From contig NZ_CP162495.1 of assembly GCF_040939125.1 (NCBI RefSeq), positions 3,968,001-4,032,000 on the forward strand: 64,000 bases of DNA, in the 5' to 3' direction. The notes beneath the pieces are model-generated. The model was not told where the DNA came from. It saw only the letters and a program-made list of their open reading frames with translations, and searched no databases. Below are positions 1-64,000 of this stretch, piece after piece. Made by a program: the position numbers and the translations under genes. This DNA is from Clostridium sp. BJN0013 (GTDB lineage Bacteria > Bacillota > Clostridia > Clostridiales > Clostridiaceae). The first letter of the stretch is position 1. Each line of letters starts with the position of its first letter.

Positions 1-690
1 ACCCGAAGCACTTCCCTTTACATAACCTAGTATAAGTATAAAAGTCAATGCCACTACATTTCTAATAGATACACCTTGAATAGCCGTTCCCCAAGTACCC
101 GCTATAATTAATGAAGTAGTTATAGACATGCTAATTATTTCTTCACTACTATAAAGATGTCTAGTCTTTAATTGATTAAAACATATTATAGAATAATTAA
201 TAATAAAATATAATGGGAATATACACATAATTTCAAACATAGAATTTAAAATAGCCACTCCTGGTGAAATATTGACTACAAAAAATTTATAAGCAAAAAA
301 CTCTAAAAAAGTAATAGCAAAAAATAAAATTAACTTTTTAACCTTAATACTATTTTTTAATATATAATTTAAAGTTACTAATGTAATAGTTACTATACAA
401 TAAGAGGGAAGATATTTTATATTTCCATATATTGAAATATATCCGAGTAATGTACCAATTCCTGTTACTAATGCAGGTTTTCTTTTTCCACACAAAGCCA
501 TAGATATAAAAAAAGCTATTCCAAAAGGAGCCATAAGATTTACCATCATAACTCTTGACACTAAAAATCCACATAAAAAATAAAATATTAATTTTATTAT
601 ATTCCTCAATTGTTCAAATTTACGGTTTTTTTCTTCACCTTTTAACTTTTCTGTTCTTTGATAAGTAACAACTTCTACTCCACATTGCAT
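1..690 (-). CDS. spoIIE: Stage II sporulation protein E, N-terminal membrane part (3' end cut by window)
   Basis: An open frame of exactly 230 codons runs from ATG at 690 off the left edge. The start is MQCGVEVVTYQRTEKLKG and is preceded by a GGTGGG ribosome site. The visible part is a chain of hydrophobic segments with the conserved VNLMAPFGIAFF stretch after the first helix and YVKGSASG at the edge, as in the membrane domain of SpoIIE. In the family the C-terminal PP2C phosphatase dephosphorylates SpoIIAA and so activates sigma-F in the forespore; that domain lies outside the window. Position after the tRNAs and the yabR/divIC/yabQP genes matches other clostridia. Identity is by family knowledge and gene order, so confidence is good but not complete. 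Confidence 0.85.
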   Translation of the reverse strand, partial: MQCGVEVVTYQRTEKLKGEEKNRKFEQLRNIIKLIFYFLCGFLVSRVMMVNLMAPFGIAFFISMALCGKRKPALVTGIGTLLGYISIYGNIKYLPSYCIVTITLVTLNYILKNSIKVKKLILFFAITFLEFFAYKFFVVNISPGVAILNSMFEIMCIFPLYFIINYSIICFNQLKTRHLYSSEEIISMSITTSLIIAGTWGTAIQGVSIRNVVALTFILILGYVKGSASG

Positions 691-930
691 TATTATACCA
701 CCCACCTTATAAAATTACTGTTATTAATTATATCAATAACTAATGGAAATAAATGTCATAACATGAAATAATAGTATATTTTTTTTAGGACAATAATATC
801 CATGTTTTTTATCAATTTTCACTTTAAGGCAGGTATATTAAAAACACTACTTATATTTTCCATACAAATCCTATAAAATTTTGAACATTATAAAATATTT
901 TAAACATGTAACTCAAATATTATAGAATCG

Positions 931-958
931 TAAAAAAGCTTGCAAAAATTTGCAAGCT
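931..958 (-). terminator. Terminator of the tRNA cluster
   Basis: Read on the minus strand, AGCTTGCAAA and TTTGCAAGCT form a perfect 10-bp stem followed by six T residues. It begins two bases after the CCA end of the last tRNA, so it ends the six-gene tRNA transcript before spoIIE. Confidence 0.85.
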
Positions 959-960
959 AC

Positions 961-1037
961 TGGTAGCGGAAATAGGAATCGAACCTACGACACTTCGGGT
1001 ATGAACCGAATGCTCTAGCCAACTGAGCTATTCCGCC
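961..1037 (-). tRNA. tRNA-Met (CAT), elongator, copy 1
   Basis: 77 nt including an encoded CCA. Anticodon stem TTCGG/CCGAA closes loop TTCATAC, anticodon CAT. The acceptor stem is paired from the first base and the anticodon stem lacks the three initiator G:C pairs, so this is the elongator. It differs from the copy at 1239 by one T-loop base. Confidence 0.95.
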
Positions 1038-1050
1038 TTATATACAATTT

Positions 1051-1126
<76 letters not shown>

Positions 1127-1134
1127 CTATATTT

Positions 1135-1223
1135 TGGTGCTGAAGACCGGAATCGAACCGGTACGGGTTTTAAAGCCCGCAGGATTTTAAGTCCTGTGCG
1201 TCTGCCTGTTCCGCCACTCCAGC
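1135..1223 (-). tRNA. tRNA-Leu (TAA), copy 1
   Basis: 89 nt with encoded CCA and the long variable arm of class II tRNAs (CGGGCTTTAAAACCCG hairpin). Anticodon loop CTTAAAA gives anticodon TAA. Identical in the tRNA body to the copy at 1413. Confidence 0.95.
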
Positions 1224-1238
1224 TAAATTTTTTTTAAA

Positions 1239-1315
1239 TGGTAGCGGAAATAGGAATTGAACCTACGACACTTCGGGTATGAACCGAATGCTCTAGCCAA
1301 CTGAGCTATTCCGCC
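1239..1315 (-). tRNA. tRNA-Met (CAT), elongator, copy 2
   Basis: 77 nt, same structure as the copy at 961 with a single T-loop difference (A for G in TTCAATT). It is part of the tandem Met-fMet-Leu duplication with a repeat period of about 278 bp. Confidence 0.95.
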
Positions 1316-1329
1316 TTATTATACAATTT

Positions 1330-1405
<76 letters not shown>

Positions 1406-1412
1406 CTATTTT

Positions 1413-1501
1413 TGGTGCTGAAGACCGGAATCGAACCGGTACGGGTTTTAAAGCCCGCAGGATTTTAAGTCCTGTGCGTCTGCCTGTTCCGCCACTCCAG
1501 C
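1413..1501 (-). tRNA. tRNA-Leu (TAA), copy 2
   Basis: 89 nt, class II tRNA with long variable arm and anticodon TAA. It is the first gene of the tRNA transcript, about 30 bp downstream of the promoter -10 box. Confidence 0.95.
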
Positions 1502-1530
1502 AATAAAGCCTCAATTTGACGACATAAGTT

Positions 1531-1559
1531 ATTATATATGATAACTATTTTATTGTCAA
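1531..1559 (-). promoter_or_regulatory. Sigma-A promoter of the tRNA cluster
   Basis: On the minus strand a perfect TTGACA (1559-1554), 17-bp spacer and perfect TATAAT (1536-1531) lie just upstream of the first tRNA-Leu. This full consensus fits a strong stable-RNA promoter. Confidence 0.85.
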
Positions 1560-1591
1560 CCATTTTATGAAACTTTTTAATTTTGCAAAAT

Positions 1592-1616
1592 AATAAAGAG
1601 GCACCTAGCCTCTTTA
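1592..1616 (-). terminator. Terminator after yabR
   Basis: AAAGAGGC and GCCTCTTT form an 8-bp stem with a 4-base loop, followed on the minus strand by T-rich sequence. It lies 11 bp past the yabR stop and separates it from the tRNA promoter. Confidence 0.75.
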
Positions 1617-1626
1617 ACTCACTTTA

Positions 1627-2037
1627 CTAATAATTAGACGATTTTTTGTACCCTTTGCCTTTTGAATCCTGATGCTTTTTAATATCTTGAAATCTTTCTT
1701 CACTATCTTTCAAGAATTTAGATAACCTATCTTCAAAACTACCTTGATTATTTCTTGCTTTTTCCTTTTGCCAGTCTATTTCCTGAGGTCTCAAGCTTTT
1801 TTTATCTTTTTCCGCTTGTTTCATAGATAAACTTATCTTGCCATTATCATCAATAGAAATTATTTTTACCCTTATCTTATCTTTTTCCTTCAAATAATCT
1901 CTTATATTTTTAACATAGGTATCTGATACTTCAGATATGTGCACTAATCCCGTTTTACCATTAATGTCTACAAATGCTCCAAAACTGGTAATATTAATTA
2001 CTGTACCTTCTAGTATGCTTCCTGCCTTCAAGGTCAT
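1627..2037 (-). CDS. yabR: S1 RNA-binding domain protein, YabR family
   Basis: 136 aa from ATG at 2037, chosen because AAGGAGGAG lies just upstream and the protein then begins with the S1 fold (MTLKAGSILEGTVINITSF). The S1 domain covers residues 1-75 with the typical GAFVDINGKTGLVHISE motif. The C-terminal half is charged and low-complexity (Lys/Glu/Asp rich) as in YabR and general stress protein 13. Such proteins bind RNA or ribosomes; the exact role is unknown. It lies downstream of divIC as in many Firmicutes. Its start codon is one base after the stop of a short upstream frame, which suggests possible translational coupling. Confidence 0.85.
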   Translation of the reverse strand: MTLKAGSILEGTVINITSFGAFVDINGKTGLVHISEVSDTYVKNIRDYLKEKDKIRVKIISIDDNGKISLSMKQAEKDKKSLRPQEIDWQKEKARNNQGSFEDRLSKFLKDSEERFQDIKKHQDSKGKGYKKSSNY

Positions 2038-2038
2038 A

Positions 2039-2143
2039 TTAAAAAGACTCCTCCTTAAAAATAATACTATATAATATAATCTTTCTCTCCTCATTCAGAG
2101 TAGGACTCCTTGGATCCTTACCTGAAATTTTTTCTAATTCCAC
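2039..2143 (-). CDS. Possible 34-aa leader peptide upstream of yabR
   Basis: A frame from GTG at 2143 (GGAGG ten bases upstream) encodes 34 residues beginning VELEKISGKDPRSP and ends at TAA, directly followed by T and the yabR ATG (TAATATG). The yabR ribosome site lies within its last codons. The arrangement resembles a coupled leader peptide, but I do not recognise the peptide and a frame this short can occur by chance. Confidence 0.25.
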   Translation of the reverse strand: MELEKISGKDPRSPTLNEERKIILYSIIFKEESF

Positions 2144-2216
2144 AACAATTTATCCTCCATAATTTCTGTAGACATTTAAAAGTCTACTTTTATTATTTAT
2201 TATATATTAATGACTA

Positions 2217-2489
2217 TCATTTCTTTTTGTCTATTACAGGAGTTTCACCTTGATTAATAAGACCTAATTTTTCTCTAGCTAATTTTTCTATGTAAGCATC
2301 AGATGTAGACATCTTAACTTCATCCTGTAATTTTTGATTTTTTTGTTTAATCCTAGTCTCTTCAGCCTTTCTCTCAGCAATCTGTTTTTTTATATTACAC
2401 ATAGTAATTTGTTGACTTATAAAAATATATACTACATATAGAATTATTAATAAAAAAAATATATTCTTCCATTTAATTCTTACTTTCAT
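2217..2489 (-). CDS. divIC: Septum formation initiator, DivIC/FtsB family
   Basis: 90 aa from ATG at 2489 (GGTGAG upstream). There is a short basic N-terminus, one membrane segment (about residues 8-28, FFLLIILYVVYIFI), then a coiled coil rich in Lys/Glu/Gln, then the conserved ALREKLGLI-like motif (AREKLGLINQGE). In the family the protein forms the DivIB-DivIC-FtsL complex that activates septal wall synthesis at the division site. It lies between yabQ and yabR, the usual place. A longer frame starts upstream but has no ribosome site. Confidence 0.9.
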   Translation of the reverse strand: MKVRIKWKNIFFLLIILYVVYIFISQQITMCNIKKQIAERKAEETRIKQKNQKLQDEVKMSTSDAYIEKLAREKLGLINQGETPVIDKKK

Positions 2490-2616
2490 TAAATACTCAC
2501 CAGTTTCCCATGATTTAAAATATTTATAGTATATACCTTTTCCAACCAACATTAATAATTTATTAACTACATAACATTATATTTATATTGTAATTTGATT
2601 TTTCATTTTCTTCAAG

Positions 2617-3027
2617 TTAATTTTTATAATTTTTTTTATTTTTTCGTATAATATTATAAATAATATACTGAAATGGATACCATAATATATTTATAATTAT
2701 TCTAAAAGTCCTTCCCAATACTTTAAATAATCTCTTATGAAACTTTATAAACACATTGCTGAAAAATTTCATGTATATATATATGCCTACAGCTAACAAT
2801 ATATATGCATATATGCCCATATATGCATAATTAGTATAAAGTAAAAATACAAATACAACTATAGCCGTAAATATCCAAAATAATGTATCTTCTATAAACA
2901 TTATTATTCTACTTAAATTAGAGTATCCCCGTATTAATCTATAAAAATCAAATAATATTCCGGTTATTATTCCTGCCATAATACTAAATATTATAAGTCG
3001 AATTTGATCTTCTATTGATATAATCAT
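2617..3027 (-). CDS. yabQ: Spore cortex biosynthesis protein YabQ
   Basis: 136 aa, a multi-pass membrane protein. N-terminal motif GIITGILFDFYRLIRG is typical of YabQ, followed by two strongly hydrophobic segments (about 40-60 and 65-85) and a basic, hydrophobic tail. In Bacillus YabQ sits in the outer forespore membrane and is needed for cortex formation. It starts 31 bp downstream of yabP, so the two are probably one sporulation transcript. The family is defined by its membrane pattern more than by catalytic residues. Confidence 0.85.
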   Translation of the reverse strand: MIISIEDQIRLIIFSIMAGIITGILFDFYRLIRGYSNLSRIIMFIEDTLFWIFTAIVVFVFLLYTNYAYMGIYAYILLAVGIYIYMKFFSNVFIKFHKRLFKVLGRTFRIIINILWYPFQYIIYNIIRKNKKNYKN

Positions 3028-3058
3028 AATAACCCTTTCCCAAATAACTATATCTTTA

Positions 3059-3349
3059 TTACTTAAATATCTTTGATATTAAATTCTGCCTCTTTTTTTT
3101 AGGTTCACTACTTGTATATACACAGGCATTTATAACTCCTATAATAACAACATCACCATTTTGTACATCCAACTTATTCATTTTCAGATCTTTTCCTTTT
3201 ATATTGAGGGTTCCAAGATTAGTATTTAAAACTATTTGGTCTTCGTTAAAACTGACTACTTCTATAATACCCGTTAAAATTAACTTTCTTCTACTTTCAA
3301 GACTCAAAAGACTTTTTTTATGTTCTATATTTATTTCTTTTTTTTCCAT
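3059..3349 (-). CDS. yabP: Sporulation protein YabP
   Basis: 96 aa from ATG at 3349, chosen because GGAGGGG lies seven bases upstream. Sequence NIEHKKSLLSLESRRKLILTGIIEVVSFN and the following GTLNIKGKDLKMNKLDVQNGDV match the YabP/YqfC small beta-rich family. YabP in Bacillus is a mother-cell protein needed for spore cortex and coat assembly together with YabQ. It is followed by yabQ and preceded by rqcP, the standard order. A sigma-E-like promoter lies in the 64-bp gap upstream. Confidence 0.85.
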   Translation of the reverse strand: MEKKEINIEHKKSLLSLESRRKLILTGIIEVVSFNEDQIVLNTNLGTLNIKGKDLKMNKLDVQNGDVVIIGVINACVYTSSEPKKKRQNLISKIFK

Positions 3350-3373
3350 AAAACATCCCCTCCACATATAATA

Positions 3374-3402
3374 AATATATGTGAACTAAATAAATTATAT
3401 TA
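3374..3402 (-). promoter_or_regulatory. Possible sigma-E promoter of yabPQ
   Basis: On the minus strand TAATATA (3402-3396), 14-bp spacer, then CATATATT (3381-3374) resembles the mother-cell sigma-E pattern (KMATATT / CATACAHT). It lies between rqcP and yabP, where Bacillus has a sigma-E start. AT richness makes chance matches easy. Confidence 0.3.
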
Positions 3403-3413
3403 CCATATATCCT

Positions 3414-3659
3414 TTAACCAGAAATTATTTCATACATATTTTGAACTTCTTCTTTCTTAACATGATTTTGAATATCCAGGATCTTTGCCTTTACAGATCT
3501 ATTTGCATATTTAATTTCTATTATATCTCCTTCTTTAACTTCCGTACTGGGTTTTGCTATTTTACCATTTATACTAACTCGTCCTCCTTCACAGGCTTCT
3601 TTTGCTATTGTTCTTCTCTTTATTATCCTGGATACTTTAAGATACTTATCTAACCTCAT
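3414..3659 (-). CDS. rqcP: S4-domain protein RqcP (YabO/HslR)
   Basis: 81 aa, ATG at 3659 with AGGAGGAAA upstream. Nearly the whole protein is an S4 RNA-binding domain: MRLDKYLKVSRIIKRRT at the start, then EACEGGRVSINGKIAKPS and VKEGDIIEIKY. In Bacillus this family (RqcP, formerly YabO) acts with RqcH in tagging peptides stalled on 50S subunits with alanine tails. It lies between hup and yabP as in other Firmicutes. An Hsp15-like stalled-50S role is the related proteobacterial annotation. Confidence 0.85.
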   Translation of the reverse strand: MRLDKYLKVSRIIKRRTIAKEACEGGRVSINGKIAKPSTEVKEGDIIEIKYANRSVKAKILDIQNHVKKEEVQNMYEIISG

Positions 3660-3717
3660 ATTTATTTTCCTCCTAATCTAATACTTATTTAAGTTGTTGT
3701 TATTATATTCTTAAAAG

Positions 3718-3747
3718 AAAAAGCCCAGATTTTTATCCAGGCTTTTT
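3718..3747 (-). terminator. Terminator after hup
   Basis: AAAAAGCC and GGCTTTTT arms with an imperfect inner stem around TCTGG/CTGGA form a hairpin 13 bp past the hup stop, with T-rich sequence on the minus strand. Confidence 0.6.
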
Positions 3748-3759
3748 GTATAAACTATA

Positions 3760-4035
3760 CTATTTATTTACTTTATCTCTAAATTCCTTACCAGCTTTAA
3801 ATACAGGAACTGTTGATTCTGGTATGTTTATTACTTCTTTAGTCCTTGGATTTCTTCCAACTCTTGCAGCTCTTTTTCTTGTTTCAAATGTTCCAAACCC
3901 TACTAATTGAACTTTTTCTCCTTTTTCTAATGTTTCCTCCACACTTTCTATGAATCCCTTTAAAGCTGCCTCTGCATCTTTTTTAGTTAACTTGGATTTT
4001 TCTGCTATACCAACAATTAATTCTGATTTATTCAT
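3760..4035 (-). CDS. hup: DNA-binding protein HU
   Basis: 91 aa from ATG at 4035 (AGAGGAGGT upstream); a longer frame to 4083 lacks a ribosome site. MNKSELIVGIAEKSKLTKKDAEAAL begins the two-helix dimer region; GFGTFETRKRAARVGRNP and the following PRTKEVINIP loop are the HU signature and DNA-binding arms. HU is the main nucleoid protein: a small basic dimer that bends DNA without sequence specificity. Single gene with its own terminator and a 411-bp upstream gap, so it is probably transcribed alone. Confidence 0.95.
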   Translation of the reverse strand: MNKSELIVGIAEKSKLTKKDAEAALKGFIESVEETLEKGEKVQLVGFGTFETRKRAARVGRNPRTKEVINIPESTVPVFKAGKEFRDKVNK

Positions 4036-4154
4036 CTTTTTACCTCCTCTTATTTTTATAGATAAAAGTACACAAATATACATACCTATACTATAAACGA
4101 AGCTTTGGCTATTCTTAAATTAAATTTTTTAACTAAAGTTTAATTTAATCAATA

Positions 4155-4308
4155 AATACAGGTTCATCCCTATATTTTATGATAATTAATATTTATTATC
4201 AATTGTATGTTGAGAATACCTATTTTAAATACATTTGTATTACTTACAAAATATCATATTACAAAGTATGTGGATGAACCTTAAATACACTTAGATAACA
4301 TACGAGAA
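4155..4308 (+). repeat. Probable decayed copy of the dispersed repeat, in the hup-mazG gap
   Basis: The 411-bp gap 4036-4446 holds no gene I can support. Within it AGGTTCATCC (4161) and GGATGAACCT (4272) are exact inverted arms about 100 bp apart, and the right arm continues TTAAATACACTTAGAT, similar to the CTTAGAATCACTTGAT end of the clear copies. The interior is very AT-rich and does not match well. Confidence 0.3.
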
Positions 4309-4446
4309 ATATTTACTATTTATGTATATTTGTATATATCTTTGAAATTGCTATTATTTCCTGATTTACTAAACATACTTTTTATATAGACATATTAGCA
4401 TATTCTATACATAATTAAAAATTCCTTCTTTATTCATACAAAGTAT

Positions 4447-5895
4447 TTAAAACTTATTTTTGGCTTCCTCCCAAAGTTCATCCATTTCATCTAAAGTCAT
4501 ATTTGCCATATCTAGTCCATGCTTTTTGGAACTTTTCTCTATATATGCAAAACGCCTTATAAATTTCTCTATACTATAATTTAATGCAAACTCGGGGTCA
4601 ATGTCAAGGAATCTTGCAACATTTACACAAGCAAATATTAAATCCCCTATTTCTTCTAGTATTTTTACCTTTTGTTCGCTTTTATATACCTCTTTAACCT
4701 CATAATATTCCTCTAATATCTTATCTAAAGCATATTCAACTTTTTCCCAGTCAAAACCTACCTTCGCTGCTTTCTCTTGAACTTTAACAGCTCTCATTAA
4801 AGCCGGTAAAGTTTTAGCTACATGTCTAAGTTCATCTGTATATGTTTTTAATCCCTGTTCTTTTTTCTTTATTTTATCCCAGCTTATTAACACCTCCTTA
4901 GAATCGCCAATTTCCATATTCCCAAATACATGTGGATGTCTCTTTATCATTTTATCACATATAGCCTTAATTACATCATTGATATTAAAAAAACCCTCCT
5001 CTTTTCCTATTTGACAATGAAAAATTACCTGTAATAATACATCTCCCAATTCTTCTACTAATTTTGTATCATCTTTTTCCTCTATAGATTCTATAACTTC
5101 ATAACTTTCTTCTATAAGGTATTTTTTTAAACTATCATGATTTTGTTCTCTATCCCAGGGACATCCTGTTTCACTTCTTAATTTCTCCATTATATCTAAT
5201 AAATCCTTTAAATCATAGGTAATTTCTACATCTTTAGGTATATAAATTGATGTTAAATAATCTATATCACTTTGCCTATCTAGTTCATATAATTTTATTT
5301 TCCTTATGCTTTCCATTTTCTCAACCCCTGCAGCTTTTATAAAAAATATATCTGTGTCATCTTTATAATACTCCATAAGCGCCAACTTTACCTCTGATGC
5401 AATCAATCTATCATATACTTGTGTTATTATTATTCCTGCTCGTTTATCCATCAGATGACTTTTTATATCAAAAGCATCTATTATTTTTATTCCTTCAACT
5501 ACATCTATTTTTAATCTTTCCATAATTATATCTATAAAACTAACTGAAGGTACTATTTTTACATCTATAGCTTGCTTTTTACACAGTTTTAACAACAACC
5601 TAACAGATTTTTCCGCTACCAATGGGTGACCTGGTACCCCATAAACTATTTCTTTAAATTGTTTTTCCTTAAATATTAAATCTTTTACAATACTACTATA
5701 TACATCTTCAAACTTTTCTTCTCTTTCATATACATAATCATAAGTTTCAAAATTAATATCTAATTGCCTCAAATAGCTTACAGTAGGGTGCTTTTCTGTT
5801 CTTAAATAAATTCTATCTGCATTTTTCAGTATATCAATAGTGCCAATGGTAAGGGAATCCGGTGAACCAGGGCCCAATCCTACTATTTTAATCAC
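4447..5895 (-). CDS. mazG: Fusion of tetrapyrrole-methylase-like domain and MazG NTP pyrophosphohydrolase (YabN type)
   Basis: 482 aa. Residues 1-225 are a SAM-dependent tetrapyrrole-methylase-like domain (IKIVGLGPGSPDSLTIGTI, VYGVPGHPLVAEKS). Residues about 230-480 hold two MazG repeats: LRSETGCPWDREQ with metal-binding EESYEV and EELGDVLLQV, then a second EEIGDL. MazG hydrolyses nucleoside triphosphates to monophosphate and pyrophosphate and is thought to clear damaged or alarmone-related nucleotides. This fusion is the normal form in Firmicutes. It starts 13 bp downstream of spoVB, which suggests co-transcription. Confidence 0.92.
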   Translation of the reverse strand: MIKIVGLGPGSPDSLTIGTIDILKNADRIYLRTEKHPTVSYLRQLDINFETYDYVYEREEKFEDVYSSIVKDLIFKEKQFKEIVYGVPGHPLVAEKSVRLLLKLCKKQAIDVKIVPSVSFIDIIMERLKIDVVEGIKIIDAFDIKSHLMDKRAGIIITQVYDRLIASEVKLALMEYYKDDTDIFFIKAAGVEKMESIRKIKLYELDRQSDIDYLTSIYIPKDVEITYDLKDLLDIMEKLRSETGCPWDREQNHDSLKKYLIEESYEVIESIEEKDDTKLVEELGDVLLQVIFHCQIGKEEGFFNINDVIKAICDKMIKRHPHVFGNMEIGDSKEVLISWDKIKKKEQGLKTYTDELRHVAKTLPALMRAVKVQEKAAKVGFDWEKVEYALDKILEEYYEVKEVYKSEQKVKILEEIGDLIFACVNVARFLDIDPEFALNYSIEKFIRRFAYIEKSSKKHGLDMANMTLDEMDELWEEAKNKF

Positions 5896-5908
5896 TTGTA
5901 ATCTCTCC

Positions 5909-7444
5909 TTATTTCTTTAAAAATTTATCTTTTATATAACTATATTTAAATATGCCAAATACAACTATAAGAGGCACATATATAACTAAACCTGAAATAA
6001 TAGATAAAAAACAGGCTATTCTGCTGCTCATGGTATAATTATAGACGTACCAATATATAATTACAACAGATCCTATCATAAAAAAAGAAGCAAATGCTGG
6101 TTTAACCATAGTCTGGAAGTAATTTATATTTATTTTTAACTTTCTACTTAAAAATACTATATTTAAAACACATGTTATTGCATACCCTCCTATACTTCCT
6201 AAAATAGCTCCATAAATATTTATAGAAGAAACAGGTACCATAAATAAAGTTATGATTATTTTTACAATACATCCTACAGCTAAATTAAACACAGGTCTAA
6301 TATAATATCCTACTCCCTGTAATATGGCCGTAGATGTCTGCACTAATATTATAAAGGGAATAGATAAGGCCGAATACTGTAGTATATTAAAACCTGCAGA
6401 CTGACCGGGAAATATTAAATTTAAAATTGGATATGCCAAAGTATATAATCCTAACATAGATGGAAATGCAATCACATTAGAAAGTTTAAAGGATAAATCC
6501 ACTTTGTTTATAACATCAATCTTCTTGTTTAATATATGAGATTCTGCAATTATAGGCATCAGAGAGGCACATAATGCAGAGGATAATGTTAAAGGTACAT
6601 TTATTAATATAAAGGCCTTCCCAGTGAGTTGTCCATATAATATGGCAGCATCTTTATATGTAAATCCCGCTTCTAATAATTTTTGGGGCACTAAAGCTGA
6701 GTCTATGAGACTCATTATGCTGCTTACAGCTGCCCCTAAAGATACAGGAACTGCTATGTACAGTAATTTAGTCAATATCTCTTTATTATCTGATACTTTA
6801 AATACCTTTATCTCTTTTCTTACATGAACATATTTAAATATTAGATATATTCCAGCAAATAGTCCTCCAGCAGCAGCTCCTAATGCCGCCCCTCCGGCAG
6901 AATACTCTATGCCCTTAGGTAAAAGTAAATATGCAAGTCCAACTCCTACTAATATTCTTCCTATTTGTTCTACAACTTGAGATATAGCAGTATAATTCAT
7001 ATTCTGGAGTCCTTGAAAAAATCCTCTAAAGGCACTCATTATGGATATAAACATAGGTGCAAATGCAATTGCCACCAAGGAATAATAAGATTTTTTATCC
7101 CATTTTAAAAAATGTATAATAGGTTCAGAAAATATAAGAAGTATGGCTGTAAAACCTGTCCCTAATAGAAACATCAAAAGCACAGATTTTCTAAATACTT
7201 GAATTACTCCTTCATAATCTCCTGTAGCATTTCTTTCAGATACCATTTTAGATACCGCTACCGGTATGCCCGATGCCACCGCAATAAAAAACATATATAA
7301 TGGAAAAGACATTTGATAATATCCTACACCCTCATCTCCAATAAGCATTTGAAGAGGCCATCTAAAAAATAGACCTAAAAATTTAGATATTATACCTGCC
7401 ATCCCTAATATAATAGTTCCTTTTATAAGCGATTGTTTTTTCAT
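5909..7444 (-). CDS. spoVB: MOP-family flippase, stage V sporulation protein B
   Basis: 511 aa, about 14 membrane segments. N-terminus KGTIILGMAGIISKFLG and FRWPLQMLIGDEGVGYYQM is the SpoVB signature within the polysaccharide exporter (MATE/MOP) superfamily. Members move lipid-linked wall or cortex precursors across the membrane; SpoVB is needed for spore cortex in Bacillus. The place between spoVT and mazG is the conserved order spoVT-spoVB-yabN. A copy of the dispersed repeat lies 124 bp upstream in the same orientation as the gene. Confidence 0.9.
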   Translation of the reverse strand: MKKQSLIKGTIILGMAGIISKFLGLFFRWPLQMLIGDEGVGYYQMSFPLYMFFIAVASGIPVAVSKMVSERNATGDYEGVIQVFRKSVLLMFLLGTGFTAILLIFSEPIIHFLKWDKKSYYSLVAIAFAPMFISIMSAFRGFFQGLQNMNYTAISQVVEQIGRILVGVGLAYLLLPKGIEYSAGGAALGAAAGGLFAGIYLIFKYVHVRKEIKVFKVSDNKEILTKLLYIAVPVSLGAAVSSIMSLIDSALVPQKLLEAGFTYKDAAILYGQLTGKAFILINVPLTLSSALCASLMPIIAESHILNKKIDVINKVDLSFKLSNVIAFPSMLGLYTLAYPILNLIFPGQSAGFNILQYSALSIPFIILVQTSTAILQGVGYYIRPVFNLAVGCIVKIIITLFMVPVSSINIYGAILGSIGGYAITCVLNIVFLSRKLKININYFQTMVKPAFASFFMIGSVVIIYWYVYNYTMSSRIACFLSIISGLVIYVPLIVVFGIFKYSYIKDKFLKK

Positions 7445-7567
7445 AAATATACCTCCAGCTCACTATATTCCCAAACAATTTATTCCCATGTTTATAATTA
7501 TTTAAAACTGGAAGGCATTATTACTTTAAGTGAATATTTTTTATATTTCAGTCAATAATGTTTTAAT

Positions 7568-7718
7568 GTGTCAAGTAATTCTAAGATTCAGGTGGAGTTT
7601 ATTCATAAATAATGTCTTTTCCATCTGAACCTTACAATCACTTATCCAGGAGCGTAGCATTACTTATCTTCCGCTTTATAAAAGATTGGGATTTAGCTAA
7701 TTGCAACCTTCAGATAAA
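7568..7718 (-). repeat. Dispersed intergenic repeat, copy E
   Basis: About 151 bp in the spoVT-spoVB gap. Read on the minus strand it begins TTATCTGAAGGTTGCAATTA, has GGATAA at the end of its first domain, then AAGGTTCAGATGG and CACCTGAATCTTAGAATTAC. The outer stem is TTATCT/GGATAA with a T.G wobble at the closing pair. The arms of the second domain are AAGGTTCAG and CTGAATCTT. Confidence 0.8.
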
Positions 7719-7749
7719 AATAAAATGGCAGCTATGCTGCCACTATTAT

Positions 7750-8301
7750 CTATTGTTCCATTTGCTTTCCTAAAAAGGATGATGCAGTTTCAGCTAATTT
7801 AATTTCTACATCCCCAAATTTAGTTTCTTCTTTGGATACTATTATTACGGCGCCAATTGCATCTCCTCCTGCTATTATAGGACATATAACTTGTGCTGAA
7901 TACTTTCCTTCTATGTCTTCATCATCATATAATGGAATAATTTGATTTTCATCTCTACATGTTGATACTGTTCTTCTATCTTCTATAAGTTTTTCTAATT
8001 CAGGGCTTATTTTCTTTTCCATATATTCTTTTTTTGGTGTACCAGTTACGGATACTACACTGTCTTTATCACAAATCATAATTATATGACCTATCGTCTG
8101 CTGAAGTGATTCTGTATACCCTTTTGAAAAATCACTTAATTCTCCAATAGGAGAATATTTCTTCAGTATGACTCCTCCTTCTCTATCTGTAAATATCTCT
8201 AAAGGATCTCCTTCCCTTATTCTAAGAGTCCTTCTTATTTCTTTTGGTATAACAACTCTACCTAAATCGTCTATTCTTCTAACAATTCCTGTTGCTTTCA
8301 T
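7750..8301 (-). CDS. spoVT: Stage V sporulation protein T, AbrB-type regulator
   Basis: 183 aa. Residues 1-50 are the swapped-hairpin AbrB/SpoVT DNA-binding domain (MKATGIVRRIDDLGRVVIPKEIRRTLRI). Residues about 60-180 form a GAF-like domain. SpoVT is the late forespore regulator that tunes sigma-G genes. ATG at 8301 has AGGAGG upstream. Downstream comes spoVB, upstream a terminator and prsA. Full length and highly typical. Confidence 0.95.
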   Translation of the reverse strand: MKATGIVRRIDDLGRVVIPKEIRRTLRIREGDPLEIFTDREGGVILKKYSPIGELSDFSKGYTESLQQTIGHIIMICDKDSVVSVTGTPKKEYMEKKISPELEKLIEDRRTVSTCRDENQIIPLYDDEDIEGKYSAQVICPIIAGGDAIGAVIIVSKEETKFGDVEIKLAETASSFLGKQMEQ

Positions 8302-8395
8302 GCTTAATTGATTCCTCCTTAAAAATTATATATAACTTGTATTATTATTATCTTTCTAAACATGAAATTTTATACACAATTGTTATTTAAATTAG

Positions 8396-8453
8396 AAAAA
8401 ACCTTAAAAAAAACTGTAATAATATGCACTATAGTTCTTTTTTAAGGTTTTTT
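8396..8453. terminator. Terminator between prsA and spoVT
   Basis: AAAAAACCTTAAAAAAAACT and AGTTCTTTTTTAAGGTTTTT form a long stem with T-tracts on both strands. It lies between the prsA stop and the spoVT start and probably ends the prsA transcript. Confidence 0.7.
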
Positions 8454-8566
8454 ATTTTTATCTTAAAGCTATTATTTACAATACTTCCATTCTATTCAAA
8501 ATTAGAGATAAAAGCTGTCATGTCCCAGATAAGTTTTTATAAAGACTACTTGATATGTAAGCTCTG

Positions 8567-9592
8567 CTATATAATATTTTTCTCTTTTTTAGTTATTGTA
8601 GAAGCTTTTTTCCACTGCTGAATTTTTTCAGAAACTAGGCTGTTCTTTTTATCACTTTCTAGTTGTGTTTTTATTTGATCTTTAACTGCACTAAGAGCCT
8701 TAACTGGATATTCTTCCTTTTTTATACACTTTATTATATGATATCCAAAGCTACTTTTAACAGGTTCTGATATGGTACCTTCTTTTAATGCCAGAGCTCC
8801 TGCCATAAAATCAGCATCAAAACCTGAATCATTATAATTTACATCTCCTAAATCGCCGCCATTATCTTTAGTAGCTGCATCCTGTGATACTTCCTTTGCA
8901 ACTTTTGCAAAATCTTCTCCATCATCTAATCTCTTTTTTACTTTCTTAGCCTCATCTTCAGTTTTTACCAGTATGTGGGCTAAGTGCATTTTATTAGGTT
9001 GTTCTGTGAATTTACTTTTATTGGAATTATAATAGTCTTCTATTTCTTTATCTGTTATTTTTATATTTTTTGCAATACTTTCAGTTACATTTTCCAGTGT
9101 CTGCTGAGTTCTCAATTGGGACAAAAACATAGTTTTAAAGGATTCTTCAGTAAATCCCTGTGCCTTTAATGCAGTATTAAATTGTTCTGCATCATCATTA
9201 AAATTCTGCTTCTTAAGCTGTGCAATTTGAGTCTCCATATCAGATTTAAGTTTAGTCTCATCCGGTAAAAGTTTCAATTCTTTAGCTTTTTGTGCAATTA
9301 CCTTATTTGTAATTAAATCATCAAGTATCTGCTCTTTTTGAGTCTTTACAGTGTTAACTGCATCTTCATTTTCTTTATAGTTTTCCCCGTATTGCTGCTT
9401 AACTTGGCTTATTAATTGCATCGTATTTGGATCCTTATCTAAATCACTTCTTGTTATCTTCTCTCCATTAACCTCTGCCACCGTACTATTAGCTATGGCT
9501 TCTGGTGTTTTTTCTATCATATTACATCCAGCCACTGAAAATATAAATACTGTTATAAATGCAGTAACTGCCAATCTTCTTATATTTTTCAC
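8567..9592 (-). CDS. prsA: PrsA-like foldase lipoprotein (parvulin peptidyl-prolyl isomerase)
   Basis: 341 aa, start GTG at 9592 with GGGGGAA upstream. N-terminal signal ends in the lipobox VAGC (Cys 23), so the mature protein is lipid-anchored outside the membrane. Residues 40-190 form a SurA/PrsA chaperone region with long helices. The parvulin domain lies at about 198-295 (NKMHLAHILVKTEDEAKKV, GGDLGDV, FGYHIIKC). It assists folding of exported proteins. It lies between mfd and spoVT as in related clostridia; the C-terminal tail is highly charged. Confidence 0.9.
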   Translation of the reverse strand: MKNIRRLAVTAFITVFIFSVAGCNMIEKTPEAIANSTVAEVNGEKITRSDLDKDPNTMQLISQVKQQYGENYKENEDAVNTVKTQKEQILDDLITNKVIAQKAKELKLLPDETKLKSDMETQIAQLKKQNFNDDAEQFNTALKAQGFTEESFKTMFLSQLRTQQTLENVTESIAKNIKITDKEIEDYYNSNKSKFTEQPNKMHLAHILVKTEDEAKKVKKRLDDGEDFAKVAKEVSQDAATKDNGGDLGDVNYNDSGFDADFMAGALALKEGTISEPVKSSFGYHIIKCIKKEEYPVKALSAVKDQIKTQLESDKKNSLVSEKIQQWKKASTITKKEKNII

Positions 9593-9667
9593 AGTTTATT
9601 CCCCCACTTTCTTCACATTTTACAAAATACAAATTTATTTTAACATAAAAGCATTTTTACTACAAAA

Positions 9668-12600
9668 CTATTTTTGTTCATATATTTGTATCATATATTT
9701 AACAATTTCCTTAATATTGCTCAAAAGATTTTCTCTCTTTACATCTTTTAATGTATATCCAAAACTAAGCTTTTTATTCATTTTTAAAACTATTTTACCA
9801 AAATAAGTTTTAATTAATTCTTTTAATACATTTTTATCTATTCTATCTTCATTTTGAAAAGTAAAAATCACTTCATTTTTTGATTCCTTTATAGATTCTA
9901 TACCAAGTTCCTTACTTATGCTTCTTATATAGGCTATATCCATCAAATTATATACTGATGGTGGTATATCATAGAATCTATCTTCTAATTCCTCTTTTAT
10001 ATCCAACATGTCTTCATAGGAACTTATAGCTGCTATTTTTTTATATACTTCTATTTTTTGAACTTCATTTTCTATATAATTATCCGGTATATATGCATCC
10101 ACTTTTAATTCTACTGTGGTTTCTACCGGTTCTTTGTCTATCTCACCCTTTATTAATTTTATAGAATCTTCTAACATTCTACAATATAAATCATATCCTA
10201 TAGCTGCCATATGTCCATGTTGAGAGGAGCCCATCATATTACCTGCTCCCCTTATCTCTAGATCTTTTAATGCTATTTTAAATCCAGAACCCAATTCAGT
10301 AAATTCTTTAATAACCTTAAGTCTCTTTTCTGCCACTTCTTTGAGAACCTTATTCTTACGATAACTTAAATAACAATAAGCTATTCTATTAGTTCTTCCC
10401 ACTCTTCCTCTTAATTGATATAACTGAGATAGTCCCATTTTATCCGCATCATATATTATCATGGTATTTACATTTTGTATATCCATGCCAGTTTCTATTA
10501 TAGTAGTAGATACTAAAATATCATACTTATTTTGCATGAAATCCATTATTATTCCCTCAAGTTCTCTCTCTTGCATTTGGCCATGAGCCACTGCCACTTT
10601 ACCTTCTGGAATTAACTTGGCTATATAAGATGCCATTTCTTTTATATTTTCCACTCTGTTATATACAAAGTAAACCTGTCCTCCTCTACTTAATTCTCTT
10701 AATACAGCATCCCTGATTAGCTGATCATTATATTCCACTACATAAGTTTGTATAGGATATCTTTCATCTGGTGGTGTTTCTATAACACTTATATCCCTAA
10801 CTCCTACAAGGGACATATGCAGCGTTCTAGGTATAGGTGTAGCACTTAAAGTTAATACATCTACATTCTTTCTTATCTGCTTAATTTTTTCCTTATGACT
10901 AACTCCAAACCTTTGTTCTTCATCTATAATAAGAAGCCCCAGGTCTTTAAATTGTACATCTTTTTGAAGTATTCTATGAGTTCCAATAAGTATATCCACA
11001 TCTCCTATTTTAACAGCTTTTATAGTAACCTTTTGTTGTGCGGCAGTTTTAAATCTACTTATCATGTCTATTTTTACAGGGAAATCAGAAAATCTTTGAA
11101 TAAAATTATTATAATGTTGTTGTGCCAATATTGTAGTTGGAACTAAGAAAGCCACTTGCTTGCCATCCATCACCGCTTTAAAAGCAGCCCTTACTGCAAC
11201 TTCCGTTTTACCATAACCTACATCTCCACAAAGCAATCTATCCATTACTTTATCTGATTCCATATCTCTCTTTATATCCTGTATAGTTGATAACTGATCC
11301 GGAGTTTCTTCATAGGGAAATTCATCCTCAAATTGTTTCTGCCATACAGTATCTTTTGAATATTTATATCCTTTCAAAGTAGACCTGATTGCATATAATT
11401 TTATCAAATCTTCGGCCATCTCTTCTATTGACTTCTTTACCTTTTTTTTAACCTTACTCCATTCTGAGCTTCCTAGTTTATTTATCTTTGGACTTTTTCC
11501 CTCTGAACCTATATACTTTTGTACCATATCAAGCTGTTCTACCGGTACATATAATTTATCCTCACATTCATATACAAGTTCTAGATAATCCTTTTTATGT
11601 CCCTGAAGTTCTAGCTGTTTTATACCTTTATATATTCCTATACCATGATTTACATGAACTACAAAATCTCCTGTTTTTAATTCTGTAAAACTTTTAATCT
11701 TACTTGTTCCTTTTCTATTAGTTTTCCTTATACTTTTTCTTTTAGCTTTTCCGAAAACCTCTTTATCGGAAATAACACTTATTTTAAGTTTAGAATACTC
11801 AAATCCTTTTAATTGATTCCCAAAAGTTATAACTACTTCACCAGGCTTAATTTCATTTACCATATCCTTATAACTACTTTCAATACCATTATCTCTTAAG
11901 GTATCCACTAACCTTTCCCCTCTTGCTCTAGTACCAGACAAAATTAAAATTTTAAAGTTTTTAGATTTTTTATGTTTTATTTCTTCAATAAGTAAATCTA
12001 ATTTACCTTGATAATTATTCAAAGTTATCTGGACAAAATTCACTATTAGTTTTGGTGAAAAGGTTTTAGTAGATTTAGCAATAGCATCTAATATGATACT
12101 TTCTCTGTGATTAAATTTATCGATTAACTCAGATCTATCAACTAACATTTTACTTTGTCCTGGTAATACATTGCCTCTTTCTAGAAAACTTTTATAATTC
12201 TCGTGAAACTCAAAATATACACTATCTAACTTTCCACTACATCTTTTTATATCATCTACAATTATAAAATAATCTTTCACATAATCTAAAAAAGAAGACA
12301 TATGTTCATAAAAATAAGGTAAAAAGCTATCAATACTCTCAAATGTCCACGTTTCTTGAAAAGTTTCTAGATTTTTGTTTGTTATTGTTCTTATCTTTTC
12401 CAGTGCTTCATTGCTTTTATTCTTTTTTAGTTTTTCTACTATTATTGCTAAGTCCTCTTTTATTTTGCTTTTTCCTATTTCAACTCGCTCTCTATCAAAT
12501 ATAATCTCCTTTGCAGCAAATATCTCTATACCATTTATTTTCTCAATACTTCTTTGAGATTCTAAATTAAAATTTCTAATAGATTCTACCTCATCTCCGA

Positions 12601-13189
12601 ATAATTCAACTCTATAGGGTTCTGGAGAAATAGGAGAATATATATCCATTATACCCCCTCTTATAGAAAATTGTCCTTTTCCATCTACCATTTCGGTTCT
12701 CTCATACCCACATTGTATTAACTTTTCACTAATATTTTTAAAATCTACTTTATCTCCCACAGATATATTGAATATATAATTTTTATATAATTCCACAGGC
12801 ATATATACAGAAGCTAATGATTCCACACAAGTTATTATGATTTTTTTACCTGGATTTAACATCTCTCTTATTACCTTTAATCTTTCCCATCTTAAATCTC
12901 CAGATATAGCATCTATATTATAGAACACTACTTCTTTAGTAGGGAAATAATATACTTGTGGTAAATAAAAACACAAATCTTCATATAACTTTCTAGCCTC
13001 TACATCACTATGAGTAATAACTAAAAAAGGCTTATCCTGCTCATTATATACCCCATATATTAAATAACTTCTAGAGGATTCCGAAAGTCCAAATACTGCT
13101 ATAGGAAACTTCTTTCTGTCTATCCCAGTCATAATATCTTTAAATTCACTGCTTTTTCTAATAGGTTCCATAAGTCCATCTAGTCTCAT
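9668..13189 (-). CDS. mfd: Transcription-repair coupling factor
   Basis: 1173 aa from ATG at 13189, preferred over upstream in-frame starts because GGTGG precedes it and the length then matches the family. Order: UvrB-like domains (1-350), CarD/RNA-polymerase-binding domain (LKTGDFVVHVNHGIGIYKG), helicase with Walker A GDVGYGKTEV, DEEQRFGV box and motif VI QLRGRVGR, then the C-terminal TRCF domain. Mfd moves stalled RNA polymerase off DNA lesions and recruits UvrA. Follows pth, the conserved order. Confidence 0.97.
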   Translation of the reverse strand: MRLDGLMEPIRKSSEFKDIMTGIDRKKFPIAVFGLSESSRSYLIYGVYNEQDKPFLVITHSDVEARKLYEDLCFYLPQVYYFPTKEVVFYNIDAISGDLRWERLKVIREMLNPGKKIIITCVESLASVYMPVELYKNYIFNISVGDKVDFKNISEKLIQCGYERTEMVDGKGQFSIRGGIMDIYSPISPEPYRVELFGDEVESIRNFNLESQRSIEKINGIEIFAAKEIIFDRERVEIGKSKIKEDLAIIVEKLKKNKSNEALEKIRTITNKNLETFQETWTFESIDSFLPYFYEHMSSFLDYVKDYFIIVDDIKRCSGKLDSVYFEFHENYKSFLERGNVLPGQSKMLVDRSELIDKFNHRESIILDAIAKSTKTFSPKLIVNFVQITLNNYQGKLDLLIEEIKHKKSKNFKILILSGTRARGERLVDTLRDNGIESSYKDMVNEIKPGEVVITFGNQLKGFEYSKLKISVISDKEVFGKAKRKSIRKTNRKGTSKIKSFTELKTGDFVVHVNHGIGIYKGIKQLELQGHKKDYLELVYECEDKLYVPVEQLDMVQKYIGSEGKSPKINKLGSSEWSKVKKKVKKSIEEMAEDLIKLYAIRSTLKGYKYSKDTVWQKQFEDEFPYEETPDQLSTIQDIKRDMESDKVMDRLLCGDVGYGKTEVAVRAAFKAVMDGKQVAFLVPTTILAQQHYNNFIQRFSDFPVKIDMISRFKTAAQQKVTIKAVKIGDVDILIGTHRILQKDVQFKDLGLLIIDEEQRFGVSHKEKIKQIRKNVDVLTLSATPIPRTLHMSLVGVRDISVIETPPDERYPIQTYVVEYNDQLIRDAVLRELSRGGQVYFVYNRVENIKEMASYIAKLIPEGKVAVAHGQMQERELEGIIMDFMQNKYDILVSTTIIETGMDIQNVNTMIIYDADKMGLSQLYQLRGRVGRTNRIAYCYLSYRKNKVLKEVAEKRLKVIKEFTELGSGFKIALKDLEIRGAGNMMGSSQHGHMAAIGYDLYCRMLEDSIKLIKGEIDKEPVETTVELKVDAYIPDNYIENEVQKIEVYKKIAAISSYEDMLDIKEELEDRFYDIPPSVYNLMDIAYIRSISKELGIESIKESKNEVIFTFQNEDRIDKNVLKELIKTYFGKIVLKMNKKLSFGYTLKDVKRENLLSNIKEIVKYMIQIYEQK

Positions 13190-13326
13190 TTTAACAACCA
13201 CCCTATAAAATTTATTCATAATTAAAATAATCTTTCTCATAATAACAAATAAAATCAAACGCACAATAACCGTTAGTTTCTTCAATATTAAAGAAACTAA
13301 ACGGTTTAAAGCAATATTATAAAATT

Positions 13327-13890
13327 TTATAGCTTAAATCCATTAAATTTATTCATAGCTACTTCTATGCCAAAATTCACCATACAATTTAACGCTTCTA
13401 CACTAGTTTCTAAAACCTTTTCTATACTAATTCTGTCCTCTTCAGAAAACTTTCCAAGAACATAGGATACAAGATCTACAGTAGGATGTCCAATACCTAT
13501 TTTTATTCTCGGAAATACATATGTTCCTAGATTTAATATTATATTCTTTATCCCATTATGTCCTCCAGCACTTCCATGAGCCCTTATTCTAAATCTTCCA
13601 ATATCTATATCTATATCATCATATATAATTATTATATGGTCATTTTCAATTTTATAAAAATTTACAGCTTCTCTTACACTCTCCCCGCTTAAATTCATAT
13701 AAGTATTAGGTTTCAATAATATAACTTTATTTTGTCCTATAAATCCTTCTCCACAATTTCCTTTAAATTTTTCCCTATTTAAGGCAATATTATACTTCTT
13801 GCTTACTAAATCTATAAAATCAAATCCTATATTATGTCTCGTATGGTGATATTTAACTCCTATATTTCCTAACCCTACTATTAAAAACAT
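13327..13890 (-). CDS. pth: Peptidyl-tRNA hydrolase
   Basis: 187 aa. [20 protein letters not shown] carries the catalytic His 19; the family usually has GLGNPG, so Pro is replaced by Ile here. Further motifs are [15 protein letters not shown] and [12 protein letters not shown], with the catalytic Asp in [12 protein letters not shown]. Pth frees tRNA from prematurely released peptidyl-tRNA and is essential. It is followed by mfd (137-bp gap). Confidence 0.95.
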
Positions 13891-13960
13891 GTTCTTACTC
13901 CAATCTTAGCTCCAAATTAAAATTACCATCTCAATAATATATTATACTAAAAAACACAAA

Positions 13961-13993
13961 TAATAAAGAGACTTACACCAGTCTCTTTATTAT
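13961..13993 (-). terminator. Terminator overlapping the htrA stop
   Basis: AATAAAGAGAC and GTCTCTTTATT form an 11-bp stem with an 8-base loop, followed by T-rich sequence on the minus strand. The arm includes the last codons of htrA. Confidence 0.75.
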
Positions 13994-15177
13994 TTACTTT
14001 CTTTATTTTCAGAAAGAACTATTTCTGTTTCTATGGTCTTACCATTTCTCCATATTTTCCCTAGGACCTTGTCTCCTACCTTATGTCCTTCTAGTACTTC
14101 CTTTACATCAGATAAACTCCTTACCTTTTTGCCATCTATTTCTATCAATATGTCCGTAGGTTTTATACCAGAAGCTGCAGCACCACTATTTTTTTCCACC
14201 TGCTGTATATAAACACCCTGAATCTTATCATTCTGTGATGTCACACTTTCACCATATATACCTAAATAAGGCTTTGAAACTTCCCCGTAACTCATAAGTG
14301 ACTTTATTATATTTTTTGCATCATTTATATTTATTGCAAAACTTATACCCTCTACATTGGAATCAGATCCCATCTTTAAACTGTTAATGCCTATAACATA
14401 ACCTTTTATATTACAAAGAGCGCCGCCACTATTTCCAGGATTTGTAGCTGCATCTGTTTGAATAACTTTGTATACAGTCCCGTTATACTCTATTTTTCTA
14501 TTTAATGCACTTATTATGCCTGCAGTAACACTTGGAAATTCCTGACCTAAAGAATTTCCTATGGCAATTACAATATCTCCTACTTTCATCGTTGAAGAAT
14601 CTCCGAATTTAACCACGGGAAGATTTTTGGCTTCTACCTTTATTACAGCTAAATCAGCCTGCTGATCAACTCCCAATATAGAAGCATCCAGAATCTTTCC
14701 ACTTGAAAGTCGCACTGTAACCTTATCTGCTCCTTCTATTACATGATAATTAGTTGCTATATATCCATTGGAATCAATTATTATACCAGAGCCACTTCCT
14801 AAATCCTGTAACCCAAAATATCCTTCTGCTTTATTGCTTATACCAACTACGGATAAACCTACCGTTTGAGCTACCTTCGATATAGAATTTGCATATATAT
14901 CCTCGGATGTATCTTCTTGTTTTTTAGTATCTCCATTGGATTCAACCAACAATTGATTATTAGGTGTATATACTTTAGTATTTTCCTTTTTATTTACTAT
15001 ATATGCTCCAGATATGCCTCCCGAAACAGCTGCCACCAATATAAAACAAAACAGTTTAATCAATGCTCTTGCAGTTGACCGCCTTTTCATATTTATAAAT
15101 TTTATTTTTCCACTCTCTGCATCTACTTTTTCCCAGTAAACGTCTTTTATGTCATCATATCTGTTGTTATCATCCAT
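13990..15177 (-). CDS. htrA: Membrane-anchored HtrA/DegP serine protease
   Basis: 395 aa from ATG at 15177 (GAGG eight bases upstream). A short cytoplasmic N-terminus is followed by one membrane segment at about residues 38-58. The trypsin-like protease domain has the complete triad: His 145 (NYHVIEG), Asp 175 (ADLAVIK) and Ser 250 (GNSGGAL). A C-terminal PDZ domain (about 295-390) ends the protein. It degrades or refolds damaged exported proteins. A two-component pair lies directly upstream on the same strand, an arrangement like Bacillus htrA control by CssRS, but that link is inference. Confidence 0.93.
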   Translation of the reverse strand: MDDNNRYDDIKDVYWEKVDAESGKIKFINMKRRSTARALIKLFCFILVAAVSGGISGAYIVNKKENTKVYTPNNQLLVESNGDTKKQEDTSEDIYANSISKVAQTVGLSVVGISNKAEGYFGLQDLGSGSGIIIDSNGYIATNYHVIEGADKVTVRLSSGKILDASILGVDQQADLAVIKVEAKNLPVVKFGDSSTMKVGDIVIAIGNSLGQEFPSVTAGIISALNRKIEYNGTVYKVIQTDAATNPGNSGGALCNIKGYVIGINSLKMGSDSNVEGISFAININDAKNIIKSLMSYGEVSKPYLGIYGESVTSQNDKIQGVYIQQVEKNSGAAASGIKPTDILIEIDGKKVRSLSDVKEVLEGHKVGDKVLGKIWRNGKTIETEIVLSENKESK

Positions 15178-15260
15178 TAAATACACCTCATAATCTCTAA
15201 AATTTAGAGTTATTATAATAAAAAATTTTTACACAAATATGAACGGAATGTAATAATTTC

Positions 15261-16676
15261 TTAAACCCTTTTTAAAGTAAATGCAAATATAATACCACCA
15301 GATTCCTTATTTTCAACCCATATATCTTCTCCTAGTTGTGTTAGTATACTCCTTACAATGGAAAGTCCAAGTCCTGTACTTACTTTTGAAGTTCTTGACT
15401 TATCCGATTTATAAAATCTATCCCATATATGTTTTAATTCTGATTCTGGTATTCCTTCCCCATCATTGTAGACAGATATAAATGCCTTATCCCCCTTAAT
15501 TTTAGTTGAAACTTTTATATTTCCACCCTTATTTACATACTTAACAGCATTATCTATTAAATTTGTAACCACTTGATTTATTCTATCTCTATCCGCAGCT
15601 ACATAAAGTTTATCATTTTCCATAACTACATCTACATTTAATCTTTTTTCGTTTATTTTAGTTTGAAATTTTATAATACACAATCTTATAATTTCATTTA
15701 TATCTAACTCCTCTATTCTAAGCTTGAATTGCCCTGCCTCAATGGCAGATAAATCCAAAAGATCATTTACAAGTCTTGTAAGCCTTTGTATTTCAGAGTA
15801 AGTAACCGACAAATAATAGTTTTGTTTTTCACGTGGGATAACACCATCAATTATCCCCCCTATGAAACCTTTTATAGAAGTTAAGGGAGATCTTATTTCA
15901 TGAGATACATTGGATATAAATTGTCTTCTATTTTTTTCTACCTGTTCCAGTGAATCTGCCATACTATTAAAAGACTTAGCTAGTTCTCCAATTTCATCAT
16001 TTGAATTTATACATACTCTTTTTTCCACTTCTCCTTTTGATATTTTATCTGCTACATAATTAATTTTCTTAAGTGGATATATTATTATCCTTTGAGAAAA
16101 ATAATAGATTACAACACAACATATTATAATAGCTAAGATAGCAGATATCCATATAATTTCATATACTCTCTTTAAGGGTTCTCTTAACTCACTTATAGAA
16201 GTATGCATAAGTATAGCACCTTTAAAAACTCCATTTGAAAAAATAGGTATTTCAAAGGTATGTACTGGATCCACAAATATATCTGAATCAATTTCTTTTT
16301 TATCTACAGTCTTATTTTCTCTAAGCTCCTCTAAATCTTTAGTAACTATTTGTGTGGGAGTAGCTATTAATTGTTTATGTTCACTTTTTGATACTGAATA
16401 CACATAACCATAATTATCCACAAGCCATATATCCGCAGACAAATACTTGGCTATGTTATTTAAAGTTTCATTTATCTCATCTGCAGTTAAGTCTCCTGCT
16501 AAATATTGAAGTGCTTTATAACTTATAAACTGGGATTCTTTAAGCAGCTGACTTTTTCTCTCTTCAAAATAATAGCTTTCAAACCAGTAAGACAAAAAAG
16601 CTGCTGTCATTACAAAACTTACTATAATAATTGCAGTAAATGCAGCTACAAGCTTTGAAAATAATCCCTTTTTCAT
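15261..16676 (-). CDS. Sensor histidine kinase with HAMP domain
   Basis: 471 aa. Membrane segments at about residues 8-32 and 170-192 flank an extracellular sensor region of about 140 residues. A HAMP domain (about 190-245) is followed by the HisKA dimer domain with the phospho-acceptor in QFISNVSHEIRSPLTSIKG. The ATPase domain has N box NLIDNAVKY and G boxes DGEGI and GLGLSI. The gene starts directly at the stop of the response-regulator gene, so the two form one operon. The signal cannot be read from sequence; htrA next door hints at envelope stress. Confidence 0.92.
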   Translation of the reverse strand: MKKGLFSKLVAAFTAIIIVSFVMTAAFLSYWFESYYFEERKSQLLKESQFISYKALQYLAGDLTADEINETLNNIAKYLSADIWLVDNYGYVYSVSKSEHKQLIATPTQIVTKDLEELRENKTVDKKEIDSDIFVDPVHTFEIPIFSNGVFKGAILMHTSISELREPLKRVYEIIWISAILAIIICCVVIYYFSQRIIIYPLKKINYVADKISKGEVEKRVCINSNDEIGELAKSFNSMADSLEQVEKNRRQFISNVSHEIRSPLTSIKGFIGGIIDGVIPREKQNYYLSVTYSEIQRLTRLVNDLLDLSAIEAGQFKLRIEELDINEIIRLCIIKFQTKINEKRLNVDVVMENDKLYVAADRDRINQVVTNLIDNAVKYVNKGGNIKVSTKIKGDKAFISVYNDGEGIPESELKHIWDRFYKSDKSRTSKVSTGLGLSIVRSILTQLGEDIWVENKESGGIIFAFTLKRV

Positions 16677-17363
16677 CTACTTCACCTCAAACTTATATCC
16701 TACACCCCAAACTGTTTCTATTTGCCAGTTAGGCCCTCCTTGAAGTTTTTCTCTCAATCTTTTTACATGTACATCTACAGTTCTAGAATCTCCCGGGTAA
16801 TCATATCCCCACACTTCACATAAAAGCTGTTCTCTAGTAAACACCCTATTTTTATTATTAGCCAAATAGTACAGCAATTCAAACTCTTTGGGAGGCATTT
16901 TTATATCATCATTTCTATAGGTAACAGTATATGAATTTATATCAATAGTTAACTGGTCAAATTTTAATACCTCTTTATTTTCAGTATCTACACTATATCT
17001 TCTAAGTACTGCTTTGATTCTTGCCAACATTTCTTTAGCTTCAAAGGGTTTTACTATATAATCATCCGCCCCAAGTTCAAGTCCTAAAACTTTATCAAAG
17101 GTTTCTCCTTTTGCCGTAAGCATGATTACAGGAGTTTCATAGTCTTTTCTTATCCATTTAAGAACATCTATTCCATCAATGTTAGGAAGCATTATATCCA
17201 GAAGTACTAAATCTGGTTTATATTCTAGAAATGTTGTTTCTGCTGACTTTCCATCATTAGCGATTTGTACTTCATAGCCAGCACTCTCTACATACATTTT
17301 TATTACTTCACATATATTTTCATCATCATCTACAATTAAAATTTTTCCTATTGAGCCTTCCAT
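16677..17363 (-). CDS. OmpR/PhoB-family response regulator
   Basis: 228 aa. Receiver domain 1-120 with acidic pocket DDD (12-14), phospho-acceptor Asp 56 (LVLLDIMLPN), Thr in MLTAK and Lys in IVKPFEA. The C-terminal winged helix (about 130-228) has the typical ELLYYLANNKNRVFTREQLL and SRTVDVHVKRLR. It acts as a DNA-binding transcription factor partnered with the adjacent kinase. A copy of the dispersed repeat ends 38 bp upstream of its start codon, in antisense orientation. Confidence 0.93.
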   Translation of the reverse strand: MEGSIGKILIVDDDENICEVIKMYVESAGYEVQIANDGKSAETTFLEYKPDLVLLDIMLPNIDGIDVLKWIRKDYETPVIMLTAKGETFDKVLGLELGADDYIVKPFEAKEMLARIKAVLRRYSVDTENKEVLKFDQLTIDINSYTVTYRNDDIKMPPKEFELLYYLANNKNRVFTREQLLCEVWGYDYPGDSRTVDVHVKRLREKLQGGPNWQIETVWGVGYKFEVK

Positions 17364-17400
17364 TTTATTCCCCTCCTAAAATTGTAAACACATACTTATA

Positions 17401-17539
17401 TTTATCCGAAGGCTGCAATTAGGCTAATACCCTCTTGAAGTCGGAGGATAAGCACTGCTGCGCCCTTTATAAGTTCTTCTAGAGTTCAATTAGAGAAAAT
17501 TATGAGCAATTCCATCTAAACCTCTAAATTACTTGATAC
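17401..17539 (+). repeat. Dispersed intergenic repeat, copy A
   Basis: 139 bp in the 440-bp gap between the response regulator and prs. It starts TTTATCCGAAGGCTGCAATT, has an inner CCTC/GAGG stem and ends AAACCTCTAAATTACTTGAT. Outer pairing is partly lost (TTTATAA in place of GGATAA). Past the copy, 17540-17761 is AT-rich with no gene. Confidence 0.75.
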
Positions 17540-17761
17540 TATAAGTTACATGGTTTTTACCCCTATATATAATTTAAAATCAAATATTACCATATAATTA
17601 TACTTAAACGATTATTCCTATATTAAATCTATCATATATTTTAGGGTAAATAATAATGTATCTTGAAAAGTTACAAATAAGTTACAAATATTTATCTCAT
17701 AAGATTTAAATGAAGAAAAACATTCTTTATTGTCAAACTTTACTTAAACCTTAAAATCACT

Positions 17762-17802
17762 GATATAAAGGCATGTGGGAATAAGCCACATGCCTTTATA
17801 TC
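17762..17802 (-). terminator. Terminator after prs
   Basis: A perfect 17-bp stem, GATATAAAGGCATGTGG with CCACATGCCTTTATATC, 7-base loop, directly after the prs stop. Confidence 0.9.
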
Positions 17803-17803
17803 A

Positions 17804-18763
17804 TTAATCTTCAAATAATTTACTTACTGAAATATCTTCATATATTCTTCTTATAGCTTCAGCAAATACTGGAGCTATAGATAGTATTTTGAAGTTATCC
17901 AATATCTTGCTCTCTGGCAGATTTATCGTATTTAACATTACTAACTCTTTTATGGCAGAATTCTTTATTCTCTCTATTGCAGGACCAGACAACACAGCAT
18001 GGGTGCAGCATGCATAAACTTCTTTTGCCCCTCGCTCTATAAGAGCATTAGCCCCATTTGTTATTGTACCTGCTGTATCTATCATATCATCCACTAATAT
18101 AACAGTTTTATCTTTCACATCTCCAATTATATTCATTATTTCTGACACATTAACTCTTGGTCTTCTTTTATCTATAATAGCTATTGACGCATGTAATTTA
18201 TCTGCAAATTTTCTAGCTCTAGTTACGCTTCCAAGATCTGGAGAAACTACAACTACATCATCCTTTTCATCAAATCCTTTTTGTATAAAATATTTTGCAA
18301 GTATAGGTGCTCCTAAAAGATGATCAAGAGGTATATTAAAATATCCTTGAATTTGGGAAGCATGTAAATCCATTGTAAGTACTCTATCTGCACCAGTAGC
18401 TGTTAATATATCCGCCACCAGCTTTGCTGTAATCGGATCTCTCGCTTTAGCTTTTCTATCTTGTCTTGCATAACCATAATAAGGCATTACTGCAGTTATT
18501 CTTCCTGCGGATGCCCTCTTAAAGGCATCAATCATAATTAAAAGTTCCATTAGATTATCATTTACAGGATTATTAGTTGATTGAACTATAAATACATCCA
18601 TTCCTCTTACTGTTTCATTGATATTTACACATATCTCACCATCACTAAAAGTTGTAACTTTAGAATCTCCAACTTTAATACCTAAAATATCCCCTATTTG
18701 TTTAGCTAAATCAGGATGAGAATTTCCTGCAAAAATCTTAATATTTTTACCATGGGTTATCAT
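17804..18763 (-). CDS. prs: Ribose-phosphate pyrophosphokinase
   Basis: 319 aa. Makes PRPP from ribose 5-phosphate and ATP for purine, pyrimidine, His and Trp synthesis. Motifs seen: [15 protein letters not shown] at the start, [21 protein letters not shown] (ATP site) and the PRPP-binding loop [18 protein letters not shown]. Length matches the class I enzyme. The gene lies 23 bp after glmU and the two are probably co-transcribed, linking PRPP and UDP-GlcNAc supply as in Bacillus gcaD-prs. Confidence 0.97.
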
Positions 18764-18786
18764 TATGTAAAGCCCTCCTAAAATTT

Positions 18787-20157
18787 TTATTTCTTTAATC
18801 CTTTTTTATACACCCAACTTTTTTTATTCACTTGCCGTGCCCTGGCTATTGCCAGTGCTCCTTCGGGAACTTCATCTGTTATGGTAGAACCTGCAGCTAT
18901 ATAGGTATTGTCATTAATTTTAACTGGAGATACTAAATTTGTATTACATCCTATAAATGAATTATTTCCAATTAAAGTTTTATTCTTACTTTTTCCATCA
19001 TAGTTTACCACAACAGTTCCACAACCAAAATTGCACTTATCTCCAACCTCAGCATCCCCTATATATGTTAAATGAGATACTTTTGTATTATCTCCTATAG
19101 TAGACTTTTTAACTTCTACAAAATCACCTATCTTCACAGATTTTCCTATTGTAGTTTCAGGTCTTATATAAGCAAAAGGCCCTACACTAGTATTTTCCCC
19201 TATTGTGCTTTCCAATATTACAGAATTTTCCACTGTAACATTATCCTTTATTATACTGCTTTGTATTCTAGAATTAGGATAAAAAATACAATTTTCGCCT
19301 ATAACAGTATTACCCTGAAAAACATTTCCAGGATATATTATAGTATCTTTTCCTATTTGAACATCTAAATCTATATAAGTATTATTATGGTCAATTAACG
19401 TAACTCCATTTTCCATATGTATTTTATTTATTCTGTTTCTCATAATATTCTCAGCTTCTGCAAGTTGTACTCTTGAATTGACCCCCATAGTTTCCTCAAA
19501 AGAGATAGGAAATGCCCCTACTTTTTTTCCTTTTTGCTTTAATATCTCTATAACATCCGTTAAATAATACTCTCCTTGAGCATTATTATTATGTATTTTA
19601 TTTAAGCTTTCAACTAAACTTTCTATATCAAAACAATATATTCCTGAATTTATTTCTTTAACCTGAAGTTCTTCTTGTAAACAATCCTTATGTTCTACTA
19701 TCTTAAGTACCTGTTGATTTTCCTCTCTTATAATTCTTCCATATCCATAAGGATTTTGTACTATAGATGTGAGTATGGTAGCTCCATAACCTCCAGCACT
19801 ATGAAAATCCAGCATGTTTTTTATAGTACCTTCTTTTATTAAAGGTGAATCACCAGTAAATACAGCCACAGTTCCTTTTTTATTTTTCAAAAAATCGCCA
19901 GCACAAAGAACCGCATGTCCTGTACCTAATTGTTTGTCTTGAAAAGAATAACTTGTATTTTTAGCTTCCGTAGCTTTTTTTACTCTTTCTGCATTTTTAC
20001 CAACTACAACATTTATATCTTTTATTTGTGCCTTTTTTACAACATCAATAACTATATTTATCATTTCCTTGCCGCAAATTTTATGAAGTACTTTAGGTTT
20101 AGAAGATTTCATCCTTTTACCTTCACCTGCAGCTAGTATTACAGCACAATTATACAT
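18787..20157 (-). CDS. glmU: Bifunctional UDP-GlcNAc pyrophosphorylase / glucosamine-1-phosphate acetyltransferase
   Basis: 456 aa. N-terminal pyrophosphorylase domain (1-225) has the nucleotide motif [18 protein letters not shown]. The C-terminal half is a left-handed beta helix of hexapeptide repeats (about 250-440) that carries acetyltransferase activity. It makes UDP-GlcNAc for peptidoglycan. Located between spoVG and prs, the conserved Firmicutes order purR-spoVG-glmU-prs. Confidence 0.97.
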
Positions 20158-20261
20158 CTTAACACCTCTTTAATGGTTATAAATCTTCACTTTTCTACAA
20201 TATGTCATTAAACATCCCTTAATATTATATTTTATATAAAAATTATTTGCAACCTCATAAA

Positions 20262-20299
20262 AATAATAAAAAGGAGTAATATTACTCCTTTTTATTATT
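20262..20299 (-). terminator. Terminator after spoVG
   Basis: A perfect palindrome with arms AATAATAAAAAGGAGTAAT and ATTACTCCTTTTTATTATT; the T-rich arm follows on the minus strand. It overlaps the last codons of spoVG. Confidence 0.8.
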
Positions 20300-20585
20300 C
20301 CTCTACCTTTTCTTCGGTAACAGTTTCCTCATTTTTTACTTTTTCATACTCACCAAGAATTGCTTTTTGTATCTTCTCTCTTGTTTGAGTATTTATTGGG
20401 TGAGCAATATCCTTAAACTCTCCATCAGGAGTTTTCCTACTTGGCATTGCTATAAAAAGACCATTTTGACCTTCTATAACTTTTATATCGTGAACAACGA
20501 ATTCGTTATCAAAGGTTACTGAAACAATAGCTTTCATCTTACCCTCGGCAGCAATTTTCCTCACTCTGACATCTGTAATTTGCAT
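20295..20585 (-). CDS. spoVG: Regulator SpoVG
   Basis: 96 aa from ATG at 20585, chosen because GGAGGTGG precedes it. [22 protein letters not shown], then [23 protein letters not shown] is the highly conserved SpoVG core; the tail is acidic. SpoVG binds nucleic acids and affects sporulation, cell division and gene expression. A well-matched sigma-H promoter lies 34 bp upstream. Between purR and glmU as expected. Confidence 0.97.
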
Positions 20586-20618
20586 ATAATCCACCTCCAA
20601 GATGCTTATGTATATACT

Positions 20619-20643
20619 ATTCTCTATATCTTATATTTTTCCT
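20619..20643 (-). promoter_or_regulatory. Sigma-H promoter of spoVG
   Basis: On the minus strand AGGAAAA (20643-20637), 11-bp spacer and AGAGAAT (20625-20619) match the sigma-H pattern AGGAWWW / RNNGAAT. spoVG is a classic sigma-H gene in Bacillus, so position and sequence agree. Confidence 0.6.
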
Positions 20644-20654
20644 CCTTATTTTTT

Positions 20655-20691
20655 AAAAAACTAATAAATTTTTTGAAAATTTTATTAGTTA
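20655..20691 (-). terminator. Terminator after purR
   Basis: Arms AACTAATAAA and TTTATTAGTT with an AT-rich loop; on the minus strand the stem is followed by a run of T. It overlaps the purR stop. Confidence 0.65.
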
Positions 20692-21501
20692 AACATTTTC
20701 AGAAGGAAATAACAGTGCATTACCATTTTCATCAATACCTTTAAAATCTACTATAGATTTATAATCCTGTACTAATTTTTTAGGGGTTTCCACGTTATCT
20801 ATTAAAAATCCTATACCTAAGAGTTCACTTTCAAATTCTTTCAATAAATTTATTATACCCATGGCAGTTCCTCCTGCCCTCATGAAATCATCAATAAAAA
20901 TACATTTACTTCCCTTCTTTAACGCCTTTTTAGACAAGGACATAGTTTGAATTCTTCCTGTAGATCCTGAAACATAATTTATAGTTAAAGTAGATCCTTC
21001 GGTAAACTTTTGCTCTCTCCTTACTACTACAAGTTGGACCCCCATTATTCTGGCCACCTCATAAGCTAAAGGAATCCCTTTAGTTTCAACAGTAACTACA
21101 TAATCAATATTTCTCTCTATAAAAATAGATGCTAAGATCACTCCTGCAGTATGTATTATAACAGGATTAAACATTATATCTGTCATATATAAAAAATTAC
21201 CTGGTATTATTCTTTCTCTATTTTTCAAAATAATACATAATTTTTCAGCAAATTCTCTTCTCTTTTCATTAGATATTCCACAGACATACTTTATACCCCC
21301 TGAGGCTCCAGATATGGTATCTATTCTTCCCATTTGGAATTTATTTAAAGTATCTTTTACTACTAATATATCTTCACTTACTGTAGACTTAGCTGTATTA
21401 AACATAAGAGTAAAATTATTCAGACTCATTACTTTATTAGGATTTTCCAGCAAAATTTTAGTTATTGCCGCTATTCTATGGTTTCTACTGAATTTTTGCA
21501 T
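20689..21501 (-). CDS. purR: Purine operon repressor PurR (Bacillus type)
   Basis: 270 aa. N-terminal winged helix (1-73, FSRNHRIAAITKILLENPNK) followed by a phosphoribosyltransferase-like domain with the PRPP loop IFIDDFMRAGGTAMGII. This family binds PurBox DNA and is released by PRPP. Close proximity to prs, whose product is its effector, fits. Typical length. Confidence 0.95.
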   Translation of the reverse strand: MQKFSRNHRIAAITKILLENPNKVMSLNNFTLMFNTAKSTVSEDILVVKDTLNKFQMGRIDTISGASGGIKYVCGISNEKRREFAEKLCIILKNRERIIPGNFLYMTDIMFNPVIIHTAGVILASIFIERNIDYVVTVETKGIPLAYEVARIMGVQLVVVRREQKFTEGSTLTINYVSGSTGRIQTMSLSKKALKKGSKCIFIDDFMRAGGTAMGIINLLKEFESELLGIGFLIDNVETPKKLVQDYKSIVDFKGIDENGNALLFPSENV

Positions 21502-21784
21502 CTTATCACCTATCTATAAATTTTACGAATAATATCTTAAGATTTTATTCTATTATTCATATTGTATTCCAAAAATCATTATTAATCAACTCTTATTTAG
21601 TTGTAATACTAATACAAATACACAAAAATTGATTCCATCTCAACTTTCACTAAAGACGTTCATTTATAAGTGATTCTTAAGTTCAGAATGTTTTTATTTT
21701 AAAAAGTACAATTTTTTGTGTTTTTTAACTAAGTTTTGTATATAATTAGTAAATAGGTTAAGTTAATTATAAGGAGTGATTTAA

Positions 21785-23158
21785 TTGTCATTTGATTTTA
21801 TAAAAAATAAAAAAGTTCATTTTATAGGCATAGGCGGAATAAGCATGAGTGCACTGGCTGAAATTCTACTGGAAAAAGGCTTTAAAGTCTCCGGTTCAGA
21901 TGTGAAATCTTCTGAAACCACAGAAAGATTAAAATCAAAAGGAGCCAAAGTGTATATAGGACAGATAAGCCAAAATATAACCCCTGATATAGATCTTGTA
22001 GTGTACACTGCTGCAATTTCAAAAAACAATGAAGAACTATTAAAAGCTAAAAATTTAAATATTCCCCTTATGGATAGAGCTGAATTCTTAGGTGAAATAA
22101 TGAAAGGACATAAATACAATGTAGCAGTATCTGGTACTCACGGTAAAACTACCACTACTTCCATGTTATCCTCCATAACACTTGAAGCCAATCTGGATCC
22201 TACTATACTTGTTGGTGGAAATTTAGATATAATAGATGGAAATGTCAGAATTGGACATAGTCCTTACTTTATTACAGAAGCTTGTGAATATAAAGAATCT
22301 TTTCTTAAATTCTTTCCATTTATAGGTATAATTTTAAATATTGATGCAGATCATCTAGATTACTACAAGGATATAGAAGAAATACAAAATGCATTTATAA
22401 AATTTGCCAAATTAATTCCTAGAGAAGGATATTTGGTATGCTGTGCTGATGACAGAAGAATGAAAAAAATCATATCAAATGTAAATTGTAACATAATGAG
22501 TTACGGTATAGAAAGTGGAGATATTACTGCTAAAAATATATGCTTTGATAGAGAGGGACGTGCTTTCTTTGAAGTATATAAATCTGATAAAAAATTATTT
22601 TCTCTAAATTTAAGTGTTCCAGGCAAACATAATATATTAAATGCTTTAGCAAGTATATCTGTTTCTTTGATTTTAAATATATCAGTTGATAATATAAGAG
22701 ATGGGCTAAAAAACTTTAAAGGTACACATAGAAGATTTGAAATTAAAGGTAAAAAAGAAGGTATAGTAGTTATAGATGATTATGCACATCATCCTACAGA
22801 GATCAAAGCAACTTTAAATGCTGTAGAAAATTATCCTCATAAAAGAATAATTTGTGTATTTCAGCCCCATACCTTTTCAAGAACTATAAGCCTATTTGAA
22901 GAATTCACCGCTGCTTTTGATAATGTAGATGAACTAATATTAGCAGATATATTTCCTGCAAGAGAAAAAGATACAGGTGAAATAAGTTCATCTATGCTAT
23001 GTGAGCAAATTATAAAAAGAGGAGTTAAATGTAGGAACATAAAAGACTTCACTTCCATAGTCCAGTATTTAAATGATATTTTAACAGAAGGGGATGTACT
23101 TTTAACATTAGGTGCAGGAGATGTTTTTCAAGTTGGTGAATTATATTTAAATCAATAA
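21785..23158 (+). CDS. murC: UDP-N-acetylmuramate-L-alanine ligase
   Basis: 457 aa, start TTG at 21785 with AAGGAG eight bases upstream. Motifs: [15 protein letters not shown] (UDP binding), ATP loop [14 protein letters not shown], and [10 protein letters not shown] of the Mur ligase C-terminal domain. It adds L-Ala to UDP-MurNAc in the cytoplasm. Divergent from purR. The 283-bp gap has a TATAAT at 21741 without a convincing -35, and an apparent fragment of the dispersed repeat near 21660-21690. Confidence 0.97.
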
Positions 23159-23240
23159 CTCCATCAAAAAATTTATAATTAGGTGTAAAACATCTCTTAT
23201 AGGGTAATACTATATTTGATATCCTATTGGAGGTGTTAAT

Positions 23241-23561
23241 ATGAAAAATTTTTTAATATCTGCCGCTGTAGATATTTTCTTGATTTTAATATCTTATTTC
23301 TTATTTGTAAAAATAATCAATGGCCCTACAAGACATAAATTATATAAAAAATTTTTTAGTTCTTTTGCTAAATTTGTAATCTATATATTTATTATAAGTA
23401 CACTTATAACTGGTATAACTGCCTTCATATTATATAGAACTTCTTACATAGCTTATATAAATATAATATCCCCAGCTTTAGTATCTATATTAGTGGGATT
23501 CTTAATGTCAACAGTACCCACAAGAGGTGAGGGAGATAATGAGAATTTACCTGTAAAATAA
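23241..23561 (+). CDS. Small membrane protein of unknown function
   Basis: 106 aa. ATG with GGAGGTG upstream. Three hydrophobic segments: about residues 4-24, 40-62 and 75-95; a short acidic tail (GEGDNENLPVK). I do not recognise a family. It follows murC by 82 bp on the same strand and is followed by a strong terminator, so it may be the last gene of the murC transcript. Confidence 0.7.
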   Translation: MKNFLISAAVDIFLILISYFLFVKIINGPTRHKLYKKFFSSFAKFVIYIFIISTLITGITAFILYRTSYIAYINIISPALVSILVGFLMSTVPTRGEGDNENLPVK

Positions 23562-23627
23562 TATTTTCTTATACAAATGGATATTTATTTTAGATTTCAT
23601 ATCTAGTATCTATATTTCACTAAGAAA

Positions 23628-23676
23628 TAGCTAAGAACTAAAGTGATGACACATTTTAGTTCTTAGCTACCTTTTT
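23628..23676 (+). terminator. Terminator downstream of murC and the small membrane gene
   Basis: TAGCTAAGAACTAAA and TTTAGTTCTTAGCTA form a perfect 15-bp stem, followed by CCTTTTTATTT. Confidence 0.9.
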
Positions 23677-23677
23677 A

Positions 23678-23826
23678 TTTATTCCAAGGCTACCCTTTTG
23701 ATAATCTTCTGCTTCTTTAAAGTAGGAGATAAGTATTATCATAACCTGAATAAGTTCTTATGAGGTTCAGATGGAAAAAAGTATTCCTTATCGGCAAAAT
23801 TCACCTAAACCTAAAAATCAATTAAT
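23678..23826 (+). repeat. Dispersed intergenic repeat, copy B
   Basis: About 149 bp starting in the T-tract of the terminator. The outer stem reads TTATTC/GAATAA where most copies have TTATCC/GGATAA, a paired change. The inner stem is CTTCTGCTT/AAGTAGGAG. The second domain has GAGGTTCAGATGG and CACCTAAACCT. It ends 105 bp before the hydrogenase-like gene. Confidence 0.8.
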
Positions 23827-23930
23827 ATAAAATTACATTACTGAAAATTTTGAAATTATACGCTATTCTGTAACTATCTAAATATGTTATAATTGTAGAA
23901 TAAAAAACTTGAAAAGGGGTTGTTAAAATT

Positions 23931-25274
23931 ATGAAAGACAAGTATAGGGATCTATTTAAGTCAATTGTAAAATCCCACTATGACGGAAACTTTGAAGAGA
24001 AAATAGAAGAAATTCTATCGCAAAATAAGCTTGATAAAGAAGAATTTTGTAAAATCATATCTTCACTATGTGGTACTAACATAACTTACAGCTCAAATTT
24101 CATGGAAGAATTAAAGAAAGCAATAAAATCTTATAATAAAAATGAAAAAATAATAAATAAGATTACCAACTGCTCTCAAGAGTGTAAAAATAGCGGTGAA
24201 ACTCCATGTGAAAAATCTTGTCCTTTTGATGCTATATTTATTCACAAGGGAAAAAATTCTCCATCTATAGATAAAGACAAATGTACTGATTGTGGTTTTT
24301 GTGTAGATGCCTGTCCTAGTGGTTCTATAATGGATACTGTTCAATTTCTGCCACTTGCTAATATCCTAAAAGGTAATTCTCCTGTAATAGCCATAGTAGC
24401 TCCTGCTATAACAGGTCAATTCGGAGACAATGTTACAATGGACCAACTAAGAGCATCTTTTAAAAGAATAGGCTTTACCGATATGATTGAAGTGGCATTT
24501 TTTGCAGATATGTTAACTTTAAAAGAAGCAGTAGAGTTTGACAGCCATGTAAAAGACAAAAGTGATCTTGTAATAACCTCTTGCTGCTGTCCTATGTGGG
24601 TAGGTATGTTGAAACGAAAATACAATGATTTAGTAAAACATGTATCTCCTTCCGTATCGCCAATGACTGCCGGGGGAAGAGTCCTAAAAAAATTGAATCC
24701 CGAATGTAAAGTAGTTTTTATAGGTCCTTGTATAGCAAAAAAAGCAGAAGCAAAAGAAAAAGATATAATTGGCGATATAGACTTTGTACTTACTTTTTCA
24801 GAAACAAAGGATATCTTTGATGCACTTAATATAGATCCTTCTAAGATCAAAGGTGATGCTTCACCTGAATACGCTTCTAAAGGGGGAAGATTATATGCTC
24901 GTACCGGTGGTGTATCCATTGCTGTAGGAGAAGCTGTAGAAAAGATGTTTCCTGAAAAGCAAAAATTATTTAAGCCAATCCAAGCAAATGGCATAAAGGA
25001 GTGTAAAGACTTACTTAACAAAGCTGAAAAAGGAGAAATATCAGCTAATTTTATTGAAGGAATGGGATGTATTGGAGGGTGTGTAGGTGGCCCTAAAGTG
25101 CTTATACCTAAAGAAAAAGGAAAAACTAAAATAGATGCTTTTGCCGAAAATTCTGAAATTAAAGTTTCCATAGATAGTAAATGCATGGATAAAATACTGG
25201 AACTTTTAGATATTAATTCTTTAGAGGATTTTAAAAACGTTGAAAAAATTGAACTATTAGAAAGACACTTTTAA
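23931..25274 (+). CDS. Divergent [FeFe]-hydrogenase-like protein (sensory-type, possibly group D)
   Basis: 447 aa. Residues 1-75 are a helical N-terminus. Cys 81/85/93/97 and CTDCGFCVDACP (118-129) can bind two [4Fe-4S] clusters. The H-cluster domain has L1 TSCCCPMW (216-223), L2 GPCIAKKAE (265-273) and L3 EGMGCIGGCVGGP (376-388). Classic catalytic enzymes have TSCCPGW and MPCxxKxxE, so L1 has an extra Cys and L2 lacks the Met. That pattern fits putative sensory monomeric hydrogenases more than bulk H2 producers; the group D label is from memory. It stands alone, with no hydE/F/G maturase nearby. GGGG ribosome site at the start. Confidence 0.85.
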   Translation: MKDKYRDLFKSIVKSHYDGNFEEKIEEILSQNKLDKEEFCKIISSLCGTNITYSSNFMEELKKAIKSYNKNEKIINKITNCSQECKNSGETPCEKSCPFDAIFIHKGKNSPSIDKDKCTDCGFCVDACPSGSIMDTVQFLPLANILKGNSPVIAIVAPAITGQFGDNVTMDQLRASFKRIGFTDMIEVAFFADMLTLKEAVEFDSHVKDKSDLVITSCCCPMWVGMLKRKYNDLVKHVSPSVSPMTAGGRVLKKLNPECKVVFIGPCIAKKAEAKEKDIIGDIDFVLTFSETKDIFDALNIDPSKIKGDASPEYASKGGRLYARTGGVSIAVGEAVEKMFPEKQKLFKPIQANGIKECKDLLNKAEKGEISANFIEGMGCIGGCVGGPKVLIPKEKGKTKIDAFAENSEIKVSIDSKCMDKILELLDINSLEDFKNVEKIELLERHF

Positions 25275-25415
25275 AATATAATAATTATAAAGCCCTACTT
25301 ATCACCTTATTATATTAATTTTGTTATATATAAATTATTTTACTATTACATTTATAAAATTTTAGTATTTATGTTATCTTATTTCGATGTTATACTTAGA
25401 TATGAGGTGATCATA

Positions 25416-26108
25416 ATGCTCAAAAACACTAAAGGGGTTATTTTTGATATGGATGGAACCCTTGTAGATTCTATGTGGCTATGGGAAAGTATTGATAAAA
25501 AAATTTTAAATAAAAGGAACATACCAATGCCCGAAAATTTAAAAGAGGCTATACAAACTATGAATTTTTACGAAGTTGCTAAATACTTCAAAACCAGATT
25601 TAATCTACCGGAAAGCGTAGAGGAAATTCAAAATGAATGTTATGAAACATGTGTTTATGAATACTCTACAAATATACCATTAAAGCATGGTGCCAAAGAG
25701 TTTTTGCTTCTATTAAAACAAAAAAACATTAAAATAGGCCTAGCTACAAGTAATTATAGGGAGTTAACAGAAATAAGCCTTAAGAAGAATAAGGTATATG
25801 ATCTTTTTGATGCTATAACCACGGTATCTGAAGTCAAAAGAGGTAAAAGTTTTCCTGATATATTTCTTTTAACTGCTAAAAAATTAAATTTATCTCCTAA
25901 AGATTGTATAGTATTTGAAGATATCTTGCCTGCAGTTAAAGGTGCCAAAGCTGCTGGTATGGCTGTAGTAGGAGTATATGATTTCTATTCAGATTATCAA
26001 TGGGATGATATAATAAAACATGCAGATATGTATATATTTAAATACAAAGATTTAACAGAAGATAGTGTGAAATTTTCATCTTTAAGTGAGCTATTGAATA
26101 TAATGTAA
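25416..26108 (+). CDS. HAD-family phosphatase, beta-phosphoglucomutase-like
   Basis: 230 aa from ATG at 25416, chosen because GAGGTG lies upstream; a longer frame begins at 25371. Motif I is VIFDMDGTLVDSM with nucleophile and acid Asp, motif II TSN, motif III Lys in EVKRGKSFPD and motif IV FEDILPAVKGAKAAGM. A helical cap sits between motifs I and II. This subfamily acts on sugar phosphates or phosphoglycolate-type substrates; the substrate cannot be named. Confidence 0.88.
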   Translation: MLKNTKGVIFDMDGTLVDSMWLWESIDKKILNKRNIPMPENLKEAIQTMNFYEVAKYFKTRFNLPESVEEIQNECYETCVYEYSTNIPLKHGAKEFLLLLKQKNIKIGLATSNYRELTEISLKKNKVYDLFDAITTVSEVKRGKSFPDIFLLTAKKLNLSPKDCIVFEDILPAVKGAKAAGMAVVGVYDFYSDYQWDDIIKHADMYIFKYKDLTEDSVKFSSLSELLNIM

Positions 26109-26141
26109 TGTTATAGAAATAATTAAATGGAGAAATTAAAA

Positions 26142-26546
26142 ATGCTTACTTTTTTATTTTTACTATTGATAATAGGTAATGCGGTTATTTTATATCGTTT
26201 TTCAGACAAAGTTTCGTCACAACGCAGACAAATAATTTCTTTAAAATATGAAAATGATTCTTTAAAATCAAAATTATCAAAAGAATTTCCAAGGAGAATA
26301 GATGTTAATTATATTACTCCTCAAAACTTAAGTGGAATAGTTACTATAAAAACTAGCCTCTATTTAGCTCCTACTTTAAAATCTAGTATAGTAAACATTT
26401 TAGAAGAAAATACTCTACTAAAAATTGAAGATGCCGCTAAAATTCAAAACCAACTTTGGTATGAAATATCCCTAAATGGAATTAATAGATCATCTAGAAT
26501 AAATTCTAAAGGATGGGTAAAATCTAATTATATAAAAATAACTTGA
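26142..26546 (+). CDS. Membrane-anchored protein with bacterial SH3 domain
   Basis: 134 aa from ATG at 26142. GGAGA lies nine bases before this ATG, while the in-frame ATG at 26127 has no ribosome site and contains that GGAGA itself. A single N-terminal membrane helix (about 2-17) is followed by a short coiled stretch, then an SH3b-like domain (about 60-134) with the typical end SKGWVKSNYIKI. Such domains often bind wall peptides. Begins 33 bp after the HAD gene. Confidence 0.7.
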   Translation: MLTFLFLLLIIGNAVILYRFSDKVSSQRRQIISLKYENDSLKSKLSKEFPRRIDVNYITPQNLSGIVTIKTSLYLAPTLKSSIVNILEENTLLKIEDAAKIQNQLWYEISLNGINRSSRINSKGWVKSNYIKIT

Positions 26547-26547
26547 C

Positions 26548-26579
26548 TAAACTCCAGCATTGTATAAGCTGGAGTTTAT
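26548..26579. terminator. Bidirectional terminator
   Basis: AAACTCCAGC and GCTGGAGTTT form a 10-bp stem between two convergent genes; it overlaps the comB stop region. Confidence 0.8.
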
Positions 26580-27286
26580 ATATATTTGATTATTCCATCT
26601 ATATATTCTGGAACAATTTTTATTATATCTTTCCTGCAGCAGTATTCTAAATCATCACATAATTTTAACTTTTTTATTCTTTTATAATGAGATGCTTTTT
26701 TTATAAATGTTATAATATCTGGATTCTGTTCATAAATATATAATGCAGTCTTAGATATATCTGTAAGATTAGCTTTTATCTTTTTTATTATACAATTTAT
26801 TATGTATCCACTGCATATAAAATCATCTATAGAAAATTGTCCATAGGTACCTGCATTAACTATTACCACATCATTATTTAAATTTATACTTCTACTTGCT
26901 ACCTCATCTGCATTTATAAGAGCACCTATCAATATATTTTTAGCCATTATACTTCCCTTTATAGCTCTAGTTCCATTACTTGTGGTAATTACTAGTATCT
27001 TATTTTCTACAACCTGTCTACTATATTCCAAGGGAGAATTAGAACAATGAAATCCTTCTATTTTTAAAGCTTTCCTCTCTCCTCCCATTATATATTTTTG
27101 TTTATTTTTATTGTATATTTCCAAAGCCTCTTCTATTGTTAATACTGGTATTACTTCCTTGCATCCATTATTAATAGCAGTAATTATTACAGATGTTGCT
27201 CTAAGCATATCTACTATTATTACAGATTTATGCAAAATCTTTTCTTCCTTTATATCATCTGCTGATATTATTATATCTATTTTCAA
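26576..27286 (-). CDS. comB: 2-phosphosulfolactate phosphatase-like protein (ComB family)
   Basis: 236 aa. VIIVDMLRATSVIITAINNG and GGERKALKIEGFHCSNSP, then ITTSNGTRAI are ComB motifs. In methanogens ComB dephosphorylates phosphosulfolactate in coenzyme M synthesis; family members are common in bacteria without coenzyme M, where the role may be sulfolactate metabolism or unknown. No other coM gene lies in the window. It ends a three-gene minus-strand run (lipoprotein, radical SAM, comB; gaps 47 and 36 bp). Confidence 0.8.
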   Translation of the reverse strand: MKIDIIISADDIKEEKILHKSVIIVDMLRATSVIITAINNGCKEVIPVLTIEEALEIYNKNKQKYIMGGERKALKIEGFHCSNSPLEYSRQVVENKILVITTSNGTRAIKGSIMAKNILIGALINADEVASRSINLNNDVVIVNAGTYGQFSIDDFICSGYIINCIIKKIKANLTDISKTALYIYEQNPDIITFIKKASHYKRIKKLKLCDDLEYCCRKDIIKIVPEYIDGIIKYI

Positions 27287-27322
27287 TTGAACATCAGCCT
27301 TTCCTAAAAATGGTTTTATATA

Positions 27323-28243
27323 CTAACTACAATATATTCCCTGATATATATTTTTATCTTTCATGGCTTTATCAATTTCATTTAAGATTTCCCACTTTTT
27401 TAAGCTCCACTTAGGTTCTATAAGTAAATCCTTGGGAGCATCTCCTGTTAATCTGTGGATTACAATGTCAGGACGAATATTTGATAAAGCCATGCATATT
27501 ATATCTACATATTCCTGCTGAGTCATAAATTTCAGTCTACCTTCATTATATAATTTAATCATAGGAGTATGTTTCATTAAATGAAGTAGATGAAATTTTA
27601 ATCCTTGTATATCTTGTCCTGAAATATATTTTACTGTATTTATCATATCATTTTGATTTTCTCCCGGCAAACCCATTATCACATGCGTTACTACATCAAT
27701 ATTCCTCTTCCTAAGGTTATATACAGCCTTTTCAAAGGTATATAGGCTATACCCTCTATTTATCTTTTTAGCAGTATACTCATTAGAAGTTTGAAGGCCA
27801 AGTTCTACCCAAATATAAATTTTTTTATTAAACTCATGTAACAGTTCTAAAACATCAGCCTCAAGGCAATCAGGCCTGGTGGCTATTGCCATACCCACCA
27901 CTCCTTCCTGCCTTATAGCTTCTTCATATTTTTTCCTAAGAATTTCTACAGGAGCATACGTATTTGTATAGGCTTGAAAATATACTATATATTTTCCCTG
28001 TTTCCACTTTTTATTCATCATTTTTCTTATATTATAAAATTGATCCGTTATAGAAAGATTCCTATCTCCTGCAAAATCTCCTGCTCCTCTTTCACTACAA
28101 AAAATACATCCTCCCCTACTTATTTTACCGTCCCTGTTAGGACAGGAAAATCCCCCATCTAAAGATATTTTAAATACTTTACATCCAAATTTTTTTCTTA
28201 AATAATAATTTAAATTATAATATGCTTTATCTCCCCATTGCAT
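27323..28243 (-). CDS. Radical SAM protein, YtqA/YhcC family
   Basis: 306 aa. The radical SAM cluster is in CPNRDGKISRGGCIFC (Cys-x12-Cys-x2-Cys), the long spacing of the YhcC/TIGR01212 family. Further features: SLDGGFSCPNRDG and the GLQT stretch of the SAM barrel; the C-terminus holds IVIHRLTGDAPK, characteristic of the family. A modification role on RNA or protein is suspected but unproven. In the middle of a three-gene run with a lipoprotein and comB. Confidence 0.85.
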   Translation of the reverse strand: MQWGDKAYYNLNYYLRKKFGCKVFKISLDGGFSCPNRDGKISRGGCIFCSERGAGDFAGDRNLSITDQFYNIRKMMNKKWKQGKYIVYFQAYTNTYAPVEILRKKYEEAIRQEGVVGMAIATRPDCLEADVLELLHEFNKKIYIWVELGLQTSNEYTAKKINRGYSLYTFEKAVYNLRKRNIDVVTHVIMGLPGENQNDMINTVKYISGQDIQGLKFHLLHLMKHTPMIKLYNEGRLKFMTQQEYVDIICMALSNIRPDIVIHRLTGDAPKDLLIEPKWSLKKWEILNEIDKAMKDKNIYQGIYCS

Positions 28244-28290
28244 TATAAGTTTTCATCCTTCCAATGACTATAGATACTAGGATTATTATA

Positions 28291-29397
28291 TCACATTTTA
28301 ACTACCTTAAAATCCTTTAAGTTCAGTCTCCATTTTCCAATTATGTCAGGAAGGGATTCACTATTATTAGCTTTAGATATAACATCAAAATTCAATATAT
28401 CTGTATCAAAAGAAGAAAAAACTATATCTACCTTATTAACGGGAAATTTATCTTCAAATTTAAAATTTATTATATCTCCAGAATCCATTTTATACATTCT
28501 TATGCAGTGGCCTATACTATCATTTGTATATTGAGCTACAATAAATTTTTCATCAGGAGAAAATGTTAAAAATTCTACTCTAGCATTTTTTAGCATATCT
28601 AGATTTATTATATTTTTCCCTACAATTTTTTGATTATATTCATCTATTTGATCTTGTTGTGCATTTTCACTTTCACTATTTCCCTGGCCATTTGAAGAAC
28701 CAGAACTGTCAGATTGTACTTCCATGCTTTCATCTATTTTTACTACCCCTATATATGAATTCTTATCATAAGTAACTAAGGCTAGATAATCACCATCGTA
28801 AGAAAAATCAAGTATTCCAAAATTACTTCTTGGCACAGATATCTTATTCATATTTGCTTCGTCGTCTTTAGAAAATACATACTGAGGCATATTATTTATA
28901 CCTATTATTACATTTACATTTATATTATCTTTACTCCTCATTTTTATTCTATTTCTTTCAACAAAAGCTTCTCTATCTAAAATACTATTAATTTCACCAA
29001 TTTTATAATCACTACCTTCTTTTATAACTTTTACTGAATATTCATCCAAAGTTGAAAAAGGCTTACTTAAATCAGATCTTACAATTTTTACTTTAAAAAC
29101 TCCAGATCTACCAACTTCACTATTATCATTTAAGCTATAACCCATAATATTCAAATTTTGATTTCCATTTGATACAGGAGTTTTTAAAAGTTCCTTAGAA
29201 TATAGCTTTTTTATATTTTCAATATCATTTTTCATAAGATATTTCATATAGGTATCTACGGTATTAGCTGCAGCTTTCATATCGAAATTTTCATTTATAT
29301 CGATAGCATTTGGCTTTTTATTTAAATTACATCCAAACAGTATACCTGAAAAAAAAATCATAACAAATATAATTTTAAATATATATCTCTTCTTCAT
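28291..29397 (-). CDS. Lipoprotein of unknown function
   Basis: 368 aa. A signal sequence ends at the lipobox LFGC (Cys 23). The N-terminal half after the signal (residues 40-145) resembles a small NTF2-like fold by length and the pattern TVDTYMKYLMKNDIENIKKLY; the C-terminal half (about 165-368) has repeated strands with DFSYDGDYLALVTYD and FSPDEKFIVAQY, suggestive of a beta-propeller fragment. A Ser/Gly/Gln-rich linker lies at about 233-250. Not recognised further. First gene of the run with the radical SAM protein and comB. Confidence 0.75.
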   Translation of the reverse strand: MKKRYIFKIIFVMIFFSGILFGCNLNKKPNAIDINENFDMKAAANTVDTYMKYLMKNDIENIKKLYSKELLKTPVSNGNQNLNIMGYSLNDNSEVGRSGVFKVKIVRSDLSKPFSTLDEYSVKVIKEGSDYKIGEINSILDREAFVERNRIKMRSKDNINVNVIIGINNMPQYVFSKDDEANMNKISVPRSNFGILDFSYDGDYLALVTYDKNSYIGVVKIDESMEVQSDSSGSSNGQGNSESENAQQDQIDEYNQKIVGKNIINLDMLKNARVEFLTFSPDEKFIVAQYTNDSIGHCIRMYKMDSGDIINFKFEDKFPVNKVDIVFSSFDTDILNFDVISKANNSESLPDIIGKWRLNLKDFKVVKM

Positions 29398-29555
29398 AAA
29401 TTTTCCACTAGTTAATTTTAATCTATAGTAGAAATTTCACCCCCTTTATTAAAAATAATAATTCATTTTACAAATCTTATTTTTCCCTTAAATAAAATTT
29501 TAATTTATAACTCATTATTTTTATTTAACATTTATATACTTAATATTGAGATAGC

Positions 29556-29708
29556 TTTATCCGAACGCGGCAATTAGCTAATACTCCCATCTTCTTCAAA
29601 GTGGGAGATAAGCACGGATAACGTGCCTGGATAAGTTCTTCTAAGGTTCAGATAGAGAAAAGCATTTTTCATAAGCAAACTCCACCTGAACCTTAGAATC
29701 ACTTGATT
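29556..29708 (+). repeat. Dispersed intergenic repeat, copy C
   Basis: 153 bp, the best-preserved copy. Outer stem TTATCC/GGATAA, inner stem CTCCCA/TGGGAG, a small GCACG/CGTGC hairpin, then a second domain closed by AAGGTTCAG and CTGAACCTT, ending AGAATCACTTGATT. It ends 27 bp upstream of the next start codon in sense orientation, so it is probably in that gene's leader or promoter. Confidence 0.85.
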
Positions 29709-29735
29709 AATTGTATTTTATGGGGAGGGATATTT

Positions 29736-30776
29736 TTGAAAGAAAAAATAATTTTAATTTTTCAGTTATCTACAGTTTTTATAGGAACTGTAGTTGGAGC
29801 AGGCTTAGCATCCGGACAAGAAATTAGCCAATTTTTTACACAGTATGGTTATAAGAGCTTTATAGGTATATTAGCCTGTTCTATTATTTACATAATAATG
29901 TCTATCATAATAATAAACATAAGTATAAAATACAAATTAAACTCTTATGATGGTCTTATAAAGTTGGTCAGTCCTGGATTTTTAGGTATGGCTACTAATT
30001 TTTTGACTACCTTTTTTTTAATTGGAAGTTCAGCAATAATATTAGCTGGAAGCGGTGCTTTAATACATCAATACTTCAACCTTCCTAGATGGGTAGGTAT
30101 GCTATTGATGTTAATTATATCTACAATTGTACTATCTAGAAATATTAAGGGTCTTATAGAAATAAATTCAATCATAGTACCTTCCCTTATATTAGTTATA
30201 CTCACTTTATTTATACTATATCTAGCTTTTTATAAGAATATAAACATTTCCTACTTAAAAAGTATACCTCATTATAAAAATAATTGGTTTTTTTCTGCAC
30301 TAATATATGCAGGATTTAACATATTATGCTATAGTGGGGTGTTAATACCCCTAACCCTTTCCATAAATAAAAAGAAAAGTCTTATAGCTGGTTCCATTAT
30401 AGGCTCTTTAGGTCTTACTATATTGACTCTTATTATAAATTTTTTATTGATTTTAAACATACCCTATATTTTTAAATATGAAATTCCACTACTTTATATA
30501 GCCAATCGTTTTGGAAAAGCACTTCAGATAATGATACTCCTTATAATCTGGCTCGAAATGTTTTCTACCGAAGTGTCTAATATATATAGTGTAGGAAAAA
30601 ATTTTCAAGAAATATTTAATATATCTTATAAAAAATCGATATTTATAATAATTCTTATTACAATTCCCGTATCTCAAATTGGTTTTGTAAATCTTATTTC
30701 TTTTCTATATCCAGCTTTTGGAGTAGTTAGTCTTATATTTATAATACAATGTATAATTTTTTACCTTAAAAATTAA
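29736..30776 (+). CDS. YkvI-family integral membrane protein (APC-superfamily-like)
   Basis: 346 aa from TTG at 29736, preferred because GGGGAGGG lies six bases upstream. About ten membrane helices. The first helix contains TVVGAGLASGQEISQFFTQYG, the hallmark of YkvI-like proteins related to amino-acid transporters (unwound Gly-rich helix 1). No substrate is known. The repeat copy C lies directly upstream. Confidence 0.8.
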   Translation: MKEKIILIFQLSTVFIGTVVGAGLASGQEISQFFTQYGYKSFIGILACSIIYIIMSIIIINISIKYKLNSYDGLIKLVSPGFLGMATNFLTTFFLIGSSAIILAGSGALIHQYFNLPRWVGMLLMLIISTIVLSRNIKGLIEINSIIVPSLILVILTLFILYLAFYKNINISYLKSIPHYKNNWFFSALIYAGFNILCYSGVLIPLTLSINKKKSLIAGSIIGSLGLTILTLIINFLLILNIPYIFKYEIPLLYIANRFGKALQIMILLIIWLEMFSTEVSNIYSVGKNFQEIFNISYKKSIFIIILITIPVSQIGFVNLISFLYPAFGVVSLIFIIQCIIFYLKN

Positions 30777-30907
30777 ATTTACAATAAATTCAGTAGTAAT
30801 ATTTCATTTAAACACTATTAATACTTAATTTTAATACTGGACACATCTCTACAACCGGAATATACTTAAAAAGTACTAATAACACATTACTTAAGGAAGT
30901 GCTTTTT

Positions 30908-31807
30908 ATGATGAATTATCTTAAAAATTGCCAATTATGTCATAGGTATTGTAAGATAAATAGATTGGAGGGAAACACCGGATTTTGTAATGCAGGTAAA
31001 AATATAAAAATAGCTAAAGTATGTCTGCACAATTGGGAAGAACCTTGTATCTCTGGAAGTAAAGGTTCTGGAACCGTATTTTTTTCCAACTGCAATTTAA
31101 AATGTGTTTTTTGTCAGAACTACCCAATAAGTGCCAATGGTATTGGAAAGGAAGTATCTATAAAAAAACTCAGTGAAATTTTTCTATTTCAACAAAACAA
31201 GGGGGCTCACAACATAAATTTAGTTACACCTACACATTATATTCCTCAAATAATTGAAGCTTTGGATATAGCAAAATCACACGGTCTCAGTTTGCCAGTG
31301 TTATTTAATACAAACAGTTATGAAACTTTATCTGCATTAAAAGCTTTAAAAGGACACATAGATGTATATCTGCCAGATCTAAAATATTTTAGTAATAAAT
31401 ATTCCATTAAATACTCTAGTGCTCCAGATTATTTCATTCATGCTACAAAAGCTATAGAAGAAATGTTCAATCAAGTAGGCAGTGTAAAATTTGATAAAAA
31501 TGGCTTAATAACAAAGGGAGTTATAATAAGGCATCTTATGCTTCCCGGGCTACTATTTGACTCTAAAAAAATAATAGATTATATTTATAATACCTTTGGT
31601 GATTCAGTATACATAAGCATTATGAATCAATATACTCCTCTATATAAATCTTTCAAATTTCCTGAAATAAATAAACCTCTAAATTTGAAACACTATAATT
31701 CCTTTATAAATTACTGCCTTTCATTAGGTATAAAAAATGCATTTATTCAAAGCAGTGGAACTTGTTCTAAAAATTTTGTACCCCATTTCGACTTACAGGG
31801 AATTTAG
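30908..31807 (+). CDS. Radical SAM protein, PflA-like
   Basis: 299 aa from ATG at 30908 (AAGGAAG eight bases before). N-terminal Cys-rich block CQLCHRYC and GFCNAG, then the radical SAM motif CNLKCVFCQNYPIS, then VTPTHYIPQIIEALD. This matches the family often labelled putative pyruvate-formate-lyase activating enzyme (YgiQ-unrelated, PflX type). No glycyl-radical enzyme lies nearby, so the target is unknown. Followed by a bidirectional terminator. Confidence 0.82.
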   Translation: MMNYLKNCQLCHRYCKINRLEGNTGFCNAGKNIKIAKVCLHNWEEPCISGSKGSGTVFFSNCNLKCVFCQNYPISANGIGKEVSIKKLSEIFLFQQNKGAHNINLVTPTHYIPQIIEALDIAKSHGLSLPVLFNTNSYETLSALKALKGHIDVYLPDLKYFSNKYSIKYSSAPDYFIHATKAIEEMFNQVGSVKFDKNGLITKGVIIRHLMLPGLLFDSKKIIDYIYNTFGDSVYISIMNQYTPLYKSFKFPEINKPLNLKHYNSFINYCLSLGIKNAFIQSSGTCSKNFVPHFDLQGI

Positions 31808-31819
31808 TTTAAAATATAT

Positions 31820-31850
31820 AAAACTGACTAAATATAAATTAGCCAGTTTT
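31820..31850. terminator. Bidirectional terminator
   Basis: AAAACTGACTAA and TTAGCCAGTTTT pair (one mismatch) between convergent genes. Confidence 0.75.
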
Positions 31851-31853
31851 ACA

Positions 31854-33653
31854 TTATATTTTATATTTATATAATTCTGCTTTAAAAGATTCTGTTATAT
31901 TTTTAAATTCATGTATATTACTCATAAGATTTTTAATTTCATTAGTATAACTGGATACACTAGCACTTACTTCTTCAGAGGATGCTGAATTTTGCTGTGC
32001 AATTGCAGCTAAAGACTCCATATTTTCATATATTCCAGATATAGCTTCTGACTGTATATTCAACTTATCTATAGTTTTTATCATAGATTCAGCTACTGTT
32101 GCCGCTGCAGTAGTTGCTTCATAGCTTATATTCCTGACATCTTTTAAATTTTCGTTTTCTTCTTTAAGAACATTAAATTGTGATTCTATTTTATCTACCA
32201 ATACCTTTATTTCATCTACAAATTCAATTAAATTAGAATTTATATCCTTAACTGCACCTTGAGATTGTTTTGCTAAAATTCTAATCTCCTCTGCTACTAC
32301 TACAAATCCCTTCCCTTGTTCTCCAGCTCGAGCTGCCTCAATGGAAGCATTCAGTGCCAATAAATTAGTCTGTTCTGAAATCTCTGAAACTACCGAAACT
32401 ATACCTGTAATATCTTCTACTTTTGACTGAAGTTCTAATCCTCTATCATTAACCTCTCCAAAACTCTGTAATATAGCTAGTATATTTTTACTAGTATTGT
32501 CTATATTCTCATAACTATTATTTATTTTATCTATTGATTTTTCTAATTCCAGTTTATTATTATTCTCATCCTCCACTATATCCTTTAAGTGTGTAATATT
32601 ATCATTCAATACTGTCACCACATTCTGAGTATTTTCTGCCTGATCCACAGCACAGTTGGCTACTTGTTCCACCACGTCCGATATTTCACTTGAAGTACTG
32701 TTCATAGAATTAGATATTTCATTTATATTAGACACAAAAGTACTCATCTCATCAGTTACACCCTTAAATCCTGTAAAATCTGCTTTAATAACATTTTTAT
32801 GTTTTTTAAGAAGATTAAATATATCCTCAAAAAAATCATTTGTCTCTATATCCCCATCTTCAATATAATTACTGTTATTAATTTTATCTATGGTTTCCAT
32901 TATGATGGATTTAGGTCTCATAAGTATAGAACAGGAAATATATGATGCAAAAAAAACTAATATTGAAATTACTATAGACTTAAGCCAATCATTTAATCCA
33001 AATATTAAAATAGACATTATTAAACAAAATACAAAATTAATTATTCCCATTTTTAACCCTATATTATTTATAATTCCAAATGAAAGAAATTTGTTAAGCC
33101 CATATACCTTCTTATAATATATTTCCTTATCAAAGGTAAATTTGAACCTTGCTGAATCATTATTTCTATCTATTTGTTCTATTTTCAACTTTTCACCAAA
33201 AAACTTAGCACTTCCCTCTATCATTCCTATAAGATAATCAAACATACCTCTTTCGGATTTATACTCAAATACAGCAGTTTTTGAAGATATAGGATTAATC
33301 TTTACCAAAGGTGGTTTAGCTCCTGGAAATTTCTTAGTCATAGCTACATGGACATCAAACATTGATCTTAAAAATGAATATAAATTTTCATGTTCAAAAA
33401 AAGCTGGATAATCTTTGTAAAAAGCATTTATATTATCAAGGCCTATTTTTTTCCATAATTCTTTTATATCTTCATCATTAGCTTTTGCTATATATTCTAT
33501 TACTTTTTTTACTTCTCCGTCATTTACATTCTCTACAGGGGAAAATATCTTGGATGCCCCCCACCTAACTGAATTCATAGCATCATTTACAGTTTTGTCA
33601 TTATATAATTTTCTGCAAGTTCTCATCCATGTAGCAATAACAGTACCTTTCAT
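31854..33653 (-). CDS. H-NOX (heme O2/NO-binding) domain fused to a methyl-accepting chemotaxis receptor
   Basis: 599 aa. Residues 1-180 are an H-NOX heme domain beginning [17 protein letters not shown]. Heme ligand is His 102 (DVHVAMTK); the propionate-binding Y131/S133/R135 motif is intact (YKSER), as is Pro 115. Trp 9, Asn 74 and Tyr 140 line up without gaps to the oxygen-binding triad of the Caldanaerobacter H-NOX. Two membrane helices follow (about 207-245), then a cytoplasmic receptor with coiled coil and the signature [20 protein letters not shown]. It should steer motility by a gas signal. ATG has GGAGG upstream. Repeat copy D ends 32 bp before the start. Confidence 0.93.
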
Positions 33654-33684
33654 TTTTTCTTCCTCCTTTCAAAATTTTTATCAA

Positions 33685-33834
33685 TTTATCCGAAGGTAGC
33701 AATTAGCCAACACCCTCATCTTTTTCAAAGTGGGAAATGAACACTGCTGAAAACCTGGATAAGTTCTTCTAAGGTTCAGATGAAAAAAACATTCCTTACG
33801 ATCAAACTTCACCTGAACCTAACAATCACTTCAT
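33685..33834 (+). repeat. Dispersed intergenic repeat, copy D
   Basis: 150 bp directly upstream of the H-NOX receptor gene, antisense to it. Outer stem TTATCC/GGATAA is intact; the second domain has AAGGTTCAGATG and CACCTGAACCTAACAATCAC. The rest of the gap to 34045 holds one terminator and AT-rich sequence. Confidence 0.82.
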
Positions 33835-33982
33835 TTGTAACAATTATCTCTAATTTTCAAAAAAGTCTCATTTAAAATGAAAAATTTTTTCAAAGGAAAC
33901 TTATATAACATAATTAATTATACAACAGAATTGGTCTTTTACAAAATTCACTGTAAAATCTTGTAGCCCTTATGAAATAAAG

Positions 33983-34018
33983 ATTCTAACCATAATAACA
34001 TTTTAGGTTAGAACTTTT
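33983..34018 (-). terminator. Terminator after the XRE regulator
   Basis: TTCTAACC and GGTTAGAA arms, 13-base loop, followed on the minus strand by a T-rich run, about 28 bp past the regulator stop. Confidence 0.55.
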
Positions 34019-34045
34019 TAATTATGTACTTAATAATTTTTTACA

Positions 34046-34714
34046 TTATAATTTTATTTCCAACTTATCTAATTTTGCAATTACTTTTAAATCTTTGATT
34101 TCTAATGTTTCAGTTCTTATACTATTTTTACTACTTATGAGTAGAACTTTTTTATTATCCAATTTTTTTATTTGTCTTAACTCTCTTTTCCCATTATATT
34201 CAACAAGGCATATGGAATTATTCTCAATTTCTCCAGTTATATGTGCTAAGGCTAGATCTCCATGTTGTATTCTAAAGCCTTCCATATCATTACTTTCTAT
34301 TTGTAAATAAATAACCTTGTCTTGAGCATATCCTTCTACTTTGTTATTTATTATGAGTAACTGCTTAAAATTAATTACTCTATTCATATTATATCCATAA
34401 ATAGGTATCTTTTTTAAAACTGAACTAAATGCTTCGCTCCAAACATCCTGAACTTTTTCTTTTTTAGATACAGGAGAAAATTTCTCATTTTTTTCTTCTT
34501 CATACACCTGTTCCTCAAAGAACATAGTTATATCATTTATATTTTTACCTAAAATTTTAGACAATTTATCAATTATACCTTGACTTGCTATTTTCCTTCC
34601 TAATTCTACTTCATTAATAAATTTTTCTGATACACCTAATTTTTTACCCAATAATTTTTGACTAATTCCTAATTCTATTCTTGCAGATTTTATTTTTTCT
34701 CCTACTCTACTCAT
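34046..34714 (-). CDS. XRE-family repressor with S24/LexA-like C-terminal domain lacking catalytic residues
   Basis: 222 aa. Residues 5-60 are a Cro/CI helix-turn-helix (IKSARIELGISQKLLGKKLG). Residues 115-215 align with the S24 peptidase fold (QIESNDMEGFRIQHGDLALA, then LVEYNGKRELRQIKK). Where LexA has Ser in GMSM this protein has Asp (SNDM), and where LexA has the catalytic Lys in TVKRLKK it has Arg (ELRQIKK). So it probably cannot cleave itself and may use the fold for dimerisation or ligand binding. GGAGG ribosome site. Upstream of it lies murI. Confidence 0.82.
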   Translation of the reverse strand: MSRVGEKIKSARIELGISQKLLGKKLGVSEKFINEVELGRKIASQGIIDKLSKILGKNINDITMFFEEQVYEEEKNEKFSPVSKKEKVQDVWSEAFSSVLKKIPIYGYNMNRVINFKQLLIINNKVEGYAQDKVIYLQIESNDMEGFRIQHGDLALAHITGEIENNSICLVEYNGKRELRQIKKLDNKKVLLISSKNSIRTETLEIKDLKVIAKLDKLEIKL

Positions 34715-34787
34715 TTTCTCCTCCTGATTTAATCTTGTAGATAATAATTATTTATTATAATTAAATTCTATATAGAATTTAAAAACT

Positions 34788-35561
34788 TTACTCTTTTAAA
34801 AGTTTATAACTTAACTTTATTATATATTGACTATTCATAGAGTTAAATATCTTTATCTTTCCAATTTTATTTTTATTGCCTTCTATATGATATTTAATAA
34901 GTTGTCTTTTCAATTGTCTAACGGTTCCTTTACTTCCATCTAGTATAGGGACATCCTGATTTAAAACTTTGGATATACTTTTTTTTATAAAAGGATAATG
35001 GGTACATCCCAATACTATTGCTGCAATTCCATTTTCCTTTAAAGGATTTAACTTTTTTTCTAAATAATGCTCTATTTCCGCTCCTTCTGTTTTTCCCTCC
35101 TCAATAAGTTCTACTAAACCACTGCAGGGAAGTGGTAAGATATTTGAATTACTATATCTTCTCATAAGATTATTAAATTTACTTTCCTCTAGAGTCATAG
35201 GTGTTGCCATTATTATTATATTTCCTTTTCTATTACATTCTACTGCAGGTTTTAAGGCTGGCTCTATACCCACTATAGGCATATATTTACTGTACACTTT
35301 TCGTAGATCTATTATAGCAGCACTAGTCGCCGTATTACATGCCACTACTAAGGCCTTTATATTTTTCTTTAATAAAAATTCTACAGCATTAAATGTGAGT
35401 CTTTTGACCTCTTCTACAGTTCTGACTCCATAAGGTGCCATCTTTGAATCCCCGAAATAAACAAAATTTTCATTGGATAAGATTTTAACAGCTTCTTTTA
35501 ATACACTTATTCCACCCACTCCTGAATCAAAAAAACCAATTGGTCTATCCTCAGAATCCAC
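34788..35561 (-). CDS. murI: Glutamate racemase
   Basis: 257 aa. RPIGFFDSGVGGISVL at the start, catalytic Cys in VVACNTATSAA and the second in LGCTHYPFI; both are present. Makes D-glutamate for peptidoglycan. The gene lies divergent from glnA across a 340-bp AT-rich region. Confidence 0.95.
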   Translation of the reverse strand: MDSEDRPIGFFDSGVGGISVLKEAVKILSNENFVYFGDSKMAPYGVRTVEEVKRLTFNAVEFLLKKNIKALVVACNTATSAAIIDLRKVYSKYMPIVGIEPALKPAVECNRKGNIIIMATPMTLEESKFNNLMRRYSNSNILPLPCSGLVELIEEGKTEGAEIEHYLEKKLNPLKENGIAAIVLGCTHYPFIKKSISKVLNQDVPILDGSKGTVRQLKRQLIKYHIEGNKNKIGKIKIFNSMNSQYIIKLSYKLLKE

Positions 35562-35739
35562 TTTATCACCTCACTACTTAAATAAAATATTATACATTTT
35601 ATTATATAATATAGATTTAAACCACACAAATTTTAAAAAGTATGGATAAATATATTTAATTTTTAAACCTTATTCCTTAAAATTATATTTTATATTTTTT
35701 TACTATTGCAACTTGACCTATAAATTTATTCAAAATCTA

Positions 35740-35768
35740 TTGACATCTATGAATATTAATTATAAAAT
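35740..35768 (+). promoter_or_regulatory. Candidate glnA promoter
   Basis: TTGACA (35740-35745), 17-bp spacer, TAAAAT (35763-35768) in the murI-glnA divergent region. It would give a leader of about 130 nt that contains an AGAGTAT/ATACTCT hairpin at 35852-35874. Expression control by nitrogen is inference. Confidence 0.4.
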
Positions 35769-35901
35769 CATAAATATATAAAATTTAAATAATTAATAAA
35801 TAATTTATATTTTATCGATTAAAATATAAATTAAATTGACTATACACTGACAGAGTATTAAAAATTCATACTCTTCTAATCATTTATAGGAGGAAAAAAC
35901 T

Positions 35902-37800
35902 ATGTTAAAAGATTTAATCTATGTAATACCTAAGACCATGCAATCTGAAGATAGCTTAAAAGAAACACTAACTTCCCACCCTGAGATAAAATTTGTATCC
36001 CTTGTAGGTATAGACCTTTCAGGAAATGATACTGATGAAAAAATCCCCATTAAAATTTTCCTAAAAGATATATCTGGATTTTTAAAAGGCTCAATTCAGA
36101 CTGATGGTTCATCTGTAGTTCTTCCAGGTATAGCTACACTAAACAATGCGAAAGTTGACATGGTATGTGATTGTGATGTAAATTGGTATGTAGACTATAA
36201 TACTAATAATATCGATCCTGAAACAAATAAACCCGTAGGAACACTTAGAATCCCATGCTTTTTCTATCATGAACACAAGGCTGTGGATTCTAGATATGTA
36301 CTAAAAAATTGCATACAACACTTTGAAACAAACCTTCTAAATCTATTCAAAGAATATCCAAATTCCCTGTCTTCTTTTGGAGTAAAATATGAAGATATAG
36401 ATGATGTAGTTGCTACATGTGCAACAGAGTTAGAATTCTGGGTAAATACTCCTAATAACTCTGCTGAAATTGAAGAATTATCTACATCTCAAACACTACA
36501 AGAACAATATTGGACTAGAACTAAGGGTGCAGTAAGGACTGCTTTAGAACAAACACTTTCAGTCATGGAATTATACGGATTGGAACCTGAAATGGGGCAT
36601 AAAGAAGTAGGAGGAATAAAATCTAATATTGATGATAAGGGAAGATTTAATCATATAATGGAGCAACTTGAAATAGATTGGAAATATTCTACTGCAGTAC
36701 AATCTGTGGACAATGAATTGCTGGTAAAAAGTATAGTTAAAGAAACTTTCAGAAATAATGGATTAGAGGTTACTTTCCTAGCTAAACCTATAGATGGAGT
36801 AGCTGGAAGTGGAGAACATACTCACATAGGCATGGCATTGAAACTGAAAAGTGGTAAAATGATAAATTTATTTTCTTCTACTAAAAATCACTTTTTAAGT
36901 ATTTTTGGTTACGCTTCAGTAATGGGAATACTTAAAAACTATGAGGTTATAAATCCTTTTGTTTCTTCTACAACCGATGCCTTAAGAAGATTAAAACCTG
37001 GATTTGAAGCACCTGTTTGTATAGTAACTTCTATAGGACATTCTGTCGAGATACCTTCAAGAAACAGAACTGTACTCATAGGAGTCGTAAGAGATTTAGA
37101 AAATCCTTTAGGTACAAGATTTGAACTTAGAGCACCAAATCCTCGTACTAATACTTATCTTGCTGTAACAGGATTATATATGGCTATGTTAGATGGAATA
37201 ACCTATGCAGTAACCAACGCTAAAACAGAAGATGAGCTTTTAGCTGAGTTATCCAAAAAACCTGAAGAAGATGCATCGTATCTAGAAAAAGGAAGAGCTT
37301 ATAGAAGTGAGGAAGATGTATTTGAAGATTTTACTGATGAAGAAAGAACTAAGTTCTTTGGTAAAGCTCCTGCAACTGTATACGAAAATTTAATTGCCAT
37401 CGATAAATATCCAGAAAAGAAAGCTGTGTTAACTAAAGGCAATGTATTAAATGACAAATTAATAAATAGCTTTAAATTAGGTGCTATAAAAAGATGGTTA
37501 GTAGAACTAAATCATAGAATTTTAAATGAATATATTAACGAAATAAGGAATTACAAACTTCTCCACTCTGTGGATAAAGCTCTAGATTTAGACGTGGCTA
37601 CCTGGATGAAAATAGATACTTTGAAATGCTACTTAATGAAAGACTCTTACTCTAATAAAAGTTTATTCTCTAAGATAAGAATTGCATCAGAGGAGGAAAA
37701 TTATGAGGAAGTATCTAAACTTCAAATAGAAGTAGAACAAAAAATGTCAGAATTAAGAGAATTATACTCTATATACAAAAAAAATTTACTTGATATCTAA
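35902..37800 (+). CDS. glnA: Glutamine synthetase type III
   Basis: 632 aa; ATG with AGGAGGA upstream. The length, far above the 440-470 aa of type I, and motifs GSSVVLP-like DGSSVVLPGIATLN, ATELEFW, AGSGEHTHIGM and RFELRAPNP fit the dodecameric GSIII (GlnN) clade of Clostridium and Bacteroides. It makes glutamine from glutamate, ammonia and ATP. Monocistronic: own promoter region and strong terminator. Confidence 0.93.
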   Translation: MLKDLIYVIPKTMQSEDSLKETLTSHPEIKFVSLVGIDLSGNDTDEKIPIKIFLKDISGFLKGSIQTDGSSVVLPGIATLNNAKVDMVCDCDVNWYVDYNTNNIDPETNKPVGTLRIPCFFYHEHKAVDSRYVLKNCIQHFETNLLNLFKEYPNSLSSFGVKYEDIDDVVATCATELEFWVNTPNNSAEIEELSTSQTLQEQYWTRTKGAVRTALEQTLSVMELYGLEPEMGHKEVGGIKSNIDDKGRFNHIMEQLEIDWKYSTAVQSVDNELLVKSIVKETFRNNGLEVTFLAKPIDGVAGSGEHTHIGMALKLKSGKMINLFSSTKNHFLSIFGYASVMGILKNYEVINPFVSSTTDALRRLKPGFEAPVCIVTSIGHSVEIPSRNRTVLIGVVRDLENPLGTRFELRAPNPRTNTYLAVTGLYMAMLDGITYAVTNAKTEDELLAELSKKPEEDASYLEKGRAYRSEEDVFEDFTDEERTKFFGKAPATVYENLIAIDKYPEKKAVLTKGNVLNDKLINSFKLGAIKRWLVELNHRILNEYINEIRNYKLLHSVDKALDLDVATWMKIDTLKCYLMKDSYSNKSLFSKIRIASEEENYEEVSKLQIEVEQKMSELRELYSIYKKNLLDI

Positions 37801-37805
37801 TATAG

Positions 37806-37840
37806 AAAACAGAGTAAGCTTTAAACTTACTCTGTTTTAA
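37806..37840 (+). terminator. Terminator after glnA
   Basis: AAAACAGAGTAAG and CTTACTCTGTTTT form a perfect 13-bp stem, 6-base loop. The IS element's left end abuts it. Confidence 0.85.
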
Positions 37841-38045
37841 GGCCGTGAAAATAATTATGTGTATTCTCTTTCTTTAGACAAATAATTTTGAAATGTTGTG
37901 ATTTGTAAGTTAATGCAAATTAATATGGATAACTGCGAATTATTAATCAGTATTATATTGTATATTATATCCACTTTTGGTCAATAATATACATGCCAAT
38001 AACAATATAGGGCAATGCTGAGGAGCAACCTGAGCGACTATTGGT

Positions 38046-38094
38046 GTTCTATACAGGAACGGATAGGATTAAAACTATCCGTTCCTGGAAGAAC
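38046..38094. other. Strong hairpin in the non-coding tail of the IS element
   Basis: CAGGAACGGATAG and CTATCCGTTCCTG pair perfectly (13 bp, 8-base loop) and are enclosed by GTTCT/AGAAC. Outside, GCTGAGG (38017) can pair with CCTCAGG (38107), and GGGGAC/GTCCC forms a further hairpin at 38119-38132. The block is GC-richer than its surroundings. Confidence 0.6.
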
Positions 38095-38139
38095 ATATGC
38101 GATAAACCTCAGGGGTCCGGGGACAGAGTCCCTGGTAGA

Positions 38140-39357
38140 TTAAGCTCCTTTGTTCAATACTTCGCTGAATAGTATGTTAAGCTGGTTTACAACCATATCC
38201 CAATTTTCATAGGAACGAGTCCATTTCTTGCTTATTCTCTGCGTGGCAAGGTACAGCATTTTCATGAGACTATCGTCATTTGGAAATATAAGCTTAGCTT
38301 TGGTTACTTTCCTGAACTGACTGTTAAGGCTCTCTATGGCATTTGTAGTATACATGATTTTACGGATATAATCAGGAAACATGAAAAAAGTTACAAGGTT
38401 ATCCCAGTTGTCTTCCCAGCTTTTTATGGCATTTGGATATTTACCTTCCCATTTTTCTTTTGCATCCATGAGATTCTCAAGTGCGGCATCCTCATTTACT
38501 GCACCATAGACAGCTTTTAAGTCTTTTGCAAATGCCTTTTTATCCTTATAGGGTATATATTTCATACTGCTTCTCAGCTGATGGATTATACATCTCTGGA
38601 TTTTGGCAAAAGGATATACAGCTCCTATTGCCTCCTTAAATCCATTAAGTCCATCCACACAAAATACAAGTACATTGCAAACTCCCCTATTTTTAAGGTC
38701 ATTGAGTACTGAAAGCCAAAATTTACTGCTTTCATTTGCACCTATCCATATACCAAGGACTTCTTTTTGTCCATCCATATTTACACCAAGTACCACATAG
38801 GCAGCCTTAACTATAATTTGCTTATCTTCCCGCACTTTATAGTGAATTGCATCCATAAATACAAAAGAATAAGTTTTTTCAAGTGGTCTGTTTTGCCATT
38901 CTGCAACCACTGGAAGAATTCTATTTGTTATATTTGATACCATTTCTGGAGAAAGATCTACGTCATAAAGATTTTTCACCTGTTCTGATATATCTCTTGT
39001 AGTCATTCCTGCTGCATATAGAGCCATGACTTTATCTTCAATGCCAGTCGCATTTCTTTTATACTTTGGAATAATTTTAGGCTCATATTTACCGTTTCTA
39101 TCCCGGGGGATATTAAGCTCAACGGCACCCAACTCGGATTTTATAGTTTTCTTGGAATACCCATTCCTACTATTAGTTGTTTGTTTTTCAGTTACATCAT
39201 ATTTGTCATATCCAAGCTGGGTATCCATTTCTGCTTCCAATGCTTCTTGAAGAACATCTTTAAACATTTCCTTCATGGCAGCCAGGACTTCATCAGGACT
39301 TTTAAATTTTTGTTCATTCACATAATTCCTTAAAATTTCTTTAGAAATATTCGACAT
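38140..39357 (-). CDS. IS256-family transposase
   Basis: 405 aa, full length for the mutator-type DDE transposases. Motifs: EALEAEMDTQLGYDKYD near the start, PRDRNGKYEPKIIPKY, catalytic region FMDAIHYKVRED and VFCVDGLNGFKEAI, IQRCIIHQLRSSMKYI and C-terminal YTTNAIESLNSQFRK with the catalytic Glu. It cuts and pastes its own element in the cell. No frameshift, so it may be active. The ribosome site AGGAGTGAT precedes ATG 39357. Confidence 0.95.
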   Translation of the reverse strand: MSNISKEILRNYVNEQKFKSPDEVLAAMKEMFKDVLQEALEAEMDTQLGYDKYDVTEKQTTNSRNGYSKKTIKSELGAVELNIPRDRNGKYEPKIIPKYKRNATGIEDKVMALYAAGMTTRDISEQVKNLYDVDLSPEMVSNITNRILPVVAEWQNRPLEKTYSFVFMDAIHYKVREDKQIIVKAAYVVLGVNMDGQKEVLGIWIGANESSKFWLSVLNDLKNRGVCNVLVFCVDGLNGFKEAIGAVYPFAKIQRCIIHQLRSSMKYIPYKDKKAFAKDLKAVYGAVNEDAALENLMDAKEKWEGKYPNAIKSWEDNWDNLVTFFMFPDYIRKIMYTTNAIESLNSQFRKVTKAKLIFPNDDSLMKMLYLATQRISKKWTRSYENWDMVVNQLNILFSEVLNKGA

Positions 39358-39475
39358 AAAAAATCACTCCTTCATGTTAATAATTGTAAATTTATCATCT
39401 AAAATTATTGCCTTGAAAGAGTGCTTTTTATTCACTTTACACAAAATTTTTTATAGGCTCGTTTTTAAATATAAC

Positions 39476-40024
39476 TTAAAAATCTCTCAGCGGGAAATTC
39501 TTTACTACTACTTCTTTTTTGCTATTTACAGCTTTCCAAAGTTCCATCCTATCTATTCTAACCATCCTATGAGCATCATCTATCTTAATGTTTTCATAAA
39601 ATGTACTATTATATTCCTTAAAATTCAATTCTCTCATTTGATAATTAGTGTTTGCCAATAAAACTTTTAAATCTATATTATTTAAATTCTCTTTTACATT
39701 AAACCTATGTAATCTTAAAATTTCATTTATTTGTCTAGCCAATCTTATAATATATCCTTTATTCGCAATTTTTAAATTAATAGATTTATAAAGCGAATCA
39801 ATACTAGCATCATTTATCTGTACTTTAAATTTTTTGTAAGGCTTTAATATATCCGAAACAACTTTAATAAGTTTTTCCAAATCAGGATTTTCTATAACCT
39901 CAAGATTTATATGTAACATGGGTATATTTTTATATAATTTATATTTTCTACATACGTTTTTCTGTATACGTTGAATATAAAAATACGAATCTCTATCAAA
40001 TAAAGCTACCAAATAATACTTCAT
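39476..40024 (-). CDS. Possible 2H-phosphoesterase (LigT-like) protein, degenerate
   Basis: 182 aa from ATG at 40024 (GAGGAAA upstream). The start MKYYLVALFDRDSYFYIQRI and PMLHINLEVI resemble the first half of 2'-5' RNA ligase / 2H proteins, with one HxN. The expected second HxT position reads IDLKVLLANT, so the second His is absent. Function unknown; the family call is weak. The right end of the IS element lies 15 bp past its stop. Confidence 0.5.
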   Translation of the reverse strand: MKYYLVALFDRDSYFYIQRIQKNVCRKYKLYKNIPMLHINLEVIENPDLEKLIKVVSDILKPYKKFKVQINDASIDSLYKSINLKIANKGYIIRLARQINEILRLHRFNVKENLNNIDLKVLLANTNYQMRELNFKEYNSTFYENIKIDDAHRMVRIDRMELWKAVNSKKEVVVKNFPLRDF

Positions 40025-40242
40025 TATTTCCTCAGTCCTTCGGATAAATTTACAAATATGCACTCCGTTTAGGTAATATTATAACATAAAATTACTATAT
40101 ATAACATTAAATATTTACATTAATTCATAGAATATAAACTATATAAAAAGACAATACTATTAATGTTTAAAAATTTATATAGAGAAAGAGGTGGCAAATC
40201 CTGCTTACTAAGAATACAATATTTCTATAAGCAGGTAAAATT

Positions 40243-40407
40243 ATGAACAATGGTAAAAATTCTAGTATAGGATGTATAGTTAACGAATGTAGATTTCATG
40301 CGAAAAACACTAATTACTGTACACTCGACAAAATAGAAGTCACTAAACACGAAACAATGGCCAAAGATATACAATGTACTGACTGTGGAAGTTTTAAAAA
40401 GGAATAA
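40243..40407 (+). CDS. Small Cys-rich protein, DUF1540 family
   Basis: 54 aa starting MNNGKNSSIGCIVNECRFHA. Five cysteines at 11, 16, 26, 45 and 48 (CIVNEC, YCTL, CTDC), the spacing of DUF1540, probably a small metal-binding protein. Upstream, CTGCTTA (40200) and TAAGCAG (40229) can form a hairpin whose 3' arm touches the weak AGGT ribosome site. A terminator follows. Confidence 0.75.
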   Translation: MNNGKNSSIGCIVNECRFHAKNTNYCTLDKIEVTKHETMAKDIQCTDCGSFKKE

Positions 40408-40446
40408 CTACTTCTACAGCATCTCCTAAAAAACACAAATTGCACT

Positions 40447-40482
40447 AAAAAACCCGGTTTTACTTTTTAAAGCCGGGTTTTA
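40447..40482 (+). terminator. Terminator after the DUF1540 gene
   Basis: AAACCCGG and CCGGGTTT form an 8-bp stem, followed by TTAAATTT. Confidence 0.75.
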
Positions 40483-40531
40483 AATTTACAAATAAATAAT
40501 TTTAACACACCCTTCATATTTTTAAATTTAT

Positions 40532-40562
40532 TGTTAAAATAATATAGAATTATGTTATAATA
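40532..40562 (+). promoter_or_regulatory. Candidate murA promoter
   Basis: TTGTTA (40532) and TATAAT (40557-40562) with a long 19-bp spacer, 80 bp before the murA start. Only the -10 box is strong. Confidence 0.35.
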
Positions 40563-40642
40563 AACTTTGTGTAATATGAATTAAATTTAATATTTTTTAA
40601 GATTTTATATAAATTAAATTTATGATAAGGATGGATACATAA

Positions 40643-41905
40643 ATGAATAAATTAGTAATTAATGGCGGAAATCCTCTTTCCGGTTCTATAGAGATTAACG
40701 GTGCTAAAAATGCTGCCGTTGCAATATTGCCAGCATCAATACTAGCTAGTGAAGGTACATGTTCCATTGATAATATACCTGATATAGAAGATGTACACTG
40801 CATAGAAAAAATCTTGAAAAGCTTAGGTTGTAAAGTAAAAACAGGCAAAAACTTAGTAGTCATAGACAGCACTACTATAAATAAAATAGATGCAGATACT
40901 GATGATGTAAGAAAAATGCGAGCTTCTTACTACCTTATAGGTGCACTACTAGGTAGATTTAAAAAGGCAAGAGTTGAACTTCCAGGAGGATGCCCTATAG
41001 GGGTACGGCCTATAGATCAACATATAAAAGGTTTTGAAGCTTTAGGTGCCAAAGTAGAAATCAAGCATGGTTGTGTGTCGGTAAGTGCTGAAAAATTGAT
41101 TGGCACAAGTATATTTTTTGATGTAGTAAGTGTAGGTGCCACCATAAATGTGATGTTAGCTGCTACCCTGGCAGAAGGAGTAACCACCCTAGAAAATGTA
41201 GCAAAAGAACCTCATGTAGTAGATGTAGCAAACTTCTTAAATAGTATGGGAGCAAATATTAAAGGTGCAGGTACTGAAATAATACGTGTAGTAGGAGTAA
41301 AAAAATTAAAAGGTTGTTCCTACAGTGTTATACCAGATCAGATAGAAGCAGGTACATATATGATTGCAGCTGCCGCTTGTGGTGGAGAAGTAATAATAGA
41401 AAATGTTATACCCAAACATTTAGAATCCATATCTGCAAAACTAATAGAAATGGGCGTTGAAATAATAGAAAATGGTGACTCTATAACTGTGAGATCAAAG
41501 GGTAGATTAAAAGGTGTAAATATAAAAACCCAGCCCTATCCAGGTTTCCCTACTGATGTACAACAGCCTTTAAGTGCTCTTCTAACAATTGCAGAAGGAA
41601 GAAGTATCATAAACGAAAGTATATGGGAAAGTAGATTTAAACATATAGATGAATTAAAAAAAATGGGTGCAAACATTAAGGTAGAAGGAAGAATTGCTAT
41701 TATAGACGGTGTAGATAAACTCAGTGGGGCTATAGTAAAAGCTACAGACTTAAGAGCCGGTGCAGCAATGGTTATAGCAGGTCTTATTGCAGATGGCACC
41801 ACTGAAGTTTTAAGTATTGATCATATTGATAGGGGATATCCTAATATAGAGGATAAATTTACAGCTTTAGGTGCTGATATAAAAAGAGTATCTTATATGG
41901 AATAA
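40643..41905 (+). CDS. murA: UDP-N-acetylglucosamine 1-carboxyvinyltransferase
   Basis: 420 aa. [20 protein letters not shown] at the start; the fosfomycin-sensitive active-site Cys 117 is present ([15 protein letters not shown]). It joins phosphoenolpyruvate to UDP-GlcNAc in the first step of peptidoglycan synthesis. Typical length. It heads a run with walJ, the GerMN lipoprotein and yyzF (gaps of 22 bp or less). Confidence 0.95.
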
Positions 41906-41927
41906 TTAAAATTTAGGAGATATTATT

Positions 41928-42725
41928 ATGATTTTTTGTCCTTTGTACAGCGGAAGTAGTGGAAATAGCACCTTTTTGGCTTCAGACAATACTAAAATTT
42001 TAGTAGACGCAGGTCTCTCAGGTAAAAGTGTAGAAACCGCCCTCTTAAAAATAGGATTCAATCCTAATGAAATAGATGCCATACTTATTACTCATGAACA
42101 CACCGATCATATTAAAGGAGTAGGAGTTTTATCCAGAAAATATAATATACCCATTTATGCGAATGCCCTTACCTGGCAATGTATGTCAAAGTGTATTGGG
42201 AAAATAAAAGAACATAACATAAAAATAATCTACAACAATCACATAAGCATAAAAGATATGGATATAACAAGTTTCAGCACATCTCATGATGCTGTAGACC
42301 CTTATGGCTATGCCATTGATTGTAAAAATAAAAGAGCTTGTATAGCAACAGACTTAGGATTTATTTCAAAGGAAATCAAATATATTTTAAAAGACTCTGA
42401 TGTAATACTTTTAGAAAGTAATCACGATGTTGAAATGCTAAAATTCGGGCCATACCCCTATGATCTAAAAAGACGAATTCTAAGTAAAATAGGACATTTG
42501 TCCAATGATGATTGTGGAAAAGCTATATTAAATATTATAAATAATAAATTTAAAAAAATTGTTTTGGGACATCTAAGCAAAACAAATAATTATCCTGAAT
42601 TAGCATACCAAACTGTAATAAATACTTTAATTGATGCTGGTGTAAAATTAAATACGGATGTAACTATATCTATGGCAAGACGTGATAAACCTAGTAATTA
42701 TATAAATTTGAATAGAAAAAGGTGA
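41928..42725 (+). CDS. walJ: Metallo-beta-lactamase-fold hydrolase, WalJ/YycJ family
   Basis: 265 aa. Metal motif ITHEHTDHIKGV plus later conserved His/Asp (STSHDAVDPYGY, ATDLGF, LESNHD, LGHLS). Family members near walRK in Bacillus are nuclease-like and affect wall metabolism and DNA repair coordination. Here there is no walRK pair next to it. The stop overlaps the ribosome site of the next gene. Confidence 0.9.
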   Translation: MIFCPLYSGSSGNSTFLASDNTKILVDAGLSGKSVETALLKIGFNPNEIDAILITHEHTDHIKGVGVLSRKYNIPIYANALTWQCMSKCIGKIKEHNIKIIYNNHISIKDMDITSFSTSHDAVDPYGYAIDCKNKRACIATDLGFISKEIKYILKDSDVILLESNHDVEMLKFGPYPYDLKRRILSKIGHLSNDDCGKAILNIINNKFKKIVLGHLSKTNNYPELAYQTVINTLIDAGVKLNTDVTISMARRDKPSNYINLNRKR

Positions 42726-42730
42726 GACAT

Positions 42731-43297
42731 ATGAAAAAGATTTTTATTATATTTCTATGCTTTATAATTACATTTTCTATTTTAATATTAGCTGCTTGTG
42801 ACAAAAAAGATAATTTAAGTATAAACAATAATGAAAAAGAAAAGACTATAGCTCTTTCAAAAGAAACAGATAATCTTCTTGATTTAAATATTTATTTTAA
42901 TTCTTCTAAGGATCCAAATACGGTTGAGATATCCAAGGAAAGCCGTATAATAAAAAAAGATGAATTATTCGCAGAAACCATAATAAATGAATTAATAAAA
43001 GGTCCTTCTGTTAAAAGTAATCTAATTCCTATACTTCCTAAAAATGCTAGAATTATAAGTATGTCAATAAAAGATAATATTGCTTATTTAAATTTAAGTG
43101 AAGAAGCTAATATTGAAATGACCTCAATTGAAGAAGAAACTTGTTTGAAAAGCATAGTTTTTTCACTTACCCAAATTTCAACTATAAAAAAAGTTAAGAT
43201 TTTTATAGATAATAAGGATTCAGATATTTGGAGCAATAATTTTGACCTCTCGAAACCTATTGGAAAGGACGATATTGAAAATGCCAGAAAAAAATAA
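42731..43297 (+). CDS. GerMN-domain lipoprotein
   Basis: 188 aa from ATG at 42731 (GGTGAG upstream). The signal ends at lipobox LAAC (Cys 22). The GerMN domain covers about 45-165 (LNIYFNSSKDPNTVE, IINELIKGP, SIKDNIAYLNLSEEA). In Bacillus GerM acts in sporulation and germination between forespore and mother cell; here the domain is single, so function is by similarity only. Overlaps the next gene by 17 bp. Confidence 0.85.
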   Translation: MKKIFIIFLCFIITFSILILAACDKKDNLSINNNEKEKTIALSKETDNLLDLNIYFNSSKDPNTVEISKESRIIKKDELFAETIINELIKGPSVKSNLIPILPKNARIISMSIKDNIAYLNLSEEANIEMTSIEEETCLKSIVFSLTQISTIKKVKIFIDNKDSDIWSNNFDLSKPIGKDDIENARKK

Positions 43298-43442
43298 ATA
43301 CTGCTGCAGTGAACATATAGATATATCTTTTGATGATTTTATATTGGATAATGAAACCTTTCCCTATTTAATAAGTACTGAAAACCACAAATGTACTTAT
43401 TGTAATAAGGAAGCTAAATACATTTTAAAATTAAAACCTTAA
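43281..43442 (+). CDS. CxxH/CxxC small protein, YyzF family
   Basis: 53 aa from ATG at 43281, overlapping the end of the GerMN gene in another frame. KYCCSEHIDISFDDFI, ETFPYL and CTYCNKEAKYIL match the BA_5709/YyzF type of small CxxH/CxxC proteins, probably zinc-binding. In Bacillus yyzF lies close to yycJ and rlmH, so gene order supports the call; rlmH is absent here. Confidence 0.75.
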   Translation: MPEKNKYCCSEHIDISFDDFILDNETFPYLISTENHKCTYCNKEAKYILKLKP

Positions 43443-43460
43443 AGTAAAAATTTTTGAAGG

Positions 43461-43489
43461 GAGGTACTGCTACAAAAGTACCGTAGCAG
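43461..43489 (+). promoter_or_regulatory. Leader with two competing hairpins between Shine-Dalgarno and ATG
   Basis: The strong GGGAGGT (43459-43465) is over 30 nt from the ATG at 43499. Between them, CTGCTAC (43467-43473) can pair with GTAGCAG (43483-43489), which would bring the site within about 10 nt of the ATG. Alternatively GGTAC (43463) pairs with GTACC (43478) and would hide the site. The two stems exclude each other. Confidence 0.55.
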
Positions 43490-43498
43490 AATAAAACT

Positions 43499-43999
43499 AT
43501 GGGTTTGTATAAAAATTGGACAGATATGGTTGTAGACTTTGTAAAAACTAACGGAGAAGATGCATTCTGGAAACAATATGGAGCAATTGAAAAAAATATT
43601 TATACAAAAATATTATGTGAAAATGAAAATATTATAGAAGGAACCATAGAAGAACTAGCAAAAAATTTTGAAACTTCAACAATATATTTTATGGGGTTTC
43701 TAGATGGTGTAAACACTAGCTTAGATACTCCTCTTGAGTTAAATGATTTGGAAGAAAACTCTAAAATCAATATAAATATTAACCTTGAAAAATTGTATTA
43801 TAATATGCTGGATTCAAAAGCAGATTATTTATATAAGCTTCCTCAATGGAATTCCATATTCTCCAATGAGAAAAGAAAAGAAATCCGTAAAAAATGGCTT
43901 AATTCTAAAACAATAGTAAATAAAAATAAAATAGGTAGAAATGATCCTTGTCCCTGTGGAAGTGGCAAAAAATATAAACATTGCTGTGGAAACAAATGA
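43499..43999 (+). CDS. Protein with C-terminal SEC-C zinc motif
   Basis: 166 aa. Residues 1-140 are a helical domain I do not recognise ([20 protein letters not shown]). The C-terminus, [18 protein letters not shown], is the SEC-C zinc-binding motif found at the end of SecA and many cytosolic proteins, often tied to ribosome or SecB contact. Start ATG 43499; see the unusual leader. A terminator follows. Confidence 0.8.
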
Positions 44000-44028
44000 T
44001 GCTATTAAAGCTTTTATAAATTACATAA

Positions 44029-44060
44029 AAACGCCACTAATATTTAAATGTTAGTGGCGT
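44029..44060 (+). terminator. Terminator after the SEC-C gene
   Basis: ACGCCACTAA and TTAGTGGCGT form a perfect 10-bp stem with a 10-base loop; the T-tract is weak. Confidence 0.6.
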
Positions 44061-44099
44061 ATACTATAACCTTATTATTAAATTTGAGAGGAGAATCTA

Positions 44100-45320
44100 A
44101 TGAGAATTTTACATACTTCCGACTGGCACCTTGGCAAAAGTTTGGAAGGTCACAGCCGTATGGAAGAACAGGAGACATTTCTCAAAGATTTTATAAATAT
44201 AGTCCAGAAAAATCATGTAGATCTAATAATTATTGCAGGAGATATTTATGATAATTCAAATCCACCTGCAAAAGCAGAAAAAATGTTTTACCACACATTA
44301 AAGAATTTGTCCTCAAATGGAGAGAGGATAACCCTGATTATCGCAGGAAATCATGACAATCCTGATAGATTGGTAGCAGCAGAACCTCTAGCTAGAGATC
44401 ATGGTATCATAATGATAGGGACTCCAAAATCCATAGTAGCCCGAGGTAATTATGGAAACAATAAAGTGGTGAATTCTGGTGAGGGCTTTATTGAAATTGA
44501 AATCAAGGGAGAAAGGGCTGTGATTATAACAGTACCCTACCCCAGCGAAAAGAGATTAAATGAAGTCTTATATAATGGCATGGAAGAGGAAAAAAACCAA
44601 ATAAAATCATATAATGATAGAATTAAAAAATTATTTCATAATTTAAGTAAAAATTATAGGAAAGATACCATAAATATTCTTGTTTCTCACTTGTTCACCC
44701 TAGGAAGTGACCAGGCGGGATCCGAGAGAAATGTTCAGCTGGGTGGAAGTTTTATTGTAGATAGCGATTGTTTTCCTGAAAGTGCACAGTACATTGCCCT
44801 AGGGCACATCCATAAAACTCAAATAGTACCAGGAACTAGTGGAAAAGCCAGATATTCTGGTTCACCCATTCAATACAATAAAAAAGAAATTAATTTCAAG
44901 AAAAAATGTTTTATTGTAGATATAAAAGCAGGAGAAGACTGCAATGTCCAGGAAGTTGAATTCAAGGTGTATAAACCCATAGAAGTCTGGAAATGCAGCA
45001 GCATTGAAGATGCTATAGAAACATGTTATAAGAACAAGAATAAAAATTGCTGGGTCTATTTAGAGGTGGTTACGGACAGGTTTATAAGGGAAGATGAAAT
45101 AAAAGTCATGAAAACCACAAAAAAAGACATACTTGAAATTGTACCAAAAATGAAAAACAGTTCTTCTGAAAATATAGATATACATGATTTTTCCCATAAA
45201 TCCTTTGAAGAAATTTTTAGAGAATTCTACTTTAAAGAAAGAAAAGTGGAACCTCAATCAGAGGTAATAGATTTATTATTATCTATTATTAAGGAGGAAA
45301 AAGAGGATGAAACCTATTAG
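44100..45320 (+). CDS. sbcD: Nuclease subunit SbcD (Mre11 homologue)
   Basis: 406 aa. Phosphoesterase motifs MRILHTSDWHLGK, IIIAGDIYDNSNPP, IIAGNHDNPDRL and ALGHIHKTQ. With SbcC it forms the Mre11-Rad50-type complex that opens hairpin DNA and blocked ends. ATG has GAGAGGAG upstream. It overlaps sbcC by 14 bp, indicating coupled translation. Confidence 0.95.
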   Translation: MRILHTSDWHLGKSLEGHSRMEEQETFLKDFINIVQKNHVDLIIIAGDIYDNSNPPAKAEKMFYHTLKNLSSNGERITLIIAGNHDNPDRLVAAEPLARDHGIIMIGTPKSIVARGNYGNNKVVNSGEGFIEIEIKGERAVIITVPYPSEKRLNEVLYNGMEEEKNQIKSYNDRIKKLFHNLSKNYRKDTINILVSHLFTLGSDQAGSERNVQLGGSFIVDSDCFPESAQYIALGHIHKTQIVPGTSGKARYSGSPIQYNKKEINFKKKCFIVDIKAGEDCNVQEVEFKVYKPIEVWKCSSIEDAIETCYKNKNKNCWVYLEVVTDRFIREDEIKVMKTTKKDILEIVPKMKNSSSENIDIHDFSHKSFEEIFREFYFKERKVEPQSEVIDLLLSIIKEEKEDETY

Positions 45321-48300
45321 CCTTAAAATAAAAGGATTGAATAGCTTTGAGAATACTCAGGAAATTGATTTTGAAAAGTTGACGGAAAGAGGCATATTTG
45401 GTATATTCGGACCTACAGGCAGCGGAAAATCCACTGTACTTGATGGAATTACCCTATCTCTATATGGCGAAGTAGCCAGGAAAAGTTCAAATTTTATAAA
45501 TGTAAATTGCAATGATTCACATGTAAGCTATCAATTTCAGATATCTGAAAAAGAAGTAAAAACTTATAGAGTAGAAAGGGAATTCAGAAGAGACCAGAAG
45601 AGTGGCAACGTAAGAAGTAAAGGGGCTAGAATAATAAGTATTGAGGGAAATACGGAAAGAATTCTAGAAGAAGGAGCCAAAAATGTAACTGAAAAATGCC
45701 AGGAAATACTGGGACTGAAACTGGAGGATTTCACAAGAACTGTAGTGCTTCCTCAGGGCAAATTCAGTGAATTTTTGAAACTAGAAGGTAAAGATAGAAG
45801 AAATATGCTTGAAAGATTATTTGGTCTACAAAAATATGGAGATGACCTCTCATTTAAATTGAATTTAAAAAATAAAGAGGAAAAAAGAAAGTTCGATGAA
45901 CTCAATGGACAGCTCAAGGGTTATGAAGGCATCAATGAAGAGATTCTGGAAACTAAAATACTACTAATGAAAGAATTGGAGAATAATTATAAAAAAACTA
46001 AAAAGGAATATGATGATTTAGAAAAGAAATATAATTATGAAAAAGAATTGTGGAAGCTTCAATTGGAATTAGAAGAAAAGTACCGTGAACTAGAAATATT
46101 AAAAAAAAGAGAAAATGAAATAAAAGACTGTGAGAAAAGAGTTAAATTGGCAGAAGGAGCTTTAAAGGTAAAACCTTATATAGATAACTTTCAAAGTATA
46201 TCTGAACAAATAAAAAGTATTAAAGATGAACTATCAAATTTAAATATTAGAATAAGTCTTATAAGAAAAAATAAAAATGAGGTAGAAATGTTGTTAAATA
46301 AAGCTAGGGATAGAAAAGACAAAGAATTACCCGAGTTAAAAGTAAAAGAACAAAAAATTAAAGATGCCATGGATGAGCAGAGACTACTTGAAAAGCTCAA
46401 ACAGGAAAAAAACTCTCTAGAGAACCACATTAAATCTTTAAAGGAGAAATTGAACAACAATGTTAACCACATGATAATAAATGAGAATTATACAGACAAT
46501 TTATTAAATAAAATAAAAAGTAAAGAAAACTTAATGGAAACTTTAAAAATTTCTGAAGAATATAAGAGAAAAATAAATGAAGGTATAATTATTCTAGCTA
46601 ATTATGAAAATAGAATGATACACAGAGACGAATTAGTAGAAAATATAAAAAATTGCCAAAAGAATATAAAAACAGCAGCTTACAAAGACGAGATATTACT
46701 GAAAGATATCAATGAAAAGGAAAACACATTAAGGCACTATGAGACACGTTTAAATACATTGATTAAAACATGCCCTGGAGATGAAAATACACTGTTATCT
46801 TTTCAGCAGAACCTGTCTTATTTGAAAACAAAATGGGATAAATATGATGAGTATATAAATTTGTTGGATAAAAATAAAGATATGTTAGAAAATTTGGAGA
46901 AAGACTTAAAACATATAACTTCCATTAAATCTAAGATGAAATATAATACAGAAGAACTAGAGAAAAAAATTTATCAATTTGAAAAAGAAAATATGGCAAT
47001 TATGCTGATACATAATCTACAGGAAGGTGATTTATGTCCTGTATGTGGTTCTGTATACCGTCAGAAAAAAGAAATCCGTGAAATCGACAAGGAAAATCTT
47101 GAAAAATTAAAATTCCATTTTATTGAACAGAAAAGTAAAATGGAAGAATTGACTAAAAAAGCAATAGAAATTCAGACTAATATTGTATCAGAAAGAAAAA
47201 ACACAGAGGAAAATGAACGCAAAATTAAAGAATTGGGGGAAGATTTTAAATCAACTCCCACAAAAGTTCTTGAAGATAAATTCTATAAATTAAAACAGGA
47301 TTTATATAAATTTAACGAAGAAAAAAACCTTCTGGAAGAAGAAATAAAAAAGCTGAAAGATAAAAAGAATTCTCTTGATATTAATCATAATAGAGAAGCT
47401 ACAATACAAATCCAGGAAAAGACTCAGCTTATAAAATTACAGCAAGATTTAGAATTGGAAGAAGAGAAAATAAAATTACTAGAGGGCCAATTATCTTCAT
47501 TAAAGACTGAGCTATCTGCAGAAGATTTTAAAAACAAAGCAAATGAAATAATGGAAAGACAAAAACGTATATCCAAATTGGAAAGTGAAATAAAAGAAAT
47601 GAGGAAAACCTTAGAAATAAAGCAAAGTGAAAGAGATAAAATTAGGAGTTATATCACAGTTCTAAAAGAAAAACTGAGTGAAAAACAAACAAGAGCCCAG
47701 GAAATGGATAAAAGCATAATCGAAAAAGAACAAAACATAAAAAATAAAGTAGGTGAAATAGGTGATCTTACCTACTTCAGTAAAAAAGTATATACGCTTA
47801 TAGAAAAAATTAAAAGTGAATATATAAAAACTGAAAAAGCTGCCAGAGAAATAGGAACAGAATATGATGACCTCAATAATAAGATAATATTAGATCAGAG
47901 TAAGCTAGTCAATTTAAATGAAAGAAATATAATAGAAGAAAAAAATCTTAAAAATGTACTGGAAGAACAAGGATTTGAGGATATTTATAAAGTTGAAAAA
48001 TTTTTCATGAATAAATTAGAAATGGAGAAATTCAATAAAGAAATACAGGAGTATAAGAATTCTATTGCAAAAATAAAAGGTGCCATAGAAAATATTTATA
48101 AAAATATGGAGGGCAGAACTTTAACAAAAGAGCAGTGGGATAAAACACAAAATGATAAAAATGAAAAAAGTTATGAGCTAAATAAATTATATGAAAATAA
48201 AATAACATTAAATAAAGAAGTAGCTTCTATAAATACAAAATTATCAGAACTAAAAAAACTCTTAAGTGAAAAGAAAAAAATGGAACATAAATTAGGACTC

Positions 48301-48801
48301 CTAGGTGATTTAGAGAAATTGTTTAAAGGTAAAAAGTTTGTGGAGTTTATAGCAGCAAATCAGTTAAAATATATATCTTTAGAGGCAGATAAGAAATTAA
48401 GGGAAATTACCTGCGGCAATTATGGACTGGAAGTAGATGAGGATGGTAAATTTTTTATTAGGGATTATAAAAATGGAGGTAAGGAAAGAGATGCTTCTAC
48501 ATTATCAGGAGGCGAAACTTTTGTCACATCTTTGGCACTAGCACTAGCATTGTCATCTCAAATACAGTTAAAAGGCAGGTCACCTTTGGAATTGTTTTTT
48601 CTGGATGAGGGCTTTGGAACCCTAGATGATAATTTACTGGAAATAGTTATGGATTCACTGGAAAAAATCCATAATGATAAATTGTCCATAGGAGTCATAA
48701 GTCATCTGGAAATTATAAAGGAAAGAATGCCTGTAAAACTTATAGTAACTGCCACTGAATCCGGAATGGGAGGCAGTAAAGTAAAAATAGAAAAAAATTA
48801 A
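45307..48801 (+). CDS. sbcC: Nuclease subunit SbcC (Rad50-like SMC ATPase)
   Basis: 1164 aa. Walker A IFGPTGSGKSTVLDGI near the start, about 900 residues of coiled coil interrupted by the zinc hook CPVCGS (about residue 577), then ABC signature LSGGETF and Walker B FFLDEGFGTLDD. Start overlaps sbcD. Structure and length are standard for the family. Mutual coiled-coil composition (Lys/Glu/Asn rich) is normal for this AT-rich genome. Confidence 0.95.
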   Translation: MKPISLKIKGLNSFENTQEIDFEKLTERGIFGIFGPTGSGKSTVLDGITLSLYGEVARKSSNFINVNCNDSHVSYQFQISEKEVKTYRVEREFRRDQKSGNVRSKGARIISIEGNTERILEEGAKNVTEKCQEILGLKLEDFTRTVVLPQGKFSEFLKLEGKDRRNMLERLFGLQKYGDDLSFKLNLKNKEEKRKFDELNGQLKGYEGINEEILETKILLMKELENNYKKTKKEYDDLEKKYNYEKELWKLQLELEEKYRELEILKKRENEIKDCEKRVKLAEGALKVKPYIDNFQSISEQIKSIKDELSNLNIRISLIRKNKNEVEMLLNKARDRKDKELPELKVKEQKIKDAMDEQRLLEKLKQEKNSLENHIKSLKEKLNNNVNHMIINENYTDNLLNKIKSKENLMETLKISEEYKRKINEGIIILANYENRMIHRDELVENIKNCQKNIKTAAYKDEILLKDINEKENTLRHYETRLNTLIKTCPGDENTLLSFQQNLSYLKTKWDKYDEYINLLDKNKDMLENLEKDLKHITSIKSKMKYNTEELEKKIYQFEKENMAIMLIHNLQEGDLCPVCGSVYRQKKEIREIDKENLEKLKFHFIEQKSKMEELTKKAIEIQTNIVSERKNTEENERKIKELGEDFKSTPTKVLEDKFYKLKQDLYKFNEEKNLLEEEIKKLKDKKNSLDINHNREATIQIQEKTQLIKLQQDLELEEEKIKLLEGQLSSLKTELSAEDFKNKANEIMERQKRISKLESEIKEMRKTLEIKQSERDKIRSYITVLKEKLSEKQTRAQEMDKSIIEKEQNIKNKVGEIGDLTYFSKKVYTLIEKIKSEYIKTEKAAREIGTEYDDLNNKIILDQSKLVNLNERNIIEEKNLKNVLEEQGFEDIYKVEKFFMNKLEMEKFNKEIQEYKNSIAKIKGAIENIYKNMEGRTLTKEQWDKTQNDKNEKSYELNKLYENKITLNKEVASINTKLSELKKLLSEKKKMEHKLGLLGDLEKLFKGKKFVEFIAANQLKYISLEADKKLREITCGNYGLEVDEDGKFFIRDYKNGGKERDASTLSGGETFVTSLALALALSSQIQLKGRSPLELFFLDEGFGTLDDNLLEIVMDSLEKIHNDKLSIGVISHLEIIKERMPVKLIVTATESGMGGSKVKIEKN

Positions 48802-48841
48802 TCCAAATTATTTAAAAAGGAGAAAGGAATACTTATAATAT

Positions 48842-50662
48842 ATGTGGAATAAAAAATTCATATCAATAAGTTTAATTTTAATAACTTTACTTTTTACATT
48901 AATGTACTTTAATAGCCCCTTAAGAAATAATAAAAATTACCCCATAGTAGCTGGTTCTTTTATACAATTGGATTTAACCCAAAATTGGAATTCAGATAAG
49001 TGGGAAAAAGAATTGACCTATCTTAAGGAAAATAAAATGGAATATCTGGTAATAACAAATGTTTCACAAACAGAAGGGGATATTACTAAAACATGTTATA
49101 AAAGTAAAAATGAAAACTTTCAAAAACTATATGGCAATGTAGATCCTGTAGACTTATGTCTAAAGAATGCTGAAAAACTAAATATTAAAGTCTTTATAGA
49201 GACAAATTTTAATAGTCAGTGGTGGCAAATATCAGGAAATGATTCCTTATGGCTAAATTCTCAAATGGAAAGAGCTAATCTTATAGCCGATGAACTATAT
49301 GAAAATTATCATTCTAAATATCCCGATGCATTTTATGGATGGTATTTTCCCTATGAAGTGGACAATGCTAAGTTCAATAAATCTAGTGATTTTGACACTC
49401 TAGCCAATGCCCTTAACATTCATATAAATTATCTTAATACAAACCAGAAACGCTTGCCAATTTTACTATCACCATTTATGAATTCTTCTGTAGGGAGTGC
49501 AAAAGAATATTCTTCAAACTGGGAATATTTATTCTCAAAAACTAATTTTAAAAGTGGAGATATATTTTGTCCCCAAGATTCTATAGGAAGTGGCAGATTA
49601 AAGCTAGATGAAGTCAATTCCTGGTATACTGCCCTTAGAAAGGCGGTAAATAAAAAGCCTGGAATGTTATTCTGGGCTAATACAGAAACCTTTGACTATG
49701 TTAATAATTCTACTGTACCACTAGATAGATTTTTAAAACAACTTAAACTAGAACAACCTACTGTAGATAATATACTCTGTTTTTCATACAGCCATTACTA
49801 CAGTCCAAACAACATATCCAGTGGATTTAATGAAGCATATTCCTATTATGTAAAAAAAGGAAAACTTCCTAATAAAAAATTAGATATACCCCAAAATCTT
49901 AATGTAGCTGTCATAGAAAAAAATAAATTTAAAATAACCTGGTCAGCTCCAAAAAAAACTGATAATATTTGTGGATATGAAATTTATAGAAATAATATTT
50001 TAATTTCAAGAATTATGGTCCAAAGAAAATATGGCGGTGATCCTAAAGTATTTTCCAATACTATTGTAGATATGCCTATACTGAAAGAAGATGTAAAATC
50101 CTATACCTATAAGGTAAGAGCTTTAGACTTTTCAGGTAATCTATCAAAACCATCTAATTTGGTAACAGTTAATGTGGATTCTATCAAAAAGCTGCCTAAT
50201 ATAGTTTCTAAAAATTGTACCTATACTCTTTCCCCTATGCCCCATGAAAATTATAATGACCCCAAACTTACCAAAATTACAGATGGAAAATATTCTTCTA
50301 TAAACTCGGTAAAAGACAAAAGTTTTATAGGGTGGTACAATGATGCCTTAAATATAAATATAGATTTAGGGAAGGTAATGCCTGTACAACAATTTATGGT
50401 AAGCTATCTAAGAGATCCTATTCCTTGGGCTGAGCTGCCTGATAGAGCTTCTATTTCCATATCACAAGATGGTATAAATTTTACTCCAGTAGGACTTATA
50501 AGAATTCCCTCTATCCCCTTTTCTGATAGATATGGTTCTAAATATCCCTTGTACCTTACACTGGATACCCCTGTAAATGCCAGATATGTAAAGCTATTTT
50601 CTGTTACTAAGGCTAATCACTATACTTTTATAGATGAATTTGAAGTAAGAAATACTCAATAG
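48842..50662 (+). CDS. Membrane-anchored DUF4434 glycosidase-like protein with Fn3 and F5/8-type C domains
   Basis: 606 aa. One membrane helix (about 7-23) anchors the rest outside. Residues 36-345 match the DUF4434 TIM-barrel fold (FIQLDLTQNWNSDKWEKEL, WYFPYEVDN). Residues about 350-455 form a fibronectin III domain (NLNVAVIEKNKFKITWSAP). Residues about 462-604 form a discoidin-like carbohydrate-binding domain (NINIDLGKVMPVQQFMVSYL). Likely acts on or binds a surface polysaccharide. It lies alone between sbcC and ogt; substrate unknown. Confidence 0.8.
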   Translation: MWNKKFISISLILITLLFTLMYFNSPLRNNKNYPIVAGSFIQLDLTQNWNSDKWEKELTYLKENKMEYLVITNVSQTEGDITKTCYKSKNENFQKLYGNVDPVDLCLKNAEKLNIKVFIETNFNSQWWQISGNDSLWLNSQMERANLIADELYENYHSKYPDAFYGWYFPYEVDNAKFNKSSDFDTLANALNIHINYLNTNQKRLPILLSPFMNSSVGSAKEYSSNWEYLFSKTNFKSGDIFCPQDSIGSGRLKLDEVNSWYTALRKAVNKKPGMLFWANTETFDYVNNSTVPLDRFLKQLKLEQPTVDNILCFSYSHYYSPNNISSGFNEAYSYYVKKGKLPNKKLDIPQNLNVAVIEKNKFKITWSAPKKTDNICGYEIYRNNILISRIMVQRKYGGDPKVFSNTIVDMPILKEDVKSYTYKVRALDFSGNLSKPSNLVTVNVDSIKKLPNIVSKNCTYTLSPMPHENYNDPKLTKITDGKYSSINSVKDKSFIGWYNDALNINIDLGKVMPVQQFMVSYLRDPIPWAELPDRASISISQDGINFTPVGLIRIPSIPFSDRYGSKYPLYLTLDTPVNARYVKLFSVTKANHYTFIDEFEVRNTQ

Positions 50663-50692
50663 AGATTTCTATAATAGAAAGAAGGTATTAAT

Positions 50693-51166
50693 ATGAAAAT
50701 TTCACACACCTGCTATTATCCTTCTCCTATTGGAACTATCAAAATAGATAGTGATAATATAGGAATAACTTCTATACTATTTTTAGACTATGAACCAAAA
50801 ATCATAAATAATAATGAATGCTGTACGTATATAAAAAATTGTATAACTCAGCTGGAGGAATATTTTAAAGGCACTAGAAAAACTTTCTCAATTAAATTGC
50901 ATATCTCTGACACTCCCTTTAGAGAAAAAGTGTGGAAGGAACTTCTAAAGATCCCATATGGCCGTACCTGTTCTTACTATGATATAGCTAACTCAATAAA
51001 TAATAAAAATGCTGTTAGAGCCGTAGGGGGTGCAAACCACCATAATAAAATAAGCATAATTATACCCTGCCATAGAGTTATAGGTAAAGATGGAAGTTTA
51101 ACTGGATATGGCGGTGGACTATGGCGAAAAAAATGGCTTTTAGAACATGAACAGAAATATAAATGA
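50693..51166 (+). CDS. ogt: Methylated-DNA-protein-cysteine methyltransferase
   Basis: 157 aa. Active-site Cys 126 in IIIPCHRVIG, helix-turn-helix GRTCSYYDIANSI and FREKVWKELLKIPYG. Removes O6-alkyl groups from guanine by suicide transfer. AGAAGG upstream of ATG. Short N-terminal domain, typical of the Ogt form in Firmicutes. Confidence 0.93.
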   Translation: MKISHTCYYPSPIGTIKIDSDNIGITSILFLDYEPKIINNNECCTYIKNCITQLEEYFKGTRKTFSIKLHISDTPFREKVWKELLKIPYGRTCSYYDIANSINNKNAVRAVGGANHHNKISIIIPCHRVIGKDGSLTGYGGGLWRKKWLLEHEQKYK

Positions 51167-51269
51167 TACCAACATATTTTTTTATAATCATTGACAATAA
51201 ATTTCATAAATATTATAATTTTAAAGTAAAGATTTAAATTATGATAAATTTTAACGTATAGAACTAAAA

Positions 51270-51528
51270 ACGATGATGAGAAGAGTAGGTATAGAAACTT
51301 TCTAAAGCGAATTGGTTATGGTGGGAGTCCAATGTAAGCCTATATTAAAGAACATCTCAAAGTTTCTAACTGAAACCTTTACGGAAGTAGGCTTAGAGGT
51401 ATTCAATGCCTTAAAATTGAAGGATAAAATATTTAGATTTTATCCTAAGAGTTGGTCATGTTTATGACAAATTGGGTGGTACCGCGAACTAAGTCTTTCG
51501 TCCCTTTAGGGATGAAAGACTTTTATTA
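51270..51528 (+). promoter_or_regulatory. T-box riboswitch specific for tRNA-Asn
   Basis: The leader holds a stem I whose strand TGAGA pairs with TCTCA; the specifier loop has AAC (51351-51353), the Asn codon. The T-box AAATTGGGTGGTACCGCGAA lies at 51470-51489. A strong terminator follows: AAGTCTTTCGTCCC / GGGATGAAAGACTT and T-tract (51490-51525). Uncharged tRNA-Asn should favour the antiterminator and so asnS transcription. Confidence 0.93.
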
Positions 51529-51559
51529 ATAACATAATAAATTTACGGAGGAAAATACC

Positions 51560-52951
51560 ATGGAAAAAGCATTAGTAAAATCTCTTTACAGAGAAACTGA
51601 AAAATTTATAAATAAAGATATCAACATCTCAGGCTGGATAAGAACTATAAGAGATTCTAAATCCTTTGCTTTTATAGAATTGAACGATGGATCATTTTTT
51701 AAGAATGTTCAGATAGTTTTAGATGATAAAATAGAAAATTTTAAAGAAATAATAAGATTACCTATCAGTTCATCATTATCTGTGAAGGGTACTTTAATTT
51801 TGACTCCAAATACAAAACAACCTTTCGAAATTAAAGCTAAAAAAATATCTTTAGAAGGAACTTCATCCTCAGACTACCCTCTTCAAAAGAAAAGACATAC
51901 TCTTGAGTATTTAAGAACCATAGCTCACTTAAGACCAAGAAGTAATACCTTTTCCGCTGTATTTAGAGTTCGTTCCATCGCAGCCTATGCCGTACATAAA
52001 TTCTTCCAGGAAAAAGATTTTGTATATGTAAATACTCCTATAATCACAGGCAGTGACTGCGAAGGTGCTGGCGAAATGTTTAGAATAACTACAATGGATT
52101 TAAATAATATACCTAAAAAAGAAGATAAAACTACAGACTTTTCTAAAGATTTCTTTGGTAAAGAAACAAATCTAACTGTAAGTGGCCAGCTATCTGCTGA
52201 AACTATGGCTCTTGCTTTTAGAAACGTATATACCTTTGGTCCTACTTTCAGGGCAGAAGATTCAAATACTTCAAGACATGCAGCTGAATTTTGGATGATA
52301 GAACCTGAAATGGCTTTTGCAGAACTGAAAGATTATATGGATATTGCAGAAGAACTTGTAAAATATATAATAAATTATGTACTTGAAAAAGCTCCTGAAG
52401 AAATGGCATTTTTCAATTCATTCATTGATAAATCTCTCTTTGACAGATTAAACAACGTAACTAATTCAGAATTTGGAAGAATAACTTACACTGAAGCTGT
52501 AGATATTTTACAAAAAAGCGGTGCATCTTTTCAATATCCAGTAGAATGGGGTATTGACCTTCAAACAGAACATGAGCGATATTTAACAGAAAAAGTATTT
52601 AAAAAGCCTATATTTGTTACAGACTATCCAAAAGCTATAAAAGCCTTTTATATGAGAGAAAATGAAGACGGAAAAACAGTTGCCGCTGCAGACCTTTTAG
52701 TACCAGGGGTAGGAGAAATAGTAGGGGGAAGCCAAAGAGAAGAAAGACTATCTATTCTTGAAAATAGAATAACAGAATTCGGTCTTAATAAAGAAGATTA
52801 TTGGTGGTACCTGGAACTTAGAAAATATGGTGAAACCAAACACTCTGGTTTTGGATTAGGTTTCGAAAGAATAATTATGTATATAACAGGTATGTCTAAT
52901 ATAAGAGATGTAATTCCATTTCCTAGGACACCAGGTTCCGCCGAATTTTAA
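51560..52951 (+). CDS. asnS: Asparaginyl-tRNA synthetase
   Basis: 463 aa. OB-fold anticodon domain (1-110, [21 protein letters not shown]) followed by a class II core (motif 2 [21 protein letters not shown], motif 3 [10 protein letters not shown]). The QLSAETMAL pattern and length mark AsnRS, not AspRS. ATG with GGAGGA. Its leader is an Asn T-box. Confidence 0.97.
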
Positions 52952-52975
52952 AATATTAATTGGAGGAGAAAAGCT

Positions 52976-53221
52976 TTGGAAAAAAGAATTGCTGTAGTTG
53001 GAATAGTTGTGGAAGATCTTGAGAATGCTTCAATTGTAAATAGTATACTTCATTCTTTCTCAGATATTATAGTGGGAAGATTAGGTATTCCCTACAAGGA
53101 AAAAAATATTTCAGTTATATCAATAATAGTAGATGGAACTTCTGACGAAATAAGTTCTATGACTGGAAAATTAGGCAGAATAAATGGAGTAACTGTAAAA
53201 ACAGCTATTACCAAAAAATAA
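52976..53221 (+). CDS. TM1266-family iron-only hydrogenase system regulator (putative)
   Basis: 81 aa, start TTG at 52976 with TGGAGGAGA upstream. Sequence EKRIAVVGIVVEDLENASIV, SDIIVGRLGIP and the ending GRINGVTVKTAITKK match the small ACT-like TM1266 family, which is annotated as a regulator of [FeFe] hydrogenase systems from gene context. It is 25 bp after asnS and probably co-transcribed. The divergent hydrogenase of this window lies 28 kb away. Confidence 0.75.
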   Translation: MEKRIAVVGIVVEDLENASIVNSILHSFSDIIVGRLGIPYKEKNISVISIIVDGTSDEISSMTGKLGRINGVTVKTAITKK

Positions 53222-53267
53222 CTTTCCTAAAAATACACAATTATCAAATAACATACTTTTATTTAAT

Positions 53268-53305
53268 AAGACTTCTATGATTTCATATAAAATTATAGAA
53301 GCCTT
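53268..53305 (+). terminator. Terminator after the asnS transcript
   Basis: AAGACTTCTAT and ATAGAAGCCTT arms (one mismatch), followed by ACTTTTATAT. The rest of the gap to 53531 is AT-rich with no gene seen. Confidence 0.6.
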
Positions 53306-53531
53306 ACTTTTATATACATATAAGGTATATTTGATCATAGAAAAAACAGTCCTATATTTTTACTACAATTTACAGTAATCGTTATAAATCAATTTATTTT
53401 AAAAATTTAAAATAAATTTTTACTGTAACCGGTTGCACATTGTTTTAATATATATCAATTTTAGCTAAAATATTATTAAGTGAAAAAATTTCTTTACAAT
53501 AATTATATCAATATGGAAAGGCGGTCTGTTT

Positions 53532-54011
53532 ATGGATCTTGTAAAATTATTTGAATTGCAAGAAAACTTAGATGAAAGAACAAAAAAAAATATTCCTATG
53601 AAAAAAAAAGATTTACTTTCACAAAAGACTCTTGCACTTCAAGTAAAAATAGCTGAACTGGCTAATGAAACTCAATGTTTCAAATTCTGGACTAATGATG
53701 CACCTACCAATAAGGATTTAATTTTAAAAAGTTATGTAGATTGCTTATACTTCATATTGACTTTAGGACTTGAAAAAGGGTTTACAGATATTAAAGTAAA
53801 CATAAAAGTTAATGAAGATATTATTACATCACAATTTTTAAACATATATATTGATATAAATGATTTTATAGTCTGTTCTTCCAAGGATCACTATATCACT
53901 CTATTCGAAGATTTTATAAGTTTAGGGGAAAAATTAGGATTGTCTATAAATGAAATAGAAACTGCTTACTGTTATAATAATTTTCTCCATAAAGAAAAAT
54001 TCAAATGTTAG
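53532..54011 (+). CDS. Dimeric all-alpha dUTPase-like pyrophosphohydrolase
   Basis: 159 aa. Starts MDLVKLFELQENLDERTKKN; has AELANETQCFKFW and SYVDCLYFILTLGLEKGF, the helix pair of the dimeric dUTPase (MazG-related) family with its acidic metal residues. These enzymes hydrolyse dUTP to dUMP. AAAGGCGG ribosome site. A very strong terminator follows directly. Confidence 0.85.
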   Translation: MDLVKLFELQENLDERTKKNIPMKKKDLLSQKTLALQVKIAELANETQCFKFWTNDAPTNKDLILKSYVDCLYFILTLGLEKGFTDIKVNIKVNEDIITSQFLNIYIDINDFIVCSSKDHYITLFEDFISLGEKLGLSINEIETAYCYNNFLHKEKFKC

Positions 54012-54054
54012 GAGACCATTCTCTGTATGTTATTTAATACAGAGAATGGTCTCT
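54012..54054 (+). terminator. Terminator after the dUTPase-like gene
   Basis: GAGACCATTCTCTGTAT and ATACAGAGAATGGTCTC: perfect 17-bp stem, 8-base loop. Confidence 0.85.
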
Positions 54055-54151
54055 TCAACTAATCAATCCATATTTAAAACTTCATATTTATTTAATTTTA
54101 ATAATATATCATCTTCATGGTTAAACTAACCTTCAGGAAGGTGATATATTT

Positions 54152-54583
54152 ATGCTTGGTATATTATATGCAATAATATCAGGAGTCAGTATGAGTATAC
54201 AAGGTGTATTCAATACAAGACTCAGTGAAAAAATAGGACTATGGTTAACAAACGCAATAGTACAAGGCATTGGTTTCATAATAACCCTTATAATAGTTTT
54301 TATGATTAAGGATAAAAATTTATCAAATTTAAGTTGTTGTAGAAAGCTATATTTTCTAGGAGGAGCCTTAGGGGTGGTTATAATTTTTACTGTGATGCAG
54401 GGAATTAAACTTTTAGGGGTAACTCACTGTATTGCTATAATTCTAACAGCACAGCTTATAGCCGCAGCTGTAATTGACTTTTTCGGTTTATTCGATTCTC
54501 CCCAAATTAATTTTACCTTAAATAAAATAGTAGGCATTGCAGTAATGATAGTAGGTATTGTTATATTGAAATGGAAAGGATAA
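54152..54583 (+). CDS. Small DMT-superfamily membrane protein (DUF606/YdcZ type)
   Basis: 143 aa with about five membrane helices. GILYAIISGVSMSIQGVFN is the typical DUF606 start, and GGALGVVIIFTVMQGIKLLG the central motif. Members are half-size relatives of EamA drug/metabolite transporters and often pair. AAGGTGAT ribosome site. Substrate unknown. Confidence 0.82.
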   Translation: MLGILYAIISGVSMSIQGVFNTRLSEKIGLWLTNAIVQGIGFIITLIIVFMIKDKNLSNLSCCRKLYFLGGALGVVIIFTVMQGIKLLGVTHCIAIILTAQLIAAAVIDFFGLFDSPQINFTLNKIVGIAVMIVGIVILKWKG

Positions 54584-54682
54584 TTTATATTTTATAATTA
54601 TATATTAATTATTACACTTAATATCACATATATTATTAAATAACATTATAATATTATTGTAATTAATTTTAAGGTGAAAAAT

Positions 54683-55882
54683 ATGTTTTCTATTAAAAAC
54701 AAATTAGAATCTAATTTAAAAATATCCTTAGATGAGGGACTATATAAAAATTACAGAGTAATAATAAAATGTACTTCCTTACCAGAGGCTATAGAAAAAA
54801 AAATAAAAACATATAATGGTACTATAATACATTCTATTTCAATGATAAACTGTATATGTGCCACATTAACTCCTCGTTCTATAAATAGGATAATTGAATT
54901 TCCTCAAGTAAGTTTTATAACAAATGATTATTTTGCTTTGCTTTGTGGCGAAAAAGGTGTTCTTGCTTCAAATGGAATAACATTTCAAGGAAGATATAAG
55001 CTTACAGGAAAAGATGTATGTATAGGAGTAATAGATTCAGGTACTTACCCACATTCAGATCTTTTAAATCCTAAAAATAAAATAAAAAAGTTTGTAGATT
55101 TGGTAGGTAATTATAAATATCCCTATGACGATAACGGTCATGGCACTTTTATAAGTGGAATTATATGCGGAAGTGGTATTCAATCTAAGGGTCTATACAG
55201 AGGCATTGCAGAGGGTAGTAGTATTTATTCTGTGAAAGCTTTTAATTCTATTGGGAAAGGTTATATATCTGATATTTTATTTTCACTTCAATTATTAATG
55301 CAAGAAAGTATTGATGAAAATATAAAAGTGATTTGTCTACCTTTCGAATTAGAAATAAATGATTATTTTATACTATCCTTATTTGAAAAATTTTTTGAAG
55401 AAGCTGTAAAATCAAATATAACTGTTGTAGTTCCCACAGGACATCAAGGCGATTCAGAGGGTAGTATGCGAGGTATAGCTACCTTAAAGAATTGTATAAC
55501 TGTAGCAGGCATAGACACAACCTCTAAAATTCAAAAACCGTATAAGTACTCTTCTTGTGGCCCTATTAACAAAATAGAAAAACCCAATCTGGCTGCCGCC
55601 TCTGTAAACATATGTTCTATAAATGCAAATACAAGTTATATTTCTGAAAGAAATGGAATGAAATTATATCCTAAAGTATTAGAAAAACCCTATACATGCT
55701 ATAGCGGAACTTCCTGTGCTGCCGCTTATATAAGTGGTGTCTGTTCTCTTATGTATGAAAATAATCCCGAACTTACATTTAAAGATTTAACCTCCCTTTT
55801 AAAAGTATGCTGTAATTCTTTAGATATGACAAAATATTGTCAGGGTTCTGGTATGCTGGATCTTGAGAAATTATTGCCATAA
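54683..55882 (+). CDS. Subtilisin-like serine protease (S8) with His in the oxyanion position
   Basis: 399 aa from ATG at 54683 (AAGGTG six bases before). No signal peptide is evident. Catalytic Asp 118 (VIDSGTYPHSD), His 153 (NGHGTFISGI) and Ser 344 (YSGTSCAAAYISG) are present. The position usually filled by the oxyanion Asn in AAGN reads VVPTGHQGD, with His 254. Residues 1-95 resemble a short propeptide-like region. Related to clostridial Csp/intracellular subtilases; may be cytosolic. Activity uncertain because of the Asn change. Confidence 0.85.
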   Translation: MFSIKNKLESNLKISLDEGLYKNYRVIIKCTSLPEAIEKKIKTYNGTIIHSISMINCICATLTPRSINRIIEFPQVSFITNDYFALLCGEKGVLASNGITFQGRYKLTGKDVCIGVIDSGTYPHSDLLNPKNKIKKFVDLVGNYKYPYDDNGHGTFISGIICGSGIQSKGLYRGIAEGSSIYSVKAFNSIGKGYISDILFSLQLLMQESIDENIKVICLPFELEINDYFILSLFEKFFEEAVKSNITVVVPTGHQGDSEGSMRGIATLKNCITVAGIDTTSKIQKPYKYSSCGPINKIEKPNLAAASVNICSINANTSYISERNGMKLYPKVLEKPYTCYSGTSCAAAYISGVCSLMYENNPELTFKDLTSLLKVCCNSLDMTKYCQGSGMLDLEKLLP

Positions 55883-55978
55883 ACAAACCTAAAATTTACA
55901 AACTATTTAAACCTTAGTTAAAGTATGCTATTATGAATATATACTTTAATTTAATAACTATTAAAAATTAAAATTTAT

Positions 55979-56050
55979 AAGGAGGTGTAAACTGTTATTT
56001 TAAAACAATTATAAAAAACAGTTTTTATAAGTTTTAATAACGGTGTTGCT
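55979..56050 (+). promoter_or_regulatory. Ferritin leader: strong Shine-Dalgarno then a long hairpin before the ATG
   Basis: AAGGAGGTG at 55979-55987 is 63 nt from the ATG. Between, 55994-56041 can form about 20 bp: GTTATT/AATAAC, AAAAC/GTTTT and TTATAAAAA/TTTTTATAA with small bulges. Folding would leave about 15 nt between the site and the ATG. A weak GGTG also lies five bases before the ATG. Confidence 0.55.
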
Positions 56051-56560
56051 ATGATAAGCGAAAGATTAACAAATTTTATAAACGATCAAATAAATTTTGA
56101 GTACTACTCTGCTAATATTTACTTAGCTATGCAAGCATATTTTGCAGGACAAAATCTAAACGGCTTTACAAATTTTTTTAAAGTTCAAATAGAAGAAGAA
56201 AATTTTCATGCTACAAAACTTTTCAATTATTTAAATCAAGTAGGCGCCAGGGTTATTATAAAAGGTTTCCCAGATCCTGAAAATAATTATGAATCACCTC
56301 TGGCAGCCTTCGAAGCAGCTTTAGCCCACGAACAAAAAGTTACACAAAGATTTAATAATTTAATGGAAATAGCCAGAGAAGATAAAGATTATGCTTCAAT
56401 AGGTTTTCTTCAATGGTTTATAGATGAGCAAGTTGAAGAAGAAGATACTTTTAATAATGCTATACAGGCATTAAAAAGAATAGGTGATAATCCTGCCGCA
56501 CTTTACTTATACGACCAGGAACTGGCAAATAGAACTTTTACTCCACCAACTACTGTATAA
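56051..56560 (+). CDS. ftnA: Ferritin
   Basis: 169 aa. ISERLTNFINDQINFEYYSANIYLAMQ, IEEENFHATKLFNYL and EQVEEEDTF contain the ferroxidase Glu/His ligands (Glu 17, Glu 50, His 53 and further Glu). Forms a 24-mer that stores iron and protects against oxygen. Expected family length. The leader has an unusual hairpin. A copy of the dispersed repeat begins three bases past the stop codon. Confidence 0.93.
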   Translation: MISERLTNFINDQINFEYYSANIYLAMQAYFAGQNLNGFTNFFKVQIEEENFHATKLFNYLNQVGARVIIKGFPDPENNYESPLAAFEAALAHEQKVTQRFNNLMEIAREDKDYASIGFLQWFIDEQVEEEDTFNNAIQALKRIGDNPAALYLYDQELANRTFTPPTTV

Positions 56561-56563
56561 TCC

Positions 56564-56749
56564 ATCAAGTGATTTTAAGGTTCAGGTGGAGTTTGCTTAT
56601 GAGAAATGCTTATCCCATCTGAACCTTATTAACAGTATTCTTAGTGTCTTTAGCACTTAGAATACGTTATCCTTTAGGGGAAGAACTTATCTAGGCGCGT
56701 ATCAGTGCTTATCTCCAACTTTGGATAAAATGGTAGCATTAGGATAAAA
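56564..56749 (-). repeat. Dispersed intergenic repeat, copy F, with a nested palindrome
   Basis: 186 bp, about 40 bp longer than other copies, antisense to ferritin. On the minus strand it reads TTATCCTAATGC..., TCCA/TGGA inner stem, GATAAGTTCTTC, then an inserted palindrome GTATTCTAAGTG / CACTAAGAATAC (56635-56665), then AAGGTTCAGATGGG and CACCTGAACCTT. Confidence 0.82.
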
Positions 56750-56761
56750 ATTCACATAAAT

Positions 56762-56812
56762 AAAAATAACTACACAAAGGAATAGTTTAGTCTATTCTTT
56801 GTAGTTATTTTT
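56762..56812. terminator. Bidirectional terminator between ferritin and accA
   Basis: AAAAATAACTACA and TGTAGTTATTTTT with an inner AAAGGAATAG/CTATTCTTT extension form a long stem with T-tracts on both strands. Confidence 0.8.
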
Positions 56813-56880
56813 ATTATTAGACTCTTCACTTAAAATATATATTCTTTTGCATATACTTAACACCTAAAATTAAAAATATC

Positions 56881-57726
56881 TTATTCTATAAATTCACCCA
56901 TATCTCTAAACTTATTATATCTATGTTGAAGCAACTCATCTATAGAACACTTTTTAAGTATATCTAATTTTTTTACAAGCTCTTCTTTTATAGTTTTAAC
57001 CATTGTATCTACATCTTTTTGTGCTCCCCCTGAAGGTTCTTTTAGTACTTTATCTATTATACCATATTTTATTAAATCCTGAGCTGTAATCTTCATAACC
57101 TCTGCAGCTTCTTTGGATTTAGATGCATCCTTCCAGAGTATACCTGCGAATCCTTCCGGAGATAAAATAGAATATATTGAATTTTCAAGCATCCACACTG
57201 AATCTGCAACAGCAAAAGCAAGCGCTCCTCCACTTCCTCCTTCTCCAATTACTATAGATATTATAGGTACCTTTAATTTAAACATATCCATTAAATTTCT
57301 AGCTATGGCCTCACCCTGTCCCCTTTCTTCTGCTTCTACACCGCAAAAAGCTCCTGGGGTATCTACAAAACATATAATAGGTCTATAAAATTTATCAGCC
57401 TGTTTCATAAGTCTTAAACTTTTTCTATATCCCTCGGGTTCCGGCATGCCAAAATTTCTTTTTATATTTTCATTGGTATTATTACCTTTTTGTTGACCTA
57501 TTACAGTTACAGGCTCTCCTTCTAATAATGCAATTCCTCCTACTACAGAAGGATCATCTCCAAAATATCTATCTCCATGAAATTCTATAAAAGAATCAAA
57601 TATCTTACATATATAATCTAAAGAAGTAGGTCTCTCAATCATTCTCGCCAGAGTTACCCTGTTCCAGGCATTTTTTCCTTCAAGTTTTTTATTGAGAGCT
57701 TTTTGCACCTTTCCTAACTTTTCCAT
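56881..57726 (-). CDS. accA: Acetyl-CoA carboxylase, carboxyltransferase subunit alpha
   Basis: 281 aa from ATG at 57726 (AAGGAAG upstream); upstream in-frame codons lack a ribosome site. [22 protein letters not shown] and [11 protein letters not shown]-like [16 protein letters not shown] are AccA signatures. With AccD it moves carboxyl from biotin to acetyl-CoA to make malonyl-CoA. Last gene of the fab/acc operon. Confidence 0.96.
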
Positions 57727-57799
57727 ACAAAACTTCCTTTCATCTAAAAAACTTATAATAAAATAAAAATAGTACCTATTTATAAACAATTTTTTAATG

Positions 57800-58675
57800 C
57801 TAGCTATTTCTACTATGAATAACTAATATTTTTCTCAAAGTTTCTTTTAAATTTTCTCTGGAGACTATATTATCAATAAATCCATGTTGTAGTAGAAATT
57901 CTGCTCTTTGGAACCCCTCAGGAAGTTTTTGCCTTATAGTCTGTTCTATTACTCTTTTTCCTGCAAATCCTACAAGAGCACCAGGTTCCGCTAAAATTAT
58001 ATCTCCAAGCATGGCAAAACTAGCTGTTACCCCCCCTGTTGTAGGGTCTGTAAGTACCGATACATATAAAAGTCCTTCCTCATTCAGTTTATTGATCGCG
58101 CCGCTTACTTTTGCCATTTGCATTAGTGAAAAAATTCCTTCCTGCATTCTTGCTCCCCCAGAAGTTGTAAAAATAATTAGCGGTAATTTTAATTCTATAG
58201 CTTTTTCTACTGCTCTGGTAATTTTCTCCCCTACCACAGAACCCATACTTCCCATCATAAAATTACTATCCATAATACATATTATAGCCGGTTCTTGTCC
58301 TATAGTACCTTTGCCTGTTATTACAGCTTCTTTTATACCGGTTTTCTTTTGAATATTTTTAATTTTATCTTTATACCCTTTAAATTCTATTGGATCAGCA
58401 GTAATCATATCCTTATCAAATTCATAAAAACTTTCTTTATCCAAGATAAGATCTACTCGTTCTAATGCACTCATTCTAAAATGGTAACCACAGTAATAAC
58501 ATACCTTATTATTTTTCTCCATATCATTCTTATATAATACCTTACCACAGCCATCACACTTTACCCACATACCATTTGGTATACTGGGCTTCTTACTAAG
58601 ATCATCATGAATATCCTTTAAAGCTCGTTGACTAACTGTAATATACTTAGTTTTTTTAAAGAATTTATTTAACAA
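57800..58675 (-). CDS. accD: Acetyl-CoA carboxylase, carboxyltransferase subunit beta
   Basis: 291 aa from TTG at 58675, with AGAGGTG nine bases before; a GTG at 58687 is the alternative but overlaps that ribosome site. The N-terminal zinc ribbon is [13 protein letters not shown] and CYYCGYH. Core motifs: [19 protein letters not shown] and [16 protein letters not shown]. Partner of AccA, 73 bp upstream of it. Confidence 0.95.
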
Positions 58676-58797
58676 GCTCCCTATCACCTCTTTTATAAAA
58701 TCACCAGTTAATTAAATTACCATTTAATTTATTATATAGTAAAACATTGAAAAAATAAACTCTACTTAATATGCGCTCACTGCTCTTAAATTCTTTA

Positions 58798-60141
58798 TTA
58801 ATATTTAAAATTCTTCTCTATAAATGTTGTGTCGTAGGTTCCCTTTATAAATTCATCACTACTTATTAGTTCAAATTGAAAATCTATATTTGTATTTACT
58901 CCTTCTATAATAAATTCACCTAAAGCCCTTCTCATCCTGTATATAGCTTCCTCTCTATCCTTACCATATACAATAAGCTTTGCTATCATGGAATCATAAT
59001 AGGGTGGAATATTATATCCTGAATACACTGCACTATCTACTCTAACATTAGGTCCTCCAGGAACATATAGTTCAGTTATTTTCCCAGGGGAAGGCATAAA
59101 ACCTTTTTCCACATTTTCTGCATTTATCCTACACTCTATGGAATGCCCATTTATTTTTATATCTTCTTGTGAAAAACTTAACTTCTCTCCTGCTGCAATT
59201 TTTATCTGTTCTTTTACAAGGTCTATACCTGTTATCATTTCAGTTATAGGGTGCTCTACTTGTATACGGGTATTCATTTCCATAAAATAATATTCCCCAT
59301 TTCTATCTAAAAGAAATTCAACAGTTCCAGCATTATTGTAATTTACAGCTTTAGCTGCTCTTATAGCCATTTCACCCATAGACATTCTAAGCTCCTCCGT
59401 TATGACTTTTCCAGGAGCCTCCTCTAAAAGTTTCTGATTTCTTCTTTGCATGGAACAATCTCTTTCTCCTAAATAAACTATGTTTCCAAAATTATCTCCA
59501 AGTATCTGAACCTCAATATGCTTTGGATTTTCTATAAATCTTTCAAGATATATGGTATCATCTCCGAAAGCTACTTTTGCTTCAGCTTTAGCATTTTCAT
59601 AATTTTTTATAAGTTCATCTTCTTTATGCACAATTCTTATGCCTCGTCCTCCACCTCCAGCGGAGGCTTTTATCATAACAGGATACCCTATATCCTTAGC
59701 CACTTCTAAAAGTTCATCACTTGAATCTATGGCCTTTCCTGAACCCGGTATTATAGAAACTTTTGCTTTACTCATTATATTTCTAGCATTGGATTTATTA
59801 CCCATATTTTCAATGCACTCTGCAGTAGGTCCTATGAAAATAATATTGCATTCTTCGCATATTCTGGCAAATTTACTATTTTCAGATAAGAAACCAAATC
59901 CAGGATGAATAGCCTCTGCACCAGATAAAACTGTAGCACTTATTATATTTTGTATATTTAAATAGCTTTCTCTTGGTGCAGCAGGACCAATACAAATGGC
60001 TTCATCTGCCATTTGTGTATGAAGAGCATCTTTATCTGCTTCTGAATATACTGCTACAGTCTCTATACCCATTTCTCTACAGGTTCTAATTATTCTAACT
60101 GCTATTTCTCCTCTATTTGCAATCAAAATTTTATTAAACAC
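58798..60141 (-). CDS. accC: Biotin carboxylase
   Basis: 447 aa. ATP-grasp enzyme: MFNKILIANRGEIAVRIIRT, KASAGGGGRGIRIV, ERDCSMQRRNQKL, and MEMNTRIQVEHPITE with metal-binding Glu residues. Carboxylates the biotin on AccB using ATP and bicarbonate. Full length. Between fabZ and accD. Confidence 0.97.
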   Translation of the reverse strand: MFNKILIANRGEIAVRIIRTCREMGIETVAVYSEADKDALHTQMADEAICIGPAAPRESYLNIQNIISATVLSGAEAIHPGFGFLSENSKFARICEECNIIFIGPTAECIENMGNKSNARNIMSKAKVSIIPGSGKAIDSSDELLEVAKDIGYPVMIKASAGGGGRGIRIVHKEDELIKNYENAKAEAKVAFGDDTIYLERFIENPKHIEVQILGDNFGNIVYLGERDCSMQRRNQKLLEEAPGKVITEELRMSMGEMAIRAAKAVNYNNAGTVEFLLDRNGEYYFMEMNTRIQVEHPITEMITGIDLVKEQIKIAAGEKLSFSQEDIKINGHSIECRINAENVEKGFMPSPGKITELYVPGGPNVRVDSAVYSGYNIPPYYDSMIAKLIVYGKDREEAIYRMRRALGEFIIEGVNTNIDFQFELISSDEFIKGTYDTTFIEKNFKY

Positions 60142-60166
60142 TTCTAAAACTCAACTCCCTGACAAT

Positions 60167-60619
60167 TTAATTTTTGTCCCCTATCATAAACATCAATTCT
60201 CCTTCTGCAGCCTTTTTTTCTCCTACATAAGCTATTGCCTTTCCTATTCCTGCAGGACCTTTAATTCTTACTATTTCTACTTCCAATTTCAAAGTATCTC
60301 CAGGTACTACATTTTTTCTAAACTTTGCTTTATTTATACCACCAAAAAAAGCTATCTTACCTTTAAATTCTTCTTTGCTTAAAATAGCTACAGCCCCTGC
60401 TTGAGCTAGTGCCTCTATTATAAGCACCCCTGGCATTACAGGCATTTCTGGAAAGTGTCCCTGAAAAAAATACTCATTTGCGGTAACATTTTTATAAGCT
60501 ATAACTTTTTTTCCCGGCTCCATATAACTTACCCTGTCTATTAATAAAAAGGGATATCTATGAGGAATAATATTTTTTATATCCTGTACTCCAAAATCCA
60601 CTTTGAATTGTTCTTCCAT
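60167..60619 (-). CDS. fabZ: 3-hydroxyacyl-ACP dehydratase
   Basis: 150 aa. [14 protein letters not shown] has the catalytic His; [19 protein letters not shown] has the catalytic Glu. Hot-dog fold. Dehydrates 3-hydroxyacyl-ACP in chain elongation. Follows accB by 14 bp. Confidence 0.97.
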
Positions 60620-60633
60620 ATGTGCTCCTCCTT

Positions 60634-61146
60634 TTAATTACTAGTTTTTATCTTAAAAATAAGCTGTCCATACTCTACCATCTGCTCATTTTTAGCTAAG
60701 ATTTCCACTACTTCTCCCTCTACTTCACTCTGAATTTCATTCATAAGCTTCATAGCTTCTATTATACAAAGAACATCTCCCTTTTTTACTTTAGATCCTA
60801 TATTTACAAAGGGAGGTTTGTCAGGACTAGGTGAACTATAAAAGGTGCCTACTATAGGTGCTGCTATTTCTTTTATAGAATCGTCTTTTTCAGTAGCTAG
60901 TTCGCTCTTTGTAATCTCTAATTCATCTATTTTTTCTTCTCTTGTTTTTATTATTTTATCTTCATAATTTTGTGAAATAGTATTTAGTTTTTCCTTATTC
61001 TCTCCCAAAATATTTATATTTTTTATGTTGCCTTCTTCCCCTTGTTTTTTCATTATTATGGATATTCCCTCCCAATTAATTTCTAAATATCCCAGTTGTG
61101 AATTATCCATAGTCTTTATAATATTTTCAATTGCCTTAACGTCCAT
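60634..61146 (-). CDS. accB: Biotin carboxyl carrier protein
   Basis: 170 aa from ATG at 61146 (GTGGAG upstream). The biotinyl domain at the C-terminus has the attachment site [13 protein letters not shown] (Lys biotinylated). The N-terminal helix and Glu/Lys-rich linker are typical. It starts one base after fabF stops. Confidence 0.96.
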
Positions 61147-61147
61147 A

Positions 61148-62386
61148 TTATTCACTCCACTTTTTTAATAAAATTACTGCATTATGGCCTCCAAATCCAA
61201 ATGAATTAGACATTGCATACTTAACTTCTGCAGCTCTTCCTTCATTTGGAACATAATCAAGATCACATTCCTCATCCACCTCTCTATAGCCTATGGTAGG
61301 TGGAATGTAATTATTTTGAACAGACTTAACACATATTATAGCCTCTATAGCCCCTGCCGCCCCTAAAAGATGTCCTGTCATAGACTTAGTTGAACTTACC
61401 GGTATACCTTTGGCTTTATCTCCAAAGGTTAATTTTATAGCTTTAGTTTCTGATTTATCGTTAGTTGGGGTACCTGTACCATGGGCATTTATGTAGGAAA
61501 CTTCACCTCTATCAATTCCTGCTTCCTCTATTGCAATTTTCATAGCTCTTGCAGGGCCTTCTCCCTCAGGATCTACTGCCGTTATATGATAGGCATCACA
61601 AGTTGAACCATACCCTACTACCTCAGCATATATATTTGCATTTCTTTTCTTTGCATGTTCCAGTGATTCAAGTATGACAATTCCTGCCCCTTCTCCCATA
61701 ACAAATCCTCCTCTTTCTTTATCAAAGGGGATAGATGCTCTTTTTGGATCATCACTTCTACTAAGTGCCGTAAGGGATATAAAACCTGCTATGGAAAGAG
61801 GTGTTATAGATGCCTCTGCACCTCCTGCAATCATCACATCCGCCCTGCCATCTTCAATCATTTTGTAAGCTTCACCAATTGCATTTGTACCTGTAGCACA
61901 GGCTGTAACAACTGTAGTACATACTCCTTTGGCTCCAAACTTTATAGCTATATTGCCTGCTGCCATATTGCCTATAATCATAGGTATAAATATCGGACGA
62001 ACTCTGCCAGGACCTTTTTCTCTAAGAGTATCATGTTCTTTTTCTATAGTACCTATCCCTCCTATTCCAGACCCTACCAAAACTCCAAACCTATATTTAT
62101 CTACGGTATCAAGATCAAGTCCTGAATCCTCTAATGCTTCCAGAGCTGATACCATGGCAAACTGTGAAAATTTATCCAGTCTTCTAACTTCTTTTTTGTC
62201 AAGAACTTTTCCAGGATCAAAGTCTTTCACTTCTGCTGCCAACTTTGATTTAAAATTTTTTGTATCAAATGACTTAATAAAATCTATTCCACAAACACCA
62301 TTTTTTATATTATTCCAAAAAGTATTTACATCGTTTCCTACGGGCGTAACTGCCCCAAGTCCTGTAATCACAACTCTTTTTTTCAT
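61148..62386 (-). CDS. fabF: 3-oxoacyl-ACP synthase II
   Basis: 412 aa from ATG at 62386 (AGGTG upstream). Catalytic Cys in [15 protein letters not shown], His in [11 protein letters not shown] and second His in [12 protein letters not shown]. Elongates acyl chains with malonyl-ACP. No acyl-carrier-protein gene lies between it and fabG, unlike Bacillus order; the acp gene is not in this window. Confidence 0.97.
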
Positions 62387-62410
62387 ACATTTCACCTAAC
62401 CTTTAAAAGT

Positions 62411-63157
62411 TTACATTACCATTCCGCCATCTATATTTATTATTTGTCCTGTTAAATAATCTGCACTTGAAGAAGCTAAAAAGGCTACTACATTTGCTAC
62501 ATCATCAGCTGTTCCAAATCTTTTTAATGGTATGCTATTTAATGTGTTTTCCTTCACTTTTTCCGATAGACTTTCTGTCATATCCGTCCTTATAAATCCT
62601 GGTGCCACAGCATTTACATTTATTCCCCTTGAAGCCAATTCTCTGGCTGTAGATTTGGTGACTCCTATTATTCCTGCCTTTGCTGCAGAATAGTTTACCT
62701 GTCCTGCATTACCTGTTATACCTACCACCGAAGATATATTTATTATTTTTCCACTTCGCTGTTTTACCATTATTGGACTTACATGTCTTATACAATTAAA
62801 TGTTCCTTTTAAATTTATCTTTATAACCTGATCAAAATCTTCTTCTTTCATTCTAAGTATTAATCCATCCTTAGTTATTCCAGCATTATTTACCAATACA
62901 TCTATTCTTCCAAAGGCATTAACTGCCTCTTTCATAATATTTTTCGCATCTTCAAATATACTTACATCCCCTTGAATAGCAATAGCTTTACTTCCTCTTT
63001 GTTCAACTTCCTCTATTAATCCTTCTATAAGATTTGAACTACTCCTGTAGTTAACTACTATATCAAACCCCTCTTCTGCTAATTTAAGCGTAATAGCCTT
63101 TCCAATGCCCTTGGCGCCTCCTGTGATTAAAGCTACTTTTTTATTTAAATTATCCAT
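62411..63157 (-). CDS. fabG: 3-oxoacyl-ACP reductase
   Basis: 248 aa, short-chain dehydrogenase. NADPH motif TGGAKGIGKAI, catalytic Ser (INISSVVGITGN), Tyr and Lys (VNYSAAKAG). Reduces 3-oxoacyl-ACP. Between fabD (10-bp gap) and fabF. Confidence 0.97.
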   Translation of the reverse strand: MDNLNKKVALITGGAKGIGKAITLKLAEEGFDIVVNYRSSSNLIEGLIEEVEQRGSKAIAIQGDVSIFEDAKNIMKEAVNAFGRIDVLVNNAGITKDGLILRMKEEDFDQVIKINLKGTFNCIRHVSPIMVKQRSGKIINISSVVGITGNAGQVNYSAAKAGIIGVTKSTARELASRGINVNAVAPGFIRTDMTESLSEKVKENTLNSIPLKRFGTADDVANVVAFLASSSADYLTGQIINIDGGMVM

Positions 63158-63167
63158 TTCACCTCTC

Positions 63168-64000
63168 CTATCTATTCTTTAATTTTTCCACAGTACTGTT
63201 TAAGGATTTAATGTCTTGAACATTCAACGTAAGAACCTTTCTATTTACTTTTTTTACAAATCCACTTAATACTCTTCCAGGACCTATTTCTACAAAAGTA
63301 TCCACTCCGAATTCCATCATGGTATTTATACTTTTTTCAAAAAGTACTGTACTCATGACCTGTTTTTTCAGATAAGGTTTTATATCTTGAACTTTTTGGA
63401 CTATTTCTCCAGTTACATTTGTTACAACTGGAATAGAACACTGACCCATATATACATTTTTTAGTTCTTTTTCTAATTTTTCTGCAGCAGTTTTCAACAT
63501 AGATGTATGAAAAGGTCCACTAACAGTAAGTTCTACTACCTTAAGTGCTCCATTATCCTTAGCTATGCTGCAGGCAGCTTTCACTGCTTCTATTTCTCCT
63601 CCAATTACAACTTGACCTGGACAATTAATGTTTGAAAGTTCTACTGTTCCTAAATAGCTGCAGTCATTACATATTTTTTCCACATCTGAATAATTTAATC
63701 CCATAATAGCAGCCATAGTACCCATACCTTCTGGAACTGCCTCTTGCATATATTTCCCTCTTTTTTTCACTAAAGCCACAGCTTCCTTGAATCCAATAAT
63801 ACCACTGCATACAAGAGCTGAATATTCTCCCAGACTCAGCCCAGCAGTGATATCAGCCTTAATATCAAAACTTTCTAAGGCTCTTAAAGCCGCTATACTG
63901 GTTGTTAAAATTGCAGGTTGAGTATTTTCAGTTCTATTTAAATCTTCTTCAGGACCTTCAAAACATATATTACTTATGGAAAACCCTAATGTATCATCTG
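63168..64000 (-). CDS. fabD: Malonyl-CoA-ACP transacylase (5' end cut by window)
   Basis: The frame stays open from position 63998 to the stop at 63168, 277 residues visible; only about 40 N-terminal residues are missing. The catalytic Ser is in TAGLSLGEYSALVCSG; GKYMQEAVPEGMGTMAAIMG, ELTVSGPFHTSML (His) and EIGPGRVLSGF are conserved. Loads malonyl onto ACP. First gene of the operon visible here. Confidence 0.96.
   Translation of the reverse strand, partial: DDTLGFSISNICFEGPEEDLNRTENTQPAILTTSIAALRALESFDIKADITAGLSLGEYSALVCSGIIGFKEAVALVKKRGKYMQEAVPEGMGTMAAIMGLNYSDVEKICNDCSYLGTVELSNINCPGQVVIGGEIEAVKAACSIAKDNGALKVVELTVSGPFHTSMLKTAAEKLEKELKNVYMGQCSIPVVTNVTGEIVQKVQDIKPYLKKQVMSTVLFEKSINTMMEFGVDTFVEIGPGRVLSGFVKKVNRKVLTLNVQDIKSLNSTVEKLKNR

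Follow-up and report, generated by a model that had tools for sequence, protein, structure and literature searches.

Copies of the repeat in the window

The window, a stretch of 64,000 nucleotides from Clostridium sp. BJN0013, carries six copies of an intergenic repeat that had been described in a first-pass annotation, and a covariance-model scan recovered all of them within a few bases of the positions given there. Their E-values ranged from 1.1e-34 to 5.4e-12 over 220,853 bases; the model's own alignment had taken in the copies at 29556, 33685, 7570 and 17401, and not those at 23678 and 56564. All six lie between listed ORFs, except that the 29556 copy overlaps by 5 bases one ORF call whose TTG start lies within the element.

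Copy A (7570..7718, minus strand, 140.5 bits) is of a short type and is placed between a gene read as SpoVT and a spoVB-like gene whose spore_V_B match was below the cut-off. A scan of the named genomes for SpoVT gave more distant relatives only. At the site of copy A, relatives have merely 8 nt between TTTAT and ACATT. Copy B (17401..17537, plus strand, 101.0 bits), also short and internally shortened, is about 38 bp upstream of the start of a response regulator ORF, as had been noted earlier, and its site in genomes G003 and G004 holds a rearranged, partly inverted copy. The degenerate short copy C (23678..23826, plus strand, 103.5 bits) precedes an [FeFe]-hydrogenase-like ORF and is missing from G003 and G004. 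The short copy D (29556..29707, plus strand), with 183.9 bits the best match to the model, lies upstream of an ORF formerly named YkvI, for which NCBIfam gave no match; G003 and G004 have a precise empty site there. The short copy E (33685..33834, plus strand, 154.4 bits) is upstream of a methyl-accepting-protein-like ORF, previously read as an H-NOX receptor, and is missing in G003 and G004 together with about 135 nt of its flank. Finally, copy F (56564..56748, minus strand, 71.3 bits) is of a long type, with an extra hairpin of about 50 nt between its two domains; it adjoins a ferritin-like ORF, and G004 has a precise empty site.

Two relics not reported before were also detected on the plus strand: a degenerate element at 8457..8554 (46.9 bits) and a lone right half at 17695..17758 (38.4 bits, model positions 81-144). 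In addition, the pentamer TTTAC at 40485..40489 (plus strand) is an empty site at which G003 and G004 hold a long-type copy.

Ends, insertion sites and distribution

The element is about 150 or 200 nt long, the long subtype having some 50 extra nt between the domains, and is laid out as TTTAT followed by CC…CACTTGAT, so that it sits directly 3' of the T-rich pentamer TTTAT. In an alignment of 104 copies the ends were sharp: conservation stopped outside TTTAT and TTGAT, and every base of both motifs was 97-100% conserved but for the G of TTGAT (87%). In copy D, TTTAT (29556..29560, plus strand) is the presumed target pentamer and left cleavage site, which occurs just once in the empty site, and TTGAT (29703..29707, plus strand), the right terminus of the element, would be the right cleavage site. 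No intron or ORF was seen within the 150-200 nt of the element.

The check for empty sites in relatives that the first-pass annotation had suggested yielded nine at letter level: those of copies C, D and F, the window site at 40485, G000 4049858, 4039490 and 3894119, and G003 3407812 and 3405507. Each has one T-rich pentamer and no duplication; the pentamer in the relative was exactly TTTAT in three of the nine, and was one letter off (TTTAC, TTCAT, TCTAT) in the other six. For G000 4049858, for instance, the empty site AAAT-TTTAT-GTCTTTCCC consists of the letters of the left flank, the pentamer and the right flank of the filled site. The letters AT, shared by TTTAT and TTGAT, make the insertion breakpoints ambiguous, and because of this the empty sites also fit, letter for letter, a Helitron-like insertion of TCC...CTTGA, with a hairpin near its 3' end, into an A-T step. 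We regard such an element as extremely improbable, given the conservation of the full TTTAT and the likeness of the left hairpin to the left ends of IS605; moreover, we know of no bacterial Helitron with this A-T target.

The proposal of a MITE-like mobile palindrome held as far as mobility is concerned, in view of the sharp ends, the precise empty sites and the more than 150 copies. A classical MITE derived from a DDE transposase element was rejected: the ends TTTATCC... and ...CACTTGAT, read by eye, are not terminal inverted repeats, there is no target duplication and the left hairpin is IS605-like. With respect to replication, 86 of 150 copies were co-directional (p = 0.09, with the terminus assumed midway, and p = 0.03-0.09 with other terminus positions), so any strand bias appears weak or absent.

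Searching the whole genome and its relatives, another check proposed at the outset, showed that the 4.10-Mb genome of the host has at least 152 copies. Matches were present in 11 of the 13 genomes of the genus, and in 71 of 206 genomes and 20 of 46 genera of the family. Some of the bearers are probably species employed in chain elongation and in gas fermentation. Blastn against plasmid and phage collections, from which the records closest to the host genome may be absent, returned no match, and neither did one exact pattern in viral contigs. No Rfam covariance model matched over the six copies, whether at its gathering score or with E relaxed to 1, in agreement with the earlier remark that no named family fits. 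Among the literature matches listed, mostly outside subscription papers, there was no paper naming the element. It is apparently an undescribed and widespread element of an already known kind.

Fold, covariation and mode of decay

The two-domain plan proposed for the repeat was borne out: the left domain is closed by TTATCC/GGATAA, the right one consists of a long near-perfect hairpin, and copies finish near CACTTGAT; the changed pair TTATTC/GAATAA is present in the sequence at 23678. In copy D (plus strand throughout) the left-end hairpin CTCCCA-T-CTT-loop-AAG-TGGGAG, with an unpaired T, occupies 29584..29607 and resembles IS605 left-end hairpins. It is followed by a central strand, GGATAAGT (29629..29636), which can pair with TTTATCC of the left end or with ACTTG of the right end and to which a guiding role may be attributed, and by the long right-end hairpin P3 (29639..29698). 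A canonical left guide sequence was not identified in the element.

The stems do covary, as had been claimed, both within the genome and between genera. When all column pairs were ranked by corrected mutual information, the top two fell in stems P2 and P1 and the third outside the drawn fold. Changes on both sides of a pair numbered 47 in P1 and 40 in P2, against 26.3 and 24.7 in shuffles, and stem changes between genera were compensated. The pairing TAAGT/ACTTG (P4), beside the right hairpin, hardly varies and has no covariation support. As RNA, the consensus folds at -50.1 kcal/mol and its complementary strand, better, at -64.5 kcal/mol, so that either strand may be the one that folds.

It was this covariation that had led the first-pass annotation to lean towards a structured RNA, which would act as a cis-regulator or small RNA and be maintained by the host locus by locus. 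The strong fold, the stems covarying within and between genera, the position of several copies near start codons and the fact that 43 of 45 copies have no overlap of more than 40 nt with any ORF of 120 aa or more all agree with such a function. However, the way in which settled copies change does not. Among 3263 stem cells in the 104 genomic copies, A·C mismatches (203) were as common as G·T mismatches (199), whereas the tRNA acceptor stems used as control had 2 and 20, respectively, in 224 cells; this indicates decay without an RNA-folding constraint. Across seven pairs of orthologous copies in two close relatives, stems changed at least as fast as loops (12.4% vs 8.8%). Furthermore, the orientation relative to ORFs, already noted to vary, was mixed among the 37 copies flanked by ORFs on either side (14 ++, 11 --, 7 -+ and 5 +-), Rfam has no such family, and at the nine sites described above a relative keeps both flanks without the copy. 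A host RNA is thus very improbable. The covariation is real but does not demonstrate a host RNA: the fold appears to matter for jumping rather than for an RNA function in the host. Folding of single-stranded DNA during transposition would explain the covariation together with the missing signature of a host RNA, and the balance of A·C and G·T mismatches is a simple means of distinguishing folds under selection for mobility from those maintained as RNA. The element is a very common clostridial intergenic repeat and could be mistaken for a regulatory RNA.

Some orthologous copies are strongly divergent, which raised the possibility that copies had been replaced at sites held in common. In seven G003-G004 pairs, derived states present in both copies indicate common descent (clear in six, weak for L386/L393); in ten G000 pairs such states were clear in three and at background level in seven. 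The coordinated stem changes observed between orthologous copies may possibly arise via template switching in the hairpins.

Relationship to IS605 ends and the search for a parent transposase

Weak covariance-model matches (E 0.02-1) appeared at the left ends of the IS605 elements of G002 and G008, and the similarity was later shown to be above background: 6 of 63 tnpA loci scored 30-37 with the left hairpin of the element, the best of 3000 background windows reaching 28. One of the six (L209) is itself a degenerate copy of the element, and the remaining five belong to tnpA-bearing IS605 elements of related genomes, whose left ends fall into two types. The similarity spans about 30 nt only. 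An unpaired T in the hairpin is a mark of the IS200/IS605 family. The right hairpin, of about 60 nt, matches none of the IS605 right ends that were read.

Among 91 distinct loci (at most 30 per search), none held a tnpA- or tnpB-bearing element that shares its ends, and Y1_Tnp, at E up to 0.001, had no match in G004 or G006, which hold at least 150 and at least 110 copies, respectively. Several candidates were discarded. The genome of the host has nine matches to IS200-like tnpA over positions 2-121, two of them with an internal stop, and the ends of the eight elements that were read are unrelated. The IS605 elements of G002 and G008 were rejected as parents because their ends are TTTAAC...TTCAC, although their left hairpin is similar. 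As for a TnpB guide RNA (omega RNA), the tnpB loci scanned (30 of 43 matches) carry the element only as separate insertions, and the few tnpB 3' ends that were read differ from its right end.

Taken together, the repeat is quite probably a PATE-like element of the IS200/IS605 type, non-autonomous and with no transposase gene of its own; the chief points against this reading are the missing parent among the loci scanned and the lack of a clear replication-strand bias. Given that no resident IS with matching ends was found, it is called IS200/IS605-type and no named IS is assigned to it. A Y1 HUH transposase supplied in trans would bind both hairpins on DNA that is single-stranded during replication and would cut after TTTAT and after TTGAT; the cut strand would then circularise and be pasted after another TTTAT. 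The central strand GGATAAGT could help to position the cuts by pairing with TTTATCC at the left or ACTTG at the right end. Selection would act on the fold of mobile copies, settled ones being left to drift. A more speculative idea, which we consider rather unlikely, is that the lone GGATAAGT is a shared guide pairing alternately with the TTTATCC and ACTTG cut sites, so that Y1 enzymes of various IS move a gene-less element of 150 nt that has persisted family-wide after its parent transposon was lost. A structured element without genes or visible parent raises a testable question, that of the HUH enzyme by which it is recognised and of the guide involved.

Comparison with known systems

REP and REPIN sequences are, like the element, high-copy intergenic palindromes, and they are linked to Y1 HUH enzymes (PMC6006769, PMC3733652). 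Mobilisation by a domesticated RAYT (TnpA_REP) instead of an IS605 TnpA was weighed. Divergent Y1 proteins occur in many element-bearing genomes, one being an NCBIfam REP_Tyr_transpos match below the cut-off (67.3 of 80 bits), and at L199 a long-type copy overlaps the 3' end of a Y1 ORF. Nevertheless, only 1 of the 38 Y1 loci scanned held a copy, and no divergent RAYT-like match was listed in the copy-rich genomes G000, G003, G004 and G006. Neither end has a GTAG tag, the one GTAG being internal and on the complementary strand, and with some 150-200 nt the element exceeds the 21-65 nt given for REPs in PMC6006769. This origin is therefore improbable. A 55-residue fragment with stops in G000 is a possible RAYT-like candidate.

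The architecture agrees with the description of the IS200/IS605 family in PMC6006769, except that the right hairpin exceeds the length of 20-25 nt stated there for hairpins of the family. According to PMC7290912, members of this family insert 3' of a tetra- or pentanucleotide and have neither target duplication nor inverted repeats. The palindrome-associated transposable elements (PATEs) treated in the same source consist, like our element, of ends only, without a transposase gene. They differ in that the searches turned up no parent IS sharing the ends of the element; besides, the PATE-like sequence cited there is one isolated copy of the ends of an IS605 resident in the genome, whereas the element has a conserved two-domain fold and extends over 20 genera. 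IS605-type group A IStrons are inserted downstream of TTGAT, ATTAT or TTTAT and have subterminal palindromes (PMC4227781). The element shares the TTTAT target with them, but its 3' end is TTGAT and not TCAG, and it has no visible intron or ORF. Lastly, Borrelia plasmids carry free-standing IS605-type stem-loops, dispersed without a transposase; some of their stems drift towards G-U pairing, and these are considered to persist as RNA (PMC2775950). In contrast, the element has no wobble preference, and what moves is the whole bounded element and not single hairpins.

Copy number and length classes

The six copies of the dispersed intergenic repeat that the first-pass annotation had reported in the window were all recovered, at 7570-7718 (-, copy A), 17401-17537 (+, copy B), 23678-23826 (+, copy C), 29556-29707 (+, copy D), 33685-33834 (+, copy E) and 56564-56748 (-, long type, copy F), a few bases at most from the values first given. 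When a covariance model was built and searched, as that annotation had proposed, many more copies were found in the host genome (G000), the genus and the family. The model, R1, derived from an alignment of 35 G000 copies, matched all 150 scored candidates in G000 (4,101,691 bases; 3287 first-look candidates), and adding copies C and F of the window, both outside this list, gives a total of at least 152. At E up to 0.001, R1 matched 11 of 13 genomes of the genus, two of them with just two matches. In the family, where E was limited to 1e-6 and 14 candidates were scored in each genome, matches occurred in 71 of 206 genomes, representing 20 of 46 genera. No element match was obtained by blastn in plasmid and phage collections, nor any match to one exact right-end pattern in viral contigs. 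The element is widespread and apparently undescribed.

Since nearest-neighbour identity among G000 copies was 0.87 at the median and did not exceed 0.97, most of them look old. By eye, copies of G157 and G158, sampled from the best-scoring ones, appear more uniform. Twenty of 108 distinct G000 copies exceeded 180 nt; this long type is set apart by about 51 additional nt, which form their own hairpin between TTCTTC and TAAGG. One shared site is occupied by the long type in G000 (L255:401-601) and by the short type in its close relative G004 (L423:401-549), and the only differences between these two copies, the 51 nt aside, are a substitution and a single-base indel. This near identity indicates that the additional hairpin was acquired or deleted at that site. 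In a G006 copy (L190:12752 onwards) the left domain was similar and the right hairpin different and longer, its stem still complementary by eye.

Boundaries and empty sites

Boundaries were defined on 104 copies with full flanks, obtained from 122 cmsearch rows of which 105 were kept after removing 17 partial or opposite-strand ones. The element starts with TTTAT and ends with CACTTGAT, and only a mild A/T enrichment was observed outside its ends.

In the 19.9 kb searched, the window is collinear with its close relatives G003 and G004, with an identity of about 90%. Five of the six window copies were absent from both, and the site of copy B holds a rearranged copy instead. This consists of the left part of the element followed by an inverted copy (L181 and L185). 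At the site of copy A, 8 nt resembling both element ends remain in the relatives, which may be a deletion scar, and at that of copy E additional flank is also gone. Eleven G000 copies outside the window were compared with G003; five were placed on both flanks (three empty, two occupied) and six were unplaced. For the one at 4049858 the left flank aligned in part only, and the empty site was read directly from the sequence stretch. Among six G003 copies compared with G000, three were placed, two at the same occupied sites and one with a 50-nt remnant in G000. In a further set of 18 sites, 10 had no counterpart in the stretches compared. In a G003 stretch with three copies, the first site was empty in G000 and G004. 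The second and third were both occupied in G004; in G000 the second was empty, and the third copy was absent along with part of its flank. Finally, one G004 copy was absent from G000 and G003, its exact site there not being legible.

This inspection of relatives, also suggested at first pass, yielded nine empty sites readable to the letter: copies C (the least clear), D and F, window position 40485, G000 4049858, 4039490 and 3894119, and G003 3407812 and 3405507. All nine show a single pentamer and no duplication. The pentamer was exactly TTTAT in three (copy D, 4049858 and, in G004, 3407812) and TTTAC, TTCAT or TCTAT in the other six. Of the two readings offered by the first-pass annotation, the mobile one is well supported and a structured RNA of the host, towards which it leaned, is disfavoured.

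Fold and covariation

Covarying stems had been proposed at first pass, and this held for the left-domain stems P1 and P2 and the long right hairpin P3. Both-side-changed cells numbered 47 against 26.3 in shuffles for P1 and 40 against 24.7 for P2 (values reached in 0 of 500 shuffles each), and 19 against 10.7 for P3 (reached in 4 of 500), in tests that leave kinship among copies in place. The pairing of the central strand with the right end, P4 (76-80/145-149), was almost invariant and gave no covariation support. Among all G000 column pairs at least 4 apart, the three with the highest corrected mutual information were 30-51 (TA/CG) and 11-69 (CG/GC), which lie in the consensus-fold stems P2 and P1, respectively, and 103-116 (AT/TA), which falls in the right hairpin's variable tip and is unpaired in that fold. 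Since RNAalifold alone on 35 copies showed little covariation (term -0.19; both-side change in 3 of 16 pairs), the support rests on the larger copy set and the structure that we named. Between genera, stems changed in concert as GGTTCAG/CTGAACC, GACTCAG/CTGAGTC and GCTTCAG/CTGAAGC, and in a second set as CGC/GCG, GGC/GCC and GAC/GTC (8 of 12 other-genome copies recovered). As RNA, the complementary strand folded better (-64.5 vs -50.1 kcal/mol).

A fold maintained as RNA is expected to tolerate G·U. Of the 3263 cells that make up P1-P3 in 104 copies, 2739 were Watson-Crick pairs; G·T accounted for 199, A·C for 203 and other combinations for 122. The acceptor stems of 32 tRNAs gave 20 G·T and 2 A·C, a control biased towards pairs because ARAGORN requires pairing for tRNA detection. 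In seven orthologous G003-G004 pairs, differences reached 12.4% at stem sites and 8.8% at unpaired sites. The same pairs contained nine both-side-changed stem pairs, about four being expected, and six of the nine stayed Watson-Crick; this excess could reflect some constraint or a mutation mechanism. With A·C about as frequent as G·T in stems, and stems differing at least as much as unpaired sites, a maintained host RNA is disfavoured.

Among the seven shared sites, which include that of L183:17520 and L187:17465, five had an element that diverged more than its nearest 60-nt flanks (for example, identity of 77% in the element and 98% in the flanks); hairpins may mutate faster, or undergo conversion or template switching.

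Of 45 copies with enough context, two shared more than 40 nt with an ORF of 120 aa or longer. For 37 copies with ORFs, rather than annotated genes, on both sides, orientations were 14 ++, 11 --, 7 -+ and 5 +-.

Other features of the window

A T-box leader (Rfam RF00230, 102.5 bits) was located at 51264-51508 (+), upstream of a 463-aa ORF (51560-52951). A three-tRNA block is duplicated in tandem at 961-1501 (identity 98-100%).

Probable relationship to IS200/IS605 elements

We consider it probable that the repeat is a non-autonomous IS200/IS605-type element. No autonomous element with matching ends was detected in 91 distinct loci (sets of 61 and 38, a subset of the matches), and Y1_Tnp had no match in G004 and G006 at E up to 0.001. 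The host's own IS200 and the other Y1 loci examined had no such ends. Copies were co-directional with replication in 86 of 150 cases (p = 0.09 with the terminus set midway and C1 beginning at dnaA; p = 0.03-0.09 under other terminus positions). In G005, a long-type copy (L199:2040-2227) overlaps the 3' end of a Y1 ORF resembling REP-associated enzymes (RAYT).

The left hairpin CTCCCA-T-CTT...AAG-TGGGAG was sought at 63 tnpA loci, 56 through the 350 nt 5' of the assumed start (including L204, whose start was mis-set because the contig begins early) and seven short loci as a whole. Six of them reached scores of 30-37, and the top score in a background set of 3000 windows was 28. L209, among these six, proved to be a degenerate element copy, which leaves five IS605 left ends. 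These fall into two types, found in G002/G008 and in G001, and copies of one IS are not independent. Two other copies of that IS, L191 and L214, scored only 23, and the element's right end had no match at the high-scoring IS605 loci.

Hallmarks described for the IS200/IS605 family are a tetra- or pentanucleotide target on whose 3' side the element inserts, the lack of inverted repeats and of duplication (PMC7290912), and small hairpins close to both ends with adjoining guides (PMC6006769). The targets given for IS605-type IStrons include TTTAT (PMC4227781), the pentamer that opens the element.
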